From: Porphyromonas sp. oral taxon 275
GTDB lineage: Bacteria > Bacteroidota > Bacteroidia > Bacteroidales > Porphyromonadaceae
Assembly (NCBI RefSeq): GCF_018127745.1
Contig: NZ_CP072333.1
Coordinates: forward strand, 2,116,922-2,180,921
DNA length: 64,000 nt
Direction of reading: 5' to 3'
Made by a program: the position numbers and the translations under genes. The notes beneath the pieces are model-generated. The model ran no database searches, had not been told where the DNA came from, and saw only the letters and a list, made by a program, of their open reading frames with translations. The stretch's first letter is position 1; every line of letters starts with the position of its first letter. Shown here piece by piece: positions 1 through 64,000 of the stretch.

Positions 1-639
1 GAAGCTCCAACGTAGAAACCACTTCAAGAAGCTGAGCTGCTTCCTGATCGTGCTATTGCGCATCTCGCGTACTTCTCGGAGGTAGCGCACATACTCCGTC
101 AGACCAGCCTCGTTGAAGAAGGAGAAGCTAAGGTCTGCTAGGAAGGCTCTAAGGTGATTCTTCACCGCAACAAACTTCTCATAGGTGGCGTGCGTCCAGT
201 CGTTCTGCCGACCACAGACACGTACGAACTCATCAAAGGCCTTGTAGAACTCTGCCGAAGCATCAAGCTTTTCGGAAGTCTGCTCCTCTTGTACATCGTC
301 AGGGCGATGGCGGGCATTGAAGGCGCTCTTAACATCCACTGGGCTTGGCATGACCTCGGCCACTTCAAAGCGCTTGAAGATCTCTTGTATCTCGGTGTAG
401 TAACCCAAGAGAGCAGCGTTGATCTCTGAGGCTGATTGCTTAAGTTTGTTCGTGCATCCGTTCTTTACTCGTTGCTTGTCTGCATCCCATTTTGCCACAT
501 CGATACGATAGCCCGTAGTGAACTCTATCCGCTGGGAAGCAAAGTTCACTCGCATACGGATAGGGACGTTCTCAACGATCAGGATACCGTCCTTCTTACG
601 GCTCTCCAGAGCAAAGATGATATTGCGCTCGATATTCAT
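1..639 (-). CDS. Tyrosine site-specific recombinase, N-terminal part (cut by window edge)
   Basis: Reading leftward from the ATG at 637-639 gives 213 open codons that run off the window. The protein begins MNIERNIIFALESRKKDG and has the usual Bacteroidetes integrase start: an arm-type DNA-binding domain (about residues 1-90, with 'GYRIDVAKWD') followed by a SAM-like core-binding domain (about 115-213, with 'FDEFVRVCG' and 'RKQLSFLKWFLRW'). The catalytic R-H-R-Y domain lies outside the window. The family integrates phages, ICEs and genomic islands by site-specific recombination. A short inverted repeat (GGGTGT/ACACCC, 647-667) sits just upstream of the start and may be an operator. The gene lies about 160 bp from one copy of a 14-bp repeat that may be an att core. 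Base composition is AT-richer than the core genome. Confidence 0.85.
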   Translation of the reverse strand, partial: MNIERNIIFALESRKKDGILIVENVPIRMRVNFASQRIEFTTGYRIDVAKWDADKQRVKNGCTNKLKQSASEINAALLGYYTEIQEIFKRFEVAEVMPSPVDVKSAFNARHRPDDVQEEQTSEKLDASAEFYKAFDEFVRVCGRQNDWTHATYEKFVAVKNHLRAFLADLSFSFFNEAGLTEYVRYLREVREMRNSTIRKQLSFLKWFLRWSF

Positions 640-799
640 AATTCTCGGGTGTATAGTTTACACACCCAAAGATGCACCCAAATAAGGATATCGCAAAGGA
701 GATCCTTTGATACTCTACTTTAAGGCACCCACCCACATATACACTGATAAACAGCACTTTGACACCAAACAAGCATCTATGATAGTTCAAGAGAAAGAG

Positions 800-813
800 C
801 CTCTCTCTCCGCA
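800..813. repeat. Possible attachment-site core, left copy
   Basis: CCTCTCTCTCCGCA occurs here and again at 8391-8404. The sequence resembles the 3' end of a serine tRNA (acceptor strand TCTCTCC, discriminator G, then CA), a common integration target. No tRNA body lies next to either copy, as expected if the intact tRNA is outside the window to the left. The attachment role is inference. The repeat contains a CT run, which raises the chance of coincidence. Confidence 0.45.
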
Positions 814-843
814 ATAAACCTTGATTTTCAAGGATTTACGATT

Positions 844-867
844 TAAGTACACGAATAAGTACACGAA
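844..867. repeat. Tandem 12-bp direct repeat TAAGTACACGAA x2
   Basis: Two perfect adjacent copies lie at 844-855 and 856-867. A related motif (AAGTACACAAGTACA on the minus strand) occurs just upstream of cusA near 7566-7585. They may be arm-type integrase sites or regulator sites; nothing in the sequence decides this. Confidence 0.6.
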
Positions 868-899
868 AGCCCCAAAATTCATGCGATTTTGGGGCTTTT
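866..899. terminator. Bidirectional intrinsic terminator
   Basis: A perfect 13-bp stem, AAAGCCCCAAAAT at 866-878 with ATTTTGGGGCTTT at 886-898, has a 7-nt loop. It has A/T tracts on both sides, so it can act in both directions and would end leftward transcription from the copper operon before the integrase. Confidence 0.75.
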
Positions 900-910
900 C
901 CGTTCACCTT

Positions 911-1114
911 CTACCATCCTCCCATCAACGCCTTTGTGAGACGCTTGATGTGGTCAGCCTGCCTGTTTATGATGTCATCCTTCTCCTCAACAAGCTCCTG
1001 CAACTGCTCTACCCTCCGCAATAGCTCTGCATGCTGGTCGCACTGATATGCCCCCCCAAATGTTGGTATAAGAACAGACCAACCGTCGAATAGAGGACGA
1101 TGATAATCGTTCCT
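911..1114 (-). pseudogene. Remnant of a small coiled-coil protein gene
   Basis: A leftward frame is open for 67 codons between a TAA (1115-1117) and a TAG (911-913) but contains no ATG. Its product would end LLRRVEQLQELVEEKD...IKRLTKALMGGW, with heptad-like spacing of leucines typical of a short coiled coil. Such tails are found on small HTH proteins of mobile elements, but no HTH is left here. The call rests on the protein-like composition of the frame and the missing start. A non-canonical start or chance cannot be excluded. Confidence 0.35.
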
Positions 1115-1144
1115 TTATGCGCCAGTTGGTCTGATATTTACTGC

Positions 1145-1474
1145 TTACTTACGATATTTACAGCATCCAGGGAGTTTGTCATAAGTGGCTTGTGAGGCTT
1201 TTATATTGCCGCTATCGTGGCCTGAAGCCGCTACCGCTTTTTGCACTTTCTTGGTATCTGTCTTGGTGTTGTCATACACAAGGGTGAGCTTTTGCGCTTT
1301 AAGGTTCCAGGTAGCTGATAGAACTCCAGAAACAGATTTAGCCGCTTTTTCTATGCGTGGCTTACACATTTCACTACAGTTCCCGTTTACAGGGATTTCT
1401 GTTTTCACTGTTTTGGCCTGCATAGTTGTGCTCATGGCAACAACAGTAAGCATTGTTAAAATCACTTTCTTCAT
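1145..1474 (-). CDS. Small secreted heavy-metal-associated (HMA-like) protein
   Basis: This 109-aa protein has an N-terminal signal peptide (about residues 1-20, ending MQA) and a ferredoxin-like HMA domain. The metal site is C33-S-E-M-C37, a Cys-x3-Cys variant of the usual CxxC. A second Cys pair lies in the tail 'GCCKYRK'. Proteins of this kind bind Cu(I) or similar soft metals in the periplasm and may pass them to efflux systems. It is the last gene of a leftward operon and begins 17 nt after the cusB stop codon, which supports a copper/silver resistance role. Substrate assignment is inferred from context. Confidence 0.85.
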   Translation of the reverse strand: MKKVILTMLTVVAMSTTMQAKTVKTEIPVNGNCSEMCKPRIEKAAKSVSGVLSATWNLKAQKLTLVYDNTKTDTKKVQKAVAASGHDSGNIKASQATYDKLPGCCKYRK

Positions 1475-1491
1475 TTTCTTGTTATATTAAG

Positions 1492-2763
1492 TTATTGATC
1501 CATCATACTTTCTTTGCCAGCCAGCTGTGCACTGGCATCAACAGCGAAGGTTCCATTCGTCACAATCTCTTCGCCTTCAGCCAAACCATCCGTGATGACA
1601 TAGCCATTGGATAGCGAAGGACCTAATGTTACACGTCGTAATCTGAAGGTAGCTTGCGTTTCTCCCGTGTCTTTTACATAGACAATACTTCTTTTTCCTG
1701 TCCACATCACGGCACTCTTTGGCACGATAATCTCACCATGGTATTGCTTCATATTAGCCACAATGTTGCCAGTCAAGGTCATTTCGGGCTTAAACCATCC
1801 ATTTGTATTATTCATTTCTACGCGCACACCAGCTGTCCTACTGGAAGAATCAATCATGGGATCTACGAAACTTACGCTACCTGTGAACACTTCTCCAGGC
1901 ATTGCTTCGGTAGTAAAGTGAATCTTTTCGCCAACATGAATAAATGGTAAGTCGCTTTCATATGCTTGGAACATGGCCCAAACCTTACCGAGATTTGCAA
2001 TCTTCATCAACACTTGTCCTTGTTTGACATAGTCACCTTGATTGATATTCTTTTGAATCACAGTGCCCGAAGTATTTGCCTTCAGCGTGGTGTAGGGAGA
2101 GGCTTTGCGTGTATGCATCAGTTGATTAATCTGTTCTTCCGTAATATTCAGCAGTCTAAGCTTCTCAATAGCTGCGTCAATCAGCGGTTTCTTTTGGGGC
2201 GATTCAGGGAAGTTCAGTGCTGCAATCAGTTCTTGTTCAATGGCGTATAGCGTCGGAGAATAGATTACAGCCAATGCTTGTCCACGACTAACACGGTCGC
2301 CCGACGCATTGATCAATAGTTTCTCGATGCGTCCTTCCACGTAAGATGACTGCGTTTGTTCTAAGCGCTGGTCGGGCAATATCTTCCCGAATAGGCGCAC
2401 TTCTTTGTTTGTTGCTCCGCTGCCAACAACCTCTGTCTCGATATTTGCCAATGCCACGGCCTCATCACTCATCACAATAGCATTGGAGTCGGTTGTTGTT
2501 GCGCTTTGCTTTTCATCGTTGACAGGGATAAGATCCATCCCACAGATGGGGCATTTCCCGGGGTGATCCTGTCTCACTTGTGGGTGCATGGAGCAGGTAT
2601 ACATCGTTTTTCCTCCCGAATGTTGGTGTGTATCTGTTGCGTGAGTGGTGCGGAAGAGGAGCCACCCTAATAGGAGTCCTATCGTCAGCGCAGCGGCAAA
2701 CGATAGCAGGATATGTTTTCTTATAAAATCTTTCATCATCTTTTGCTTCTTTTGGCTATACAT
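1492..2763 (-). CDS. cusB: CusB-type efflux RND periplasmic adaptor with heavy-metal-binding domain
   Basis: This 423-aa membrane-fusion protein has an N-terminal membrane anchor (about residues 18-37), a histidine-rich linker, and a short heavy-metal-binding domain at about 54-80 (YTCSMHPQ...CPICGMDLIP) that is typical of CusB/CzcB proteins. The lipoyl-like and beta-barrel adaptor domains follow. In the family the adaptor links the inner-membrane RND pump to the outer-membrane channel and delivers Cu(I)/Ag(I). It lies 4 nt after cusC and 17 nt before the HMA gene, in one operon. An internal start at Met9/Met10 (MMKDF) would trim the hydrophilic N-terminus and is equally possible. Confidence 0.92.
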   Translation of the reverse strand: MYSQKKQKMMKDFIRKHILLSFAAALTIGLLLGWLLFRTTHATDTHQHSGGKTMYTCSMHPQVRQDHPGKCPICGMDLIPVNDEKQSATTTDSNAIVMSDEAVALANIETEVVGSGATNKEVRLFGKILPDQRLEQTQSSYVEGRIEKLLINASGDRVSRGQALAVIYSPTLYAIEQELIAALNFPESPQKKPLIDAAIEKLRLLNITEEQINQLMHTRKASPYTTLKANTSGTVIQKNINQGDYVKQGQVLMKIANLGKVWAMFQAYESDLPFIHVGEKIHFTTEAMPGEVFTGSVSFVDPMIDSSSRTAGVRVEMNNTNGWFKPEMTLTGNIVANMKQYHGEIIVPKSAVMWTGKRSIVYVKDTGETQATFRLRRVTLGPSLSNGYVITDGLAEGEEIVTNGTFAVDASAQLAGKESMMDQ

Positions 2764-2767
2764 TCTT

Positions 2768-4015
2768 TTACTTCACATCGCGTGCAAGGAGCTGGATAGC
2801 CTCTGCTGTGATGGTGTTATATTGCGCATTGGCTTCGGCTTTTAAGAGGTCGTAGTCGATGCTTTCGCGTGTCGTTTGAAGAATATCTGTGAGCGATGCC
2901 GCCCCCGTAGCATATTCTTTTTGCATCAGTTCGAGCGTTCTGTTGAGCAAACTCACCTCACTCTCATAAAGCTTCAATTTGCGTTTTATATCGTCAGCAC
3001 GCTGTTCAATGCTGAGATATGTGCTTTGAAGTGCATCCAACTGACTTTGATAATTGTAGGCTGCGCTACGTTCCATGAGTTGTGCACTACGGATAGCCGA
3101 CGTAATCTTTTTGCGATAAACGGGGATTGTGACGCTCAGCATGGCCATCACCATATCTTTTCCGTTCATGTTGGGCTCCATTGGCATGTCAACTTTCCCA
3201 TTGAGCATATATTGAAGTCCCACACCTATCATGGGCATACCTTTTGCTCTGGCCTGCTCTTCTTGTGATTTAAACGCCTTTTGGATAGCCGAATACTGTG
3301 CGAGTTTGGGATTGTTTCGTTCAATCTCTGTCCAATTAAAGGTGGGCATCTGCCGTAATGGGATGGAATCGGGTAGGGACAAAGCTACATCTGGCTGCCG
3401 ATGCAGCGTGATATTAAACTGCTGCTTTTGTAAAGTCAGTTGGGTTTCAAGACTTTCCGTTTGTTCTTTCAATCGCTCCTCTTCTGCATCAAGGCGTAAT
3501 TGGTCACTCATTTTCGTGTTACGCCCTGAAGTATAGTTCTTATAAAGATAGATAGCCACCTTTTTAATATCGTTTAAAAGCGCGCGTTTCTGTTTTACAG
3601 CTTTCACCTTTTCTTGCGTTGCGAGTATGGAATACCATTGTTTCTCAACGTCGAAAGCTAACGATAAGCTTTTTTCGCGAAACTTCTGGTAGGACTCTTG
3701 CGCTTTATATTCCATTTGTTCGCGACCTGCTTTCAGTGTGCCAAACCATGGAAACATCTGCATAATGGTTATAGTTGTACGCTGTTTTCCAAGGCCGACA
3801 CTTAGCTGTGGATCGCTCAAGACACCCGCACCTTGCGCATTGGCCATTTGCGCCTGATAGGCCTGATATTCACTCTTCAGACCGGGATTGTTGCGTATTG
3901 CTTCGGCAATATACACGGCCAAACTATCTTCTTTATTGTCTATTCCTGTCGCATGAGCACTGCCATAGCAGGCGAATAGTCCTATGCATAGGAAATATAA
4001 AATCTTATTCTTCAT
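2768..4015 (-). CDS. cusC: CusC/TolC-type outer-membrane efflux channel
   Basis: An outer-membrane factor of about 415 aa. The chosen start (MKNKILYFLCIGLFACYG) gives a clean signal peptide; the frame is open to 4033, with extra ATGs at 4033 and 4021. The rest is rich in long amphipathic helices with two OEP-type repeats, for example 'EANAQYNTITAEAIQLL' at the end. The family forms trimeric channels that span the outer membrane and periplasm. The start overlaps the end of cusA by 11 nt, suggesting translational coupling, and cusB follows after 4 nt. It would export metal handed over by CusA/CusB. Confidence 0.9.
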   Translation of the reverse strand: MKNKILYFLCIGLFACYGSAHATGIDNKEDSLAVYIAEAIRNNPGLKSEYQAYQAQMANAQGAGVLSDPQLSVGLGKQRTTITIMQMFPWFGTLKAGREQMEYKAQESYQKFREKSLSLAFDVEKQWYSILATQEKVKAVKQKRALLNDIKKVAIYLYKNYTSGRNTKMSDQLRLDAEEERLKEQTESLETQLTLQKQQFNITLHRQPDVALSLPDSIPLRQMPTFNWTEIERNNPKLAQYSAIQKAFKSQEEQARAKGMPMIGVGLQYMLNGKVDMPMEPNMNGKDMVMAMLSVTIPVYRKKITSAIRSAQLMERSAAYNYQSQLDALQSTYLSIEQRADDIKRKLKLYESEVSLLNRTLELMQKEYATGAASLTDILQTTRESIDYDLLKAEANAQYNTITAEAIQLLARDVK

Positions 4016-7000
4016 GCTCATTTTTGTTTGCAATCATACTTTTCTTTTGTTCACGTTTCAAGGCCGATTCACGCCACCAGCATTGGAAAACTGGCACAAC
4101 AAACATTGTCATGGTCTGTATTAACATGCCGCCAAAGGTAGGAATGCTCATCGGAACCATAATATCTGAGCCCTTTCCTGTGGATGAAAGCACGGGCAAT
4201 AGCGCAATAAGTGTTGTCGCAGTGGTCATTGCTGCTGGGCGAACACGCTTCATTCCGGCTTCAACAACAGCCTCGCGAATCTCTAAAGGACTATGGGGTT
4301 GTCGTTTTAAGAACACCTGATGGATGTAGGTTCCCATCAAAACACCATCGTCTGTAGCGATGCCAAAGAGTGCGATAAAGCCTACCCAAACGGCAACACT
4401 GAGGTTGATTTGTCCCATACCAAAGAGGGTTCGCATATTCACTCCCGCGATATTGAAGTTAAAAAACCAGTCTTGTCCGTAGAGCCAAATCAGGATAAAG
4501 CCGCCCGCAAAGGCTACAAAAACACCCGAGAAGTGTATCATTGAGGCCATGACGCTTTTAAATTGGAAGAAAAGGATCAAGAAAATGAGAATCAACGTAA
4601 TAGGAATGACTACCTGAAGGCGTTCTGCAGCATGAATCTGTTGTTCGTAAGTGCCCGTAAATTTATACGTGACACCCTTAGAAAGTTTAATCTTTCCATG
4701 AGCTACAAGCTCGTCAATGTGTTTTTGAGCTGCATGAACAACATCCACTTCTGCCTTGTTTCCCACCTTATCAAACGTGACATAACCCATTAAAAACGTG
4801 TTTTCACTCTGAATCATCGTCGCGCCTTTGACGAAATCAAAGGTTGCCAGTTCACCCAAAGGAATTTGTGTTCCTTCGGCTGTTGGGACAAGTATTCCGT
4901 TTAACACATCGGGGTCGTCTCGCAATTCACGTGCATAACGCACACGAATAGGGAATCGTTCGCGCCCCTCAACGGTGCTTCCTTCAGGCATTCCACCGAT
5001 AGCTGTCTCGATAACACTTTGCACAGTCCCCACTTGAATGCCATAACGTCCGAGTTTTTCTCTGTCGAGATGAATCTCTATATAAGGTGCTCCTTCTGCA
5101 CGATCATAATACACAGAGGATGAGTTGATGTCGGGTATCGCTTTCAAAGCCTTCTCCATTTGCAAGCCTGCCTGCTCAATCGAAGCCAAATCAGGACCAT
5201 ATATCTTTAATCCCATAGGGGCTTTCATCCCCGTTGACAGCATCACTTGCCGAGTTGCAATGGGTTGTAGTTTCGGACTTCCTGTCAATCCCGGGAGATT
5301 AGCGGCCTTAACAATCTCTTCCCAAATGTCATCTTCGTTTTTAATCTCGTCTCTCCACAGACGTATATAGTCGCCATTCTTGTCGCGAATGCGTTTACCA
5401 TCATCGTCCAATTGGTATTCGGGTTTGTAGTTGATGGTTATCTCATACATTTGAATGGGTGCCGGGTCGAGAGCACTTTCCACACGTCCCCATTTACCAA
5501 CAACCGATTCTACTTCGGGAATGGCTTTTATGCGCTGGCCCAAAATCTTGCAATTCTGTATATTTTCCTCAACACCACTGTGGGGCATACTTGTGGGCAT
5601 GAGCATGAAAGTGCCTTCATCTAAGGTGGGCATGAACTCACTTCCCGTCTTTGTCCAAATCATTCCGCCGGCAATCAGGGTTAATATGGGGATAGACATA
5701 AACTTCCATCGGTGGTTTAAACACCAACGAAGGATTTGCTCATACTTGAGCACTAGAAGCCAAAGGATAGATAGGATGGCCCCCACAGTAACGATAACGA
5801 ACAGTAAATTGAGTAACATTCCATTCTGTGGCCCTAAAGGAAGCCACACACTTGAAAGCTCATAGGTAGCTAAAAGCACCACAATGGCAATAATCAGCAT
5901 GTTGGTGCTGACTGTCCAATGCATGATTTTGAAGGTGCGCGGCACTCGTTTTTTTAAAATTTTCAATGCCCATCGTTTTGGAATCCTTAGTGAGAAAATC
6001 CAGTAAGCTAACGTCGGGAGGATTAAAATGCCTAAAAGCAGGGCCAATAATAGGGCAAAAGTCTTTGTGAAAGCCAATGGATGAAACATCTTTCCCTCTT
6101 GTGCCTGCATGGCAAATACGGGTAGAAAGCTGATAACCGTAGTGCCCATGCCCGTCATAACTGCCCCCGAAACCTCATGAACAGCATTCAAAATCAATGC
6201 TTCTAATTGCTTACCGCGGGCATTGGGAGCAGTGCTCAGATGACGAACCACATTTTCCATGAACACAACTCCTACGTCAACCATCACACCAATGGCTATA
6301 GCGATACCACTGAGTGCCACGATATTGGCTTCAATCCCGAAGAGTTTCATGATGATAAACGTGGTTAATACAGCCAAAGGCAGCATGGTTGCAATCACGA
6401 AAGAAGCGCGTAGGTTGAGCACCAGGATAAGAACAACAATGATACAGATGAGAATTTCGTGCATCAGTGAGCTCTCAAGTGTGCCAATCGTCTCTTTAAT
6501 CAATCTGGTACGGTCGTAAAAAGGTACGACGGTGACGCGTGATTTAGAGCCATCTTTTAACGTTTTCTCAGGCAGCCCCCCTTGCATTTCGGCAATCTTT
6601 GCTTTCACATTGTTGATGACGTCCATGGGATTACTGCCGTTACGTGCCACGACAACGCCGCCCACAGCCTCTTGCCCTTCCTTGTCAAGTCCGCCACGTC
6701 TGTCGCCGGGTCCAAACGAAACCTTAGCCACATCCTTAACTCTTACGGCCACACCATGGCGATCTGTGATGGCAGCCTCTTCCAAATCTTTCAGCTTTTT
6801 GACGTAACCGAGGCCGCGAATCAAATATTCTGCGCGGTTCACTTCCATTGTTCCCGCGCCTACATCGATATTCGAATTCTTCACAGCCAACATGACTTGT
6901 ACGAGATTCAGGCCGTAAGCGCGCATGGCTTCGGGATTGAGATCGACCTGATATTCTTTTACATAACCACCTACTGAAGCCACTTCACTGACCCCTTCGG

Positions 7001-7565
7001 CCGAACTTAATTGGTATCTTACATAGTAATCTTGAATGGTTCTCAATTCCTGGGGATCCCAACCACCGGCAGGTTTCCCCGTTTTGGGGTTTCGTCCTTC
7101 GAGCGTATACCAATAAATTTGGCCTAATGCCGTGGCATCTGGCCCGAGTGTTGGTTTCACTCCTTCGGGCAATAAACCGGCAGAAAGCGAGTTAAGTTTT
7201 TCCAAAATGCGTGACCGGCTCCAATAAAAGTCGACACCATCATTAAAAATAATATAGATAAATGACATGCCGAACATCGACGTTGACCGAATGGTCTTGA
7301 CACCGGGAATTCCTAATAATGCCGTTGTTAGGGGGTATGTGACTTGCTCTTGAATATCTTTTGGCGAGCGCCCCATCCAATCTGTTGCGATGATTTGTTG
7401 GTTATCACCAATGTCGGGGATAGCATCTACAGCCACAGGATTGCGTGGTATGAAACCGCTATGCCAGTTAAAGGGGACGGTAGACAGCCCACCTATTATA
7501 ATCAATATCAACACAAGTGCCGTGATTAAACGGTTGTGAAGAAAGTATCCAATAATTTTGTGCAT
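4005..7565 (-). CDS. cusA: CusA-type heavy-metal RND efflux pump
   Basis: This 1186-aa inner-membrane pump is the first gene of the leftward operon. The TM4 motif AIAIGVMVDVGVVFMEN (about 432-448) carries the proton-relay Asp and Glu and fits the Cu/Ag (HME4-like) subgroup better than the Zn/Co/Cd subgroup. The substrate-path Met of the MLxTG motif is present (QVMLSTGMKAP, about 783). The protein is longer than E. coli CusA (about 1047 aa) mainly because of extra hydrophobic segments at about 535-625, between the two halves. Together with cusC, cusB and the HMA protein it would expel Cu(I)/Ag(I) from the periplasm or cytoplasm. A ribosome-binding-like AAGGAGG lies some 40 nt upstream. No regulator gene is intact nearby. 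Confidence 0.95.
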   Translation of the reverse strand: MHKIIGYFLHNRLITALVLILIIIGGLSTVPFNWHSGFIPRNPVAVDAIPDIGDNQQIIATDWMGRSPKDIQEQVTYPLTTALLGIPGVKTIRSTSMFGMSFIYIIFNDGVDFYWSRSRILEKLNSLSAGLLPEGVKPTLGPDATALGQIYWYTLEGRNPKTGKPAGGWDPQELRTIQDYYVRYQLSSAEGVSEVASVGGYVKEYQVDLNPEAMRAYGLNLVQVMLAVKNSNIDVGAGTMEVNRAEYLIRGLGYVKKLKDLEEAAITDRHGVAVRVKDVAKVSFGPGDRRGGLDKEGQEAVGGVVVARNGSNPMDVINNVKAKIAEMQGGLPEKTLKDGSKSRVTVVPFYDRTRLIKETIGTLESSLMHEILICIIVVLILVLNLRASFVIATMLPLAVLTTFIIMKLFGIEANIVALSGIAIAIGVMVDVGVVFMENVVRHLSTAPNARGKQLEALILNAVHEVSGAVMTGMGTTVISFLPVFAMQAQEGKMFHPLAFTKTFALLLALLLGILILPTLAYWIFSLRIPKRWALKILKKRVPRTFKIMHWTVSTNMLIIAIVVLLATYELSSVWLPLGPQNGMLLNLLFVIVTVGAILSILWLLVLKYEQILRWCLNHRWKFMSIPILTLIAGGMIWTKTGSEFMPTLDEGTFMLMPTSMPHSGVEENIQNCKILGQRIKAIPEVESVVGKWGRVESALDPAPIQMYEITINYKPEYQLDDDGKRIRDKNGDYIRLWRDEIKNEDDIWEEIVKAANLPGLTGSPKLQPIATRQVMLSTGMKAPMGLKIYGPDLASIEQAGLQMEKALKAIPDINSSSVYYDRAEGAPYIEIHLDREKLGRYGIQVGTVQSVIETAIGGMPEGSTVEGRERFPIRVRYARELRDDPDVLNGILVPTAEGTQIPLGELATFDFVKGATMIQSENTFLMGYVTFDKVGNKAEVDVVHAAQKHIDELVAHGKIKLSKGVTYKFTGTYEQQIHAAERLQVVIPITLILIFLILFFQFKSVMASMIHFSGVFVAFAGGFILIWLYGQDWFFNFNIAGVNMRTLFGMGQINLSVAVWVGFIALFGIATDDGVLMGTYIHQVFLKRQPHSPLEIREAVVEAGMKRVRPAAMTTATTLIALLPVLSSTGKGSDIMVPMSIPTFGGMLIQTMTMFVVPVFQCWWRESALKREQKKSMIANKNEHEE

Positions 7566-7680
7566 TGAATGTACTTGTGTACTTGTTATTTAACGACCTG
7601 ATTTACCTCCTTATTTGCGAAGAGAGAGGGACTATACCGACGAAGCGTACAGCCCCATTATCACTTTTTAGGCAGTTTTA

Positions 7681-7688
7681 CAAATTTA
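7681..7688 (-). promoter_or_regulatory. Candidate -7 box for the copper operon
   Basis: TAAATTTG on the minus strand matches the Bacteroidetes TAnnTTTG -7 element, 116 nt upstream of the cusA start. No TTTG box lies at the expected -33 distance, so the call is weak. Confidence 0.35.
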
Positions 7689-7717
7689 CAAGTGCTAAGA
7701 TAATACGTATGCTTGAA

Positions 7718-7919
7718 TTATCCAAGCATTTCTCCGATATTTTTTATCCCAGTTGCCTTTACAATCGTTTTCTGGACCTCTTGAAACGCATTATACTTAT
7801 CAAATAGACTCCCAGCGAGAGATTGCACTTGAGGAAACACCGAGTTTTCCAGCAAGATACTCTTGAGAGATGCCTTTTTCCAGGCGATTTTCCCTCAAAA
7901 TCTGGAGTAACTCTTTCAT
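7718..7919 (-). pseudogene. Broken XRE-family HTH regulator
   Basis: An ATG at 7917-7919 opens a 39-codon frame: MKELLQILRENRLEKG, then SQEYLAGKLGVSSSAISRWE, a clear XRE/HTH_3 helix-turn-helix. It stops at TGA (7800-7802) just where the domain should go on. The adjacent frame continues from 7804 as FDKYNAFQEVQKTIVKATG to a TAA at 7718-7720. This looks like one short regulator gene broken by an internal deletion or frameshift. The same frame is open upstream to a TAG, and beyond that TAG to about 8075 (MMKRSAQSLSYVGP), so the decayed gene may have been longer. It may be the former regulator of the island. Confidence 0.6.
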
Positions 7920-8112
7920 ATAGTCAAAGTTATAAACGCATCCTAGCTCAACCAATCCGTTTCGTGCAAGTTTGTGCGCCTAATGCAAGAGGTCTTGCAT
8001 CAGATGCAACATGATGCTATGTCGGGCTGCAATGGGACCAACATAAGATAGGGACTGAGCAGATCTTTTCATCATAAGTGCACGTGAATTTTCCCTAGCT
8101 ACCCAGGAGACA

Positions 8113-8162
8113 CTGGTGCACGGTGCAAGCCCCCTATATATAGGGCTTGCACCGTGCACCAG
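8113..8162. repeat. 20-bp perfect inverted repeat with 10-nt TA-rich centre
   Basis: CTGGTGCACGGTGCAAGCCC (8113-8132) is followed by CCTATATATA and then its exact reverse complement (8143-8162). It is far longer than a normal operator and lacks the T-tract of a terminator. It may be a mobile-element end, a cruciform or a recombination site. Confidence 0.8.
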
Positions 8163-8390
8163 ACTGTGTAGCAGGGGCCTGAGTAAATGCTTATTATAGA
8201 GGAGCTTTGCTTATCGTTCGTTTTTCTATACCTTTGTAACTAGGAAAAGAGAGCTGTTGCGCTTTCAATAGTCCGTCAGAATGGTAGTCAAGAGTCGGTC
8301 AAAAAACTGCTACATTTTTGCTACACTACCGATTGACTGGATTAGATAGACATCTGTGATACAACGAGATAAAGGGGAATGGTACATTTC

Positions 8391-8404
8391 CCTCTCTCTC
8401 CGCA
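8391..8404. repeat. Possible attachment-site core, right copy
   Basis: CCTCTCTCTCCGCA is identical to 800-813. It is followed within 3 bp by a strong terminator hairpin, the arrangement expected downstream of a tRNA gene whose 3' end was the integration target. Core-like GC content starts immediately to the right. Confidence 0.45.
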
Positions 8405-8406
8405 GC

Positions 8407-8447
8407 AAGGGTGTAAACCGACGGCAACGTGGTTTACACCCTTTTCC
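8407..8447 (+). terminator. Intrinsic terminator
   Basis: A perfect 13-bp stem, AAGGGTGTAAACC (8407-8419) with GGTTTACACCCTT (8431-8443), has an 11-nt loop and is followed by TTCC. It may be the original terminator of a tRNA gene displaced by island integration. Confidence 0.7.
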
Positions 8448-8454
8448 TATATCT

Positions 8455-8476
8455 TGAGACTGATATCCCTCGCGGA
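8455..8476. repeat. Single unit of the 22-bp GATATCCCTCA repeat
   Basis: GAGACTGATATCCCTCGCGGAG matches the unit found in arrays elsewhere in the window. Confidence 0.6.
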
Positions 8477-8585
8477 GCCTCTCCCTATACCTCTGCCGTG
8501 CCGCAGCCTATCCCTAGGCGCGGGCGCAGCTGTCGCGCGGGCGACGAGCGAGGGTATAGGGGCTTCCTTTTGGCGAATGATTCCT

Positions 8586-8593
8586 TACCTTTG
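8586..8593 (+). promoter_or_regulatory. Candidate -7 box
   Basis: TACCTTTG fits the TAnnTTTG element, about 190 nt upstream of the gene at 8783. No clear -33 box was found. Confidence 0.35.
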
Positions 8594-8782
8594 CTCCTAG
8601 TCCTGAGAGCCGGTTCCGCAGCTTTTGCTCGCAGTGCGTTATGGGGAGGGAACTAGCTCTAGCTGGGGCTGGGGTAGCGCTGCTGCCCGAGCTTGGGCTC
8701 GGGCGGCTCCGACCTTGAGCCTGCCACTTCTGCGGGCTGAGCAAGGCTAGCCCTAGCGGGGGACGCATACGAAGGAAGCACT

Positions 8783-9361
8783 ATGATACGATTAGCTACT
8801 GCAGCCATCTACAGACGTATAGGCCGACGGATACCCTATGCCAAGCATACGGAGGCCTTGATGCTCCTCTGCAAGGAGGAGCAGGGGCCTGACTATGATG
8901 TGGACGGAGGCATCGCTCCAGATGCCGAGTGCCAGATAGCAGAGCTTGTATTGGGCGAGGGGTGGCAGTGCTTTGATCCCTCCTCGCAGGAGTTCTATCC
9001 CCACGTCATTACGACCCCTGGTATCTGCGGCGAGCGCTCATTGATGGAGGATCTGAAGGACGAACTCCTAGCGTACCGCATGCTAGAGCGCAAGCAAGCC
9101 CTTTTGCAAAAGCACGGGAAGGAGCTGAAGGCGCCCCTCCCCGCCGCCCCCATCCTGCTCCACGCCTACCTCGAGAAGAGCTACACCCAGGAGCTGATCA
9201 CTGCCCTATGTAGCCGCGGAGGGAGGTTCTTCTTGACGGGCATTGAGTATCCGCAGCCTGTGGGCTTCCTCCTCTTTCCCTCAGAGGACGAGGCCCACTG
9301 GATTGAGAGGCTCTCCCCCATGATAGACGAGTTGCGCCTCAAGGACGTTTACTCATTATAG
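8783..9361 (+). CDS. Conserved-looking protein of unknown function
   Basis: This 192-aa soluble protein has no signal peptide and no membrane segment. The start is MIRLATAAIYRRIGRR. The codon usage matches the GC-rich core genes around it and the reverse frames are poorer, so it is very likely a real gene. A central helical part (EDLKDELLAYRMLERKQALL) is followed by a possible alpha/beta domain (FFLTGIEYPQPVGFLLFP). I recognise no family. It is a single gene between the island boundary and the exbB operon, from which it is separated by 126 bp including a promoter. Confidence 0.75.
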   Translation: MIRLATAAIYRRIGRRIPYAKHTEALMLLCKEEQGPDYDVDGGIAPDAECQIAELVLGEGWQCFDPSSQEFYPHVITTPGICGERSLMEDLKDELLAYRMLERKQALLQKHGKELKAPLPAAPILLHAYLEKSYTQELITALCSRGGRFFLTGIEYPQPVGFLLFPSEDEAHWIERLSPMIDELRLKDVYSL

Positions 9362-9445
9362 GGCTACCAGCTCGGGCTTATCCCTTAGCTGAGAAGCCCC
9401 CTAGGGGCTATCGCCTTGCCCCTGAGGCATTCGCCGAATTCTCAG

Positions 9446-9453
9446 TATCTTTG
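9446..9453 (+). promoter_or_regulatory. Candidate -7 box for exbB operon
   Basis: TATCTTTG matches TAnnTTTG and lies 35 nt upstream of the GTG start of exbB. Confidence 0.6.
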
Positions 9454-9487
9454 CTTGATACTAAAACTATAAATAAGAAACTATCAC

Positions 9488-10168
9488 GTGGATACCACAG
9501 CAACAGCCGCACTGGCACAGACGCTGAGCGAGACCGCATCGACTCAGTCGCTCTCCATCCTTGACCTCGCTACCAAGGGCGGGTGGATCATGATCGTACT
9601 GCTCGTCCTCAGCCTCCTAGCGGTATACATCTTCGTCAGCAAGTTCATCCAGCTGCGCAAGGCCGGCGAGGAGGATAAGTACTTCGTCCAGCGCATCAAG
9701 GACTACGTCGTCGAGGGCAAGACGAGCTCCGCCATCAAGCTCTGTGAGGACACCGACACGCCCTATGCCCGCATGATCCACAAGGGGCTGCTGCGCATCG
9801 GCCGCCCTATGTCGGACATCCTGGTGATCGTGGAGAACGTCGGCAACGTTGAGGTCGGCCGCCTAGAGAAGGGTCTCCCCATCCTGGCTACCGTAGCCGC
9901 AGGGGCGCCGATGATCGGCTTCCTCGGGACGGTGACGGGGATGGTACGTGCCTTCTTCGATATGGCTAATGCAGGCTCGGGCGGCGTGGACGTCGCGCTG
10001 CTCTCGGGCGGGATCTATGAGGCCCTGGTGACGACCGTCGGGGGGCTCGTCGTAGGGATCATCGCCCTCTTTGCCTACAACTACCTCGTGGCCGAGCTCG
10101 ACAAGGTCGTGGGTAAGATGGAGGCGAAGACCGTCGAATTCATGGACCTGCTGAATGAGGTTCACTAA
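9488..10168 (+). CDS. exbB: ExbB/TolQ/MotA-family proton channel
   Basis: This 226-aa inner-membrane protein has three TM segments (about 33-53, 128-153, 170-193). The MotA/TolQ/ExbB motifs lie in the second half (PILATVAAGAPMIGFLGTVTGM; ALVTTVGGLVVGI). With ExbD it uses the proton gradient to energise TonB for transport through outer-membrane receptors such as the SusC proteins in this window. The chosen start is a GTG at 9488; the next in-frame ATG would remove the N-terminal periplasmic segment and cut into TM1. exbD follows after 11 nt. Confidence 0.93.
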   Translation: MDTTATAALAQTLSETASTQSLSILDLATKGGWIMIVLLVLSLLAVYIFVSKFIQLRKAGEEDKYFVQRIKDYVVEGKTSSAIKLCEDTDTPYARMIHKGLLRIGRPMSDILVIVENVGNVEVGRLEKGLPILATVAAGAPMIGFLGTVTGMVRAFFDMANAGSGGVDVALLSGGIYEALVTTVGGLVVGIIALFAYNYLVAELDKVVGKMEAKTVEFMDLLNEVH

Positions 10169-10179
10169 GGCTGGGTACG

Positions 10180-10611
10180 ATGGGACTCAAGCGTAAGACC
10201 AAGGTCTCCGAGACCTACAGCATGGCTTCGATGACGGACGTCATCTTCCTGCTGCTCATCTTCTTCCTCGTCACCAGTACGATCATCGTACCCAATACGA
10301 TCAAGGTGACGCTGCCTACCTCGGCACCCCAGTCGAGCCCTGAGCAGCCCGCGGCACGCATCACCGTGACGCCCGACCTGCACTACTACCTCGGTATCGA
10401 CCGTGAGGCCCCCGTCGAGCTGAGCCGCGAGGCCCTCGGCGAGCAGCTGGCGATCTTCGCAGCCGAGCATCCCGAGGCCTACGTCTCCATCCAGGCCGAT
10501 GAGAGCGTCCCCTACCGCGAGGTCGTAGGCGTCATCAATGCTGCGGCGACCTCCTCGCTGCGTGTGGTGCTTGCTACGCGCGCCGAGACCCCCAGCACCC
10601 CTACACGCTAG
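10180..10611 (+). CDS. exbD: ExbD/TolR-family energy-transducing protein
   Basis: This 143-aa protein has a short cytoplasmic N-terminus, one TM helix (about 18-38) that carries the conserved Asp in 'MASMTDVIFLLLIFFL', and a periplasmic domain. The Asp is the proton-carrying residue in this family. The gene lies between exbB and tonB in the same operon with gaps of 11 and 7 nt, so the three form one energy-transduction unit. Confidence 0.93.
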   Translation: MGLKRKTKVSETYSMASMTDVIFLLLIFFLVTSTIIVPNTIKVTLPTSAPQSSPEQPAARITVTPDLHYYLGIDREAPVELSREALGEQLAIFAAEHPEAYVSIQADESVPYREVVGVINAAATSSLRVVLATRAETPSTPTR

Positions 10612-10618
10612 CCTCCCT

Positions 10619-11461
10619 ATGGATCCTCAGGATAGATCTAGGATACAGCGCCGCGCCCTAGGCCTGGTCATCACCCTCGCGCTACACGGACTGCTCCTGG
10701 GGCTGCTGGCCTTCATGATGCTCCGTGTGGAGCGTCCGCAGCCCAAGCCTGTGGAGCTCCTCGTAGCGGTCAACGTGGGTAATGTCCCCCAGGCCTCTGG
10801 TGCCGAGGAGCCTGGCGGAGTGCAGACGCCCGAGCCGCAGCGGCAGGAGGTCTCTGCGCCTCCCGTCGTCGAGCCGCGTCCCCAGCCCGTCCAGCCCAAG
10901 GTGCGCCCCAAGACGCCTCCCGCCGAGCCCATCAAGACGCAGCAGCACGAGCCCAGCCTCCACGCCGCTGAGGTCGAGGCTCGCAAGGAGGCCGAGCGTC
11001 GCGCACGCGCTGAGGCGGAGGCCGCACGCCGTGCTGCAGCCGAGGCTGCCGCTCGTGAGGCCGCCCGCCAGCAGGTGGGGCGCTCCGTGGCAGGTGCCTT
11101 CGGCGCCCAGTCAGGCAAGGCTGGCTCACAGGGTACGGCTAGCTCGGGCTCGGGCAACCAAGGGAACCCCAACGGCAGTGCCGGCAGCTACGCGCTAGCA
11201 GGCCGCAGCGTGGTCAGCAACGGCGGTGTGCTGGCACGCCCCGCCACGAGCCGAGCTGTCGATGGCGTGGTCCGTGTACGTATCGTCGTCGATGGTGCGG
11301 GGCACGTGATGCGTGCTACCGTAGCTCAGGGGACGAACATCGCCGACACGAGCATCCGCAACGCAGCGCTCGCCGCAGCGCGAGCTACGCGCTTCAACGC
11401 TGTCGCTGGAGCCGAGGAGCAGGAGGGGATCATCACCTACCGCTTCAAGATCCAGGACTAG
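10619..11461 (+). CDS. tonB: TonB-family energy transducer
   Basis: The start is placed at the ATG 10619-10621 (MDPQDRSRIQRRALG), 7 nt after exbD. The frame is open further upstream but that part overlaps exbD. The 280-aa protein has one N-terminal TM helix (about 15-35), a long Pro-rich then Ala/Glu/Arg-rich linker (about 45-150) that spans the periplasm, a Gly/Ser stretch, and a C-terminal TonB domain (about 195-280: DGVVRVRIVVDGAGHV...AARATRFNAV...GIITYRFKIQD). It would couple the ExbB/ExbD motor to TonB-dependent receptors. Confidence 0.92.
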   Translation: MDPQDRSRIQRRALGLVITLALHGLLLGLLAFMMLRVERPQPKPVELLVAVNVGNVPQASGAEEPGGVQTPEPQRQEVSAPPVVEPRPQPVQPKVRPKTPPAEPIKTQQHEPSLHAAEVEARKEAERRARAEAEAARRAAAEAAAREAARQQVGRSVAGAFGAQSGKAGSQGTASSGSGNQGNPNGSAGSYALAGRSVVSNGGVLARPATSRAVDGVVRVRIVVDGAGHVMRATVAQGTNIADTSIRNAALAAARATRFNAVAGAEEQEGIITYRFKIQD

Positions 11462-11499
11462 CCCTCTTCTCTCTTACTACTTATAGACCCGTATCAACT

Positions 11500-12054
11500 A
11501 TGGCTAAGAACATCTATGTCTTCCTGGCCGAGGGCTTCGAGGAGATCGAGGCCGTGACGACCATCGACCTCCTGCGCCGCGCAGGACTCCCCACCCATAT
11601 CGTCGCCGTCGGGGATAGCCCCCGTGTGACGGGCGCCCATGGCATCGTCGTTCAGGGCGACGTGCTCGTCGACGAGGTCTACAGTGCCGACGTCCAGGCC
11701 CTGGTCCTCCCGGGAGGACTGCCTGGGGTGACGAACCTCAAGGCTTCGGCCAAGCTCCAGACGCTGCTCCAGGATGCTGCCCAGGCGGGCAAGTGGCTGG
11801 CCGCCATCTGCGCCGCGCCCTCCATCCTTGGCGAGCGGGGCTATCTCGAGGGACGCGAGGCTACGGCTTACCCAGGCTTCGAGCAGTACCTCACGGGCGC
11901 TGCAGCACAGCCGCTGGGGGTCGTTCGCTCAGGCAACATCATCACGGGGCGCAGCGCAGGCTCGACCGTTGACTTTGCCCTTGAGCTCATCAAGGCCATC
12001 GAGGGAGAGGACAAGGCAGCCGAAGTCGCTCGCGCTATCGTCTACCAGCGATGA
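11500..12054 (+). CDS. DJ-1/PfpI (YajL-like) family protein
   Basis: This 184-aa protein covers the whole DJ-1 fold. The conserved acidic residue is in AEGFEEIEA (about 10-18), and the nucleophilic Cys104 lies at the elbow AAICAAP. This family includes YajL, DJ-1 and related protective or chaperone-like proteins; the exact reaction is debated. It follows tonB by 38 nt and overlaps the MazG-like gene by 4 nt (ATGA), so both are probably translated together. Confidence 0.88.
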   Translation: MAKNIYVFLAEGFEEIEAVTTIDLLRRAGLPTHIVAVGDSPRVTGAHGIVVQGDVLVDEVYSADVQALVLPGGLPGVTNLKASAKLQTLLQDAAQAGKWLAAICAAPSILGERGYLEGREATAYPGFEQYLTGAAAQPLGVVRSGNIITGRSAGSTVDFALELIKAIEGEDKAAEVARAIVYQR

Positions 12055-12392
12055 GCCTCGAGGAAGCGCAGCGCGCCGTAGATACCTGGATCCAGGAGTA
12101 CGGCGTCCGCTACTTCTCCCCGCTGACCAATATGGCCATCCTCACCGAGGAGGTCGGGGAGGTCGCTCGCCTCATGGCGCGCCAGTACGGCGACCAGAGC
12201 TCCAAGCCCAGCGACGAGGGACGCCAGCTCGGCGATGAGCTAGCCGACGTCCTCTGGGTCGTGCTGTGCCTGGCGAACCAGACGGGGGTGAACCTCACCG
12301 AGGCCTTCGCCCGCAATCTGGAGAAGAAGACGCAGCGCGACGCCACACGCCACCACGACAATCCTAAGCTACGCCCCCAGGAGGGCGAATAA
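12051..12392 (+). CDS. MazG-like nucleotide pyrophosphohydrolase
   Basis: This 113-aa protein has the MazG metal-binding pattern: EEVGE at about 27-31 and DELADVLW at about 62-69. The family hydrolyses nucleoside triphosphates or modified dNTPs to monophosphates and pyrophosphate. It is a single-domain protein, much shorter than E. coli MazG. The start ATG overlaps the stop codon of the DJ-1 gene. A hairpin at 12397-12432 follows the stop. Confidence 0.88.
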   Translation: MSLEEAQRAVDTWIQEYGVRYFSPLTNMAILTEEVGEVARLMARQYGDQSSKPSDEGRQLGDELADVLWVVLCLANQTGVNLTEAFARNLEKKTQRDATRHHDNPKLRPQEGE

Positions 12393-12396
12393 GACA

Positions 12397-12432
12397 AGGG
12401 CAGCCCTCCGCACACATGGCGGTGGCTGCCCT
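12397..12432 (+). terminator. Hairpin after the MazG-like gene
   Basis: AGGGCAGCC (12397-12405) pairs with GGCTGCCCT (12424-12432). There is no clean T-run, so it may be a weak terminator or a spacer between the MazG-like gene and deoC. Confidence 0.5.
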
Positions 12433-12452
12433 ACATTCATTAAACTATTACT

Positions 12453-13328
12453 ATGGTAGAGACCAATCACAGCAAGTATCAGGAGGCCTTCGACGCCTTC
12501 GCCCCCGCGCTTACGCTCGCCGAGATCGAGCAGCGTGTGGCCAAGATCCTCAGCGAGCGCTACGAGGCCAACAACTGCGCCGAGGTCAAGAAGTTCCTCC
12601 ACTCCACGATCGACCTGACGACGCTCACGGCACGCGATACCGAGGCCAGCGTCGCCGAGCTGGTAAGCCGTGTCAATGACTTCGAGGGCACGGAGGATAT
12701 CCCCAGCGTCGCCGCCATCTGCGTCTACCCCAACTTCGTCAAGACCGTGCGTGAGCTGCTGACCGACGAGTCCGTGCAGGTGGCCTGCGTCAGCGGCTGC
12801 TTCCCCGCCAGCCAGAGCTTTATCGAGGTCAAGATCGCGGAGACCGCCCTGGCTATCGCAGCGGGCGCAGACGAGATCGACATCGTGCTCAACCTCGGGG
12901 CCTTCCTCGCAGGTGACTACAGCGAGGCCGCTACCGAGATCGAGGAGCAGAAGGCGACGGCACGCGATGCGCGCCTCAAGGTCATCCTCGAGACGGGCGC
13001 CCTGCGTGAGCCCGAGGCCATCCGTCGTGCTGCTATCCTAGCGCTCTTCGCCGAGGCGGACTTCCTCAAGACCTCGACGGGCAAGGAATATCCTGGGGCT
13101 GACCTCGTAGCCGCCTACATCCTCTGCTCGGTGCTGCGCGAGTACCACGAGAAGTATGGCCAGCTGCGTGGGGTGAAGTTCAGCGGCGGCATCCGTACGC
13201 CCGAGGATGCGGTGAAGTACTACTGCATCGTCGAGGCCGTGCTGGGCAAGGAGTGGCTGACCAACGAGCTCTTCCGTATCGGCGCCTCCAGCCTCGTCGA
13301 GAGCCTCGAGCGCGAGCTCGTCGGCTAG
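12453..13328 (+). CDS. deoC: Deoxyribose-phosphate aldolase
   Basis: This 291-aa TIM-barrel enzyme cleaves 2-deoxyribose 5-phosphate to glyceraldehyde 3-phosphate and acetaldehyde in nucleoside salvage. The Schiff-base lysine is K206 in FLKTSTG. The phosphate-binding/second lysine motif is VKFSGGIRT (about 243-251), and the 'GADEIDIVLN' strand is also typical. It is longer than E. coli DeoC (259 aa) at the N-terminus. It comes 60 nt after the MazG-like gene, also a nucleotide-handling protein. Confidence 0.93.
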   Translation: MVETNHSKYQEAFDAFAPALTLAEIEQRVAKILSERYEANNCAEVKKFLHSTIDLTTLTARDTEASVAELVSRVNDFEGTEDIPSVAAICVYPNFVKTVRELLTDESVQVACVSGCFPASQSFIEVKIAETALAIAAGADEIDIVLNLGAFLAGDYSEAATEIEEQKATARDARLKVILETGALREPEAIRRAAILALFAEADFLKTSTGKEYPGADLVAAYILCSVLREYHEKYGQLRGVKFSGGIRTPEDAVKYYCIVEAVLGKEWLTNELFRIGASSLVESLERELVG

Positions 13329-13510
13329 CCTCACCGCCGGCCGCGATCCCTAAGGGCTGCTTCTCCGCCTCCATCCGCAGCATGTAGCCAGCCAAGCACT
13401 GCAGCGCGCAGCGTATAAGGCCCGCACCGCCGCGCCCACGTGTAGCATATAGCTAGCCTAGCACCACGACGTGCCACCGTCCGACCGCGGCCTGCCTCGC
13501 AGCCCAATAG

Positions 13511-13559
13511 AAACGACAAGGACCTCTAGGAGCATCGCTCCTAGAGGTCCTTGTCGTTT
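13511..13559 (-). terminator. Terminator of tRNA-Lys (and of deoC)
   Basis: A perfect 23-bp stem (13511-13533 with 13537-13559) has a 3-nt loop. On the minus strand it is followed by TTTCTATT, and it begins 1 nt past the tRNA 3' end. It can also serve the convergent deoC transcript. Confidence 0.8.
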
Positions 13560-13560
13560 G

Positions 13561-13633
13561 TGAACCAGCTGGGGTTCGAACCCAGGACCCCATCCTTAAA
13601 AGGGATGTGCTCTACCGACTGAGCTACTAGTTC
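13561..13633 (-). tRNA. tRNA-Lys(TTT)
   Basis: A full cloverleaf is visible: acceptor GAACTAG/CTGGTTC, D-arm GCTC...GAGC, anticodon stem CATCC/GGATG with loop CTTTTAA (anticodon TTT), T-arm CTGGG-TTCGAAC-CCCAG, and discriminator A. The CCA end is not encoded. Confidence 0.97.
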
Positions 13634-13687
13634 TACCTTAATTCAAGCCACGTGCTCCCCTTGCGGCGTAGGCGTAACTTGCGAGGG

Positions 13688-13695
13688 CAAAGATA
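13688..13695 (-). promoter_or_regulatory. Candidate -7 box for tRNA-Lys
   Basis: TATCTTTG on the minus strand lies 55 nt before the tRNA 5' end. Confidence 0.55.
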
Positions 13696-13879
13696 CGTAA
13701 AGATTGCCAAAAGCGCAAGCTAGCCCGCCACGAGAGCATGGACTGGGGAAGGCTAGCAGATGACTGATTGCGCTGGGAGGGGCAAGGGTTTAGTCCTTTG
13801 TCTATTCGCTTGCTCCGCCCTTGCACCTCCAGCCCTCCAGCTTTAGCTCGCTTCGCAGCCTAACCCCGCGGCTTCGTCC

Positions 13880-13962
13880 CCCTTATCCCTCAGCCCCGCG
13901 GCTGATATCCCTCACGGCTCTGACGGACGTCCCTCACGGGGCTGAGGGATATCGGTCAGGAA
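13880..13962. repeat. 22-bp GATATCCCTCA repeat array
   Basis: About four units are seen, including GACGGACGTCCCTCACGGGG. The array ends in a reversed unit, GCTGAGGGATATCGGTCAG, as in the arrays at 17.5 and 30.0 kb. Confidence 0.75.
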
Positions 13963-14081
13963 GCAGAGGGGTATGCATCAACACTGTGCTCTTTTGGGGT
14001 CGTGGCGAAGCAAGTTGTAAGGGAGGGGATGCGTCAGGCCTGCCGTAGCAGGGCTAGGACGCGCTTCGTAGTTATAAAGTG

Positions 14082-14118
14082 CAAGGCCCCGCAGCTCGTG
14101 TCGAGCTACGGGGCCTTG
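14082..14118 (-). terminator. Terminator of rpoD
   Basis: A 17-bp stem with one mismatch (14082-14098 with 14102-14118) has a 3-nt loop and lies 59 nt past the rpoD stop codon. Confidence 0.65.
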
Positions 14119-14176
14119 GCCTTAGGGGGGGAGGCGAGCGTCCTTCGGATGGGACGGGCGCCTCGCGGGGATGGGG

Positions 14177-15034
14177 CTAGAGGTACTGCTTGAGCGCCTC
14201 GCAGTTGGTGCCGTGGCGGAGGCTGCGGACACCCTTCTCCTTGATCTGACGGACGCGCTCGCGGGTCAGACCGAACTTCAGGCCGATCTCCTCCAGCGTC
14301 ATCTCGCCGCCGCCGTGCAGGCCGAAGGCCAGCTTGATGATCTCGGCGTCGCGCTGGGGCAGGCTCGAGAGGACGTGGTCGATCTCGCGGGAGAGGGACT
14401 CGCGCATCAGCGCCTGATCGGTCTTGGGCATGTCGTCGCTGCTCATCGTGTCCAGCAGCGTATTGTCCTCGCCCTCGGCCAACGGTGCGTCCACCGAGAT
14501 GGAGCGGCCAGAGATCTTCAGTACCTCCGAGATCTTCTCCTCGGGGATGTCCAGCTCGACGGAGAGCTCCTCGGGGCTAGGCTTGCGCTGGTGCTCCTGC
14601 TCGAAGCGGGCGATGGCCTTGGTGATCTTATTGAGCGTCCCCACCTGGTTGAGCGGGAGACGGACGATACGGGCGTTCTCGGCGATGGCCTGGAGGATAG
14701 ACTGACGGATCCACCACACAGCGTAGGAGATGAACTTGAAGCCTCGCGTCTCGTCGAACTTCTCCGCCGCCTTGATCAGCCCCAGGTTGCCCTCCTCGAT
14801 GAGGTCGACGAGCTCAAGGCCTTGGTTCTGGTACTGCTTGGCGACAGAGACGACGAAGCGGAGGTTGGCACGCACCATACGGTCCAGAGCACGGCGGTTC
14901 CCCTGCTTGATCTTCTGGGCGAGCTCTACCTCCTGGTCTATGGTCAGTAGTTCCTCACGCCCTATCTCCAGCAGGTAGCGGTCTAGGTCCTCAGTACGGC
15001 GGGTGATGGTCGCTGCGATCTTGATCTGTCTCAT
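14177..15034 (-). CDS. rpoD: Primary sigma factor, sigma-70 family
   Basis: This 285-aa protein has regions 1.2 to 4.2 but lacks the long region 1.1 and the non-conserved insert, as in sigma-ABfr of Bacteroidetes. Region 2 (core binding and -10 recognition) has [18 protein letters not shown] and [13 protein letters not shown]. Region 4 has the [24 protein letters not shown]. It is the housekeeping factor expected to read the TTTG/TAnnTTTG promoters found throughout the window. A TATCTTTG box lies upstream at 15139-15146. Confidence 0.95.
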
Positions 15035-15138
15035 CGTGTATCTCTATGTCTTATATGTCTTCGTCTAAAGTGGTGGAGGCCCCAGCGCGGGGATAGGTCA
15101 GGCTAGCGCCTACCGATTCGCTGGGCTCGAAATAGGCG

Positions 15139-15146
15139 CAAAGATA
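15139..15146 (-). promoter_or_regulatory. Candidate -7 box for rpoD
   Basis: TATCTTTG on the minus strand lies 105 nt upstream of the rpoD start codon. Confidence 0.5.
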
Positions 15147-15251
15147 ACAAATATATGCTACACTGAGATGCTAGCGCTGGGCTTCCTCCGTAGTAGAGAC
15201 AGCTCGCGCGCGGAGAATGTTCACCGAGCTAAGGCGCTGGTGGAGCCTCGG

Positions 15252-15956
15252 CTAGAAGAGCGTATAGCCGAGGCTCAGCCACGAGGTCGTGGTGCGCAGG
15301 CTCGACCTGCGAGGAGCGTCCTGCCAGATGTTGGTGAGGCCCTGCTCGATGCCGAGGCGTAGGAAGAAGCTCCCCAGCTCGAGCTTCGCCGCTAGGTGTA
15401 GGGCGAGGTCTCGCTCCTTGAGGCTGAGGCTCGGGCGCTGCTCCTCGGGGAGCCGGTAGGGATCATAGTCTGCCGTGGCACTCCGCTCGCTGTGGGAGGC
15501 GGCGCGGTAGCTGTAGCTGCCGCCGAGGGCGCTATTGTAGGACAGGCCGAGCTCACCGCTCACGCCCGCCCCGACGAAGGGCACTGCTAGGCGCATCCCC
15601 ACCGCGACGGGGATGCTGAGGTACTGCAGGCGGAGCTGCTCCGTACCCGTGAGCCCCTGCGCCCCGAGCTCCAGCGGACGGCTGCCCCTACGGCTAAGCT
15701 CGTTATTAGCTCCGAGCTGCTGATAGTAGAGCCCCGCGGAGATGTAGGTCAAGGGCCCCAGTGAGAGCTCAAGGCCTGCACCCGCCCTTAGCCCTTGGAT
15801 GCCGCCGAGCGGGCCCGAGCTTCCAGACTGCGTCATACGGAGGTTCGCCGAGCTCATCCCGAGCTCGAGGCTAGGCCGCAGGAAGGGGTTCTGCGCCCCC
15901 AGCGGGAGGCTGAGGAGGAGCGCCCCAAGGGCCAGGAGCGTACGTAGGCTGATCAT
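15252..15956 (-). CDS. Outer-membrane beta-barrel protein (PorT-like fold)
   Basis: This 234-aa protein has a signal peptide (about 1-21, ending PLGAQ) and alternating hydrophobic strands ending in 'TTSWLSLGYTLF', with a C-terminal aromatic residue as in outer-membrane barrels. Strands such as LTYISAGLYYQQLG and LALHLAAKLELGSFFLRLG fit an 8-stranded OmpW/PorT-like barrel. The function is unknown. It is 50 nt downstream of corA on the same strand and may be co-transcribed. The PorT label describes the fold only and makes no claim about type IX secretion. Confidence 0.7.
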   Translation of the reverse strand: MISLRTLLALGALLLSLPLGAQNPFLRPSLELGMSSANLRMTQSGSSGPLGGIQGLRAGAGLELSLGPLTYISAGLYYQQLGANNELSRRGSRPLELGAQGLTGTEQLRLQYLSIPVAVGMRLAVPFVGAGVSGELGLSYNSALGGSYSYRAASHSERSATADYDPYRLPEEQRPSLSLKERDLALHLAAKLELGSFFLRLGIEQGLTNIWQDAPRRSSLRTTTSWLSLGYTLF

Positions 15957-16005
15957 GAGAGGGGGCTCTGAGGCTAAGGGCTACCGTCGGGCCACGAGGC
16001 CGCGA

Positions 16006-16950
16006 CTAGAACCACTTGATCTTGCGGAAGAGGAAGAAGGCGATCCCCGAGATCATGACCGAGACGCAGAAAATGAAGAGGAAGGCCCAGTGCCAGTCCC
16101 CCAGGTAGACATCAACGTTCATCCCGAAGAAGCTGGAGATCATCGTCGGTATGGTCAGCACGATGGAGATGCTGGTCATACGCTTCATGATGGTATTGAC
16201 ATTGTTGGAGATGATGTTGGCCGAGGCGTCCATCATGCTGGTCACGATGTCGGTGTAGATATTGATGGTGTTGTAGGCCTGCCTTAGCTCGATACTCACG
16301 TCCTCGAAGAGGTCGGGGTCGACCTGGCTACTGCGCGAGGTCGTGCGCAGACGCCCCAGCATGGCTTCATTCCCACGGATCGAGGTGCTGAAGTAGACGA
16401 GCGATCGTTGCAGGCGCATGATGCGCAGCAGGTCCTCATTACGGATGCTCTGCTCTAGCTCCTTCTCCGCGCGGTTGATCTCGAGGTACATCAGCTTCAG
16501 GTACTTCAGGAACCAAACGGCCGAGGAGTAGATCATGCGCGTGATGAACTCCGTGGGGTTGGTGATGGCGATCCCCTTGCGGCGGATGTGATTGACGAAG
16601 TCGGGGAGCATCTGCGTGCGGCGGTAGCAGACCGAGACGATGGCCTTGGGGCCCGAGATGATCCCTATAGGCACCGTCTGGTAGGGCATGCCCTGCCCGC
16701 CGCCGTCCATGGGGATGCGGAGGATGGTCAGCAGCCAGTCGTCCTCGCGCTCCGCTCGGGGGCGCTCGTCGATATCGGCGATGTCGGAGAGGAATTCGCG
16801 GGGGATGCCTAGCTCCTTAGTGAGGAAGAGGAAGTCCTCCTCGTCGGGGCACTCTACATTGACCCAGCACTGGGGCTGGTACTGGCTGATCTCGGGGAGA
16901 CCGTCCGCTAGGCTCAGGAAGCTCTTCATATACTCGGGGCGAGCCAGCAC
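16006..16950 (-). CDS. corA: CorA-family divalent cation (Mg2+) channel
   Basis: This 314-aa protein has a large cytoplasmic domain with a coiled-coil stalk (about 165-245) and two C-terminal TM helices (about 255-275 and 285-307). The signature GMN is in 'SSFFGMNVDVYLGDWHW'. The family forms pentameric Mg2+ channels in the inner membrane. A TACCTTTG box 300 nt upstream suggests a long 5' leader (see findings). An alternative start at Met8 (MKSFLSLADG) is also good. Confidence 0.92.
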   Translation of the reverse strand: MLARPEYMKSFLSLADGLPEISQYQPQCWVNVECPDEEDFLFLTKELGIPREFLSDIADIDERPRAEREDDWLLTILRIPMDGGGQGMPYQTVPIGIISGPKAIVSVCYRRTQMLPDFVNHIRRKGIAITNPTEFITRMIYSSAVWFLKYLKLMYLEINRAEKELEQSIRNEDLLRIMRLQRSLVYFSTSIRGNEAMLGRLRTTSRSSQVDPDLFEDVSIELRQAYNTINIYTDIVTSMMDASANIISNNVNTIMKRMTSISIVLTIPTMISSFFGMNVDVYLGDWHWAFLFIFCVSVMISGIAFFLFRKIKWF

Positions 16951-17249
16951 CTCGTGGCGAAGCGCTGCGCTACTATATATATGTCGTTGGGTGGGGATAT
17001 AGGGTACAGGGGGATCGTCCGTGGGACGGAGCCCCAGACGGGCTGGGGCGGTGGTCTCTCTGGGCGGGCTGTCCCTACTGGAGCTCGAGCGTGTCGGGGG
17101 TCTCTATAGGGTGCAGACGACCAGGAGCAGGCGCATCGTCATGCGCTCATCCGGAGGGAGGGAGTCGTCCATACGCTAGTCTATAGAGTGATACTTGTTC
17201 CTTGCGGTCAAGGCGAGCTACCCAGCTCAGAGCCTTGCCTGTTGCGAGG

Positions 17250-17257
17250 CAAAGGTA
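17250..17257 (-). promoter_or_regulatory. Candidate -7 box for corA
   Basis: TACCTTTG on the minus strand lies 300 nt upstream of the corA start. Confidence 0.5.
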
Positions 17258-17478
17258 CGAAAAAGCCCCCAGCCGCCAGCCATCGCCCCCACATGCCGCC
17301 GCACCCAGCATACCACTCTAGAGCTGGGCGCGAATTCCTAAGCCCGCGCGTTTCGCCTAAGGCTCCCGCCGAGGTGGGCAAGTAGCTGCCTCCACCCAGC
17401 CTCCTAAGGGCGCCTGCGCCAGCTCCTGGTATCCCTCCCTAAGGCCACTCAAGACTGTCTGAGCTGAGCCTCAGCGCG

Positions 17479-17563
17479 CTGACCGATATCACTCAGCCGT
17501 CTGACTGACGAGCCTCATGGTGCTGACTGATGGCACTCGCGGGGCTGAGGGATATCGGTCAGG
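17479..17563. repeat. 22-bp GATATCCCTCA repeat array
   Basis: Units start at 17479, 17501, 17523 and 17545, exactly 22 bp apart. The last is the reversed unit CTGAGGGATATCGGTCAGG. Confidence 0.85.
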
Positions 17564-17752
17564 GAGGCGGCCTCTTGCCTCGGGGGGGCGGAGTGCTTGC
17601 GGTAGGCCTTCACACTGGGCTTGGAGGGGCGCTTCGCTGGGGTATAGACGTCCGTTTGGACCGAGCTCCTAGCGCATTGTGGGGTGCGGGGCTATTTAGC
17701 TTAGCCTTATGCTTGGGGAGAGGCGGAGGATGGAGGAGTGCGCGCATTGTCT

Positions 17753-17760
17753 TATCTTTG
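17753..17760 (+). promoter_or_regulatory. Candidate -7 box for the U32 gene
   Basis: TATCTTTG lies 25 nt upstream of the ATG at 17785. Confidence 0.6.
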
Positions 17761-17784
17761 CAGCTCGACTTTCCCACAGACAGA

Positions 17785-19035
17785 ATGAACAGAAACGAAT
17801 ATGAAATCATGGCGCCTGTCGGCAGCTATGAGTCGCTCATGGCGGCCATAGGTGCGGGCGCTGACTCGGTATACTTCGGCATCGAAGGGCTCAATATGCG
17901 CTCCAAGAGCGCCAATAACTTCACCACCGAAGACCTCCACAAGATCGCAGCCATCTGCCGTGAACACGGTGTCAAGAGCTATCTGACGGTCAATACCATT
18001 ATATATGACGAGGACCTGGAGCTCATGCGTCAGATCATCGACGCAGCCAAGGCGGCTCAGGTCTCCAGCATCATCGCCGCCGACGTGGCCCCGATGCTCT
18101 ACGCGCGTAGTATAGGTGTGGAGGTGCATCTCTCCACGCAGCTTAATATCACCAACGTCGAGGCGCTGCGCTTCTACGCACAGTTCGCCGACGTCGTCGT
18201 CCTGGCGCGCGAGCTCAACATGGATCAGGTGGCTGCCATTCACCGTGCCATCATCGAAGAGCCTATCCTAGGGCCTGGGGGCGCACCGATTCGTATCGAG
18301 ATGTTCGCCCACGGCGCGCTCTGCATGGCGGTCTCGGGTAAGTGTTACCTAAGCCTCCACGAGCAGGGCAAGAGCGCCAACCGCGGGAGCTGCTCGCAGA
18401 TCTGCCGGCGCTCCTATGAGGTCAAGGATAAGGAGACGGGCATCGAGCTGGAGGTGGACAACCAGTATATCATGTCCCCCAAGGACCTCAAGACGATCCA
18501 CTTCCTCAACAAGATGCTGGACTCGGGCGTGCGCGTCCTCAAGATCGAGGGACGTGCGCGTGGGCCCGAGTACGTCGACGCCGTGGTGCGCTCCTATCGA
18601 GAGGCGGTGGATGCCTACTGCGCGGGTACCTTCAGCGAGGAGCGCGTAGCCAAGTGGGATGAGCACCTGGGGCAGGTCTTCAACCGCGGCTTCTGGGACG
18701 GCTACTACCTGGGGCAGCGCCTCGGGGAATGGACTTCGTCCTATGGCTCGTCGGCGACGAAGCAGAAGGTCTACGTGGCGAAGACCAATAAGTACTTCTC
18801 CAAGATCGGCGTCGGAGAGTTCGCCGTGGAGAGTGGTGCGATCCAGGTCGGCGATGAGCTGCTGATCACAGGGCCTACGACGGGCCTCGTTCGCTTCACC
18901 GTCGAGGAGCTGCGCGTGGATATGGAGCCCGTCGAGCGTGCCGAGAAAGGGCAGGTCTGCTCCATCGCTGTGCCCGACAAGGTACGCCCTGGGGACCGTG
19001 TCTATATCTTCAGTGACAGGACGGTCAAGCAGTAG
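17785..19035 (+). CDS. U32 peptidase family protein (TrhP/YegQ-like)
   Basis: The start is set at the ATG 17785 (MNRNEYEIMAPVGSYESLMA): the product then begins as U32 proteins do and the promoter box lies just before it. The upstream part of the frame overlaps that promoter and a repeat array. The 416-aa protein has the U32 signature around EMFAHGALCMAVSGKCYLS and further Cys residues in GSCSQICRRSYEV, which could bind an iron-sulfur cluster. Members such as TrhP act in tRNA U34 hydroxylation. The related P. gingivalis PrtC was reported as a collagenase. I favour the tRNA-modification role, but this is inference. Confidence 0.88.
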   Translation: MNRNEYEIMAPVGSYESLMAAIGAGADSVYFGIEGLNMRSKSANNFTTEDLHKIAAICREHGVKSYLTVNTIIYDEDLELMRQIIDAAKAAQVSSIIAADVAPMLYARSIGVEVHLSTQLNITNVEALRFYAQFADVVVLARELNMDQVAAIHRAIIEEPILGPGGAPIRIEMFAHGALCMAVSGKCYLSLHEQGKSANRGSCSQICRRSYEVKDKETGIELEVDNQYIMSPKDLKTIHFLNKMLDSGVRVLKIEGRARGPEYVDAVVRSYREAVDAYCAGTFSEERVAKWDEHLGQVFNRGFWDGYYLGQRLGEWTSSYGSSATKQKVYVAKTNKYFSKIGVGEFAVESGAIQVGDELLITGPTTGLVRFTVEELRVDMEPVERAEKGQVCSIAVPDKVRPGDRVYIFSDRTVKQ

Positions 19036-19074
19036 CAGAGTGAGGGTGAGGGACTCATTTTCCTCAATTTTGTG

Positions 19075-19082
19075 TACTTTTG
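19075..19082 (+). promoter_or_regulatory. Candidate -7 box for the synthase at 19253
   Basis: TACTTTTG resembles TAnnTTTG and lies 170 nt upstream of the start codon, leaving a GC-rich leader with several short hairpins. Confidence 0.4.
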
Positions 19083-19252
19083 TCCGTATTTTATGAAGTG
19101 GCTCCAGCGGGTACGTCCGCTGGCTGCCACACCAAAAGTGATTAACAAAGCACGCGCTGTGCAGCCACCTATGTGTATACGGCTGCCCCGCTGCTAGTCC
19201 GCTGTGCTGCTGGCCCGAGGGCCGTGGCAGCCGGGCTATCCGGATCTATAGA

Positions 19253-20452
19253 ATGAATCTACTAGAGCAGAAACTATCCAGCTATACGGAGCCACAGAAG
19301 GCTCAGGCTGCAGGGATATACCCCTACTTTCGCAAGATAGAGAGCGAGCAGGATACCGAGGTCATCATTGACGGCAAGAAGGTACTTATGTTCGGATCCA
19401 ACTCCTACCTAGGGCTGACGAACCATCCCGAGGTGAAGGCCGCAGCCCGCGAGGCTGTGGAGAAGTACGGGACAGGCTGTGCAGGCAGCCGCTTCCTCAA
19501 TGGGACGCTGGACAGCCATATCGCCCTGGAGAAGCGTCTGGCAGAGTTCGCCGGTAAGGAAGATGCCATCATCTTCTCGACGGGCTTCCAGGTGAACCTC
19601 GGGGTCATCTCCTGTCTCCTCGGTCGTGAGGACTACATCATCTGGGACTCACTGAACCATGCCTCCATCATCGAGGGTATCCGTCTGTCGCCCGCCAAGA
19701 GCCTTCGCTTCAAGCACAACGATATGGCCGCCCTGGAGCGCCGCCTGCAGCAGTGCGACCCCGAGCGTATCAAGCTCATCGTCGTCGACGGTGTCTTCTC
19801 TATGGAGGGTGACCTGTGCAACCTGCCCGAGATCTGCCGCCTGGCGGAGCAGTACAAGGCCTCGGTCATGGTCGATGAAGCCCACGGCTTCGGCGTCATG
19901 GGTGACCACGGTCGTGGCGTATGTAATTACTTCGGCCTGACGGACAAGGTGGACCTCATCATGGGTACCTTCAGTAAGAGCTTCGCTGCTATCGGTGGCT
20001 TCATCGCCGGTAGCAAGACGACGATCAACTACATCCGCCACCACGCCCGCTCCTATATCTTCAGCGCAAGCTGCACGCCTGCTGCGACGGCAGCCGTAGG
20101 CAAGAGCCTGGAGATCATGCTGCGTGAGCCAGAGCGAGTCGAGGCGCTGCAGGAGAAGACGCGCTACTGCCTGGAGAAGTTCCGCAAGCTGGGCTTCGAG
20201 ATCGGGCACACGTCCACACCGATCATCCCCCTCTTCGTGCGCGACAATGAGAAGACCTTCCGCGTGACGGCAGAGCTCTTCCACGAGGGCGTCTTCGTCA
20301 ATCCCGTAGTGGCGCCCGCCGTCGCTCCCGAGGATACGCTGATCCGCTTCTCGCTGATGGCCACGCACACCTACGAGCAGCTCGACACCGCGATCGAGAA
20401 GATCACGGCCGTCTTCCGCCGCCTCGATATCCCCCTTCACCCACAGGCCTAG
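19253..20452 (+). CDS. spt: Alpha-oxoamine synthase, probable serine palmitoyltransferase
   Basis: This 399-aa PLP enzyme belongs to the class II aminotransferase fold. The PLP lysine is K242 in GTFSKSFAAIGGF; other motifs are FGSNSYLGLTNHPEV, DSLNHASIIEG and MVDEAHGFGVMGDHG. The family joins an amino acid to an acyl-CoA with loss of CO2. In Porphyromonas and Bacteroides a protein of this length and type makes 3-ketodihydrosphingosine for sphingolipids. KBL (glycine + acetyl-CoA) and BioF are the alternatives. The short N-terminal extension 'EQKLSSYTEPQKAQAAG' is in keeping with bacterial SPT. It is a single gene closed by a strong terminator. Confidence 0.82.
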   Translation: MNLLEQKLSSYTEPQKAQAAGIYPYFRKIESEQDTEVIIDGKKVLMFGSNSYLGLTNHPEVKAAAREAVEKYGTGCAGSRFLNGTLDSHIALEKRLAEFAGKEDAIIFSTGFQVNLGVISCLLGREDYIIWDSLNHASIIEGIRLSPAKSLRFKHNDMAALERRLQQCDPERIKLIVVDGVFSMEGDLCNLPEICRLAEQYKASVMVDEAHGFGVMGDHGRGVCNYFGLTDKVDLIMGTFSKSFAAIGGFIAGSKTTINYIRHHARSYIFSASCTPAATAAVGKSLEIMLREPERVEALQEKTRYCLEKFRKLGFEIGHTSTPIIPLFVRDNEKTFRVTAELFHEGVFVNPVVAPAVAPEDTLIRFSLMATHTYEQLDTAIEKITAVFRRLDIPLHPQA

Positions 20453-20495
20453 AGGCAAGGCTCGCCCGAGCTTAGCCAAGGCCTAGAGGCTCCTT

Positions 20496-20543
20496 AGCCC
20501 GAGTACTCCCCACTGTCACAGGAGGGAGTACTCGGGCTTTTAT
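20496..20543 (+). terminator. Terminator after spt
   Basis: AGCCCGAGTACTCCC (20496-20510) pairs perfectly with 20524-20538 and is followed by TTTTA. Confidence 0.85.
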
Positions 20544-20544
20544 C

Positions 20545-20552
20545 TATCTTTG
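20545..20552 (+). promoter_or_regulatory. Candidate -7 box for the ecotin-like lipoprotein
   Basis: TATCTTTG directly follows the spt terminator and lies 32 nt before the ATG at 20584. Confidence 0.6.
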
Positions 20553-20583
20553 CCCTACCCAATCGATTGATCACCGCTAGACT

Positions 20584-21528
20584 ATGGACTATAGATCACA
20601 GCCGTTCGTGCTGACGCTGATGGTGCTCCTACTCGTCGTGGCGGGCAGCTGCCGCACGACTCGCGAGGGGCAGGAGGATAAGCTCGACTCCATCCCCGAG
20701 CAGGAGCTTCGCTATGACGAGCCTAAGGCCACGCTGCCCGAAGGTATGCACCTGGTGCGCCTGCGTGAGCTCTCGCCCAAGGACGACTACCGCCTCGAGC
20801 TCATCCCACTGGTGCGCAACGAGCATCCCGAAGGCCTCTACCGCCTCGAGGGGCGCCTCGTCTCTAGCGACCCCTGGCAGGGGATCAATCACTACAGCTA
20901 CGAGGGTGCCAGCCAGCCGACCTCGTGCGCGCTGCGCCCCAATGCCCCCGAGACCTTCCGCCGCTATGCCCTGGGCGAACCGCTTCTGCTGCCCCTCTTG
21001 GGCAACCAGCAGCTCGTCCTCCAGCCCCGTGATTCCGTCGCCATAGGCCTCCGATACTGGAAGGCCGTCGGTGCCGTCACGGATCTGAAGCCCTCGACCG
21101 AACTCGAGCGCCGCGCCCCTAAGGAGGGCTACCGCGCCTATGAGTTCACCGCCCCGCGGCCCCGCCATGAGGACGACCCCGAGGAGTACTATATCGAGCT
21201 CATCCCGAGCAAGCGTATGAAGGTGGACTGCAACATCCATCTGCTGCGCGGACGCTTCGAGCTGGAGCGCGACGGCACGCCCGATCACCTCAGCTATACC
21301 TTCCTCTCCGATGGGTCGACGATGTCCACGCGCATGGGCTGCCCCGACGGCTCGCTCACCGAGAAGCTCATCCGGCATACGGGCCTCATCGTACTGCGCT
21401 GGGCGGGCAGTGGCTTGCAGATCTACGTGCCCGAGGGCTTCGTCATGCGCTACCGCCTCTACCGACCCGATGGGCAGCTGAGCCCCGTCACGCCGCTGCC
21501 TAAGTCGAAGCCGCAGCCCAAGCACTAG
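20584..21528 (+). CDS. Lipoprotein with two ecotin-like domains (predicted serine protease inhibitor)
   Basis: This 314-aa protein has a lipoprotein signal peptide (lipobox AGSC, Cys23). The C-terminal half (about 185-305) follows E. coli ecotin closely: 'ELIPSKRMKVDCNIHLLRG', 'STRMGCPDG' and 'GFVMRYRLYRP' match ecotin 'VDCNLHRLGG', 'STMMACPDG' and 'VDVKYRVWK'. The disulfide pair is kept as Cys216 and Cys253, with the same spacing (37) as ecotin Cys50-Cys87. The reactive-site P1 position, Met84 in ecotin, is Arg250. The N-terminal half (about 60-165) repeats the pattern in degraded form (YRLELIPLVRN...LVLQPRDSVAIGLRYWKAV) and lacks the paired cysteines. Ecotin protects bacteria from host serine proteases. 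A surface or periplasmic inhibitor role is inferred. It lies 51 nt before the sulfatase-like gene. Confidence 0.78.
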   Translation: MDYRSQPFVLTLMVLLLVVAGSCRTTREGQEDKLDSIPEQELRYDEPKATLPEGMHLVRLRELSPKDDYRLELIPLVRNEHPEGLYRLEGRLVSSDPWQGINHYSYEGASQPTSCALRPNAPETFRRYALGEPLLLPLLGNQQLVLQPRDSVAIGLRYWKAVGAVTDLKPSTELERRAPKEGYRAYEFTAPRPRHEDDPEEYYIELIPSKRMKVDCNIHLLRGRFELERDGTPDHLSYTFLSDGSTMSTRMGCPDGSLTEKLIRHTGLIVLRWAGSGLQIYVPEGFVMRYRLYRPDGQLSPVTPLPKSKPQPKH

Positions 21529-21579
21529 CCCCAGTCCCTCGCGCGCCGCCGAGGCGCCCGCTTCCCTATCCCCGCTGCC

Positions 21580-23430
21580 ATGCCTCATCGCCTGCTGTAC
21601 CGCATCCCCCCACGCCTTCGCTATCTCCTCTGCCTCAGTAGTGTGCTGCTCGGGCTCTTCGCGCTGGCGAAGCTCGCCTTCCTCCTCTACACCCGTCCCC
21701 CCGCTTCCTCCCTATCGCTCGCCGCGGTGGGACAAGTGCTCGTGCACGGCTTCAGCCTCGATCTGGCGGTGCTGGGCTACCTGCTGGTGCTCCCGCTGCT
21801 GCTGGTGGCGGGCTCGCTGCTGAGGCCTGAGGTGGCGGCTAGGCGCCTGCTGCGTCCCTATCACCTCTTCCTGGCGCTTCTCCTCCCACTGATCCTCCTC
21901 GTCGACGCGGGGCTCTACCCCTACTGGGGCTTCAAGCTCGACGCGACGATCTTCCAGTACCTCGATCACCCTGCTGCTGCCGCGGCGAGCGTCTCGCTGG
22001 GCTTCATCCTCGCGGCGCTGCTCCTGTACCTCGCCCTAGCGCTGGGGCTGTACTGGATGCTCCAGCGCTGCAGTGCGGAGCGCTGGCTGCGGGGGCGGCG
22101 CCCAGTGCTTGCAGCCCTCGGCTACCTACTGCTCCTCGCTCCCTCCTTCGTAGCGATACGCGGGGGGCTGGGCAAGTCTACGAGCAATGTAGGCCAAGTC
22201 TACTTCAGCCAAGATCCGTGGCTCAACCACGCCGCCGTCAATCCCGTCTTTAGCTTCGTCTCCTCGCTGGCGCATGTCGAGGATCTCGATGCCGAGTACA
22301 ATGCCTTCGGCGAAGAGGAGCGCGCACGGCTCGTGGCGGGGCTCTATCCTGCGGCGGATGACCCGCTCACCGATACGCTCCTGCGCGTGCAGCGCCCCAA
22401 TGTGCTGCTGATTATTATGGAGAGCTTCGGTGCGCGCTTCGTCGGGAGCTTCGGGGGGGACGCCGCCGTCTCGCCGCAGCTCGACCGTCTGGCGCGTGAG
22501 GGCGTACGCTTCGAGCGCTGCTATGCCAATAGCTACCGCACCGACCGCGGTACGGTCTGCCTGCTCAGTGGCTACCCGAGCTTCCCCCGCCACTCGGTGA
22601 TGAAGATGCCCGCCCAGCTGCGTAGCCTCTCGGGGATCGCGGCGGAGCTGCAGCGCGTCGGCTATACGACGGACTTCGTCTACGGCGGGGATGCCAACTT
22701 CACCAATACCAAGGGCTACCTCCTCGGATCGGGCTACCAGCGTGTGACGGACGTCACGGGGCTCTCCAGCTCGCTCCCGCGCAATAGCTGGGGCGTACAT
22801 GACGAGGCGACCCTCGACTATGTCTACCAGCAGATCATCTCCCGCCCGAAGGGCAAGCCCTGGCATATCGGCCTGCTGACCCTAAGCAGCCATGAGCCCT
22901 GGGACGTGCCCTATCAGCGCCTCGAGGGCAAGGAGCGCAATGCCTTCGCCTACCTGGATGCCCAGCTGGGGCGCTTCGTTGACCGCCTCAGGCAGCGCCC
23001 CGAGTGGCAAGACCTGCTCATCATCTGCGTCGCCGACCACGGCTACCACCGAGCCGAGGATGCGGGTTCGCGCCACGGCCTCGCCACCCACCACATCCCC
23101 ATGCTCTGGCTGGGCGGAGCGCTACGCGGCCCTCGGAGTTTCGACCAACTGATGACGCAGACCGATCTGGCGGCCACGCTGCTGGCGCAGCTGGGCCTCA
23201 GCGCCGAGCGCTTTGCCTTCAGCCGCAATGTGCTGGGGACAAGCTATCGCTATCCCTTCGCCTACTATACCTTCAATGACGGCTTCGCCTATATCGACAG
23301 TACGGGCTACTCGGTGGTGGACAACGCCACTGGGCAGTGCATCGAGGAGGCGGGCGCGGGAGCCGAACTGCGGCGTGCCCGCGGCCGTGCTTTGCTCCAG
23401 ACGAGTTATGACGATCTAGCCCGCCGCTAA
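21580..23430 (+). CDS. Membrane-anchored sulfatase/LTA-synthase-like phosphotransferase
   Basis: This 616-aa protein has about five N-terminal TM helices (within residues 15-190) followed by a periplasmic alkaline-phosphatase-fold domain. Motifs: NVLLIIMESFGARFVGSFGG (metal-binding Glu), catalytic Thr321 in NSYRTDRGTVCLLSGYPS, and the distal metal site CVADHGYHR and RHGLATHHIPMLWLG. A Thr nucleophile and this topology are typical of lipoteichoic-acid-synthase-like phosphoglycerol or phosphoethanolamine transferases rather than secreted sulfatases. In a Gram-negative it may modify lipids or glycans of the envelope. It follows the ecotin-like lipoprotein and is probably in its operon. Confidence 0.85.
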   Translation: MPHRLLYRIPPRLRYLLCLSSVLLGLFALAKLAFLLYTRPPASSLSLAAVGQVLVHGFSLDLAVLGYLLVLPLLLVAGSLLRPEVAARRLLRPYHLFLALLLPLILLVDAGLYPYWGFKLDATIFQYLDHPAAAAASVSLGFILAALLLYLALALGLYWMLQRCSAERWLRGRRPVLAALGYLLLLAPSFVAIRGGLGKSTSNVGQVYFSQDPWLNHAAVNPVFSFVSSLAHVEDLDAEYNAFGEEERARLVAGLYPAADDPLTDTLLRVQRPNVLLIIMESFGARFVGSFGGDAAVSPQLDRLAREGVRFERCYANSYRTDRGTVCLLSGYPSFPRHSVMKMPAQLRSLSGIAAELQRVGYTTDFVYGGDANFTNTKGYLLGSGYQRVTDVTGLSSSLPRNSWGVHDEATLDYVYQQIISRPKGKPWHIGLLTLSSHEPWDVPYQRLEGKERNAFAYLDAQLGRFVDRLRQRPEWQDLLIICVADHGYHRAEDAGSRHGLATHHIPMLWLGGALRGPRSFDQLMTQTDLAATLLAQLGLSAERFAFSRNVLGTSYRYPFAYYTFNDGFAYIDSTGYSVVDNATGQCIEEAGAGAELRRARGRALLQTSYDDLARR

Positions 23431-23539
23431 GGCCGCCCCTTTTCCCCTCCTCATCGTTTAGCGTCCTACAAGGGCGGATACCTCCAGTACAAGCAAGGGG
23501 GCGTCGCAGCACTAGGCTACGACGCTCCCTTTCGTTTGG

Positions 23540-24300
23540 AGGGTCGCCCCTGTAGGGCTCTTGGTTCTTATTCGCTCTGCTCCCCAGGGTTTGGTCGCCC
23601 TTGCAGGGCTCTTTGTTTTTTTATTCTCTCCGCTACCCAGGGTTTGGTCGCCCTTGCAGGGCTACGCACCCTGGGCTTTGGAGGGATCGCCCCTATAGGG
23701 GCTTTGCTCCCTTGTCTACAGGCTGGAAGGAAGCAAGGCGGGAGTACATCCCCAGCCGCGCTTGGGAGAAAGGTTTAACGGCTGTGCCAGTTGGGGTGCG
23801 AGGCAGCTCGTACGCTCCCCGAATATGCTTTATCGTGCTACAGCTCGCCGCTCCGCTAGGAGGGTCGCCCTTGTAGGGCTCTTTGTTTTTTTATTCCCTC
23901 CGCTACCCAGGGTTTGGTCGCCCTTGCAGGGCTACGCACCCTGGGCTTTGGAGGGATCGCCCCTATAGGGGCTTTGCTCCCTTGTCTACAAGCTGGGTAG
24001 AAGCACGGTAGGAGTACATCCCCAACCGCTCTTGGAAGAAAGGCTTAACGGCTGCCAGTTGGAAGGAAGCAAGGCGGGAGTACCTCCCCAACCGCGCTTG
24101 GAAGAAAGGCTTAACGGCTGCCAGCTGGAAGGAAGCAAGGCGGGAGTACCTCCCCAACCGCGCTTGGAAGAAAGGTTTAACGGCTGTGCCAGCCCCAGCG
24201 GGGCGACCCAGTCAAAGCCCAGGGTGCGTAGCCCTGCAAGGGCGACCAAACCCTGGGTAGCAGAGCGAATAAGAACCAAGAGCCCTACAGGGGCGACCCT
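23540..24300. mobile_element. MITE-like element A with 71-bp terminal inverted repeats
   Basis: The left end 23540-23610 is the reverse complement of 24230-24300 with a single mismatch in 71 bp. Inside, a block starting at 23601 (GCAGGGCTCTTTG...) recurs at about 23871, a 270-bp spacing, for over 100 bp. Three 66-bp tandem copies (AACGGCTG recurs at 24047, 24113 and 24179) follow, with another copy of the unit near 23720-23785. The element contains the hairpin word CCCAGGGTTTGGTCGCCC...CACCCTGGG several times. No transposase is encoded and no target duplication is obvious. The architecture (TIRs plus minisatellite) resembles the BrickBuilt MITEs of P. gingivalis. Confidence 0.75.
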
Positions 24301-24339
24301 TATCATAGATGGGGCTAAGGCTGCTACGTAGGGGAGGGG

Positions 24340-24452
24340 GCGTGAGGAATATCGGTGGCTGAGCCTGAGAGATATCAGTCAGCGCGCTGAGGGACGACCA
24401 TGGCGGACGTGAGGGATATCGGTGACGGTGGCTGAGGGATATCCCTCAGCGG
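24340..24452. repeat. 22-bp GATATCCCTCA repeat array
   Basis: Degenerate units include a perfect 20-bp palindrome at 24431-24450 (GCTGAGGGATATCCCTCAGC). Confidence 0.7.
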
Positions 24453-24518
24453 GGCGGGGTAAGACGGTCGCGCTTCGTGCGCCTTACCCTTCGGCTCGCT
24501 CCGTCTCGCTTCAAGCAA

Positions 24519-24559
24519 GACGCGCGCCCGCAGACCTCCGTGGTCTACGGGCGCGCGTC
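24519..24559 (-). terminator. Terminator of the susCD operon
   Basis: GACGCGCGCCCGCAGACC (24519-24536) pairs with 24542-24559 with one mismatch; an outer CAAGC/GCTTG pair extends the stem. It lies 68 nt past the susD stop. Confidence 0.65.
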
Positions 24560-24626
24560 GCTTGGTCGGGGGCTGTCTCTGACGTCTCGCCTCAGCGTGG
24601 AGGCAGGCGGAGGAAGCCGCTAGGGC

Positions 24627-26135
24627 CTACTGGCGGGCCTTGGTGTTATTGGAGAGCTCGGACTGGGGAATAGACAGCGTCAGGCGAGGATCCGTATAGG
24701 GGATGGTCTGGTTGGTGAGCTGTGCCGAGCGCGTCGTACGGATCTGATTCTTCTGGAAGCGCTTGAGTACCTGCAGTGCGAAGCCCTCACCCCAGAGCTC
24801 GATACGCCACTGGTAGTAGATCTCGTCGAGGAGCTGCGCATCCGTCAGCTGGTCGATATGATCCTCTGCGGCGGCCAGCTTCGCGGGCTCGGTGCGCTCC
24901 TTGAGCAGCGCCTTGAGGACGGTCTTCGCAGCGCTCGCATCGCCCTTGCGCGCAGCGGCCTCGCTGGCGATGAGGTAGAGCTCGGCCGTGCGCATGAAGA
25001 TGATGTCATTGAGCCACTGACGGTCTGCACCGAGCTTGGGCTTGGTCGTGGAGTAGAACTTACCCGTAGGGTAGCCGCGATTGTCGAACCACTTGGCACG
25101 TACGTCGTAGCTGGGGATCTGCTCCTGCAGCAGCTGGTTGATCACCTTGGCATCCCCTGCCCAGGCGTAGCTGTAGGTGTAGATGTCCATGTGCCCCCAG
25201 AAGCTCTGTAGGCCGCCCGTCGTCTCCTTGGTGATGTCCACGCCCCAGATGAACTCTGAGGTATTGACGTCGCGGAAGCCCGTAGCATCGATCTCGGAGG
25301 CGGGGATCAAGGGGTACTGACCCGCGTCGATGACCTTCTTGGCCTCGTCGTAGGCCTCCTGGTAGCGCCCTAGGTCGAGGTAGGCGCGGGCGAGGAAGCC
25401 CGTGGCGACCGTGCCGTCGACCTTGGACTTATTGCTACGCGCGGGGTCGCCCGCCTCCTGGAGGGCCTTGCGACCAGCCACGAGATCCTCGAGGATGAGG
25501 GTGTAGACCTCCTCGAGCGTCGCCAGGCCACTGGCGGCATCGAGGCTGCGCTCGAGGGTGTAGAGCGGCAGCACGCGCTGGCTCTTGGTCGTGGCGCTGT
25601 AGGGCTGGGCGTAGACGTGGGCGAGGTTGAGCAGCGCTGCGGCACGGAGTACCTTAGCCTGCCCCCAGGCCGCCTTGTTGGCCTTGCTGATGGTGCTGGA
25701 GAGCTCCTTGTCCGAGCCGAGGCCCTGGAAGAAGCTGTTGGCCGCGCGTACGGTACGGTAGCTGAAGTTCCAGATCTGGGAGTTGGTGTTGCTGTTGGTC
25801 GTATTGATCTGCAGCGAGGCCGCGTCCTTGAACCACCCACGGCTCGTGGTCGGCATCTCCATATCCCCCGAGAGGAGGTCTGTGTTGATGTCGAGAGCCT
25901 TCTGGGCGAAGTCGTTGTGGTCTCCGTCCTGCGACTGGTTGGGCTCGTAGAAGGTAGCGATGACGGCATTGAGGTAGCCGACACCCACCTGGTCATTCCA
26001 CTCCGCAGCCTTCTGGATCTGCCCAGGGGAGAAGATCTGCGAGGGCTCCTTCTCGAGGAAACCCTTGCCGCAGGAGCTCAGGAGGCTAGCGCCGAGGGCT
26101 AGCAGTACGAGGCTATTCTTAGTCTTCTTGGTCAT
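24627..26135 (-). CDS. SusD/RagB-family nutrient-binding surface lipoprotein
   Basis: This 502-aa protein has a lipoprotein signal (LLSSCGKGFLEKEP, Cys22) and the SusD start 'FLEKEPSQIFSPGQI'. The helical TPR-like core follows (ALLNLAHVYAQPYS; AYLDLGRYQEAYDEAKKVID), and the C-terminal SusD region has 'RTAELYLIASEAAARKG' and 'WRIELWGEGFALQVLKRF'. It would form a lid on the SusC partner encoded 41 nt upstream and bind the ligand, a glycan or peptide. Substrate cannot be told from the sequence; no enzyme gene is linked. Confidence 0.92.
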   Translation of the reverse strand: MTKKTKNSLVLLALGASLLSSCGKGFLEKEPSQIFSPGQIQKAAEWNDQVGVGYLNAVIATFYEPNQSQDGDHNDFAQKALDINTDLLSGDMEMPTTSRGWFKDAASLQINTTNSNTNSQIWNFSYRTVRAANSFFQGLGSDKELSSTISKANKAAWGQAKVLRAAALLNLAHVYAQPYSATTKSQRVLPLYTLERSLDAASGLATLEEVYTLILEDLVAGRKALQEAGDPARSNKSKVDGTVATGFLARAYLDLGRYQEAYDEAKKVIDAGQYPLIPASEIDATGFRDVNTSEFIWGVDITKETTGGLQSFWGHMDIYTYSYAWAGDAKVINQLLQEQIPSYDVRAKWFDNRGYPTGKFYSTTKPKLGADRQWLNDIIFMRTAELYLIASEAAARKGDASAAKTVLKALLKERTEPAKLAAAEDHIDQLTDAQLLDEIYYQWRIELWGEGFALQVLKRFQKNQIRTTRSAQLTNQTIPYTDPRLTLSIPQSELSNNTKARQ

Positions 26136-26176
26136 AGTCTGTTGTCTTCATTAGTCGGTGAGACCTAGTGTCGAGC

Positions 26177-29100
26177 CTAGAAGTGCAGCTGCACCCCTGC
26201 GACAATGCTGGATACGGGGAGGTAGCGCTGAGCGCTGGAGGAGCCTGTGGTGCTGCTCATAGAGGCATAGCCTCGGCGAGCGGTCAGCAGGAAGAGGTTG
26301 TCCCCGCTGAGGTAGACGGTAGCACTGCCGATACCAGCACGCTCCAGCAGTGCCTTGGGCACGTCGTAGCTGATGCGGGCATTGGTGAGGTTGAGGAAGC
26401 TGCGGCTGGTCAGGAAGCGCGTGGAGGCGTTGCTGACGTAGCGAAGCTCCGTCTGGTCGCTAGCCAGGATGGGCAGGTCGCTGCCCTTGTTCTCAGGCGT
26501 CCAGGAGTTCAGGATATCCTTGTGGTAGTTGGTCTCCCCGATGCGTGCCCCCGACTTCATCAGCCCAGCGTACGCCAGGTCGAGGCCGTATCCGCCGAGG
26601 CCGTAGGTGAAGCTTGTGCTCAGGCGGAAGCGCTGGACGCGCAGGTCGAAGCCGAAGCCCCCGACGAAGTTGGGGATGGCAGACTTGCCGACGAACTCAC
26701 GTACGGCCGAGCTGTAGTCGGTCGTCACGCCCTCGGTCAGCTTCGAGACATCCCCGCCGTCCTGCAGGTACTTCTCTAGGTCGGTGACGTAGACGTCCTT
26801 GCCGTCGACCTGCTGCGTATAGCTCTTCCACTGGGGGAGGCCCTTGTCGTTGACACCTCTCCAGGAGCGGAGGTAGAAGTCACGCAGCGAGTGGCCCTGC
26901 TTGTAGGCATAGGAGCCCTGGATCTCGTAGTGCTTAGGAGCGTCGGTAGCGGGGTCCTTGGACATGAGGTCGATCCTATTGGCATAGTAGCCGCCGTTGG
27001 CATTGATCGTCAGCTCGACGTTCTTGGTCTTGATTGCCTCGTAGCGCAGCTCGAGCTCAAGGCCTCTATTGCTCAGCTCGCCATCATTGACGGGGAGCTT
27101 GCTGTAGCCGAGGGAGGGAGGCGTCTGGGCGTTGAAGAGCATGTTGCTGGTCTTCTTGATGAAGAAGTCCAGGTTGAACTCTAATCGATCCAGCAGGCGT
27201 GACTCGAGCCCGATATTGAAGGTGTGGGAGAGCTCCCAGCTGAGGTTTGGGTTCCCCTTAGAGTAGAAGGAGAAGGAGGGCTCGCCTTGCGCATCCGTCA
27301 GGTCGTAGAGGTCCGTGTAGAGGTAATAGTCGGGCGTGTATGAGCTGTAGCCAAGGGATAGATCTTGGTTCCCTAGTACGCCATAGCTGGCCTTGAACTT
27401 CAGGTTGTTGATCCAGCTAGCGGAGGAGAGGAAGGACTCACGGCTGGCGATCCAGGCAGCCCCTACCGAGCCGAAGGTGCCCCAGCGGTGGCCGTCGGCG
27501 AAGCGCGAGGAGCCGTCGCGGCGCAGCGAGGCACTCAGGTAGTAGCGATTATCGTAGTCGTAGCGCAGCTGACCGAAGTAGCTCTCGATGGCATTGGTCA
27601 GTCGGTAGGAGGCCGAGCTCTCGTTGATGAGCCCGTCGTTGAGGTCGAGGACGTTGCCCTTGACGACCTTCTTGCGCTGGGCACTCATCAGGTCGTTCTC
27701 CTGCTCGCTGCTCTCGTGGGCGATGAAGGCGTCGAGGTGGTGGTCCCCGAAGGCACGGCCCCAGGAGAGGATCTGGTTGAGCGTATGCGTGTGCAGGATG
27801 TTACGGTTCTGCGTGATGCTCCCTACGTTCTTGCTATCGCCGTAGAGGGGGTTCGCTAGACGTCCCTGACGGTAGGCCTGGAACTGTAGGCCGTAGTTGA
27901 TGGCGAGCTTGAAGTCCTGGAGGAAGCGGTACTCGAGGCTGATGTTGGAGGTGAGGAAGTCACGCGAGGCCTGCTGCTTGTCCAGACGCGTCGAGCCTGC
28001 GGGGTTGATCCCCCCACGGAAGGGACGCGATACGCCATCGTACTCCCCGAAGTCGTAGGCATCGGCGCCACCGAGCTTGGGGTCGGGGACACGCTTGCCC
28101 GTGACGGGGTCGTGCTGGAAGACGGGGAAGATGCTGGGCGTGCCGTAGACCCACTGGAAGCCGTTGGAGTCCGTCGTGCCCTGCCCGGGGTCATTGGTCG
28201 TAGTGCTGGCATAGGATAGGCCGATGGTGGCCTTGAGGTCCTTGCTGAGGTTCGCCGTCAGGTTGTTGCGCAGGCTGAGACGCTTGAAGTCCGAGCCTAC
28301 GTAGTAGCCCACGTTCTTCTGGAAGCCGAGGGCGGAGGCGAAGCGGACCTTGTCATTACCCCCAGAGATGCGGAGGTTGGCCTCGTTGAACTGCCCCGTG
28401 CGGAAGAGCTCGTCCTCCCAGCGCTCAGGCGTGTAGAGGCGCTTGGCGGCGGGGTTGAAGCGCCCCGTCTGGGCGTCGATCAGCTGGCCCGAAGGCAGGT
28501 CCCAGAGCTTGTAGCGGCTGGGGATGGAGGCGGCAGCGTCGGCGCCGCTGGCGAGGATCCCATCGAAGAAGAGTAGGTCAGCAGCGCTCTGTGGGGCGTC
28601 GGCAGCGCTCTTGCCATCGGCGAAGCGTGTGCGGGGCGAGCTGTAGGCCGAGGCCAGCGAGTTCTTGAGACCGAAGTACTCATACTTGTTCTTGACGCTC
28701 TGATAAGCCACCTCGAGGAAGTCCTCGGGGCTGTTGATGACGTCATAGAGGGGGATGAGGCGCTTGTTGACCCCTGCCTTGAGCTCGGCGTCGAAGGTGA
28801 TCTTGCCTGCCTGTCCCTGGCGCGTGGTGATTAGGACGACGCCGTTGGCCGCGCGTGCCCCATAGAGAGCGGTGGCGGAGGCGTCCTTGAGCACGGTCAT
28901 CGACTCGACATCCGCGAGGTTGAGCCCACCGAGGTTGAGCTCGTAGGGGACGCCGTCGACGACGTAGAGCGGAGCGGTATTGGAGTTCACCGAACCGATA
29001 CCGCGGATCTGTACCGTGGCGTTGGCGCCAGGCTGCCCCGTGGTGGTGAAGACCTGCACGCCAGGCGAGGCGCCCTGCAGGGCGGTGGTGAGGTTGGAGG

Positions 29101-29509
29101 TGCTCTTACGGTTCAGCTCCTCAACCGAGACGCGGGCGGCGGAGCCCGTGAAGGAGTTCTTGGACTGGCGTCCATAGGCCACGACCACGACATTATCTAC
29201 CACGCGCTCCTCGGCACGTAGGGTGACGCGCAGGGGCTGCCCCGTGAGGTTGACGCGCTGCGAGATATAGCCGATGCTGGAGACGGTGAGGCTCTTGGTG
29301 CCTGCGGGTACCTTGAAGGAGAACTTCCCCTCCGTGTCCGTAAGGACGCCGACCTTGGGGTGCTCCGTGGCGACTACGCTGGCCGCGATCACGGGTTCAC
29401 GATCATTGCTCGCGATCACCACCCCAGAGACGGTGATCTGCTTTTGCTGAGCTAGTGCTCCTGCGGCGCTTGAGGCCAGGAGTAAGAGATAGAGTAGGCT
29501 TTTTCTCAT
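26177..29509 (-). CDS. SusC/RagA-family TonB-dependent outer-membrane receptor
   Basis: This 1110-aa protein has a signal peptide (ending ALAQ), a carboxypeptidase-like N-terminal extension domain (about 24-105: ITVSGVVIASNDREPVIAAS), a TonB-box-like VVVVAYG, a plug domain with 'QIRGIGSVNSNTAPLYVVDG' and 'LKDASATALYGARAANGVVL', and a 22-strand barrel ending in VAGVQLHF. It imports the ligand captured by the SusD partner using energy from TonB/ExbBD. Its start lies behind a 270-nt leader with a full promoter, a small ORF and a terminator-like hairpin, which suggests attenuation. Confidence 0.94.
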   Translation of the reverse strand: MRKSLLYLLLLASSAAGALAQQKQITVSGVVIASNDREPVIAASVVATEHPKVGVLTDTEGKFSFKVPAGTKSLTVSSIGYISQRVNLTGQPLRVTLRAEERVVDNVVVVAYGRQSKNSFTGSAARVSVEELNRKSTSNLTTALQGASPGVQVFTTTGQPGANATVQIRGIGSVNSNTAPLYVVDGVPYELNLGGLNLADVESMTVLKDASATALYGARAANGVVLITTRQGQAGKITFDAELKAGVNKRLIPLYDVINSPEDFLEVAYQSVKNKYEYFGLKNSLASAYSSPRTRFADGKSAADAPQSAADLLFFDGILASGADAAASIPSRYKLWDLPSGQLIDAQTGRFNPAAKRLYTPERWEDELFRTGQFNEANLRISGGNDKVRFASALGFQKNVGYYVGSDFKRLSLRNNLTANLSKDLKATIGLSYASTTTNDPGQGTTDSNGFQWVYGTPSIFPVFQHDPVTGKRVPDPKLGGADAYDFGEYDGVSRPFRGGINPAGSTRLDKQQASRDFLTSNISLEYRFLQDFKLAINYGLQFQAYRQGRLANPLYGDSKNVGSITQNRNILHTHTLNQILSWGRAFGDHHLDAFIAHESSEQENDLMSAQRKKVVKGNVLDLNDGLINESSASYRLTNAIESYFGQLRYDYDNRYYLSASLRRDGSSRFADGHRWGTFGSVGAAWIASRESFLSSASWINNLKFKASYGVLGNQDLSLGYSSYTPDYYLYTDLYDLTDAQGEPSFSFYSKGNPNLSWELSHTFNIGLESRLLDRLEFNLDFFIKKTSNMLFNAQTPPSLGYSKLPVNDGELSNRGLELELRYEAIKTKNVELTINANGGYYANRIDLMSKDPATDAPKHYEIQGSYAYKQGHSLRDFYLRSWRGVNDKGLPQWKSYTQQVDGKDVYVTDLEKYLQDGGDVSKLTEGVTTDYSSAVREFVGKSAIPNFVGGFGFDLRVQRFRLSTSFTYGLGGYGLDLAYAGLMKSGARIGETNYHKDILNSWTPENKGSDLPILASDQTELRYVSNASTRFLTSRSFLNLTNARISYDVPKALLERAGIGSATVYLSGDNLFLLTARRGYASMSSTTGSSSAQRYLPVSSIVAGVQLHF

Positions 29510-29562
29510 TGCTTAGCTGGGTATTAAGTGAATGTTGCTTGCGGATGGGTGAGGGATAAAAG

Positions 29563-29601
29563 AGAAGCTCCTCTGTGGTTGGTCACCACAAAGGAGCTTC
29601 T
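29563..29601 (-). terminator. Terminator-like hairpin in the susC leader
   Basis: On the minus strand AGAAGCTCCT-T-TGTGGT pairs with ACCACA-G-AGGAGCTTCT (16 bp plus one internal mismatch) around a 5-nt loop and is followed by CTTTTAT. It sits between the leader ORF and the susC start, where an attenuator would be. Confidence 0.6.
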
Positions 29602-29640
29602 GTATGTATCGGTTGACTACACCCTAGGGGGGCATATCGA

Positions 29641-29733
29641 TCAGCTCACATGAGGCAACGCGGAGGCACTATGCGTATGATACATACACATAGACATTCG
29701 GCGCCAAATGTTAATGAGCTGAGTCGTGATCAT
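29641..29733 (-). CDS. Possible 30-aa leader peptide upstream of susC
   Basis: The ATG at 29731-29733 lies about 45 nt downstream of the promoter and opens a 30-codon ORF (MITTQLINIWRRMSMCMYHT...) ending in TGA at 29641-29643. The hairpin follows 40 nt later. Four Met codons and several His and Ser codons are clustered in the middle. TCAGCTCA early in the ORF (plus strand 29715-29722) can pair with TGAGCTGA at its end (29641-29648), giving a possible alternative fold. The arrangement promoter - small ORF - terminator - gene is that of translational attenuation. Expression is not shown. Confidence 0.4.
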   Translation of the reverse strand: MITTQLINIWRRMSMCMYHTHSASALPHVS

Positions 29734-29781
29734 TCTTGTCTGTCTGCTTTTTGATAGCCCCTCGGGGAGGGTGCTTGAGCG

Positions 29782-29812
29782 CAAAGTTAGTAATTCTTTA
29801 CAATAATCCAAA
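29782..29812 (-). promoter_or_regulatory. Full Bacteroidetes promoter for susC
   Basis: On the minus strand TTTG (plus 29809-29812), 19 nt spacer, and TAACTTTG (plus 29782-29789) exactly fit the TTTG-N19/20-TAnnTTTG consensus. Confidence 0.8.
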
Positions 29813-29935
29813 TCCCCGCCTCGATCCACTCCGCGCCGTCCCCTTCTTTCTCTCTGCGCTGTCCCCACTCTTCACCTCCCTCCCGCTCTGCCCAAGCCCT
29901 CGCCGTACGCCGCCCAAACTAAGCCCCTCGTTCCC

Positions 29936-30017
29936 CTTATCCCTCAGCGACTTGACTGATACCTCTCAGCCGTCTGACTGACGGCACTCACGGCGCTGAG
30001 GGATATCGGTCAGCGAG
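29936..30017. repeat. 22-bp GATATCCCTCA repeat array
   Basis: Units include 29974-29995 (CTGACTGACGGCACTCAC...) and the reversed terminal unit 29996-30017. Confidence 0.8.
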
Positions 30018-30144
30018 GGTGCCCCTTAGGGGTAAAGGCGGAGAAACTTAGAGGGAAGGGGCACAAAAAGCCGTAGCCGTGGCTCCATGAGAGGGTCATG
30101 GGGCTGCGCCTACCTTACTCTAAGGTGAGGGAAGGCCTGGGCGG

Positions 30145-31749
30145 CTAGAGGCGGGCACGCTGCTCCCGCAGGAGGGCAAGACTCAGGAGGCCGAGGGCGA
30201 GGAGGGCGTAGTAGAGGAGCAGCGCCCAGAGGGGGAGGTGATAGCGGAGCTGTAGGGCCTCGAGGCTAAGGCCTTCGGTGAGCTGACGAACGGATGTGCC
30301 TAGGTATTCTACGAAGGCGCTGAGCCACGCCGTCGGCAGCCCCAGCAGCTGCAACAGGAGGCATCCTAGGAAGCTCGGGATCAAGAGGCAGGCCGCAGCC
30401 GTCAGCGGGAGGGCGCTCAGCAGGAAGCCCAGCGAGCTGCGGCCGAAGAGCTGCAGCGAGAGCGGGAAGAGTAGCAGCTGCACCGCCAGACTCATCGCCA
30501 GCACGCCCCACATCCAGGCCAGCGGCCGCAGCTGCAGCCGTCCCACGCTGCGGTAGATCGGGCCGTAGAAGAGGTAGATGGCCAGCATCGCCACATAGCT
30601 CAGCACGAGGCTTGCGCTGTGGAGGCTCTCGGGAAGGCACAGGAGCTGCAGGATGAGCGGCCAGGCGAAGATCTCGGGCAGCGAAGGCGGCCGCCCGAGG
30701 AACTTCGCCCCGAGGTAGAGGCTCAGCATCAAGGCGGCACGTATCGTGGGGATGCTTGCCCCCGTGAGGAGGCTGAAGCTCCAGGCACCCACCAGGAGCA
30801 GTCCCCAGCGAAGCCGTGGGCGCGCACTGAGCCCCGATACATAGCCCAGCAGTAGGGAGAGTAGCCCGACGACGAGCGCCAGATGGAAGCCGCTCACCGC
30901 CAGCAGTTGGGCTGCCCCCACGGCGACAAAGTCCTCCCGCAGCTGCCGCCCCTCGGCGTCGTGGCGGAGCGCCCCGAGGCTCATCCCCAGGGCTAGCTGC
31001 CGTGTGTAGGGACTTAGGGGAAGCTCGGAGGCTCTTAGGTAGATGGTCTCTCTGAGCCGCTCGAGGGCGAGCCGCGGCTGTGTGGTGAGGAGCCGCGCAC
31101 TGCTGCAGCGACTGAGCGCCAGCACTTCGCCGTGCCCCCGTCCCGAGAGGCCTTGGCTGAGGAGGTAGCGGGCATAGCCTTCGCCCACCGTACCCCTATA
31201 GTCCCCGAGCCCGCGCATCCGTCCTAGACGCAGCAGGAGCGTATCCCCGACGCGAGGCGCTTCGTCCCCGAGATCGAGCTCCAGCAGCCAGTGACCACTC
31301 GGGCTTGGCACCGCCGTCGCTTGGGGCTCCTTCGCTCCCGAGACGGGCTCGGGGAGCAGTGCGAGCCTAAGAAGGGCACGGCCAGAGTGGGCTTGGTCGC
31401 TAGGGGCAAGGAGCTGGGCGCGGACGTAGCTGCCCCGTAGAGGAGTGGGCTGCTGGAGCTCGGTGAGGCGCGCGCCGTAGTGCAGCCGCGCCAGTAGCAG
31501 GCAGAGCAGCAGTAGCAGCCCTCTCAGTAGGCCGCCCCAGCGCCAAGCCCCGAGGTGCCGCCCGAGGACTAAAAGCAAAAGCCCACCCCCAGCGAGCCCG
31601 AGGGCCAGCTGAGGGTGGGGATAAGCGTAATAGGAGAGGTAGCCGAGGAGGAGGCACGCGAGGAGCTGCACCGCGGGGCTGCGCCCCCAGCGGTCCCACA
31701 GCTGCCCGAGGAGGCCACGCTCTAGGCTGCGCCTGAGGAGGCTAGGCAC
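30145..31749 (-). CDS. comEC: ComEC/Rec2-family DNA-uptake channel protein
   Basis: A polytopic membrane protein of about 534 aa. The Competence domain is marked by 'MSLGALRHDAEGRQLREDF' and 'AVGAAQLLAVSGFHLALVVG', with many TM helices after it. The N-terminal part has two TM helices and a DUF4131/OB-like domain. The C-terminal metallo-beta-lactamase domain of longer ComEC proteins is absent, as in many Bacteroidetes. ComEC carries single-stranded DNA across the inner membrane in natural transformation. The frame is open to an ATG at 31833, but that overlaps rpe by 59 nt. The GTG at 31747-31749, 25 nt after rpe, is preferred here; both are possible. Confidence 0.85.
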   Translation of the reverse strand: MPSLLRRSLERGLLGQLWDRWGRSPAVQLLACLLLGYLSYYAYPHPQLALGLAGGGLLLLVLGRHLGAWRWGGLLRGLLLLLCLLLARLHYGARLTELQQPTPLRGSYVRAQLLAPSDQAHSGRALLRLALLPEPVSGAKEPQATAVPSPSGHWLLELDLGDEAPRVGDTLLLRLGRMRGLGDYRGTVGEGYARYLLSQGLSGRGHGEVLALSRCSSARLLTTQPRLALERLRETIYLRASELPLSPYTRQLALGMSLGALRHDAEGRQLREDFVAVGAAQLLAVSGFHLALVVGLLSLLLGYVSGLSARPRLRWGLLLVGAWSFSLLTGASIPTIRAALMLSLYLGAKFLGRPPSLPEIFAWPLILQLLCLPESLHSASLVLSYVAMLAIYLFYGPIYRSVGRLQLRPLAWMWGVLAMSLAVQLLLFPLSLQLFGRSSLGFLLSALPLTAAACLLIPSFLGCLLLQLLGLPTAWLSAFVEYLGTSVRQLTEGLSLEALQLRYHLPLWALLLYYALLALGLLSLALLREQRARL

Positions 31750-31774
31750 GGCGCCGAGCCCCTGAGGGACGCTG

Positions 31775-32452
31775 CTACTTCGTCTGAGGCGCCAGTACCT
31801 TGAGGCTGTGGATGGCTGCGCGTGGATCCTCATGGGCGAAGACGTAGCTGCCAGCTACGAGGGCGTCGGCTCCAGCGGCGACGAGCTCGGCGCCCGTCTT
31901 GGCATTGACCCCGCCGTCGACCTCGATGAGGGTGCTTAGCCCGCGCTCGTCGATCATGCGACGGAGGCGGCGCACCTTGTCCACCGTCTGCGGGATGAAG
32001 CGCTGACCGCCAAAGCCGGGGTTGACGCTCATCAGCAGTACCATGTCCAGCTCACCCAGCACGTCGCCGAGTAGCTCTACGGGGGTATGCGGGTTGAGCG
32101 TCACGGCGGCCTTCATCCCCGCGTCGCGGATGGCGCCGAGGGAGCGGTGCAGATGGGGGCTGACCTCGTAGTGGACGTTCATCGTGTCCACGCCGAGGGC
32201 GGCGAGCTCACGGACGAACTTCATCGGCTCGACGATCATCAGGTGCACGTCCAGCGGCTTGCGGATGTGCGGACGGATCGCCTCGAGGATGGGGAAGCCA
32301 AAGGAGATGTTGGGGACGAAGACGCCATCCATCACGTCGATGTGTAGCCAGTCGGCCTCGCTATCGTTGATGAGCTCGACGGCCTTGTCCAGGTGGAGGA
32401 AGTCCGCCGCCAGGAGCGAGGGGGCTATGATGGGGGTGTGAAGCTGGCTCAT
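31775..32452 (-). CDS. rpe: Ribulose-phosphate 3-epimerase
   Basis: This 225-aa TIM-barrel enzyme interconverts ribulose 5-phosphate and xylulose 5-phosphate in the pentose phosphate pathway. Motifs in order: APSLLAADFLHL, DWLHIDVMDGVFVPNISFG (metal His and catalytic Asp), DVHLMIVEP, VLLMSVNPGFGGQRFIP, and LIEVDGGVNAKTG (second Asp). The start ATG overlaps the stop of a 47-codon ORF (ATGA). comEC follows downstream. Confidence 0.95.
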   Translation of the reverse strand: MSQLHTPIIAPSLLAADFLHLDKAVELINDSEADWLHIDVMDGVFVPNISFGFPILEAIRPHIRKPLDVHLMIVEPMKFVRELAALGVDTMNVHYEVSPHLHRSLGAIRDAGMKAAVTLNPHTPVELLGDVLGELDMVLLMSVNPGFGGQRFIPQTVDKVRRLRRMIDERGLSTLIEVDGGVNAKTGAELVAAGADALVAGSYVFAHEDPRAAIHSLKVLAPQTK

Positions 32453-32592
32453 GCGCTAATGGGGATTAAGGTGGAGGCCAAGAGGCGCAGGTGGCGTAGG
32501 CCCTCCTGATGACGGGGCTGGCTGCGCTCGAAGGCGGTACGGGCGATGAGTTCTAGCTTGTCTTGGTCGTTGAGGATGTAGCTTTGTTCCAT
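32449..32592 (-). CDS. Possible 47-aa protein coupled to rpe
   Basis: The ATG at 32590-32592 opens a 47-codon frame beginning MEQSYILNDQDKLELIARTA and ending ASTLIPISA, whose TGA overlaps the rpe ATG (ATGA). The N-terminal half is protein-like (mixed charged and aliphatic residues, predicted helix). The coupling suggests either a real small protein or an upstream ORF tuning rpe translation. No family is recognised. Confidence 0.45.
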   Translation of the reverse strand: MEQSYILNDQDKLELIARTAFERSQPRHQEGLRHLRLLASTLIPISA

Positions 32593-32618
32593 AAGCAGGG
32601 ACGCGGTAGGTGGTTAAT

Positions 32619-32665
32619 AAAAGGAAGGGATGGAGCAGCTAGCACGAGGCTGCGGCTCCATCCCT
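32619..32665 (-). terminator. Terminator of the nfeD-SPFH operon
   Basis: AGGGATGGAGC (32626-32636) pairs with 32655-32665. On the minus strand it is followed by TTCCTTTTATT. Confidence 0.8.
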
Positions 32666-32718
32666 ATAACGGCTCATAGCGGCGCTCTAGTGTGAGACGA
32701 TCAAGGCCGCGGGCGGGT

Positions 32719-33696
32719 CTACTTCAGGAGGTCCTTGATCCCTCCGAGGGAGGAGAGGATGCCGGAGGCCTCGTAGGGGAGGTAGACGGTCTTGTTGTTC
32801 TGACCCGAAGTCATTTCCTTGAGCGTCTCCAGATAGCGCACGGCGATGAGGTATTGCGAGGGGTTGGCCCCTGAGCCCTCTACGGCGGCAGCGATCTTGC
32901 GGATGGCTTCGGCCTCAGCCTGAGCCGTCAGCAGCTTCGCCTCGGCCTCGGCCTTGGCGTGCAGCACCTGGGCCTGGCGCTCCCCTTCGGCGTGGTTGAT
33001 AGCCTGCTGCATACGTCCCTCGGACTCGCGAATAGTGGCCTCCTTCTGCCCCTCGGCATTGAGGATCTGGGCGCGCTTGTCACGCTCGGCACGCATCTGC
33101 TTCTCCATGGCATCACGGATCTCGCGGGGCGGGTCGATGTCCTGGAGCTCTACGCGGTTGACCTTGACCCCCCACTTGTTCGTGGCCTCGTCGAGGATGG
33201 CGCGGAGCTTGTTGTTGATGGTGTCACGGCTGGTGAGGGTCTCGTCGAGGTCCATCTCCCCGATGATGTTACGCAGACTCGTCTGGGTCAGCTTCTCGAT
33301 CGCGTCAGGGAGGTTCTGGATCTCATACATGGCGCGCATGGGGTCGACGATCTGGAAGTAGAGGATCGCGTTGATCTCGGTGACGACGTTGTCCTTGGTG
33401 ATGACGCTCTGGCGGGGGAAGTCGTAGACGGTCTCACGCAGGTCGATGTTGGTGATCTCGGTGAAGCGTACCAGCGTCTGCCCATTGCCTGCGGGGATGG
33501 TGTAGCGCCAGCGCATGGGGCGGGGACGGTCGATGAAGGGGATGATGATGTTGACCCCTGAGCTGAGGGTACGGTAGTATTTCCCAAGGCGCTCGATGAT
33601 GACGGTCTGCGACTGCTGCACGATGCAGAGCCCCTTGAAGATGGTGTAGATGACCAGCAGCGCTAGGGCGATGGGAATGATCAGTTCGATAGGCAT
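32719..33696 (-). CDS. SPFH/Band-7 membrane protein (QmcA-like)
   Basis: This 325-aa protein has one N-terminal membrane segment (about 5-25) and a Band-7/SPFH domain (about 25-200: QSQTVIIERLGKYYRTLSSG, INAILYFQIVDP, LRNIIGEMDLDETLTSRD). A long Ala/Glu-rich coiled coil follows (about 205-280), then a short tail. Such proteins form large ring complexes in the inner membrane and interact with proteases or NfeD proteins. An NfeD gene lies 123 nt upstream on the same strand, the usual partner. Confidence 0.92.
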   Translation of the reverse strand: MPIELIIPIALALLVIYTIFKGLCIVQQSQTVIIERLGKYYRTLSSGVNIIIPFIDRPRPMRWRYTIPAGNGQTLVRFTEITNIDLRETVYDFPRQSVITKDNVVTEINAILYFQIVDPMRAMYEIQNLPDAIEKLTQTSLRNIIGEMDLDETLTSRDTINNKLRAILDEATNKWGVKVNRVELQDIDPPREIRDAMEKQMRAERDKRAQILNAEGQKEATIRESEGRMQQAINHAEGERQAQVLHAKAEAEAKLLTAQAEAEAIRKIAAAVEGSGANPSQYLIAVRYLETLKEMTSGQNNKTVYLPYEASGILSSLGGIKDLLK

Positions 33697-33819
33697 AGGC
33701 GTGTATAGGGTTTAAGAATGTAGGGACAAGGGTACGTGCGCGTGGGGAGGGCTAGGCGAAGACCTCGGCCGCTCCTTGGTTCAAGGCGCGGCCAGGCTGC
33801 TTAGCCCGCTTCGAGAGGG

Positions 33820-34275
33820 TTACTTGGAGAGGGGCTCGACGATGAGGACGACGCTCTGATAGCCCGTGATGCGCACCTCGCGGCCAGCCTCTAGTGCTTC
33901 GCTGCCCTCGGAGACAGCGCGCCACACGTCACCATCGACAGCGACGCGACCACCTTGATCGCCCGGCTCGATACGCTCGCGGACGAAGACGCGACGCCCA
34001 ATGAGGGCATCCATTCCCGTCTTGGCGTCGTGTGCGCGGAACCAGCGGCACATCAGCGGCTGCAGCAGCCACAGCGCCACGAGACTCCCAGCGCAGAAGC
34101 AGATGACCTGTACCAGCCAGCTCCAGCCGAAGAGTGCTGCGGGGATAGCCAGCAGGGCTCCCATTCCGAAGCAAGCCAGCACGAAGCCCGGCGTCACGAT
34201 CTCAAGGGCGAAGAGGAAGAAGGCTGCGATCAGCCACAGCTGCCACACGGGGAGCTGAGCAAGGGTATCCATCAT
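33820..34275 (-). CDS. NfeD-family membrane protein
   Basis: This 151-aa protein has three or four TM helices in the first 85 residues (LWLIAAFFLFALEIVTPGFVL, then ALLAIPAALFG and VICFCAGSLVALWLL) and a C-terminal OB-fold domain (about 90-150: DALIGRRVFVRERIEPGDQGG, GDVWRAVSEG). The family pairs with SPFH proteins such as the one downstream and is thought to help form membrane microdomains or regulate proteolysis. It begins 32 nt after a TAGCTTTG box. Confidence 0.9.
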   Translation of the reverse strand: MMDTLAQLPVWQLWLIAAFFLFALEIVTPGFVLACFGMGALLAIPAALFGWSWLVQVICFCAGSLVALWLLQPLMCRWFRAHDAKTGMDALIGRRVFVRERIEPGDQGGRVAVDGDVWRAVSEGSEALEAGREVRITGYQSVVLIVEPLSK

Positions 34276-34306
34276 AGTCGTATCTAGGCATAGGGTAATA
34301 CTAAGG

Positions 34307-34314
34307 CAAAGCTA
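34307..34314 (-). promoter_or_regulatory. Candidate -7 box for nfeD
   Basis: TAGCTTTG on the minus strand lies 32 nt upstream of the nfeD start. Confidence 0.55.
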
Positions 34315-34366
34315 AGCATTCAGCCGCAATAAAGCAAGAGCCGAGCGGGAGCCTTGCCCCAGCGCG

Positions 34367-34454
34367 CTTACCCATATCACTCAGCTCGCTCACTGGTATC
34401 CCTCACGGCGCTGACTGCCGTCCCTCAGCTCGCTGACTGATATCCCTCACGGAG
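34367..34454. repeat. 22-bp GATATCCCTCA repeat array, type example
   Basis: There are four exact 22-bp units starting at 34367, 34389, 34411 and 34433, for example CTGACTGATATCCCTCACGG. Position 7-10 of the unit varies (GATA, GGTA, GCCG) while TCCCTCA is nearly constant. Confidence 0.9.
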
Positions 34455-34649
34455 CCTCCCCCTACAGCCGCGCCGCTCTGGGGCTTATCCTCCCGCTCCC
34501 TCCCACTTGTGAGGGCAGGGCGGTAAGCGCATCGCTATCCTTAGCCTTGCCCTTGGTGGTGACGAACTTGACGTCCGCCTAGGGGTGCGGCGAGGGGCGA
34601 GACGGAGGCAGGGCACAGGCGCCCTTTAGGTAGGGTCGTGATAAATCTT

Positions 34650-34657
34650 TACCTTTG
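34650..34657 (+). promoter_or_regulatory. Candidate -7 box for the two-component operon
   Basis: TACCTTTG lies 62 nt upstream of the kinase start. Confidence 0.55.
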
Positions 34658-34718
34658 CCAACGATAATTCGCCGAACGACATAGCAACTGCGGCAGCATA
34701 CCGTCCCCCCGCCTCCCG

Positions 34719-36266
34719 ATGAAGAAGAAGGTTATCTGGGTCATTGTCCTAGCCTTGATCTCCGCCTATAGTCTCCTTACCTGGGTGCAGTATCAGTACT
34801 ACGACAGAGTCCTGGGGCTGCGGCAGGAGGGTATGCGTCGGCAGATGAAGGAGGCGCTGGCCGAGGTGGCCGACGAGCTCCAGGTGCGCGAGCTGGTACG
34901 CTACCTCAATAAGGGAGTGGGCGAGGAGAACGGCTACTTCACCGACGTGGAGTTCCACAAGAGCAAGGTCGCCCGCCTAGACATCTGGCGGCGCAGCAAG
35001 CAGGACACGCTGGCTGTGCAGCGTGTCCTAGACTCGGATCAGGTGCTCCTGCAGATGAAGAATAAGGATAGGCAGGGCGGGCGCAATACCCGTGTGGACT
35101 TCCGGCCCTCCGACAAGCTGCTCTACGCCTACTTCGCTCGGCTGCACTCCCTCGACCGCTATATCCTCAAGTACATCTACGACGTCAACACCGTCGACAG
35201 CATCCCGCAGCTGGTCAATATCCGTCTACTGAAGAGCTTGATCCGAGAGCGCTTCGATGATAAGGACCTAGAGGGACCCTTCATCCTCTCGCTCTATGAC
35301 GGCCGTGGGCAGCTGATCTACGAGTATCACCCTGAGGAGATGCGCAGGGGCCACTGGAAGGAGGTGACGACCGTCAAGCAGCACCTCTTCGTCCCAGCCG
35401 ACGGCACCGAGTCGGGGCGTCCCTATATGGCGGTGTCGCTCGACCTAGCGCCGACGCGGGCCGAGGTCCTGAGTCTGGCGCTGCCGGGGCTGGTCTCGAC
35501 GATCCTCGTCCTGGTCTTGGGCTTCTCCGCGCTGGCCTTCCTGCTCCGTGATATCAACTTCTCGGAGCAGCGCACCAGCTTTATCAACAACATGACCCAC
35601 GAGCTGAAGACCCCCATCAGCTCGATCATCCTGGCCAATAAGCTCCTCGGCGAGCAGGCTTCCCCAGCCGTCACGACGCCCAAGCAGCGGCAGCTGCTGG
35701 GGATCATCTCGACCGAGGCGCAGCGCCTCAAGTTCCTCATCGACCGTGTGCTGCAGTTCTCCCTCCTGGAGGGGCGGGCGGGCAGCTTCACCCTCGAGCC
35801 GCTGGACGTCAACGAGCTGCTGCTACCCGTGGCGGAGATCTATACCTTCCACGCGCAGCAGAAGGGAGGCGACCTCTCCCTCGACCTAGAGGCCAGCGAG
35901 ACCTGGGTACGCGCTAGCCAGGTACACCTGCAGAATGTCTTCTTCAACCTCCTAGACAATGCCGTCAAGTACAGCCGCCCCGACGTGGCGCTGCAGCTGA
36001 CCATACGCACGGCCGACGAGGGCGACCATATCCGCATCACCATTGAGGATAATGGGCTGGGGATAGAGCGCAAGTACCTGAGGAAGATCTTCGAGCGCTT
36101 CTACCGCATCACCTCGGGCAATCAGCACGACGTGCGCGGCTTCGGCCTAGGGCTGGCCTACGTCAGCTCGGTCATCCGTCAGTGCGGTGGGCGCATCCAG
36201 CCCGAGAGCGTCGTGGGCGTGGGGACGAAGATGGTCATCCTACTGCCTACGGTCAAGGAGGGCTAA
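34719..36266 (+). CDS. rprX: Sensor histidine kinase (RprX-like)
   Basis: This 515-aa membrane kinase has a TM helix at about 5-22, a periplasmic sensor region of some 230 residues, and a second TM at about 250-272. A HisKA domain (H294 in NMTHELKTPISS) and HATPase follow: N box FFNLLDNAVKYS, G1 IEDNGLGIE, F box FERFYRIT, G2 GFGLGLAYV. Length and partner match RprX of Bacteroides and Porphyromonas, hence the symbol; orthology is inferred. The response regulator follows 109 nt later. Confidence 0.88.
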   Translation: MKKKVIWVIVLALISAYSLLTWVQYQYYDRVLGLRQEGMRRQMKEALAEVADELQVRELVRYLNKGVGEENGYFTDVEFHKSKVARLDIWRRSKQDTLAVQRVLDSDQVLLQMKNKDRQGGRNTRVDFRPSDKLLYAYFARLHSLDRYILKYIYDVNTVDSIPQLVNIRLLKSLIRERFDDKDLEGPFILSLYDGRGQLIYEYHPEEMRRGHWKEVTTVKQHLFVPADGTESGRPYMAVSLDLAPTRAEVLSLALPGLVSTILVLVLGFSALAFLLRDINFSEQRTSFINNMTHELKTPISSIILANKLLGEQASPAVTTPKQRQLLGIISTEAQRLKFLIDRVLQFSLLEGRAGSFTLEPLDVNELLLPVAEIYTFHAQQKGGDLSLDLEASETWVRASQVHLQNVFFNLLDNAVKYSRPDVALQLTIRTADEGDHIRITIEDNGLGIERKYLRKIFERFYRITSGNQHDVRGFGLGLAYVSSVIRQCGGRIQPESVVGVGTKMVILLPTVKEG

Positions 36267-36375
36267 GCCCCCAGCGTCGCTAGCCTCATGCAAAGCTAGG
36301 GCTAAGGCGCGGCGCAGTCACCATTGATAATTATCTAAGTACACCAAGCTACTGTATCTCTAACTGTATCTCTAT

Positions 36376-37098
36376 ATGAACGAGTCTATCCGGATACTGC
36401 TCTGCGAGGATGAGGAGAACCTAGGTCTGATCCTCGAGGAGCTGCTGACGAGCAAGAAGTTTGTCGTCGATCGTTGCACGGACGGCGTCGCGGGCTGGGA
36501 GGCCTTCAAGAGCCGTCGCTACGACCTCTGCCTGCTGGATATCATGATGCCCAAGCGTGACGGCCTCACGCTGGCCAAGGACATCCGCAGCGTATCGCAG
36601 GATGTCCCCATCATCTTCCTGACCGCTCTAGGGATGCGGGAGAATGTCCTCGAGGGCTTCCGCTCGGGGGCGGATGACTATATCGCCAAGCCCTTCAGCA
36701 TGGAGGAGCTGCTGCTGCGCGTCGAGGCTGTCCTACGCCGCAGCCGTAGCGAGAGCACGCGTGCCATGCAGCACGAGTACCATCTAGGGCGCTACACCTT
36801 CAATGTCACGAGCCAGACGCTAGAGATCGGGGAGACCAAGCGTAAGCTCACGACCAAGGAGTGCGAGCTGCTGACGCTGCTCTGTCAGTTCGCCAATCAG
36901 ACGCTGGAGCGTAGCCACGCCCTCAGCGTCATCTGGGGCGTGTCTGACCCCGGGGCTGGGGACTTCACCCAGCGCAGCATGGACGTCTACGTCACCAAGC
37001 TCCGCCGCATGCTCGAGGAGGATGAGCGCGTGGAGATCAAGAACGTCCACGGCAAGGGCTACAAGCTGGTCCTGCCCCCCGAGGAGAGCGTCCTCTAG
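36376..37098 (+). CDS. rprY: OmpR-family response regulator (RprY-like)
   Basis: This 240-aa protein has a receiver domain (about 5-120) with acidic pocket EDEEN, phospho-acceptor D55 in LCLLDIMMPKRDG, the switch Thr in FLTALG and Lys in YIAKPFS. The winged-helix DNA-binding domain (about 135-235) ends in 'DVYVTKLRRMLEEDE...VHGKGYKLV'. It should be phosphorylated by the kinase encoded upstream. In P. gingivalis RprY controls stress and sodium-related genes. A GC-rich hairpin (37151-37181) follows. Confidence 0.9.
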   Translation: MNESIRILLCEDEENLGLILEELLTSKKFVVDRCTDGVAGWEAFKSRRYDLCLLDIMMPKRDGLTLAKDIRSVSQDVPIIFLTALGMRENVLEGFRSGADDYIAKPFSMEELLLRVEAVLRRSRSESTRAMQHEYHLGRYTFNVTSQTLEIGETKRKLTTKECELLTLLCQFANQTLERSHALSVIWGVSDPGAGDFTQRSMDVYVTKLRRMLEEDERVEIKNVHGKGYKLVLPPEESVL

Positions 37099-37150
37099 CG
37101 GCTGCCCTCCGCATCCCTCTAGGCTAGCCCTCGTGGGCTACGAGTCCCGC

Positions 37151-37181
37151 GAGGCCGCAGCTAGCCCCTAGCTGCGGCCTC
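37151..37181 (+). terminator. Hairpin after rprY
   Basis: GAGGCCGCAGCTAG (37151-37164) pairs with 37168-37181 around CCC. There is no T-run, so efficiency is uncertain. Confidence 0.55.
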
Positions 37182-37241
37182 GCCGCTACTCATCAGACAG
37201 ATACACCTCACCCCCTCCCCACCCTTCACTACATATATATA

Positions 37242-39587
37242 ATGATGAGTAAGAATAAGAAGATCGCCAGGCCGAAGCATGCCAAGCAGAGCAGCGGCCA
37301 CGCACACCATATCACCAAGAAGGAAGTACAGCGCATCACCCGCCTCCTCCTAGAGGAGCAGGAGGACCAAGTACTCTCCTACAAGCAGGTATGCTATGCC
37401 TTTGGTAAGACCACCATGGCGCAGAAGCGTACCATCTACCATGCCCTGCAGGAGCTCTCGGAGGCGGGCGAGCTGCAGGAGCTCGAGCCCGGGCGCTTCG
37501 TCCGTGCGGGGCAGCAGACGGGGCTACGCCTGGAGGGGCGCTTCGACAACCGTGCGGGGCGTCCGAGCTTCGTCCCCGATGACCCCGAGCTGGAGCCTAT
37601 AGCCCTTGACGAGCGGGGGCTCTCGACGGCACTGCATGGCGACCGCGTCGTCCTCAGCTGCCACCGCACCCGCCGCGGGCAGCTCAAGGGGGCCCGCATC
37701 TCCGAGATCCTCGAGCGGGCGCAGGCGACCTATGTAGGTACGCTGCAGCAGTCCCGAGGCTTCACCTTCTTCGTCACGCCCAGTCGCGAGCTGCGTCAGG
37801 ACGTCTTCATCCCCGAGGCTAAGCTCAAGGGCGCTACCGCCCGCGACAAGGTGCTGGTGCAGGTTACGGACTGGGAGCCCCGAGCCAAGAACCCCAAGGG
37901 CATTGTCCTCGACGTCCTCGGGGAGGCGGGGGCCAACGATACCGAGATGCACGCCATCTTGGCCGAGTTCGGCCTGCCCTACCGCTACCCCGAGGAGGTA
38001 GAGCGTGCTGCCGAGGAGCTGACCGATGAGATCAGCGCCGAGGAGCTGAAGCACCGCGAGGACTTCCGCGGGGTGCTGACCTGCACCATTGACCCGCGCG
38101 ATGCCAAGGACTTCGACGACGCCCTTTCCTTCCGCCGCCTACCTAATGGGCGCTACGAGGTGGGCGTGCATATCGCCGATGTCAGCCACTACGTCCCCGA
38201 GGGCAGCCTCATCGACGAGGAGGCCTACCGCCGCGCCACGAGCATCTACCTCGTGGACCGCACCATCCCCATGCTCCCCGAGCGCCTGAGCAACTACCTC
38301 TGCTCGCTGCGCCCCGACGAGGACAAGTACGCCTATAGCTGCGTCTTCGAGCTGGACGCTGAGGCGCGCCTCCACGGCGCGCGCATCACGCGCAGCGTCA
38401 TCCGCAGCCAGCGCCGCTTCACCTACGAGGAGGCGCAGGAGATTATCGAGAGCGGGCAGGGCGACCATGCCGAGGCCGTGCTCACGCTGCACCGCCTGGC
38501 GCAGCAGCTGCGTGCTCGGCGCTTCGAGCGCGGTAGTATCGCCTTTGACCGCCCTGAGGTACGCTTCGAGCTCGACGCCGAGGGGCGTCCGCTGGAGGTG
38601 ATCATCAAGGAGAGCAAGCCCGCCCACCAGCTCATCGAGGAGTTCATGCTGCTGGCCAATCGCACCGTCGCCGAGCGCATCGCCGATGCTACGCGCCGCG
38701 ACATTCAGCCGCCGCTGCGCCACGAGGGCAAGGCGCCGACCTTCGTCTACCGTGTCCACGAGGCGCCCGACGAGGAGAAGCTGCATAGTCTGGCCGACTT
38801 CGTCCGTCCCTTCGGCTACCAGCTGCGCTGGCAGGGTGGGGGTGAGGCTGTGGCTCGGAGCCTCAACGAGCTGCTCGCCGCCATCAAGGGGCGCCCCGAG
38901 GAGGCGATGATCTCCATGCTCGCCATCCGCTCTATGGCCAAGGCGCGCTATACGACGACCCACATCGGGCACTACGGCCTTGGCTTCGAGAGCTACACGC
39001 ACTTCACCTCGCCCATACGCCGCTACCCTGACCTCATGGTGCACCGTCTCCTGACGCGCTACCTCATCGAGGGCAAGCGCAGTGCTGACCTCGGCCGTGC
39101 CGAGGAGCGTTGCGACCACTCCTCTGAGATGGAGTCGCTGGCGGCTAATGCCGAGCGCGCCTCGATCAAGTACAAGCAGGTCGAGTACATGATCCCCCGC
39201 CTCGGGCAGCAGTTCTGGGGCATCGTCACGGGGCTGGCCGACTGGGGCATCTATGTCGAGCTGGAGGAGAACAAGTGCGAGGGGCTCATCCCCGCACGTG
39301 AGCTGACGGATGACTACTACGAGTACGACGAGGCTAACTATTGCCTCGTGGGGCGCCATACGGGGCGCCGCTACCGCCTCGGCGATCGCCTCGAGGTGAC
39401 CGTAGCGCAGGCCAACCTCGAACGCAAGCAGCTGGACTTCGTCCTCGCAGGAGCGGAGGACGAGGCGCCGCGCCGCGGGATGTATGCCCGTGGTAAGGGC
39501 GGCAGCCGCTCGGGTGGCAAGGGTAAGGATAAGGGCGCGCGCAGCCACAAGGCCCCCAGCAAGGGGCGTGGCCGCCGCCAGCGCTAG
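37242..39587 (+). CDS. rnr: Ribonuclease R
   Basis: This 781-aa protein has an N-terminal lysine-rich tail and winged-helix region (about 30-85), cold-shock domains (about 90-260), the RNB catalytic domain (about 270-610) with the Asp cluster 'DPRDAKDFDDAL', then an S1 domain (about 655-735: GIVTGLADWGIYVELEENKCEG) and a basic C-terminal tail (SRSGGKGKDKGARSHK). It degrades structured RNA 3' to 5' and works with tmRNA in quality control; the tmRNA gene is also in this window. The start could be either of two adjacent ATGs at 37242 and 37245. Confidence 0.95.
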   Translation: MMSKNKKIARPKHAKQSSGHAHHITKKEVQRITRLLLEEQEDQVLSYKQVCYAFGKTTMAQKRTIYHALQELSEAGELQELEPGRFVRAGQQTGLRLEGRFDNRAGRPSFVPDDPELEPIALDERGLSTALHGDRVVLSCHRTRRGQLKGARISEILERAQATYVGTLQQSRGFTFFVTPSRELRQDVFIPEAKLKGATARDKVLVQVTDWEPRAKNPKGIVLDVLGEAGANDTEMHAILAEFGLPYRYPEEVERAAEELTDEISAEELKHREDFRGVLTCTIDPRDAKDFDDALSFRRLPNGRYEVGVHIADVSHYVPEGSLIDEEAYRRATSIYLVDRTIPMLPERLSNYLCSLRPDEDKYAYSCVFELDAEARLHGARITRSVIRSQRRFTYEEAQEIIESGQGDHAEAVLTLHRLAQQLRARRFERGSIAFDRPEVRFELDAEGRPLEVIIKESKPAHQLIEEFMLLANRTVAERIADATRRDIQPPLRHEGKAPTFVYRVHEAPDEEKLHSLADFVRPFGYQLRWQGGGEAVARSLNELLAAIKGRPEEAMISMLAIRSMAKARYTTTHIGHYGLGFESYTHFTSPIRRYPDLMVHRLLTRYLIEGKRSADLGRAEERCDHSSEMESLAANAERASIKYKQVEYMIPRLGQQFWGIVTGLADWGIYVELEENKCEGLIPARELTDDYYEYDEANYCLVGRHTGRRYRLGDRLEVTVAQANLERKQLDFVLAGAEDEAPRRGMYARGKGGSRSGGKGKDKGARSHKAPSKGRGRRQR

Positions 39588-39630
39588 CCTCACAGCAGTG
39601 CGGCCTAGACCGCACAGATACCTCTTAGAT

Positions 39631-39672
39631 CCACAGGGGGAAGGGCTCGAGCCCTTCCCCCTGTGGCTTTTA
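39631..39672 (+). terminator. Terminator of rnr
   Basis: A perfect 18-bp palindromic stem (39631-39648 with 39649-39666) is followed by CTTTTA. Confidence 0.85.
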
Positions 39673-39747
39673 TGAAGCCTAGGCCTTAGTAGGGCGAGCC
39701 TTCTCGCAAGCCAGAGAGGCGAAGGAGGCGGCATAGGATATATCGAG

Positions 39748-40935
39748 GGGTCGCCCCAGCAGGGCTCTGTATTATTTGCTGTGGCTTACCCAGGGTTTGG
39801 TCGCCCTTTCAGGGCTACGCACCCTGGGCTTTGTAGGGGTCGCCCCTATAGGGGCTTATCCTTCCCGCTGGAGTAAGCTAGTAGCGCGCTCAGCGAGTGC
39901 GTCTATCCGCCTGGCGCAAGGCCGCAGCGTGCTCGGCCAGTGCGTCTGTCCTTTTGGGAAAACCTATGCCTTACAGCATCTGATGCCCAGCTCGATGGCA
40001 TCTCGTACTGAGCCCAAGCCCCCTGCAGGGCTCTGTATTATTTGCTGTGGCTAACCCAGGGTTTGGTCGCCCTTGCAGGGCTACGCACCCTGGGCTTTGT
40101 AGGGGTCGCCCCTATAGGGGCTTATCCTTCCCGCTGGAGTAAGCTAGCAGTGCGCTCAGCGAGTGCGTCTATCCGCTGGAGCAAGGTCGCAGCGCACTCG
40201 GCCAGTGCGTCTGTCCTTTTGGTGAAGCCCATGCCTTACAGCATCTGATGCCCAGCTCGATGGCATCTCGTCCTGAGCCCAAGCCCCCTGCGGGGCTCTG
40301 TATTATTTGCTGTGGCTTACCTAGGGTTTGGTCGCCCTTGCAGGGCTACGCACCCTGGGCTTTGTAGGGGTCGCCCCTATAGGGGCTTATCCTTCCTGCT
40401 GGAGTAAGGCGGCAGCGCGCTCAGCGAGTGCGTCTATCCGCCTGGCGCGAGGCTGCGGCGTGCTCAGCCAGTGCGTCTGTCCTTTTGGGGAAACCTATGC
40501 CTTACAGCATCCTGATGCCTAGCTCGATGGCATCTCGTCCTGAGCCCAAGCCCCCTGTAGGGCTCTGTATTATTTGCGATGGTTTACCCAGGGTTTGGTC
40601 GCCCTTGCAGGGCTACGCACCCTGGGCTTTGGGGAGGGATCGCCCCTATAGGGGCTTGCACGGCCGTTGGGGTAAGTCCGGGGCTGCAATCCCGAAGCCC
40701 TGCGGGGGGGGAGACCCACAGCACGGCCCTTTTCCACAGCGCGGCCCTTTTATCCCATGTAGTGCGGGGTGAGGTATTATGCCCCGATAGTCGAGCCCCT
40801 TGGCTAGTTGCCTGGCGGCGAGGTAAGCCCCAGCGGGGCGACCCTTTTCAAAGCCCAGGGTGCGTAGCCCTGCAAGGGCGACCAAACCCTGGGTAGGAGA
40901 TTGCACCCGACGACAGAGCCCTACAGGGGCGACCC
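39748..40935. mobile_element. MITE-like element B with a 266-bp minisatellite
   Basis: The word GCTCTGTATTATTTGC starts near-identical units at 39764, 40030, 40295 and 40562, giving three full copies of 265-267 bp and a partial fourth. Each unit holds the hairpin CCCAGGGTTTGGTCGCCC...GCACCCTGGG followed by GTCGCCCCTATAGGGGCTT. The right end (about 40850-40935) is an inverted copy of the left end (GGGTCGCCCC...AGGGCTCTG...CCCAGGGTTTGGTCGCCC), so the element is bounded by imperfect inverted repeats of about 85 bp sharing words with those of element A. No transposase is present. Confidence 0.75.
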
Positions 40936-40950
40936 TCCAAACGTTAGCTG

Positions 40951-41060
40951 CGCTGAGGAATATCCCTTAGCGTAGCTCACTGATATCCCTGACGGGCGTG
41001 AGGGCCGTCCCTCGGCGCGCTGATGGATATCCCTCAGCCTCGGGGGGACTTATCCCTCGG
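40951..41060. repeat. 22-bp GATATCCCTCA repeat array
   Basis: About five degenerate units directly follow element B, as another array directly follows element A. Confidence 0.7.
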
Positions 41061-41608
41061 GATGCTGGCGGGTGCGGAGCTGCTGCGTCGGCCCTCGGGG
41101 AGGGAGGCTGCTCCGCTGCCTGCCTCGGCCTTCGCCCTTGACCTTCGGCGAGTGGCTGGCAGGGAGGCTTGAGGAGGGCAAAAAGTAGGGAAAAGCGAGC
41201 CCAAAAGCATTTCGGCGGAGGCTGCGAGTTCGCTCGGGGCGCCTTTGAGGCGGCTCGGGAGGGTCGTTTTCATAAAATGAAGAGAAAATTCAGAGCCTGG
41301 GGAGACTTTCGTTTTTTCAAAGAATTTAACTTTCGCCCTCGTGGGGGCTGGCGCGCCCGCATTAGTCTTTTTCGATGCCTTGATCTAGTGCCTAGCCCCG
41401 GTACAAGGGTCTCTCAAGTGCGCCCTCATCGGCTGGCTGCACCCCGAGATCTTAGGGGGCCTAGCCCGCCGCACGAGGGGCAGCGCGCTGAGATCCCAGT
41501 GGAGGCAAAGTGGTTAATAAGTGTAAAGGTATTTAATAACAAATTTAGGAAAGAAATTTCCTAATTTTCAGCGCTTTATCATCCCTAGGTTTCGCTAAAA
41601 AAATTACC

Positions 41609-41616
41609 TATATTTG
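41609..41616 (+). promoter_or_regulatory. Candidate -7 box for the second susC operon
   Basis: TATATTTG matches TAnnTTTG in an AT-rich patch, 118 nt upstream of susC. TTTC at 41590 is too near to be a standard -33 box. Confidence 0.5.
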
Positions 41617-41733
41617 CCCCGTGGATGAGCTCCCTCCCCAGGCGCTGCCCTCGGGCTCGGGCTCGTCTCCCAAATAAGGACAATAAACGCAACGTGTATA
41701 AGAAGCACTAACTACCACTTAACAAGAACACCT

Positions 41734-44700
41734 ATGGGAAGCAACTACGCCCACAAGGAAACGAGCAGACGCGGCATCAGCCGTGTGCTCTGTCTCATGG
41801 TAGGACTCTCGCTGCCGATGCTCATCGGCGCTGGCGTCACACCGCTCCAGGCTGCAGAGACTAATACCACAGCCCAGGCACCAGGCCCTAAACAGACCAA
41901 GAAGATCGTCGGTGTCGTCTCGGACTCCAAGACGGGCGAGCCCATCATCGGGGCTGCCGTACGCCTCAAGGGGTCGAGCCAAGGGGTAATCACCGACATC
42001 GAAGGGCACTTTGAGATCCAGGCCGCACCTGGCGATCAGCTCTTCGTCTCCTCGGTGGGCTATACCTCCAAGACCATCCGTGTCGAGAAGACGACCATCC
42101 TCTCCATCACCCTCTCCGAGGACGCTAAGACGCTGCAGAACGTCGTCGTCACCGCCTTCGGTACGGGGCAGAAGAAGGAGTCCGTCACGGGGTCGATCCA
42201 GACGGTACGTCCTATGGAGCTCAAGATCCCCTCGGCTAACCTCTCCAACGCCTTCGCCGGACGTCTGGCGGGGGTCATCGCCTACCAGCGTAGTGGGGAG
42301 CCTGGGTCCAACGGCTCAGACTTCTTCATCCGTGGGGTCGCCTCTATGAACTCGCAGGCTCCGCTCATCGTCCTCGACGGGGTAGAGATCAGCCGCGCTG
42401 ACCTCAACGCCCTCGACCCCGAGGTCATCGAGAGCTTCTCCGTCCTGAAGGATGCTACCGCCTCTGCCATGTACGGTACGCGTGGGGCTAACGGGGTGCT
42501 CATCATCAAGACCAAGAGTGGTGCCGACCTCGACCGCCCCGTCATCGGTGTGCGTATCGAGAACTACATCAACATGCCTGTCCAGCTGCCCAAGCTCGCC
42601 AACGCCGAGACCTACATGCGTCTCTACAACGAGGCTGTGACGAACCAGGGCTCGGGCTCGCTGCTCTACAGCGAAGACCGCATCCGCAAGACCCTCTCTG
42701 GGGAGGACCGCTACCTCTATCCTAATGTAGACTGGTACAAGGAGCTCTTCAACGACGTCACCTACAACCAGCGTGCGAACTTCAACGTACGTGGGGGGAC
42801 GAGCAAGATCACCTACTTCCTCAACGCCAACGTCAACCATGAGACGGGGATGCTGAAGGGTCGAAGCAAAGACTTCTTCTCCTACGACAACAACATTAAC
42901 CTGATGAAGTACGCCTTCCAGAATAATGTTGACTTCCACCTCTCGCCCTCGGCGACCATCGCCATGCAGCTCAATGCGCAGCTCTCCAACTTCCACGGGC
43001 CCGTCACCGCGAGCAACGGGAATGGTAGTGCTAGCGACATCTACAAGGGGATCATGGACATCAACCCCGTGGACTTCCCCGTCATGTGGCCGCAGAACGA
43101 CAGTCAGTGGGTACGCTGGGGGGGCTATCGTCTGGGCTCGAACAATGCCTGGAACCCCGTAGCTGATGCTTCGAGCGGGTACAAGGATACCTTCGAGAGC
43201 ACCGTCATCGCCAACCTGAACTACACGCAGAAGCTGGACTTCATCACCAAGGGCCTCAGCTTTAAGGGGCTTGCCTCCTTCAAGAACTGGAGCACCTCGA
43301 CCACCTTCCGCCACCAGGGCTACAATATCTATCAGAACAAGAGCGATAATAAGCTCCCCGATGGAGACTACGACCTCAAGATGGCTAACGGTGGGGACCC
43401 CTCGCGTCCTGTCCTCGGTACGGGTGGGAACTCGGCTGGGGACCGTCGCTTCTACCTCCAGGCCTTCCTGAACTACGACCGCACCTTCGGCAAGCACAAT
43501 GTCGCTGGGATGCTGCTCTACAATCAGGATGAGCACGTGGTGAACAACCCCAACAACGACCTCATCCGCTCGCTCCCGCACCGCCGTCAGGGCTACGCTG
43601 CTCGTGTCAACTACGAGTACGATGGCCGCTACATGGTAGAGGTCAACGCCGGGATCTCGGGCTCGGAGAACTTCGCCAAGGGACACCGCTATGGTTTCTT
43701 CCCCTCCTTCTCGGCTGGGTGGAACATCAGCAACGAAGCCTTCTGGCAGCCCCTCAAGAAGGCCGTCAACAACCTCAAGCTCCGTGCCTCCTACGGTCTT
43801 GCGGGTAATGACCAGGCTGGGGAGCGCTTCGTCTACCTCGATGTCGTAGACAATAGCTCCAACGATCGCCCCTACTTCCAGACTGGCTTCGATGGCCAGA
43901 CCGAAGGGCGCCGCGGGCCGCTCTTCAAGCGCTTCCTCAACGAGGATATCACCTGGGAAATCGCGCGCAAGCTCAATGTCGGCTTCGACATCTCGGTGCT
44001 GCGTATGCTCAACCTCACGGTGGACTTCTTCCAGGAGCATCGTACCAACGTCTTCCAGGAGAAGCAGTCCATCCCCAACTACTTCGGTACGGCTGCCTCT
44101 AAGATCTATGGGAACTTCGCCGAGGTCAAGAACTGGGGGGTCGATATGTCTGCCGAGCTGAACAAGCAGCTCTCCAAGGACCTGACGATGCAGCTGCGTG
44201 GTACCTTCACCTTCGCACGTAACCGTGTCGTGAAGTACGACGAGGCGCCTAACCTCCGTCCTACGCGTCGCCAGGTAGGCCGTAGCCTCTTCACCTACAC
44301 GGGCTACGTCGCCGATGGCTACTACATCGACCAGGCCGACATCGCCCACAGCCCTAAGAGCACGCTCAATAACATCGCTGTCGCCCCCGGGGATATCAAG
44401 TACCTCGACCAGCCCGACGAGCATGGCAAGTACGATGGGATCATCGACGAGAACGACCAGGTACCCCTCGGCTACTCCACGGTGCCTGAGATCAACTACG
44501 GTCTCGGGGGTACCTTCACCTACAAGCAGTGGGACTTCGGCTTCCACCTCCAGGGTCAGGCGCACACCTCGCTCATGATGTCGGGCTTCAGCCCCTTCGG
44601 TACGAACACTCGCCGCAACGTCCTGCAGTGGATCGCCGACAACCACTGGAGCAAGGACAATCAGAATCCTCACGCACTCTATCCTCGCCTGACGGAGTAC

Positions 44701-44937
44701 GACAACAACCAGAATACGAAGAACTCGACGCACTGGCTGCGTGACGCCTCCTTCCTTAAGCTCCGTAGCCTCGAGATCGGCTACCGCTTCAAGATGGCAC
44801 GTGTCTACGTCAACGCCAACAACCTGCTGACGCTCTCCTCCTTCAAGCTCTGGGATCCTGAAATGGGTGGCGGTAAGGGCATGTCCTACCCACTGCAGCG
44901 CACCTTCAACCTCGGGGTGAACTTCACCTTCAAGTAG
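41734..44937 (+). CDS. SusC/RagA-family TonB-dependent receptor
   Basis: This 1067-aa outer-membrane receptor has an atypically long signal region (MGSNYAHKETSRRGISRVL, hydrophobic core about 20-45). A carboxypeptidase-like domain follows (about 55-130: KIVGVVSDSKTGEPIIGAAV), then the plug (FFIRGVASMNSQAPLIVLDG; VLKDATASAMYGTRGANGVL) and the barrel ending LGVNFTFK. It heads an operon with a SusD partner, an F5/8-like lipoprotein and an M60-like peptidase, so its likely ligand comes from mucin or other glycoproteins; this is inference. Confidence 0.94.
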   Translation: MGSNYAHKETSRRGISRVLCLMVGLSLPMLIGAGVTPLQAAETNTTAQAPGPKQTKKIVGVVSDSKTGEPIIGAAVRLKGSSQGVITDIEGHFEIQAAPGDQLFVSSVGYTSKTIRVEKTTILSITLSEDAKTLQNVVVTAFGTGQKKESVTGSIQTVRPMELKIPSANLSNAFAGRLAGVIAYQRSGEPGSNGSDFFIRGVASMNSQAPLIVLDGVEISRADLNALDPEVIESFSVLKDATASAMYGTRGANGVLIIKTKSGADLDRPVIGVRIENYINMPVQLPKLANAETYMRLYNEAVTNQGSGSLLYSEDRIRKTLSGEDRYLYPNVDWYKELFNDVTYNQRANFNVRGGTSKITYFLNANVNHETGMLKGRSKDFFSYDNNINLMKYAFQNNVDFHLSPSATIAMQLNAQLSNFHGPVTASNGNGSASDIYKGIMDINPVDFPVMWPQNDSQWVRWGGYRLGSNNAWNPVADASSGYKDTFESTVIANLNYTQKLDFITKGLSFKGLASFKNWSTSTTFRHQGYNIYQNKSDNKLPDGDYDLKMANGGDPSRPVLGTGGNSAGDRRFYLQAFLNYDRTFGKHNVAGMLLYNQDEHVVNNPNNDLIRSLPHRRQGYAARVNYEYDGRYMVEVNAGISGSENFAKGHRYGFFPSFSAGWNISNEAFWQPLKKAVNNLKLRASYGLAGNDQAGERFVYLDVVDNSSNDRPYFQTGFDGQTEGRRGPLFKRFLNEDITWEIARKLNVGFDISVLRMLNLTVDFFQEHRTNVFQEKQSIPNYFGTAASKIYGNFAEVKNWGVDMSAELNKQLSKDLTMQLRGTFTFARNRVVKYDEAPNLRPTRRQVGRSLFTYTGYVADGYYIDQADIAHSPKSTLNNIAVAPGDIKYLDQPDEHGKYDGIIDENDQVPLGYSTVPEINYGLGGTFTYKQWDFGFHLQGQAHTSLMMSGFSPFGTNTRRNVLQWIADNHWSKDNQNPHALYPRLTEYDNNQNTKNSTHWLRDASFLKLRSLEIGYRFKMARVYVNANNLLTLSSFKLWDPEMGGGKGMSYPLQRTFNLGVNFTFK

Positions 44938-44969
44938 CCTGATTACGCACCTACTTACTGAATCAAGCA

Positions 44970-46868
44970 ATGAAAAGACTATATAAGATGGTTCTGCTGG
45001 CCAGTGCCAGCGTCCTGCTCACCAGCTCCTGCTCGAGCTACCTGGATATCGTCCCCGACGAGCGCGCTCAGGAGGATGATGTCGTCAAGGACAAGAATAA
45101 GAACTGGGACTACATGTATTCCTGCTACGCGTACCTGCCGAACCCAGCGAATACACAGAGCCTGGACCTCCTGACGGGGGACGAGGTGATCACCGCCTTC
45201 GAGCACGAGCGCTGGGCAGCCTTCCCTAAGGGTACCTACAACTCGACCGACCCCGTGATCTCCTACTGGAATACCTTCTTCCAGGGCATCCGTCAGTGCT
45301 ACATGATGCAGCGCAAGATCAACGAGATGCAGGTCGATGAGGACACCAAGAAGGACTACCGCGGTCAGATCGACTTCCTCCTGGCCTACTACCACTACCT
45401 GCTGGTACGCTGCTACGGCCCCGTCATCCTGGTCAAGAGCCTCCCCGATGTCAATACTAAGGTAGAGGACTACGCCTCCCGTACGCCCCTCGACGAGTGC
45501 GTGCAGTGGATCGCCGACAAGTTCGACGAGGCGGCCAAGAACCTCCCCGCCACGCGTGAGCAGCGCCGTGTAGGGCTCGCTACGAGCACGGCGGCTAAGG
45601 GCCTCAAGGCTCAGCTCCTCCTGCTGGCTGCTTCGCCCCTCTTCAATGGGGAGGCAGAGTTCCTCAAGGATCTGAAGAACCCCGACGGCAAGCTGCTGAT
45701 GCCCCAGGCCAAGGACCCACAGAAGTGGATCAAGGCCAAGGACGCCCTCAAGGAAGCTATCTCCGCAGCTGAGGCCGCTGGACACAGCCTCTACACCAAG
45801 ACGGGGCAGTTCGTCTCGCTCAACAAGTTCCCCAAGAATGCCCAGCAGCGCACCCTGCGCTACAACATCCTTGACTGGACGGGTGAGGCCAATCCCGAGG
45901 TGATCTTCGCTGATACGCGTGGCGAAGGCTGGTACGATCTGGCAGGTAAGTCCTCGCCTAAGGGCGAAGGCGGCTCGGGCTGGAACGGCGTGGCTCCTAC
46001 GTGGAACATGCTGAACCGCTTCTACACCAAGAACGGTCTGCCCTGGGACGAAGACCCTGAGTTCAAGGATCAGTCCAAGCTCGAGCTCGTCACCGTAGAC
46101 GCCACTCAGAGCGAGGAGGCTATGCCCGGCAAGCAGACAATCAAGTTCAACCTCGGCCGTGAGCCCCGTTTTTATGCGTGGATCGGCTTCCAGGGTGGCT
46201 ACTACGAGATCCTCAATAAGGATAAGAGTAACCCCGCCTTCCCCAAGACCTACCTCGCTAACGGCGAGGAAGGCAACGTGCTCCTTGACTTCATGAAGAA
46301 CGGTAATCAGGGTCGCGGCAACCGCAACAATAACTACTCTCCCACGGGCTACCTCAATAAGAAGGGTGTCTACCCAGAGGAAGGCGTAGGTAAGGGCGGC
46401 GTAGACTTCACGCTGAAGCATCACCCATGGCCCGTCCTTCGCCTCGCGGACCTCTACCTCGCCTATGCTGAGGCCTGCGTAGAGGCTGGGGATAACGCTA
46501 CGGCACTGACCTACCTTAATAAGGTACGTGTCCGTGCAGGTATCCCTACGGCTGAGGAGTCCTGGAAGCTGGCTGGCGTGACGAGCTTCTCCCAGGCCAA
46601 GCTCCGCCAGATCGTACGCCAGGAGCGTCAGGTAGAGTTCTACCTCGAGAACCAGAACTTCTGGGATATGCGCCGCTGGCTCGAGGCTGAGAAGTACTTC
46701 AGCGTCAAGGCTCAGGGGATGAACATCCAGGCAACGACGATCGCAGACTTCGCTCACCTGACGGAGGTGCCCTTCGAGCGCGCCTTCGGTAAGCACAACT
46801 ACCTCCTGCCTATCCCCGTGGCTGACGTGAACCGCAACGGCAACCTCGTCAACAACCCCGGTTACTAA
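44970..46868 (+). CDS. SusD/RagB-family surface lipoprotein
   Basis: This 632-aa protein has a lipoprotein signal peptide (LLTSSCSSYLDIVPDE, Cys21). The SusD pattern is seen in 'DFLLAYYHYLLVRCYGPVIL', 'RTPLDECVQWIADKFDEAAK', 'LRLADLYLAYAEACVEAG' and 'NKVRVRAGIP', with the C-terminal 'RQERQVEFYLENQNFWDMRRW'. It is longer than classical SusD (about 550 aa). It lies 32 nt after susC, its expected complex partner. Confidence 0.93.
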   Translation: MKRLYKMVLLASASVLLTSSCSSYLDIVPDERAQEDDVVKDKNKNWDYMYSCYAYLPNPANTQSLDLLTGDEVITAFEHERWAAFPKGTYNSTDPVISYWNTFFQGIRQCYMMQRKINEMQVDEDTKKDYRGQIDFLLAYYHYLLVRCYGPVILVKSLPDVNTKVEDYASRTPLDECVQWIADKFDEAAKNLPATREQRRVGLATSTAAKGLKAQLLLLAASPLFNGEAEFLKDLKNPDGKLLMPQAKDPQKWIKAKDALKEAISAAEAAGHSLYTKTGQFVSLNKFPKNAQQRTLRYNILDWTGEANPEVIFADTRGEGWYDLAGKSSPKGEGGSGWNGVAPTWNMLNRFYTKNGLPWDEDPEFKDQSKLELVTVDATQSEEAMPGKQTIKFNLGREPRFYAWIGFQGGYYEILNKDKSNPAFPKTYLANGEEGNVLLDFMKNGNQGRGNRNNNYSPTGYLNKKGVYPEEGVGKGGVDFTLKHHPWPVLRLADLYLAYAEACVEAGDNATALTYLNKVRVRAGIPTAEESWKLAGVTSFSQAKLRQIVRQERQVEFYLENQNFWDMRRWLEAEKYFSVKAQGMNIQATTIADFAHLTEVPFERAFGKHNYLLPIPVADVNRNGNLVNNPGY

Positions 46869-46893
46869 GCTCTCAACACAACGACACCAAGCA

Positions 46894-47787
46894 ATGAAAC
46901 AGATAGCATTCGCACTCCTAGCAGGGACGCTGGCACTAGCCAGCTCCTGCAAGAAGGAGGACCTCGGACCTCGCCCCACGGATCTCGATCGCTCCACGGT
47001 GACGGCTACGCCTGCTGAGGGCTCCATCCTCCTGAACTGGCGCATCCCCGAGAACGTCAGCTACCAGTACGTCCGCGTGACCTACACCCACCCCGAGACC
47101 AAGCAGCTGGTGACCAAGCTCGCCAGCAGCTACTCCGACTCGCTACGTGTAGACAACCTGCTGGCGCGCTACGGTGAGATCCAGTTCACCCTGCAGCCCT
47201 TCACCAAGCAGGGCGCTGAGGGCACGGCCATCCAGATCGCCGCTACCGCTAAGGCTAAGCCCCGCGTAGAGCAGATCACGCCCACCAAGCTCAGCATCAC
47301 CGACGCCAACGTCTTCGTCAGTCACCCCGAGGCTACCGAAGGACCCAAGGCTGGCCTTGTGGATGAGGACGACAACTCCTTCTACCACGAGAACTGGCAC
47401 GCACCGCTGGCGCCCATGCCCCACTACATCGTCTACAAGCTGCCCAAGGCGGTCAAGAACTTCAGCTTCTACATGAAGGGACGTAACAATGCCGGTCGCC
47501 TCAACCCCGAAGAAATGGACATCTACGTCAGCGACAGCTTCGACGGCACCTTCGATCCCGAGGCTAATAAGGCGGTGCTCGCCAAGGAGCTCACTGGGCT
47601 CCCCACGGGTCAGGCTGCGGCCTACACCTCGCCGAATATCCGCATGGACAAGGCCTACAACTACGTTTGGTTCAAGATCAAGAAGGTCTACAACGACCGT
47701 CTCTTCGCGGCGATCGCTGCGCTCCACGTCTCCGAGCTCTCCATCAGCATCTACGATCCTGAGACGGGCAAGACGACCAACGAATAA
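46894..47787 (+). CDS. Surface lipoprotein with Fn3-like and F5/8-type C-like domains
   Basis: This 297-aa protein has a lipoprotein signal (LALASSCKKEDLG, Cys19). The first part (about 30-120: SILLNWRIPENVSYQYVRVTYT) looks like an Fn3/DUF4959-type beta sandwich. The second (about 135-290: ITDANVFVSHPEATEGPKAG, DNSFYHENWH, IYVSDSFDGTFD) resembles the discoidin-like DUF5000/F5-8 domains that follow SusCD in Bacteroidetes. These are thought to hold glycans or hosts at the surface. It lies 25 nt after susD in the same operon. Family names are given from overall resemblance only. Confidence 0.75.
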   Translation: MKQIAFALLAGTLALASSCKKEDLGPRPTDLDRSTVTATPAEGSILLNWRIPENVSYQYVRVTYTHPETKQLVTKLASSYSDSLRVDNLLARYGEIQFTLQPFTKQGAEGTAIQIAATAKAKPRVEQITPTKLSITDANVFVSHPEATEGPKAGLVDEDDNSFYHENWHAPLAPMPHYIVYKLPKAVKNFSFYMKGRNNAGRLNPEEMDIYVSDSFDGTFDPEANKAVLAKELTGLPTGQAAAYTSPNIRMDKAYNYVWFKIKKVYNDRLFAAIAALHVSELSISIYDPETGKTTNE

Positions 47788-47831
47788 TCATCCGCTTCGT
47801 CCCCTCTAGGGGGCATCCTCACCCTTATGCA

Positions 47832-47880
47832 CGAGCCCAAGTCGCGCTGTCAGGCTCTCCCGACAGCTCTGCTTGGGCTC
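47832..47880 (+). terminator. Nested hairpin inside the operon gap
   Basis: GAGCCCAAG (47833-47841) pairs with CTTGGGCTC (47872-47880), and inside it GCTGTC pairs with GACAGC. It lies in the 212-nt gap between the lipoprotein and the M60 gene and may attenuate or end the transcript, or be a processing site. Confidence 0.45.
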
Positions 47881-47999
47881 TGCTGCTCGGGGCGGCCGCG
47901 TCCAGCTGGCACCGCTCCAAGCTCCCGAGCCTCTAGAGGACGACAGCTAAGCCGCGGGCAGCTCATCTGCCCCAGATCCCACTAGCAATACAGACACGT

Positions 48000-50849
48000 A
48001 TGAGACTAAGACAACTAAGCACGCTGCTGCTGGCTGCCTCGCTGCTGAGCCTAGCCCCCAGCTGCAAGACAGCCGACGGCCCCGGCAACAAGCCCAACGG
48101 CGGTCAGGTGACCCCAGGCCAAGGGGACACGCCTCAGGAGGTAGACTTCCAGGCGGCCGCCATGACTAAGCAGATCAGCCTAGGCGGAGCCTCCGCTACC
48201 TGGCAGGTCACCAGCACGAAGACCTGGGTCAAGGCTAGCCAGATCGGCCAGACCCTCAAGATCGACGTAGAGGCCAACGATGACGCCGAGGTGCGTGAGG
48301 CCGAGCTGCGCCTCACCAGCTCCGCAGGCAAGCGCACGATCAAGATCCGCCAGCTCGGGCAGGCCCCTGCGATCCTGGTCGACAAGTCGGTCATCAATCA
48401 GGTGCCCGCTGCGGGCGGTGGCATCACCTTCGAGATCACGACCAACGTCAAGGTCGAGGTCAAGCTCCCCGACTGGATCAAGAGCCCAGCCCGTGCTATG
48501 CGCCGCGAGACGCATAACTACGTAGTGCAGCCCAACACCACGGGCAAGGAGCGCATGGCCAATATCGAGATCATCCAGACGGGCGTAGCCAAAGACCCCG
48601 TCAAGCTCCTCGTCGCTGTCCAGCAGCTCGGCACGAACAACTACATCCCTGGCAGCACGGACCAGCTGCCCGAGGATGAGCAGATCAAGGTCGTCAGCGG
48701 TACAGCCAGCTCCGTCCAGCCTGGCTCGGGCATCGAGCTCAGCTTCGACGGCGACCTCTCGACGATCTATCACTCCTCCTGGGCCAACGGTGGGCCGAAC
48801 TACTTCCCCATCACGCTGACCTACAACTTCGCCGAGGCCACCGAGGTCGACTACCTCGTCTACTACCCCCGCCAGCAGGGCTACAATGGCTACTTCTCGG
48901 AGGGCGAGATCCAGAGCTCGGAGGATGGGACGACCTTCACCAAGCTGATGGACTTCGACTTCCGCGCCAGCAGCACCGCCACGCGTGTCGTTCTGCCCAA
49001 GCGCACCAAGGCTAAGAGCTTCCGCTTCATCGTCCGCAAGGGCCACGGGGACGGGCAGGGCTTCGCCAGCTGCGCCGAGATGCAGTTCTTCCGCCGCTCC
49101 ACTAAGGCCTTCGACTACACGGCCATCTTCGCCGACGAGGTCTGCAGCGAGCTCAAGCCCTCGGTGACGGAGGCTCAGATCGCTCAGATCAGTGACCCCT
49201 TCTTCCGCAACCTAGCCTTCTACCTCAAGCAGGGTAAGTATAATAAGGAGTTCCGCGTGGCGGACTTCAAGCCCTGGCTGCTCCCCACGGTCGTCTCGGG
49301 CCCCAACAAGACCAACCCCTATTCGCTGCTCGACAACCCCACGGGGATCGCCGTAGAGAAGGGGCAGGACCTCATCGTCTTCGTCGGGGATCTCCATCAG
49401 ATGGATGCCCGCCTGAGCCTCCGAGTGCAGAACCTCGACAAGCCCGGCGGTGATGGCTTCAACGACCCTGTGGTCTATCCCCTCTCGCGCGGGATGAACC
49501 GCATCAAGATGCAGAAGTCAGGCCTTGCCTACGTCCTCTACCACGCCAGCGATGCTGCTACGCTCAAGCGCTTCAAGCCCGTGCGTATCCACTTCGCCAC
49601 GGGTACGGTCAATGGCTACTACGACTCTCAGGATCCCAAGCTCAAGGATCGCTGGCACGAGCTCATCAACAAGGCGCCCAATAAGCACTTCGACGTCCTC
49701 GGCAAGTACTGCCACCTCACCTTCGAGACGCAGGCCTTCCGCCAGTACACCCCTCAGGGCCGTGACATCGCCAATACCTACGATAGCATCGTCTACAACG
49801 AGTGGGTACTGCATGGTCTGGTGAAGTACAAGCGTGAGCCGCAGAACCGTATGTACCTGCACGTCATGTACCATGCCTTCATGTACGCGACCTGGTACCA
49901 CACGGCCTACGTCAACAGCACGCAGCAGGATATCCTCAACCCCGACAAGATGCGCAACCCCGCTTCGCAGGGTGCTGCCTGGGGGCCCTCCCACGAGATC
50001 GGGCACATGAACCAGACGCGCCCTGGCCTCCTCTGGGCAGGGATGACGGAGGTCACGGTCAATATCCCCTCCGAGTACATCACGACCTACGTCTTCGGCC
50101 AGCCCTCGCGTCTGCAGGTCGAGAAGCTCGAGCTGGGCAACAACCGCTATACGAAGGGCTTCAATAATATCTTCGTCGGCAATGTGCCCTTCTACCGCGC
50201 AGGGGACGTCTTCGTCAACCTCATCCCCTTCTGGCAGCTGGAGCTCTACTTCGGTAAGGCGCTCGGGCGCACGCCGCGCAAGCAGGCTGATGGCGTCTCG
50301 GGCTTCTACCCTGACCTCTACCAGTACTTCCGTGAGCATGATTCGCCCAATACAGTAGGCGAGCAGCAGACGGAGTTTGCCTTCGCTGCCTCCAAGGTCG
50401 GGGGCGTAGACCTCACCCGCTTCTTCGAGCGCTGGGGCTTCTTCCACACCGTGGACAATGGCGAGATCGACGACTACGGTAAGTCGAAGATCAACATCAC
50501 GGCAGCCCGCGTGGCGAGCGTCAAGAGCCGCATCAAGGCCCTAGGCCTCAAGCCGCTGGATGTTGCCCTCGAGTACATCACCGACCACAACGCCTACCTC
50601 TACGCGCAGAAGCCCGCTATCGTCGCAGGTGCTGCGGCCAAGGTCTCTGGGCGCACAGTGACCATCACGGGCTGGAAGCATGTCGTGGCCTTCGAGGTCT
50701 ACGACGGTACCAAGCTCGTCTACGCAGCTGATGCGACCCATCCTGCCGAGGGTGGCGCGGTCTTCACGATGGATGCGGACTGGAAGTCCAGCTACAGCAT
50801 CAAGGCGGTCTCCGCGGGTAACGACCGTGTAGACGTACCCCGTCAGTAA
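48000..50849 (+). CDS. M60-like (enhancin/mucinase-type) metallopeptidase lipoprotein
   Basis: This 949-aa protein has a lipoprotein signal (LLSLAPSCKTADG). Two BACON-like beta domains follow (about 50-125 and 125-220), then an F5/8 type C-like domain (about 235-360: SGIELSFDGDLSTIYHSSW). A peptidase M60-like catalytic domain (about 440-830) carries the zinc motif H665-E-I-G-H669 in 'GPSHEIGHMNQTRP', with a downstream 'GMTEVTVNI' likely to supply the next ligand. A C-terminal beta domain ends the protein. M60-like enzymes of gut and oral bacteria cleave mucin-type O-glycoproteins. Linked to a SusC/SusD operon, it would release glycopeptides for import. Confidence 0.88.
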   Translation: MRLRQLSTLLLAASLLSLAPSCKTADGPGNKPNGGQVTPGQGDTPQEVDFQAAAMTKQISLGGASATWQVTSTKTWVKASQIGQTLKIDVEANDDAEVREAELRLTSSAGKRTIKIRQLGQAPAILVDKSVINQVPAAGGGITFEITTNVKVEVKLPDWIKSPARAMRRETHNYVVQPNTTGKERMANIEIIQTGVAKDPVKLLVAVQQLGTNNYIPGSTDQLPEDEQIKVVSGTASSVQPGSGIELSFDGDLSTIYHSSWANGGPNYFPITLTYNFAEATEVDYLVYYPRQQGYNGYFSEGEIQSSEDGTTFTKLMDFDFRASSTATRVVLPKRTKAKSFRFIVRKGHGDGQGFASCAEMQFFRRSTKAFDYTAIFADEVCSELKPSVTEAQIAQISDPFFRNLAFYLKQGKYNKEFRVADFKPWLLPTVVSGPNKTNPYSLLDNPTGIAVEKGQDLIVFVGDLHQMDARLSLRVQNLDKPGGDGFNDPVVYPLSRGMNRIKMQKSGLAYVLYHASDAATLKRFKPVRIHFATGTVNGYYDSQDPKLKDRWHELINKAPNKHFDVLGKYCHLTFETQAFRQYTPQGRDIANTYDSIVYNEWVLHGLVKYKREPQNRMYLHVMYHAFMYATWYHTAYVNSTQQDILNPDKMRNPASQGAAWGPSHEIGHMNQTRPGLLWAGMTEVTVNIPSEYITTYVFGQPSRLQVEKLELGNNRYTKGFNNIFVGNVPFYRAGDVFVNLIPFWQLELYFGKALGRTPRKQADGVSGFYPDLYQYFREHDSPNTVGEQQTEFAFAASKVGGVDLTRFFERWGFFHTVDNGEIDDYGKSKINITAARVASVKSRIKALGLKPLDVALEYITDHNAYLYAQKPAIVAGAAAKVSGRTVTITGWKHVVAFEVYDGTKLVYAADATHPAEGGAVFTMDADWKSSYSIKAVSAGNDRVDVPRQ

Positions 50850-50860
50850 GCACTCTTTAC

Positions 50861-50890
50861 CCTAGGCGAAGGCGGAGGCCTTTGCCTAGG
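50861..50890 (+). terminator. Hairpin after the M60 gene
   Basis: CCTAGGCGAAGGC (50861-50873) pairs with GCCTTTGCCTAGG (50878-50890), with one G-T pair. Confidence 0.6.
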
Positions 50891-50900
50891 CGCTTAATCA

Positions 50901-50960
50901 GCGGCGCCCAGCCCTACCGATCCCGAGCGGACGGTGGGGCTGGGCGCCGCGCTTGTTTAT
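50901..50960 (+). terminator. Second terminator after the M60 gene
   Basis: A 14-bp perfect stem, GCGGCGCCCAGCCC (50901-50914) with 50937-50950, is followed by GCTTGTTTAT. Confidence 0.7.
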
Positions 50961-51102
50961 AGCCTGGTCTTGACGGGCTGCGTCCCGCGCTGGGGCTAGG
51001 CTGAGGCCGATCGACTAGGCCGCTTGCAGTGACTCGCCCAAGTCGCACGAGGACGCGCCCGAGGCCTGCGCCGCGAGGCGATAGGCTGTCGACAGCTCTT
51101 CG

Positions 51103-51183
51103 AGGGCTATCCCTCAAGGGGCTGACTGCTATCCCTGAGCTCAGTGAGGGACGTCCCTCAGCTCTCTGACTGATATCCCTCAG
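51103..51183. repeat. 22-bp GATATCCCTCA repeat array
   Basis: Three to four units, including CTGACTGATATCCCTCAGG at the right end. Confidence 0.75.
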
Positions 51184-51365
51184 GAGCCCTCCCTCGAGCC
51201 CCGCGGAGTACGGACGTCCTTGCCCGAGCGAAGGTGTGGTGTGAGGTGGAGGGTTCGCCTTAGCCTTACACTTGAGGTGGCGGGCTGGGGGCAAGCTGCG
51301 GAGCTCCTTAGCTCTCCGTGCTCCTGCCGCGCGCCTCGCAGTGCCGCGATGTCCTTAATTTGTCC

Positions 51366-51373
51366 TACCTTTG
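51366..51373 (+). promoter_or_regulatory. Candidate -7 box for tmRNA
   Basis: TACCTTTG lies 14 nt before the mature tmRNA 5' end. Confidence 0.6.
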
Positions 51374-51387
51374 CAGTAGCTAATCAC

Positions 51388-51793
51388 GGGGATGTCTTGG
51401 CTTTGACAGCATGACGAAGTGATGTGTAAGCATGTAGTGCGCTCTCCTGTCAGCACTATAATCTCGATGAGAGAACCTTTTTAACTGGCGAAAATAACTA
51501 CGCTCTCGCTGCGTAACCGAAGAACAGTAGGTTAACTGCTTAATCACGACTAAGATTGTCGTGACGAGACATCACCCAGGTAGCCCTTTGCCCCGAGGCG
51601 ACTTGATACGGTGGTGCCGGAAAATCGGAGCTCGCTCTGCGAAGGCCCTTGGCGCAGAGTCAGATTTAGAGGGCTAAGGTGCAGCTTTGGTGGCCTCTGC
51701 CGCTTGCTGTGCCCGACAATTGATCAGAGGCTAAACATGTAGAAAGCAGATTAGTTCCATGTTTGGACCGGGGTTCGACTCCCCGCATCTCCA
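51388..51793 (+). ncRNA. ssrA: Transfer-messenger RNA (tmRNA)
   Basis: The 5' end GGGGATG pairs with the 3' end CATCTCC, and the T-arm GGGGTTCGACTCCCC is clear. The tag reading frame at 51487-51516 encodes GENNYALAA and a TAA stop; ENNYALAA-type tags are usual in Bacteroidetes. The RNA frees stalled ribosomes together with SmpB and marks the unfinished protein for degradation. The CCA end is not encoded; the discriminator is A51793. Confidence 0.97.
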
Positions 51794-51867
51794 CAGGCTA
51801 AACGAAGCGGAGGCGAGCTAGATCATCTAGCTCGCCTCCGCTTCCTTCGTATAATGCCGCCTCGGGA

Positions 51868-52446
51868 CTATCGCTCGTCCAGAAGGCGTAGGTATTGGGC
51901 TACAGCTGCAGGGTAGTAGCGGTGCTCCAGCTGGTGGATGCGTGCCGCCAGCGTCTCGGGGCTGTCGCCCGCCAGCACAGGGCACTGAGCCTGTAGGAGC
52001 GTCTGTCCGTGGTCGTAGTGCTCGTCCACGAGGTGGATGGTGATCCCGCTGTAGGTGCGTCCCGCAGCCAGCACGGCCTCGTGGACATGGTGCCCGTACA
52101 TCCCCTTGCCGCCGAACTCAGGCAGCAGCGCAGGGTGGATGTTGAGGATGCGCTGTGGGTAGGCCTGCAGCCAGGGCTCGGTGATGAGGACGAGGTAGCC
52201 CGCCAGGACGACCAGCTCGACGCCTAGCTCCGCCAGCAGCGCCAGGGGCTTGGAGCCCTCGCGCAGCTCTGCCGTAGGGAGGTAGTCGCAGCGCACACCG
52301 AGGCGCCGAGCGCGCTCGCGGACGCCTGCGTCGGGGCGATTGGTGAGCAGAAGCACGACCTCTGCCTCCCTGCTCTGGCGCAGGTAATGGATGATGGCCT
52401 CCGCGTTGGAGCCACTCCCTGAGGCGAGTATTGCTATTCGTTTCAT
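51868..52446 (-). CDS. purN: Phosphoribosylglycinamide formyltransferase
   Basis: The start is set at the ATG 52444-52446 (MKRIAILASGSGSNAEAII), the usual N-terminus of PurN; the frame is open further upstream but into the acpP promoter region. The 192-aa enzyme transfers a formyl group from 10-formyl-THF to GAR in purine synthesis. Catalytic residues are in RILNIHPALLPEFGGKGMYG (Asn and His) and HLVDEHYDHG (Asp). It is convergent with tmRNA and divergent from acpP. Confidence 0.94.
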   Translation of the reverse strand: MKRIAILASGSGSNAEAIIHYLRQSREAEVVLLLTNRPDAGVRERARRLGVRCDYLPTAELREGSKPLALLAELGVELVVLAGYLVLITEPWLQAYPQRILNIHPALLPEFGGKGMYGHHVHEAVLAAGRTYSGITIHLVDEHYDHGQTLLQAQCPVLAGDSPETLAARIHQLEHRYYPAAVAQYLRLLDER

Positions 52447-52456
52447 ATAAATTGCG

Positions 52457-52464
52457 TATCTTTG
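52457..52464 (+). promoter_or_regulatory. Candidate -7 box for acpP-fabF-rnc
   Basis: TATCTTTG lies 154 nt upstream of the acpP start and only 11 nt from the purN start codon. Confidence 0.55.
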
Positions 52465-52561
52465 TGCACAAATGCGATGGATGTGTGCATGGGCTACAGT
52501 CAGCGAGCTGACACCAGCGCCAGCACTCCAGCCCCCATCCCGAGGCACCATCCTTTGGTGG

Positions 52562-52569
52562 CAAAGGTA
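52562..52569 (-). promoter_or_regulatory. Candidate -7 box for purN
   Basis: TACCTTTG on the minus strand lies 115 nt upstream of purN. With the box at 52457 it would make the two divergent transcripts overlap at their 5' ends. Confidence 0.5.
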
Positions 52570-52618
52570 CGGGAATGCACAGAAAGAAACTAACTCAATA
52601 TTAAACAAGAACAGAATT

Positions 52619-52858
52619 ATGTCACAGGAAATCCAGGACAAGGTAGTAGAAATCATCGTCGACAAGCTCAACTGCGAAGCTAGCGAAGTAACGCCCGAGG
52701 CAAACTTCTCCAGCGACCTCGGTGCAGACTCGCTCGACACCGTAGAGCTCATCATGGAGTTCGAGAAGGCCTTCGATATCCAGATCCCCGACCAGGACGC
52801 TCAGGGTATCAAGACCGTCGGTGACGCTGTCCAGTACATCGTCGCTAAGAAGGGCTAG
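52619..52858 (+). CDS. acpP: Acyl carrier protein
   Basis: This 79-aa acidic four-helix protein carries the phosphopantetheine Ser38 in '[18 protein letters not shown]'. The start ATG at 52619 gives the standard N-terminus [17 protein letters not shown]; the longer open frame upstream is leader. It carries acyl chains for fatty acid synthesis and is followed 27 nt later by fabF. Confidence 0.96.
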
Positions 52859-52885
52859 AGCTACCTTAGCTAAGGAATTCGACTG

Positions 52886-54142
52886 ATGGAACTCAAGAGA
52901 GTCGTCATCACGGGAATAGGCGCTATCTCACCCCTGGGCAATACCGCCCAGGAGACGTGGGAGGCCGTCGTAGCTGGCAAGAGCGGGGCTGCGCCCATCA
53001 CGCTCTTCGATGCCTCTAAGTTCAAGACTACCTTCGCCTGCGAAGTCAAGGACTTCGACGTGGCCAAGTACATTGATCGCAAGGAGGCGCGCCGCTTAGA
53101 CCGCTATGCTCAGTTTGCCATGGTGGCAGCCGAAGAGAGTATCGCCGATTCCAAGCTGGATATAGATAAGGTAAACAAGGATCGTGTAGGTGTAGTCATC
53201 GCCTCTGGTATCGGGGGGCTAGGTACCTTCGAGGAGGAGGTGCGTGGCTATGATGCTGAGGCTGGCCCTCGCTTCAATCCCTTCTTCATCCCCAAGATGA
53301 TCTCGGATATCTCCGCCGGTCACGTGTCGATGAAGTACGGCTTCCACGGTCCCAACTACTCGACGGCCTCGGCCTGCGCTTCGTCTACCAACGCGCTGAT
53401 CGACGCCTGCTACCTCATCCGCCTCGGGAAGGCTGATGTCATCATCGCGGGCGGTGCCGAGGCATCGATCTGTGCTGCTGGTGTCGGTGGCTTCAATGCC
53501 ATGAACGCCCTCTCGACGCGCAATGACGATCCCCAGGGCGCCTCGCGTCCCTTCAGCGCTTCGCGCGATGGCTTCGTCATGGGCGAAGGGGCAGCCTGCC
53601 TCATCGTCGAGGAGCTGGAGCACGCCCTGGCTCGTGGCGCGCACATCTATGCCGAGCTCGTCGGTACGGGCCTCTCGGCTGATGCCTACCACCTGACGGC
53701 GACGCACCCCGATGGCCTTGGCGCCAAGCTGGTGATGCGCAACGCCCTCGAGGATGCTGGTCTCAGCCCCGAGGACATCGACTACATCAACGTCCACGGC
53801 ACCTCGACGCCTGTCGGTGATATCTCCGAGAGCAAGGCGATCAAGGAGGTCTTCGGTGACGCTGCCTATAAGCTCAACATCAGCTCGACCAAGTCTATGA
53901 CGGGTCACCTGCTGGGTGCAGCTGGCGCCATCGAGGCGGTCTTCGCCCTCAAGGCGGTAGAGGAGGACATCGTGCCTCCTACGATCAACCACGCGGACGA
54001 TGACCTCGACCCCGAGATTGACTACAAGCTGAACTTCACCTTCGGTCAGGCACAGCGTCGCCCCGTGCGTGCTGCCCTATCGAATACCTTCGGCTTCGGC
54101 GGACACAACGCGAGCGTCATCTTTAAGAAGTACGTCAAGTAG
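52886..54142 (+). CDS. fabF: 3-oxoacyl-ACP synthase II
   Basis: This 418-aa thiolase-fold enzyme elongates acyl-ACP with malonyl-ACP. The active-site triad is Cys164 in STASACASSTNAL, His in INVHGTSTPVGD and His in STKSMTGHLLGAAGA. The start MELKRVVITGIGAISPLGN and the end FGFGGHNASVIFKKY match FabF. It is second in the acpP-fabF-rnc operon. Confidence 0.97.
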   Translation: MELKRVVITGIGAISPLGNTAQETWEAVVAGKSGAAPITLFDASKFKTTFACEVKDFDVAKYIDRKEARRLDRYAQFAMVAAEESIADSKLDIDKVNKDRVGVVIASGIGGLGTFEEEVRGYDAEAGPRFNPFFIPKMISDISAGHVSMKYGFHGPNYSTASACASSTNALIDACYLIRLGKADVIIAGGAEASICAAGVGGFNAMNALSTRNDDPQGASRPFSASRDGFVMGEGAACLIVEELEHALARGAHIYAELVGTGLSADAYHLTATHPDGLGAKLVMRNALEDAGLSPEDIDYINVHGTSTPVGDISESKAIKEVFGDAAYKLNISSTKSMTGHLLGAAGAIEAVFALKAVEEDIVPPTINHADDDLDPEIDYKLNFTFGQAQRRPVRAALSNTFGFGGHNASVIFKKYVK

Positions 54143-54175
54143 TCCATACCCTAGCATTCCCTACGGATAGGAAGT

Positions 54176-54970
54176 ATGATCCTAAGATTCCTCCGGGACA
54201 ACCTCAAGAGGCTCCTTGGGCGCAGGCCCAAAGAGCCTCTTTCGCTACTCGTCGAGCTCCTCGGCTTCGAGCCGCAGGATAGGGCGCTCTATGACCTAGC
54301 CTTCCGCCACAGCTCCATGAGCCGTACGGATGAGACGGGCTTCAAGCTCAACAACGAGCGCCTGGAGTTCCTCGGCGACTCCGTCCTCGCCACCGCGATG
54401 AGCCACTACCTCTACCTCGAGCATCCCCACTGGGACGAGGGGGAGCTGAGTAAGCACCGCGGAGCGATGGTCAAGCGTGCCGTCAACAACGCCGTGGCCC
54501 TACGTATGGGCCTTGATCGCTTCCTGCAGATACGGCGCGACGTGCGTCAGGGCAGTAGTGACATCTATGGCAACACGCTGGAGGCGCTCATCGGGGCGAT
54601 CTTCCTCGATAGGGGCTACCTGCGTGCCGAGGCCTTCGTACTGGAGCGCGTACTGCCCCTCTTCCTCGAGCTGGAGCGTAGCCTCATGGACCAGACGATG
54701 AACTATAAGTCCCTCCTGCTGGAGTGGACGCAGAAGCATCGGCTGAGCCTCGACTTCCGCATGCTGCAGGAGCCGAAGCGCAGCGGCGTGCCCTTCGTCT
54801 GTGGGGTCTTCGTCGATGATAAGCGTATCGGCCTCGGGCGGGGTCTCAACAAGAAGGAGGCCCATCAGGACGCCGCGCACAAGGCGCTGCTGGCGCTCTG
54901 CCGTGCCGACGAAGCCGTCGCCCGCGAGCTCGGCATCAATCCCGCCCTCCTCGAGAGCTCCGAGGCCTAG
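54176..54970 (+). CDS. rnc: Ribonuclease III
   Basis: This 264-aa protein has an RNase III catalytic domain with the signature NERLEFLGDSVLATA and the second acidic site 'DIYGNTLEALIGAIFLD'. A C-terminal dsRNA-binding domain (about 170-240: DQTMNYKSLLLEWTQKH, GLGRGLNKKEAHQDAAHKAL) follows. It processes rRNA precursors and double-stranded RNA. It lies 33 nt after fabF, an arrangement common in bacteria. Confidence 0.96.
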   Translation: MILRFLRDNLKRLLGRRPKEPLSLLVELLGFEPQDRALYDLAFRHSSMSRTDETGFKLNNERLEFLGDSVLATAMSHYLYLEHPHWDEGELSKHRGAMVKRAVNNAVALRMGLDRFLQIRRDVRQGSSDIYGNTLEALIGAIFLDRGYLRAEAFVLERVLPLFLELERSLMDQTMNYKSLLLEWTQKHRLSLDFRMLQEPKRSGVPFVCGVFVDDKRIGLGRGLNKKEAHQDAAHKALLALCRADEAVARELGINPALLESSEA

Positions 54971-55063
54971 GCGCCTCGCACGCCTAGGACCCTAGGAGCA
55001 TGTGCTCGTTCCAGGTAAGCCCCTTCCCTAGATCTCAGTTCTCTCCCCTAAACTGTACACAAT

Positions 55064-56131
55064 ATGGATAGCGCCAAGCAATTGTCCTCGACTGTTCTTT
55101 CTCTTCGCTTCCCCCTGATGGTGCTCGTCGTGCTGATTCATTCGGTACCCATCAGTCCAGATATGCTATCGGGAGATTTTGCTGCCTATAAGTATGCAGT
55201 GATATTGATAAAGGAAGTCTTCGCTCGTGTAGCTGTGCCTGCTTTCTTCGTCTTCTCTGGCTACTACGCCTTCTTAGGCAAAGATCTAGGGAAAAGGGAT
55301 GTGTATCTCTCCGAGGCGAAGAAGAAGGTGCGGACGCTCGTCATCCCCTACTTCCTGTGGAACCTTTTGGCTCTAGTCTTTTGGGGAGCAAAAGACTACC
55401 TAGTTTCGCTGCTCGGATACAGCGTCAATACACCCTTCCACTTTGCCTGGTCTGAGTTGCCGAACTTGTTTTGGTTTGACTGTGTCAATTATTCCATGTG
55501 GTTTGTGCGAGACCTGATTGTCATGACACTCTTCACTCCGGTGATTTACGTCCTCCTTCGTGTGACGCGAGGGTACTTTGTCTTGGGGCTCTTTATCCTT
55601 TGCTTATTCGTAGATGCTTCCTTTCATATACTAGGATGTGGCATGCGCTCTTTCCTGTTCTTCTCCTTGGGGGCTCTTGTTGCGATGAAAAGCTGGGATC
55701 CAATAGCCAAGCTCAAGCCACTTCGGGGGCCCAGCTACCTCCTTTGGCTAGTGGCTACCTTTACGCTCCCCTTGGTCTTTGATAAAAGCTATTTCCCTCA
55801 CCTCGAGATCTTCTATCTCATGCTAGCCATTGCTAGTGTGGTATTGCTCTTCGCTTCTCTCCAAGAGCGTGCTCCTGGCTTCGTGGCTTTGCTGCAAAGA
55901 ATGAATAAGTACGTATTCTTTATCTACGGAGCACACACAATAGTAATCCTTAGTCTAGTTCGCGAAGTGCTGATACGTATCCCCATCTTTGCTGGGAGCA
56001 GTTCAGGGCTTATCCTTGCCTACTTGCTCACTGCTGGGATAGACATCGCTCTTACATCGGTGGCCTATCAGGTGATGAAGCGTTGGGCACCGAGGCTGCT
56101 ATCTATCCTTTGTGGCGGTCGTATATCCTAG
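55064..56131 (+). CDS. Acyltransferase-3 family membrane protein
   Basis: This 355-aa protein has about ten TM helices. The first carries the family motif 'LRFPLMVLVVLIHS' with conserved Arg and His, and 'FARVAVPAFFVFSGYYAF' follows. The family O-acetylates (or otherwise acylates) surface polysaccharides or lipids. The gene is clearly AT-richer than both neighbours and uses different codons, so it was probably acquired horizontally. It sits alone between rnc and an EamA transporter with no other glycan genes. Confidence 0.85.
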   Translation: MDSAKQLSSTVLSLRFPLMVLVVLIHSVPISPDMLSGDFAAYKYAVILIKEVFARVAVPAFFVFSGYYAFLGKDLGKRDVYLSEAKKKVRTLVIPYFLWNLLALVFWGAKDYLVSLLGYSVNTPFHFAWSELPNLFWFDCVNYSMWFVRDLIVMTLFTPVIYVLLRVTRGYFVLGLFILCLFVDASFHILGCGMRSFLFFSLGALVAMKSWDPIAKLKPLRGPSYLLWLVATFTLPLVFDKSYFPHLEIFYLMLAIASVVLLFASLQERAPGFVALLQRMNKYVFFIYGAHTIVILSLVREVLIRIPIFAGSSSGLILAYLLTAGIDIALTSVAYQVMKRWAPRLLSILCGGRIS

Positions 56132-56200
56132 AAGCTGCTTGCATTACTGTTCTGCTCTGCTCCAGTGGAAGTTTTGCTGCCCGCTAGATAGCGCTACGAG

Positions 56201-57130
56201 ATGAATCGATTCAAAGGCTTTTTCTTCGGGATGCTTGCCTCGGCGAGCTTCGGTCTGATCCCGCTCTTCACCCTGCCGATGATGCAGGAGGGGCTCCAGA
56301 CGGATAGCATCCTCACCTACCGCATGTTCTTAGCCTCGGCACTGGTGGCGGTGCTGATGCTGCTGCGCGGGGTGAGCTTCGCCACGCGCTGGCGTGAGCT
56401 CCCGTGGTTCGCCTTCCTCGGCTTCTTCTACTACGGCTCGGCCGCGCTGCTCTTCCAGGGCTACCACAGCATGAGCAGCGGGATGGCCACGACGCTGCAC
56501 TTCCTCTACCCGATCGGCGTGACGCTGATCATGCGCCTGGTCTTCGGCCAGCGCACCTCGCCGTACACGATCCTAGCGATCGTGCTGGCCCTCTCGGGTG
56601 TGGCGCTGCTGAGCCTCAAGGGCGATGTCGGCATGGGGAGCTCGCCGCTGGCCTTCGCCCTGGTGCTGCTCTCGGGCTTCTCCTACGCAATCTACCTGGT
56701 GGCGGTCAATAATGTCCAGCTGCTGCGTGCGATGGACAACCTCAAGCTGACGCTCTACTCCCTGCTCTGCGGCGGCATCTACTTCCTTGTCGATACGCTC
56801 CTCTCGGGAGGGCTGCAGCCGCTGCCCTCGACGGCGGCGCTCGGCAATCTCCTGCTGCTGGCGCTCGTCCCCACGCTCATCTCCAACCTCTGCCTCGTGC
56901 GCGCCATCAAGAGCATAGGCTCGACGCTGACCTCCGTCCTCGGCGCTATGGAGCCGCTGACGGCCATCGTCATCGGCGCGCTCGTCCTCGGTGAGCAGGT
57001 CACGCCCGTGATGCTCGTGGGGGTGCTGCTGATCGTCTCCGCCGTCACGATCATCGTTCTCTCGCCGCTGCTGGATAGCAATATCGCCGAGCGCCTACGC
57101 CGCTTCGCCCGCCGCAGCCCGAGGCCTTAG
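56201..57130 (+). CDS. EamA/DMT-family transporter
   Basis: This 309-aa membrane protein has ten predicted TM helices in two EamA repeats (about 5-140 and 150-295). Motifs such as 'GYHSMSSGMATTLHFLYPIG' and 'LGAMEPLTAIVIGALVLGEQ' are typical of drug/metabolite exporters. Substrates in this family vary and cannot be predicted here. It returns to the GC-rich codon use of the core genes. Confidence 0.9.
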   Translation: MNRFKGFFFGMLASASFGLIPLFTLPMMQEGLQTDSILTYRMFLASALVAVLMLLRGVSFATRWRELPWFAFLGFFYYGSAALLFQGYHSMSSGMATTLHFLYPIGVTLIMRLVFGQRTSPYTILAIVLALSGVALLSLKGDVGMGSSPLAFALVLLSGFSYAIYLVAVNNVQLLRAMDNLKLTLYSLLCGGIYFLVDTLLSGGLQPLPSTAALGNLLLLALVPTLISNLCLVRAIKSIGSTLTSVLGAMEPLTAIVIGALVLGEQVTPVMLVGVLLIVSAVTIIVLSPLLDSNIAERLRRFARRSPRP

Positions 57131-57223
57131 CTGCGCGGCCTCCTACGGCGCGGCTTCCCCTTATTCTTTTGCTATCGAAGGGACGGATCAGTCCCAGCGC
57201 TCGCCCCATCTAGGCGAAGGGCT

Positions 57224-57312
57224 CCTGATGGATATCCCTCAGGCGGCTGAGGGACGTCCGTCACGCGTGTGAGGGATAGCAGTCAGCGCTCTGAGGGATA
57301 GCCCTCGAACGG
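57224..57312. repeat. 22-bp GATATCCCTCA repeat array
   Basis: About four units, both orientations mixed (TGATGGATATCCCTCAGGCG and TGAGGGATAGCAGTCAGCGC). Confidence 0.75.
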
Positions 57313-57413
57313 CTGGGATAAGGCTCCCGCCACACGGTGCCTCTCACGGCACTGCCGTCGCACGGATGACGCGCTCACCCTGAGTGCCGTACCCCCGCTC
57401 CGATAAATCTAAC

Positions 57414-57421
57414 TAACTTTG
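57414..57421 (+). promoter_or_regulatory. Candidate -7 box for asd-panC
   Basis: TAACTTTG lies 72 nt upstream of the asd start codon. Confidence 0.55.
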
Positions 57422-57492
57422 TAGTCCCGTAGCTAGGCCAATGCGCCTCGAGCTATGGGACTATCCTTTTGTAGACTGACTGTAGTAGATCA

Positions 57493-58509
57493 ATGAATAT
57501 AGCCATCGTCGGAGTAAGTGGCGCCGTAGGGCAGGAGTTCCTCCGTGTCCTCGCCGAGCGCCCGATCAAAATCGACCGCCTCGAGCTCTTCGCCTCGGCG
57601 CGCAGCGCGGGCAAGACTATTAGCTTCAAGGGCAAGGAGTACACCGTGCGCGAGCTGCGTCACGGCGACGACTTCGAGGGCATAGATATCGCCTTCGTCT
57701 CCGCAGGGGGCAGCGTCTCCCTAGAGTATGCCGAGACCATCACCAAGCACGGCGCGGTGATGATCGATAACTCCAGCGCCTTCCGCATGCAGGAGGACGT
57801 CCCCCTGGTCGTCCCCGAGGTCAATGGTGCCGACGCCCTGGTGCGCCCCCGAGGGATCATTGCCAACCCCAACTGTACGACCATCCAGATGGTCGTCGCC
57901 CTCAACGCCATCGAGCAGCTCTCGCATATCGAGCGCGTCCACGTCGCTACCTATCAGGCTGCTAGCGGTGCTGGTGCGCGCGGGATGGCGGAGCTGGATG
58001 CTCAGACGAAGGCGCTGGCAGAGGGTCGTGAGCCCGAGGTATCGAAGTTCGCCTACCAGCTGGCCTACAACGTCATCCCGCAGATCGACGTCTTCGGCCA
58101 AGACGACTACACCAAGGAGGAGCTGAAGATGTACCACGAGACGCGTAAGATCATGCACAGCGACATCGCCGTCAGCGCCACCTGTGTGCGTGTCCCCGTG
58201 TGCCGTGCCCATAGCGAGGCGATCTGGGTAGAGACGCGTGAGCGCCTCGAGCTGGACGCCGTGCGCGAGGCCTTCCGTCGTGCCCCCGGGCTGGTGCTGC
58301 AGGATGATCCCGAGGATCAGGTCTATCCGATGCCGCTCTTCATCGCGGAGAAGGACCCCGTCTACGTAGGGCGTCTACGCCGTGACCTCAGCTCTGAGCG
58401 CGGCCTGACCTTCTGGTGCGTCGGAGACCAGATCAAGAAGGGTGCGGCCCTGAATGCCGTACAGATCGCCGAATACCTCATCCAGAGCGGCGACTTAGCG
58501 AAGAAGTAA
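57493..58509 (+). CDS. asd: Aspartate-semialdehyde dehydrogenase
   Basis: This 338-aa NADPH enzyme makes aspartate semialdehyde for lysine/DAP, threonine and methionine synthesis. The Rossmann motif is [15 protein letters not shown]. The active-site Cys is in [13 protein letters not shown], with '[15 protein letters not shown]' and a catalytic His in '[12 protein letters not shown]'. It is 15 nt before panC. Confidence 0.96.
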
Positions 58510-58524
58510 CCACTACCTACCATA

Positions 58525-59367
58525 ATGAAGATTTATAAGGAGATCGAGGGGCTGCAGTCCTTCGTAGCGGAGCAGCGCGCCGCAGGCAAGCGTATTGGCT
58601 TTGTCCCCACTATGGGAGCGCTACATGCTGGACACCTAAGCCTCGTCGCCCGTGCCCTCCAGAGCTGCGACCTATGTGTCGTCAGTGTCTTTGTCAACCC
58701 CACACAGTTCAACAATCCTCGAGACCTCGAGACCTATCCCCGAGACCTCGAGGCCGACGCTTGTCTGCTGGAGGCGGCGGGTGCTACGGCGCTCTTCGCC
58801 CCCGAGGTGACGACGATCTACCCCGAGCCCGATACGCGCGTCTTCGACGTCGGTGCCGTGGCTGAGGTCATGGAGGGCGCCTACCGCCCAGGGCACTTCA
58901 ATGGGGTGATGCAGGTCGTCTCACGTCTCTTCGACATCGTCCGACCCGACTGTGCCTTCTTCGGCGAGAAGGACTTCCAGCAGATCGCCGTTATCCGCGC
59001 CATGGCCCGTCAGATCGCGAGCCCCGTGGAGATCATCGCTTGCCCCATCGTCCGCGAGGAGGATGGACTGGCGCGCAGCAGCCGCAATCTGCTGCTTACC
59101 CCCGAGGGCCGTGCCGCTGCCCCCAGCATCTACCGCATCCTCTCCGAGAGCCGCGGCTGGGTCGAGACGCTGAGCCCCCAGGAGCTCATCGCCCGTGTGA
59201 CCGAGGAGATCAACGCGGTGCCCACGCTGCGCGTCGAGTACTTCGACATCGTAGATACCGATAGTCTCCAGTCCATCCACAGCTGGGTAGATAGCCCCCG
59301 CCCACATGGCTGCATCACCGTCTACTGCGGTGAGGTGCGCCTCATTGATAACATTGCTTACCACTAA
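58525..59367 (+). CDS. panC: Pantothenate synthetase
   Basis: This 280-aa enzyme joins pantoate and beta-alanine with ATP. Motifs: [14 protein letters not shown] (HIGH-type nucleotide-binding), [36 protein letters not shown] and the KMSKS-like [10 protein letters not shown]. It follows asd by 15 nt; beta-alanine comes from aspartate, so the pairing makes metabolic sense. Confidence 0.96.
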
Positions 59368-59387
59368 GCCCGCCCGTCCCTCTGCCT

Positions 59388-60971
59388 ATGCCGACGAAGT
59401 ATTATAGCCGTAGCCTCTCCGTGCTGAGCCTCCTCCTGCTGCTCAGCGCCTGCGGGGTACGCCGTCCCCAGCCCGAGCCCCTAGTCCCTCCCGTCAAGGT
59501 CGATACGACCTCCATCGAGCTCACCCCCTGGGTGCGCCCCACGGGGGACTCGATACGCCAGGAGATGCGCGGGGTGTGGCTCACCACCGTCTGGGGGCTC
59601 GACTGGCCTAAGGATAAGGCCGATACGCCCGACGGCATACGCCGGCAGAAGGAATCCCTAGATCGTACGCTGCGCCGCCTGAAGGCTGACGGCTACAACA
59701 CCGTCTTCCTGCAGGTGCGCCACAGCGGTACGACGCTCTACCGCTCGCCCTATGAGCCCGCCTCACCGGCTATCGCGGGCGAAGGCTTCTTCGACGCTGG
59801 GTACGACCCACTGACCTATGCCGTCGAGGCCTGCCACCAGCTGGGGCTCGCCGTCCACGCCTGGATGGTGACCTATCCCCTGGTCTCGCCCAAGCGCAGC
59901 CCCCATCCGCTGCTGCGTGAGCATGCCGACTGGGCCATCGCCCACAAGGGCAGCTACCACCTCGACCCCGGGAACCCCGAGGTGCGCAGCTACGTGGCGC
60001 ATCTGGCTACCGACCTAGCGCGCCGCTACGCCATCGACGGTGTGCACTTCGATTACTTCCGTTACCCAGAGGCCGCCGAGACCTTCAATGACCGTACGAG
60101 CTACGCGCGCTACGGCGCTAGCTTCCCCAGCAAGGCCGCCTGGCGCCGGGACAACCTCACCCGTCAGCTGCGTGAGGTACGCGACTCCCTCACCAGCATC
60201 GGCTCGGACATCCAGGTCAGTGTCGCTCCGCTGGGCAAGCTGAAGATGATCCCCGACCTAGGCCGCAGCCACGGCTGGACGGCCTATGAGTCCGTCTATC
60301 AGGACCCCGAGACCTGGGGCCGCGAGGGGCTGGTGGACTTCGTCGTACCTATGATGTACTACCGCGGCGACCTCTACAGCCCTTTCCTGCAGGACTGGAA
60401 GGAGAAGGTCGCCCCCTATATCCCCGTCATCCCAGGCCTAGCGGCCTACCGCGTCGAGGAGAGCGGCTGGCCCAGCAGCGTCATCGCCGAGCAGATCGCC
60501 GAGGAGCGTGAGGTCGGGCTGAGTGGCGTCTGCTTCTTCCGTGAGCAGCATACCTCGAGCCGCTTCCCGCTGGTGCGTCAGGTCATCGAGGAGGCCTTTG
60601 CCTCCACGGTGCTGCCGCTGGCCCTCAAGCGCGGTGAGGCTACGGCCCCCGCCGCTCCCGAGGGGCTGCACGCTGTCTTCGTGTCCAAGAAGGAGTTCAA
60701 CCTCTCCTGGACGCTCCCCCGAGGCGCCTCCACGCGTGGCATCACCTACCGCCTCTGGGTGACGACGACCGACAGCCACGGCCGTCGTACCGCGACGCTG
60801 CTGGCCCAGGGGCTCCGTAGCCCTGAGTGCCGCCTGACGCTGGAGGACTTCGTCGGCGATGACTGCGCGGAGTTCGGTGTCGAGGCGGTCAATAGCTTCG
60901 GCGTGGCGACGCCCATCGCCCACGGGCTGGAGCTCAACCTGGCCGCCCTCAGACTGGAGCAGCAGCATTGA
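59388..60971 (+). CDS. GHL10/DUF187-family glycoside-hydrolase-like lipoprotein
   Basis: This 527-aa protein has a lipoprotein signal (LLLLLSACGVRRP, Cys22). A TIM-barrel GHL10 domain (about 60-400) follows: 'EMRGVWLTTVWGLDWPKDK', 'YNTVFLQVRHSGTTLYRSPY', 'DGVHFDYFRYP', 'DFVVPMMYYRGDLYSPFL'. An Fn3-like C-terminal domain (about 425-520) completes it. The family (YngK-like) is linked to peptidoglycan or exopolysaccharide cleavage. Its stop overlaps the hemW start by 4 nt (TTGA). Confidence 0.9.
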   Translation: MPTKYYSRSLSVLSLLLLLSACGVRRPQPEPLVPPVKVDTTSIELTPWVRPTGDSIRQEMRGVWLTTVWGLDWPKDKADTPDGIRRQKESLDRTLRRLKADGYNTVFLQVRHSGTTLYRSPYEPASPAIAGEGFFDAGYDPLTYAVEACHQLGLAVHAWMVTYPLVSPKRSPHPLLREHADWAIAHKGSYHLDPGNPEVRSYVAHLATDLARRYAIDGVHFDYFRYPEAAETFNDRTSYARYGASFPSKAAWRRDNLTRQLREVRDSLTSIGSDIQVSVAPLGKLKMIPDLGRSHGWTAYESVYQDPETWGREGLVDFVVPMMYYRGDLYSPFLQDWKEKVAPYIPVIPGLAAYRVEESGWPSSVIAEQIAEEREVGLSGVCFFREQHTSSRFPLVRQVIEEAFASTVLPLALKRGEATAPAAPEGLHAVFVSKKEFNLSWTLPRGASTRGITYRLWVTTTDSHGRRTATLLAQGLRSPECRLTLEDFVGDDCAEFGVEAVNSFGVATPIAHGLELNLAALRLEQQH

Positions 60972-62095
60972 ACCTCTACCTCCATATCCCTTTCTGCGCG
61001 AGCCGCTGCTCCTACTGCGACTTCTACAAGGAGACGAAGCAGGACGAGCGGCTCGCCTTCCTTCGTGCCCTAGAGATGGAGCTCTGTAGCCGCCGCTCGG
61101 AGCTGCCCGAGGGCGCGCTGGTGGAGCATATCTACCTCGGGGGCGGTACGCCCTCGCAGCTCAGCATCTCCGAGCTGGAGCGCCTCTTCGACACCATCTG
61201 GCGCCACTATCCTATAGCTGAGGGTGGGGAGATCACCATCGAGTGCAACCCCGATGACGTGACGCCCGACTATGCCCGAGGGCTGGCGCAGCTGCCGACC
61301 AACCGCGTGAGCATGGGCGTGCAGAGCTTCCACGAGGCCGATCTGCGCTTCCTCAGCCGCCGCCACAGTGCCGAGCAGGTCACGGCGGCTGTCGACGCGC
61401 TACGCAGCGAGGGACTGACGAACCTTAGCCTCGACCTTATCTACGGCCTCCCCCGACAGACGGAGGAGCTCTGGGAGGCCAATATCGCACGCTTCCTCGA
61501 GCTTGACGTGCCGCACCTCTCCGCCTACCATCTGATCTATGAGGAAGGGACGGCGCTGATGCGTCTGCTGCAGGCGGGTAAGGTGCAGGCGGTGGATGAG
61601 GAGGCGAGCCTACGCTTCTTCGAGCTGCTCATCCAGCGCCTCAAGGCTGCAGGCTACGAGCACTACGAGATCTCTAACTTCGCCCGCCCGGGCTGCTATG
61701 CCCAGCACAATACGGGCTACTGGCAGGGCGTGCCCTACCTCGGCTTCGGCCCCTCGGCGCACAGCTACGACGGCGAGCGCCGACGCAGCTACAATGTCGC
61801 CTCGCTCCGCGACTATATCGCGGGCATGGAGCGCGGCGTGCGTGACTACGAGGAGGAGCTACTGGGCGAGGAGGAGCTGCAGCACGAGTACATCCTCACG
61901 CGTATGCGTACGCAGTGGGGCATCGTCTATGCGGACTATGCGGAGCGCTTCGGCGAGCCGGCCCTCTCGGCTCTGCGTCGCGCTGCCGCGCCCTACCTCG
62001 CGACCGAGCGCCTCACGGAGGCGGGTGGCATCCTGCGCCTCACCGAGCGCGGCGTCTTCGTCTCCGACGGCATCCTTGCCGACCTCTTCGTCTAA
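60968..62095 (+). CDS. hemW: HemW-type radical SAM protein
   Basis: This 375-aa protein has the radical SAM cluster motif C10-x3-C14-x2-C17 in 'PFCASRCSYCDFYKE', then 'YLGGGTPSQLS', 'GVQSFHEADLRFLSRRHS' and 'LIYGLPRQTEELWEANI', with a C-terminal HemN-like domain. HemW binds and inserts haem; it was often misannotated as oxygen-independent coproporphyrinogen oxidase. The start is a TTG at 60968, because the next ATG would remove the cluster motif. It overlaps the previous gene by 4 nt. Confidence 0.92.
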   Translation: MNLYLHIPFCASRCSYCDFYKETKQDERLAFLRALEMELCSRRSELPEGALVEHIYLGGGTPSQLSISELERLFDTIWRHYPIAEGGEITIECNPDDVTPDYARGLAQLPTNRVSMGVQSFHEADLRFLSRRHSAEQVTAAVDALRSEGLTNLSLDLIYGLPRQTEELWEANIARFLELDVPHLSAYHLIYEEGTALMRLLQAGKVQAVDEEASLRFFELLIQRLKAAGYEHYEISNFARPGCYAQHNTGYWQGVPYLGFGPSAHSYDGERRRSYNVASLRDYIAGMERGVRDYEEELLGEEELQHEYILTRMRTQWGIVYADYAERFGEPALSALRRAAAPYLATERLTEAGGILRLTERGVFVSDGILADLFV

Positions 62096-62272
62096 GCCCC
62101 AAGGGGGTCTAAGCCCTGCGCTGCACTTCTTCCGCCCCCGCTTTCCCTTACTTCTCCTTCCCTTGATTTCCCCGTCTTATCTACCTCTCAGCAGGGGGGG
62201 GACGGAAGGTCTCCTTATACCTCAGCTCCAGACGTATAAGCTCCTCCCGCAGCTGCCCCTTAGCGCGTGGCG

Positions 62273-62360
62273 CTCTGATGGATATCCCTCATCCCCGTGA
62301 CGGATATCCCTCACGATGGCTGACTGACGCCCCTCAGGCGGCTGATGGATATCCCTCAGC
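62273..62360. repeat. 22-bp GATATCCCTCA repeat array
   Basis: Four units, for example CTGATGGATATCCCTCAGCG at the right end and CTGACTGACGCCCCTCAGGC before it. Confidence 0.85.
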
Positions 62361-62446
62361 GCCCCTCCCCCTTAGAGGGCCACGGAGGGCCTCGCCTGGG
62401 CGACAAGCTCTCGCCGCTAGCGCTGGCGCGGTGTCGGATAATTGCG

Positions 62447-62454
62447 TACCTTTG
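62447..62454 (+). promoter_or_regulatory. Candidate -7 box for glycogen synthase
   Basis: TACCTTTG lies 41 nt before the ATG at 62495. Confidence 0.6.
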
Positions 62455-62494
62455 GTCTAGAGCTCTGATCTATTCATTCTAACTACTTACGGCT

Positions 62495-64000
62495 ATGCTA
62501 CTCGAGACCAGTTGGGAGGTATGTAATAAGACGGGCGGTATCTACACCGTCCTAGCGTCACGTGCGGCCACCATGACGCGCCGTCATCCCCAGGACATCA
62601 TCTTCGTAGGCCCACTCCTCGCCGCAGAGGGCGAAGCACTTCCGCTAGACTTCATCCCTACGGCGGTCCCCGAGCTGGCGGCTTGGCAGCGCGAGGCCTC
62701 CGCGGAGCTCGGGCTGCGCCTCGTCGTAGGGCGCTGGGCGGTAGCAGGCGAGCCCGCCGTCGTCCTCGTCGACTTCAAGCCCCTGTGGCAGGAGCAGGGC
62801 GAGCTCTACTTCGAGGCCTGGAAGGAGTACGGCATCGAGGGGGATAAGGGCTATGGCGACTACGACGAGTCCTGCCTCTTCGCCGTGGCCGCTGCACGCG
62901 TCATGCAGAGCATCCTCGGCTACTACCAGCCCGAGCAGCAGATCGCGCTCTTCAATGAGTGGCAGACGGGGCTGGGCCTCCTTTGGCTGCACCTCCACGC
63001 CCCCGAGGTCAAGACCATCTTCATCACCCACGCCACCACCGTGGGGCGCTCCATCGCGGGCAATTATAAGGAGCTCTACACCTATATGGATGCCTATCAA
63101 GGCGACCAGATGGCGCGCGAACTGGGGGTAGAGGCCAAGCATACCCTCGAGAAGCGTGCCGCGCATACGGCCGACGTCTTTGCCACCGTCAGCCGCCTGA
63201 CGGCTCGCGAGGCGAAGCAGCTACTGGAGCGTGAGCCCGTAGTGCTGCCCAACGGCTTCCACGTCGGAGCCTCGCCGCTGAGCTCTAGCCTCGCTGCCAA
63301 GCGCCGCAAGGCTCGCCGCCTGCTCGGCTCTGTAGCGAGCAAGCTCTATGGCACCCACATAGACGAGCGCGCCTACTTCGTCTCCCTCGGTGGCCGCTAC
63401 GAGTACCGCAACAAGGGCATAGACCTCTTCATCGAGTCCCTCTACCGCTTCGCCCAGCACTACGACGGCGAGCGCGAGATCGTGGCGTGCCTGCTCGTCC
63501 CCGCCTGGGAGGCTGGGCCGCGTGCCGAACTGCAGTACCTGCTCTCACACCCCGAGGAACCCGCGCAGCAGCCCCTACAGCATCCCGAGCTGACCCACTG
63601 GCTCTACAATACCGACCACGACCGCGCCGTGGCGCACATCCGTCACCGTGGGCTGGACCGCGCCGAGGGCAAGGTGAAGCTACTCTTCGTCCCCTGCTAC
63701 CTCAATGGCATCGACGGCATCTTCGACCTCAGCTACTATGACCTGCTCGTGGGGATGGACCTCACCATCTACCCCAGCTACTACGAGCCCTGGGGCTACA
63801 CGCCGCTGGAGAGCATCCGCTACGGTGTGCCGACGATCACGACGACCCTGGCAGGCTTCGGCCTCTGGGCGGAGGAAGAGCAGCAGACGAAGCCCTTCGC
63901 CGAGCTCAAGCACCAGCCTGTGCACATCGTGCCGCGTGACGACCGCAATGTCGACGAGGCCATCGGGCGCATCGCAGAGCTTATCGGCGAGCAGCTTGCC
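62495..64000 (+). CDS. Glycogen synthase, GT3-like (cut by window edge)
   Basis: The 502 codons visible begin MLLETSWEVCNKTGGIYTVL, the N-terminus of eukaryotic-type (GT3) glycogen synthases that Bacteroidetes carry. Further motifs are 'ALFNEWQTGLGLLWLHLHAP', 'FITHATTVGRSIAG', 'VSLGGRYEYRNKGIDLFIES', and 'DLTIYPSYYEPWGYTPLESI', the last being the sugar-nucleotide site with the catalytic Glu region. The enzyme adds glucose from a nucleotide sugar to glycogen. The C-terminal end is beyond the window. Confidence 0.92.
   Translation, partial: MLLETSWEVCNKTGGIYTVLASRAATMTRRHPQDIIFVGPLLAAEGEALPLDFIPTAVPELAAWQREASAELGLRLVVGRWAVAGEPAVVLVDFKPLWQEQGELYFEAWKEYGIEGDKGYGDYDESCLFAVAAARVMQSILGYYQPEQQIALFNEWQTGLGLLWLHLHAPEVKTIFITHATTVGRSIAGNYKELYTYMDAYQGDQMARELGVEAKHTLEKRAAHTADVFATVSRLTAREAKQLLEREPVVLPNGFHVGASPLSSSLAAKRRKARRLLGSVASKLYGTHIDERAYFVSLGGRYEYRNKGIDLFIESLYRFAQHYDGEREIVACLLVPAWEAGPRAELQYLLSHPEEPAQQPLQHPELTHWLYNTDHDRAVAHIRHRGLDRAEGKVKLLFVPCYLNGIDGIFDLSYYDLLVGMDLTIYPSYYEPWGYTPLESIRYGVPTITTTLAGFGLWAEEEQQTKPFAELKHQPVHIVPRDDRNVDEAIGRIAELIGEQLA

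Follow-up and report, generated by a model that had tools for sequence, protein, structure and literature searches.

Arrays of 22-bp dyad units between transcription units of Porphyromonas sp. oral taxon 275 as candidate docking sites for a host protein

Repeat arrays in the window and in the genome

The window, a stretch of 64,000 nucleotides from Porphyromonas sp. oral taxon 275, contains intergenic arrays built from one type of unit, a 16-bp dyad (TGA-NN-GATATC-NN-TCA) with a mostly free 6-bp spacer, which recurs with a period of 22 bp (matched as 22-bp TGANNGATATCNNTCA+N6). Four-dyad arrays are located at 17480-17561, 29931-30012, 34368-34449 and 51101-51182 on the plus strand and at 57226-57307 on the minus strand; the first of these overlaps the ORF ending at 19035 if that ORF is given its longest start, but not with the called start. 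The array at 13877-13958 (plus) keeps the four-dyad register with a degenerate first dyad. One 7-bp spacer was observed in the four-dyad arrays at 40954-41036 (minus), which is followed by a possible degenerate fifth unit, and at 62276-62358 (plus), whose orientation rests on the shifted register. The five-unit array at 24343-24448 (minus) has two 7-bp spacers, and its end carries a 20-bp palindrome (24431-24450). A lone degenerate unit (8457-8472, plus) with an array-like right flank is a remnant bordering a low-GC island. A sequence-only reading of the window had listed ten places; nine are arrays, and the one at 8455 is this single unit. The head-to-tail units, the palindrome and the three arrays ending in GCTGAGGGATATCGGTCAG were recovered as it described, and its "quasi-palindromic" 22-bp unit resolves into the symmetric 16-bp dyad and a spacer of about 6 bp.

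The family is real: 95 arrays were found in the 864 kb examined, versus none in the reversed sequence, and the whole-genome copy number extrapolates to about 240. With up to two mismatches, GATATCCCTCA matches 59 times in the window versus 15.8 ± 4.0 times in 100 shuffles (largest 30). Exact GATATCCCTCA occurs 166 + 144 times in the whole genome and the backwards-read pattern not at all, which contradicts an absence outside the window. Nearly all units scoring 11 or 12 of 12 (194/195) lie inside arrays, and none stands alone in a gene. A detector of dyads alone was underpowered in this genome (5 versus 3.3 in shuffles). Viral carriage was rejected, as no IMG/VR contig exactly matched the two-unit pattern.

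Array size is nearly fixed. Four units are present in 71 of the 95 arrays, five to seven in 23 (the extra units being usually degenerate) and three in one, and each of the four typical unit positions has its own consensus. The same size emerges from perfect units, whose neighbours were not selected on: partners lie at ±22, 44 and 66, only 5/172 places at ±88 score at least 9 of 12, and none does at ±110. Among 82 neighbours called by the outer six letters only, the inner G is present in 82 and the inner C in 76. Good units lie 22, 44 and 66 bp apart in 108, 84 and 70 pairs; a smaller number of pairs (16, 12 and 16) exceed these distances by one base.

Mean pairwise identity among 94 oriented elements is 0.81 in the symmetric core, a value inflated by the motif search itself, 0.46 in the spacers and 0.31 in flanks 21-40 bp out. 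The depth of gap-to-gap homology is about 110 over the array centre and has dropped to about 5 at a distance of 100 bp. The unit-specific consensus and the greater likeness of spacers than of flanks show that the pattern is partly inherited. This blueprint favours a reading that we consider rather unlikely, namely that the arrays are decaying short MITE-like or REP-like repeats without host function, whose dyads bound a former mobilising protein and which genes do not tolerate as insertions. However, flank consensus and gap homology in Porphyromonas sp. oral taxon 275 revealed no leader, tail or terminal repeats around the arrays. With 20-bp flanks included, no pair exceeds 0.83 identity, so near-identical copies and any sign of recent copying are absent. 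Conserved dyads next to freer spacers are also inconsistent with even decay.

Placement between transcription units

None of the 95 arrays overlaps a called gene, and two do when the longest start codons are used; the gene calls come from our own simple, crude caller, which ignores RNA genes. Random 88-mers fell wholly outside genes in 336 of 2000 trials, which contradicts random placement that includes genes and agrees with the earlier claim of an extragenic family. Among gaps of at least 400 bp, arrays are present in 27/36 divergent, 10/16 convergent and 38/57 tandem gaps. With one further gap of more than 10 kb, the total is 75/110, leaving 35/110 without an array. A lone unit scoring at least 10 of 12 is present in 6 of the 35 array-less long gaps. 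Low flank GC was rejected as the reason for array absence, the association being weak overall (p 0.12), though 7/9 long gaps with flank GC below 0.56 lack an array. In all gap types, nearly always one array occupies a gap: three gaps hold two or more, where 16.5 would be expected and 2000 trials never gave fewer than 9, which is more regular than length-weighted chance and argues against decaying repeats.

The arrays lie outside promoters. In divergent gaps, promoter-like TANNTTTG, which we take to be the Bacteroidetes -7 box, faces outward from arrays 51 times and inward twice; in tandem gaps, it occurs 44 times downstream of arrays (18.1 kb) versus 5 times upstream (15.2 kb), and it was not found within arrays. 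The same test gave 22 versus 1 (divergent) and 17 versus 2 (tandem) in the relative G014 and was weaker in G021 (6 versus 3 and 5 versus 1). The near edge of an array lies at a median of 270 bp from the start codon. Such dyads upstream of promoters could be operators of the usual kind, clustered for a single transcription factor whose regulon would be very large, an explanation that we regard as the least probable. The arrays are too far from promoters for simple repression, are also present in convergent gaps (13/40 in the gap census), keep a near-constant number of sites and show no clear link between their orientation and that of the genes (the two agree in 28 cases and are opposed in 19).

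In 23/27 divergent gaps, the array is flanked on either side by promoter-like boxes that point outward, suggesting that the array acts, if at all, as DNA. This observation weighs against RNA-level elements, in which tandem hairpins would serve as bidirectional terminators or insulators. The dyads could fold, some G014 and G016 arrays have T- or A-runs at their ends, and compensatory changes at the inner triplets of dyad 2 exceed all shuffles (25 versus 9.9, maximum 19). The excess is mild and within the shuffle range for the inner triplets of dyad 3 (10 versus 5.7) and for unit 1 with unit 4 (20 versus 12.6, maximum 22). RNA-type covariation between the arms is otherwise lacking: relative to shuffles, no compensatory excess was observed at outer triplets, across spacers or at NN pairs, where dyad 2 is slightly up (2 versus 0.4, maximum 3) and dyad 4 clearly down. 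The main G014 family is present in 0/15 convergent versus 9/14 divergent gaps, and Rfam at the gathering threshold matched no array in the window, its two matches being a tRNA and a tmRNA. Since the boxes point outward in 23/27 gaps and compensation rises above shuffles only inside dyad 2, the RNA-level insulator once proposed for the window is disfavoured, and we consider it improbable.

Dividing the sampled chromosome into 200-kb bins leaves no bin without arrays, and array orientation along the chromosome shows no trend. The suggested replication role is thus unsupported.

Sequence dialects among relatives

The exact motif is confined to Porphyromonas sp. oral taxon 275 (204 sites versus 0-1 in 25 congeners), whose nearest relative has 74% RNase R identity. 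Several other Porphyromonas genomes, and a second genus of the same family, carry arrays with a similar layout but different letters; most relatives were sampled by one 20-kb stretch and some by less. The layout detector recovers 22 arrays in Porphyromonas sp. oral taxon 275 versus 95 by motif search, so its misses elsewhere mean little; the sole match in G010 and that in G033, as well as one of the three from G025, resemble a single long inverted repeat equally well. A looser, period-based array set overlaps called genes in 1/30 cases in G014, 0/18 in G004 and 0/17 in G021. As a possible outer grammar common to the species, GA..TC has the highest count within G000 (40) and within G021 (10), and in G025 it is one of several with a single match; at fixed spacing it was not found in G004, G014, G022, G020, G012 or G016, and it is not put forward as a general feature. 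Other species carry several array families at once, which is awkward for a single protein.

High copy number, species-specific letters, dialects among relatives and presence in every bin would also suit chromosome-wide marks such as DNA-uptake tags or recombination or segregation sites. P. gingivalis is naturally competent; the papers listed by our literature search included none on an uptake signal in this species. The absence of units alone in genes, the length of the arrays compared with short tags and the missing orientation trend make such marks improbable.

At corresponding gaps of close congeners, arrays may be missing from one species or have another sequence, suggesting that single arrays are dispensable there. 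The G012 array L114 12543-12829, which has TIR-like ends, faces about 14 bp in the close species G002 and G018, a point in favour of decaying mobile repeats; it is not a clean insertion, as further unmatched bases lie beyond one TIR-like end. Of 18 syntenic gaps found against congener stretches, none held an array in Porphyromonas sp. oral taxon 275. Orthologous genes of different species tend only slightly to share an array (best p 0.01, most values above 0.05), a tendency that is not clear where the gap is long in both genomes; positional conservation is weak.

Interpretation and comparison with known systems

The explanation that we favour, tentatively, is that a dimeric host protein recognises the arrays by sequence and docks on them, so that a boundary forms outside promoters; the arrays were probably seeded by MITE-like dispersal. 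Typically four dyad sites, 22 bp or about two helical turns apart, would dock copies of one putative protein, abundant, dimeric and host-encoded. The resulting nucleoprotein block would lie between transcription units, after stop codons and ahead of promoters, where it would most likely limit read-through, supercoiling or regulatory cross-talk of neighbouring units. The arrays may be this species' dialect of a layout present in several Porphyromonas genomes and the other genus, probably having dispersed as an ancient MITE-like element whose copies were retained, presumably by selection. Several observations weigh against this explanation: the differences at corresponding gaps of close congeners, the multiple array families of other species, the 35 long gaps that have no array, the arrays in convergent gaps, the inherited part of the pattern and the weak sharing at orthologous genes. 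A nucleoid-protein site was among the first proposals, and its DNA-protein component is the best supported, because the core is more conserved than the spacer, strand preference is not clear and the arrays lie outside promoters. The proposed mobile element fares well as an origin, given the unit-specific blueprint, the differences at matching gaps and the layout of the MITE BrickBuilt. Interspersed palindromic repeats are common; unusual here are the near-fixed size, one array per gap, the location between divergent promoters and a layout kept among congeners while letters change. If a protein reads the arrays, transcription-unit boundaries and the co-evolution of site and reader would become directly testable, and the BrickBuilt repeat of P. 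gingivalis would be recast.

REP/BIME elements of enterobacteria, associated with RAYT transposases, are likewise extragenic, species-specific palindromes in many copies and mosaic clusters. In contrast to the arrays, they lie at 3´ ends and are not known to lie between divergent promoters. The single match to the Y1 transposase family PF01797 in the genome lies amid many copies of another palindromic repeat, with one array about 1.5 kb off in the gap after the gene; REP/RAYT membership was thus rejected. The DNA-uptake dialects of Neisseriaceae likewise consist of a short motif that is specific to the species, present in many copies and often paired in inverted orientation, whereas the arrays are long, of near-fixed size and absent from called genes.

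The closest comparison is with BrickBuilt, described from Porphyromonas gingivalis and P. gulae as a minisatellite/MITE: an intergenic tandem repeat of the 23-mer AGAYCATARTATCCTCTCRTRTG with 1 to 22.8 repeats, 19 copies in ATCC 33277, a leader and tail, IS5-like terminal inverted repeats, and some filled and empty sites (Klein et al. 2015, PMC4596501). Its MITE character with such sites is a point for the decaying-repeat explanation. The 23-mer, which we located in G025 (L099, from about 15983), can be read, in our analysis and not in that paper, as a 17-bp quasi-dyad (AGA-nn-ATA-r-TAT-nn-TCT) plus a 6-bp spacer, the same layout as in the 22-bp arrays. Both are strictly intergenic; the arrays differ in their letters, their 22-bp unit, their typically four repeats, their extrapolated copy number and the lack of visible leader, tail and terminal repeats. 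In the test for such a leader, tail and terminal repeats, GAGACCTTTGCA with up to two mismatches matched 5 times in the window versus 4.7 expected. A broader proposal, possible but doubtful, is that Porphyromonas and the related genus share a fast-diverging boundary marking, comparable to bacterial insulators with dialects: few-unit arrays of dyads spaced by about two turns would mark each inter-operon gap once, outside promoters, and their recognition sequence would be rewritten genome-wide in each species together with a putative DNA-binding protein. BrickBuilt would then be one member of this marking and not a stray MITE.

Layout and number of the arrays

A single 2.18-Mb contig ends with the 64-kb window, which contains 59 matches to GATATCCCTCA with at most two mismatches, compared with 15.8 expected. 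The 22-bp quasi-palindromic unit proposed by the sequence-only reading holds in its recurrence and its period, and is refined to a symmetric 16-bp dyad, read in the window arrays as TGA-NN-GATATC-NN-TCA, followed by about 6 bp. A motif-chain search of 864 kb (40 evenly spaced 20-kb stretches plus the window, about 40% of the genome) returned 95 arrays, and none in the reversed sequences; extrapolation from this sample gives about 240 arrays in the genome. Exactly four units were called in 71 of the 95 arrays, five to seven in 23 and three in one. Good units are 22, 44 or 66 bp apart, with a minority one base longer. When 86 perfect units served as sole seeds, partners were found at +/-22, 44 and 66, but a score of at least 9/12 was reached in just 5 of 172 places at +/-88 and in none at +/-110; the working size of an array is therefore four.

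Arrays were oriented by expectation-maximisation (49/50 elements in the first set and 94/95 in the full set). The oriented consensus reads, in unit order, TGAGGGATATCCCTCA, TGACTGATATCCCTCA, TGACTGACGTCCCTCA and TGACTGATATCCCTCA, and a weak C-rich tail comes after the last unit. Mean pairwise identity is 0.81 at the symmetric core positions, 0.46 in the spacers and 0.31 in the flanks 21-40 bp out, and the closest pair of elements, including 20-bp flanks, shares 83% identity. Because the array search selects on the core, neighbours of perfect units were re-called by their outer six letters alone. All 82 such neighbours have the inner G, and 76 have the inner C. The two central positions vary: the first is T in 32 and C in 50, the second A in 33 and G in 47. 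Gap-to-gap homology is about 110 deep in the middle of the array and has dropped to about 5 at a distance of 100 bp, which indicates that the array itself is the element.

Window positions 1-8455 form a low-GC island (about 45% vs 60%) with a CusA/CzcA-type RND efflux gene; at its end lies a truncated array unit (8457), as would be left if the incoming island or a deletion had cut an array. A tmRNA gene is located at 51388-51796 (Rfam RF00023). A second palindromic repeat family, CCCAGGGTTTGGTCGCCCTTGCAGGG, is found at 39588-41733 (seven exact copies in the window) and at 13606-17514 of the sampled stretch L009 (11 copies), where it surrounds the single Y1 (RAYT-like) transposase of the genome; family and transposase look like a REP/RAYT set. 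Stretches L020, L069 and L072 share a further intergenic repeat, about 330-360 bp long and about 76% identical from gap to gap in this genome.

Placement of the arrays relative to genes and promoters

Genes were taken from a simple codon-usage caller (638 genes, 79.5% coding). The claim that the arrays are always outside genes stands for the called genes (0/95 overlaps) and gives way for two arrays, one at 17480-17561 in the window, if the longest possible starts are used; of 2000 random 88-mers, 336 lay outside genes. Units scoring at least 11/12 (n=195) are within arrays in 194 cases, and the remaining one is alone outside genes, with none alone in a gene. Among gaps of any length, occupancy by the 89 arrays that have a called gene on each side is 27/42 (divergent), 13/40 (convergent) and 46/449 (tandem); among gaps of at least 400 bp it is 27/36, 10/16 and 38/57, respectively, in agreement with the earlier observation of both convergent and divergent gaps. 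Two or more arrays are present in just 3 of 86 occupied gaps; gap length would predict 16.5 such gaps, and none of 2000 trials gave fewer than 9.

The motif TANNTTTG, which we take to be the Bacteroidetes -7 box, shows strong enrichment in the region 20-140 bp before the start codons of this genome. Of the 27 array-bearing divergent gaps, 23 have the box pointing outward on both sides and the other four on one side (51 outward vs 2 inward), so for most such gaps the array should be absent from both leaders. In tandem gaps, 44 boxes are located between the array and the downstream gene (18.1 kb) vs 5 upstream (15.2 kb); none occurs inside arrays (7.9 kb). The same counts are 22 to 1 (divergent) and 17 to 2 (tandem) in the relative G014, and weaker, 6 to 3 and 5 to 1, in the relative G021.

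Compensatory changes in the outer triplets and across spacers show no excess over shuffles. An excess is seen in dyad 2, whose core is of either the GATATC or the GACGTC type: its inner triplet has 25 such changes vs 9.9 in shuffles (maximum 19). Dyad 3 (10 vs 5.7, maximum 12), the NN pair of dyad 2 (2 vs 0.4, maximum 3) and unit 1 with unit 4 (20 vs 12.6, maximum 22) are above the mean and inside the shuffle range, and the NN pair of dyad 4 pairs less than shuffles (30 vs 48.7). Array orientation is 28 to 19 relative to genes and shows no trend along the chromosome. Taken with the outward boxes, these compensation limits and orientations mean that the arrays are best read as DNA sites rather than RNA elements; the RNA-level insulator suggested earlier is disfavoured by the promoter arrangement in most divergent gaps and by a compensation excess confined to one triplet.

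A putative sequence-specific dimer could bind the dyads in a row, and the row of bound dimers would form a boundary outside the promoters. This reading, whose protein is predicted, accounts for the symmetry, spacing, placement and core constraint, and we advance it tentatively, at slightly less than an even chance.

Arrays in relatives and their turnover

The sequence TGANNGATATCNNTCA has 204 sites in this genome, at most one in any of 25 same-genus genomes and at most three in any of 35 more distant genomes. The nearest relatives by RNase R identity, G021 (74%), G014 (73%) and G004 (72%), carry similarly laid-out arrays whose letters differ: CGAGTTACCATAACTCG in G021 (23 bp period; 12 in 160 kb, 10/12 with five units), CGACCYACSGTRGGTCG in G014 (23 bp period; 27 in 280 kb, 15/27 with four units), and GACCTATATAGGTC, GACCAGTACTGGTC and AAAGCTATATAG types in G004 (22 bp period). 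The 39 arrays of G021 and G014 are all clear of called genes; in a looser period-based set from all three relatives, 1/65 overlaps one. Besides its main family, G014 contains long 22-bp palindrome runs of changing sequence (TTTCCGTACGTAAGAAAATAAA and others) of up to about 300 bp (stretches L082, L116, L118 and L119).

A sequence-blind detector (period 21-24 plus self-complementarity), which is insensitive (22 arrays in this genome vs 95 by motif search) and covered most genomes by at most 20 kb, gave matches, some of which could be single inverted repeats, in 10/22 other same-genus genomes sampled, with a coding-like match in G024 excluded, and, in a different genus of the same family, in 3/9 genomes; two of those nine were represented by <1.2 kb. 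The 10 genomes sampled from other families gave no match, and shuffled sequence gave 0.0 per 100 kb.

Congeners at about 87-95% identity were compared at matching gaps. A 286-bp stretch in G012 (L114, 12543-12829) has TIR-like ends ATGATAAAAACGAGCT and contains a palindromic array; the matching gap is about 14 bp in G002 and G018, and this is not a clean insertion. A second matching gap contains an array in each of G012, G002 and G018, no two of them with the same sequence; G018 is matched on one side alone because its contig ends there. G017 and G020 differ at one gap. In the congeners compared, the layout stays while letters and positions turn over, which speaks for a mobile origin and for single arrays being dispensable in these genomes. 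A decayed mobile repeat explains dispersal and turnover, and it and the dimer-row boundary can both be true; a purely passive repeat we consider rather unlikely.

Comparison with BrickBuilt

No description of the array layout as a class was found in the literature searched, most subscription papers being outside its reach. One of the closest known systems is BrickBuilt of P. gingivalis, and its 23-mer is present in the same-genus genome G025. BrickBuilt is described as an intergenic 23-nt minisatellite in a MITE, with 19 copies, bidirectional promoter activity and, for some copies, known filled and empty sites; 22-, 23- and 41-nt tandem repeats of P. gingivalis W83 are also mentioned (Klein et al. 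2015, PMC4596501).
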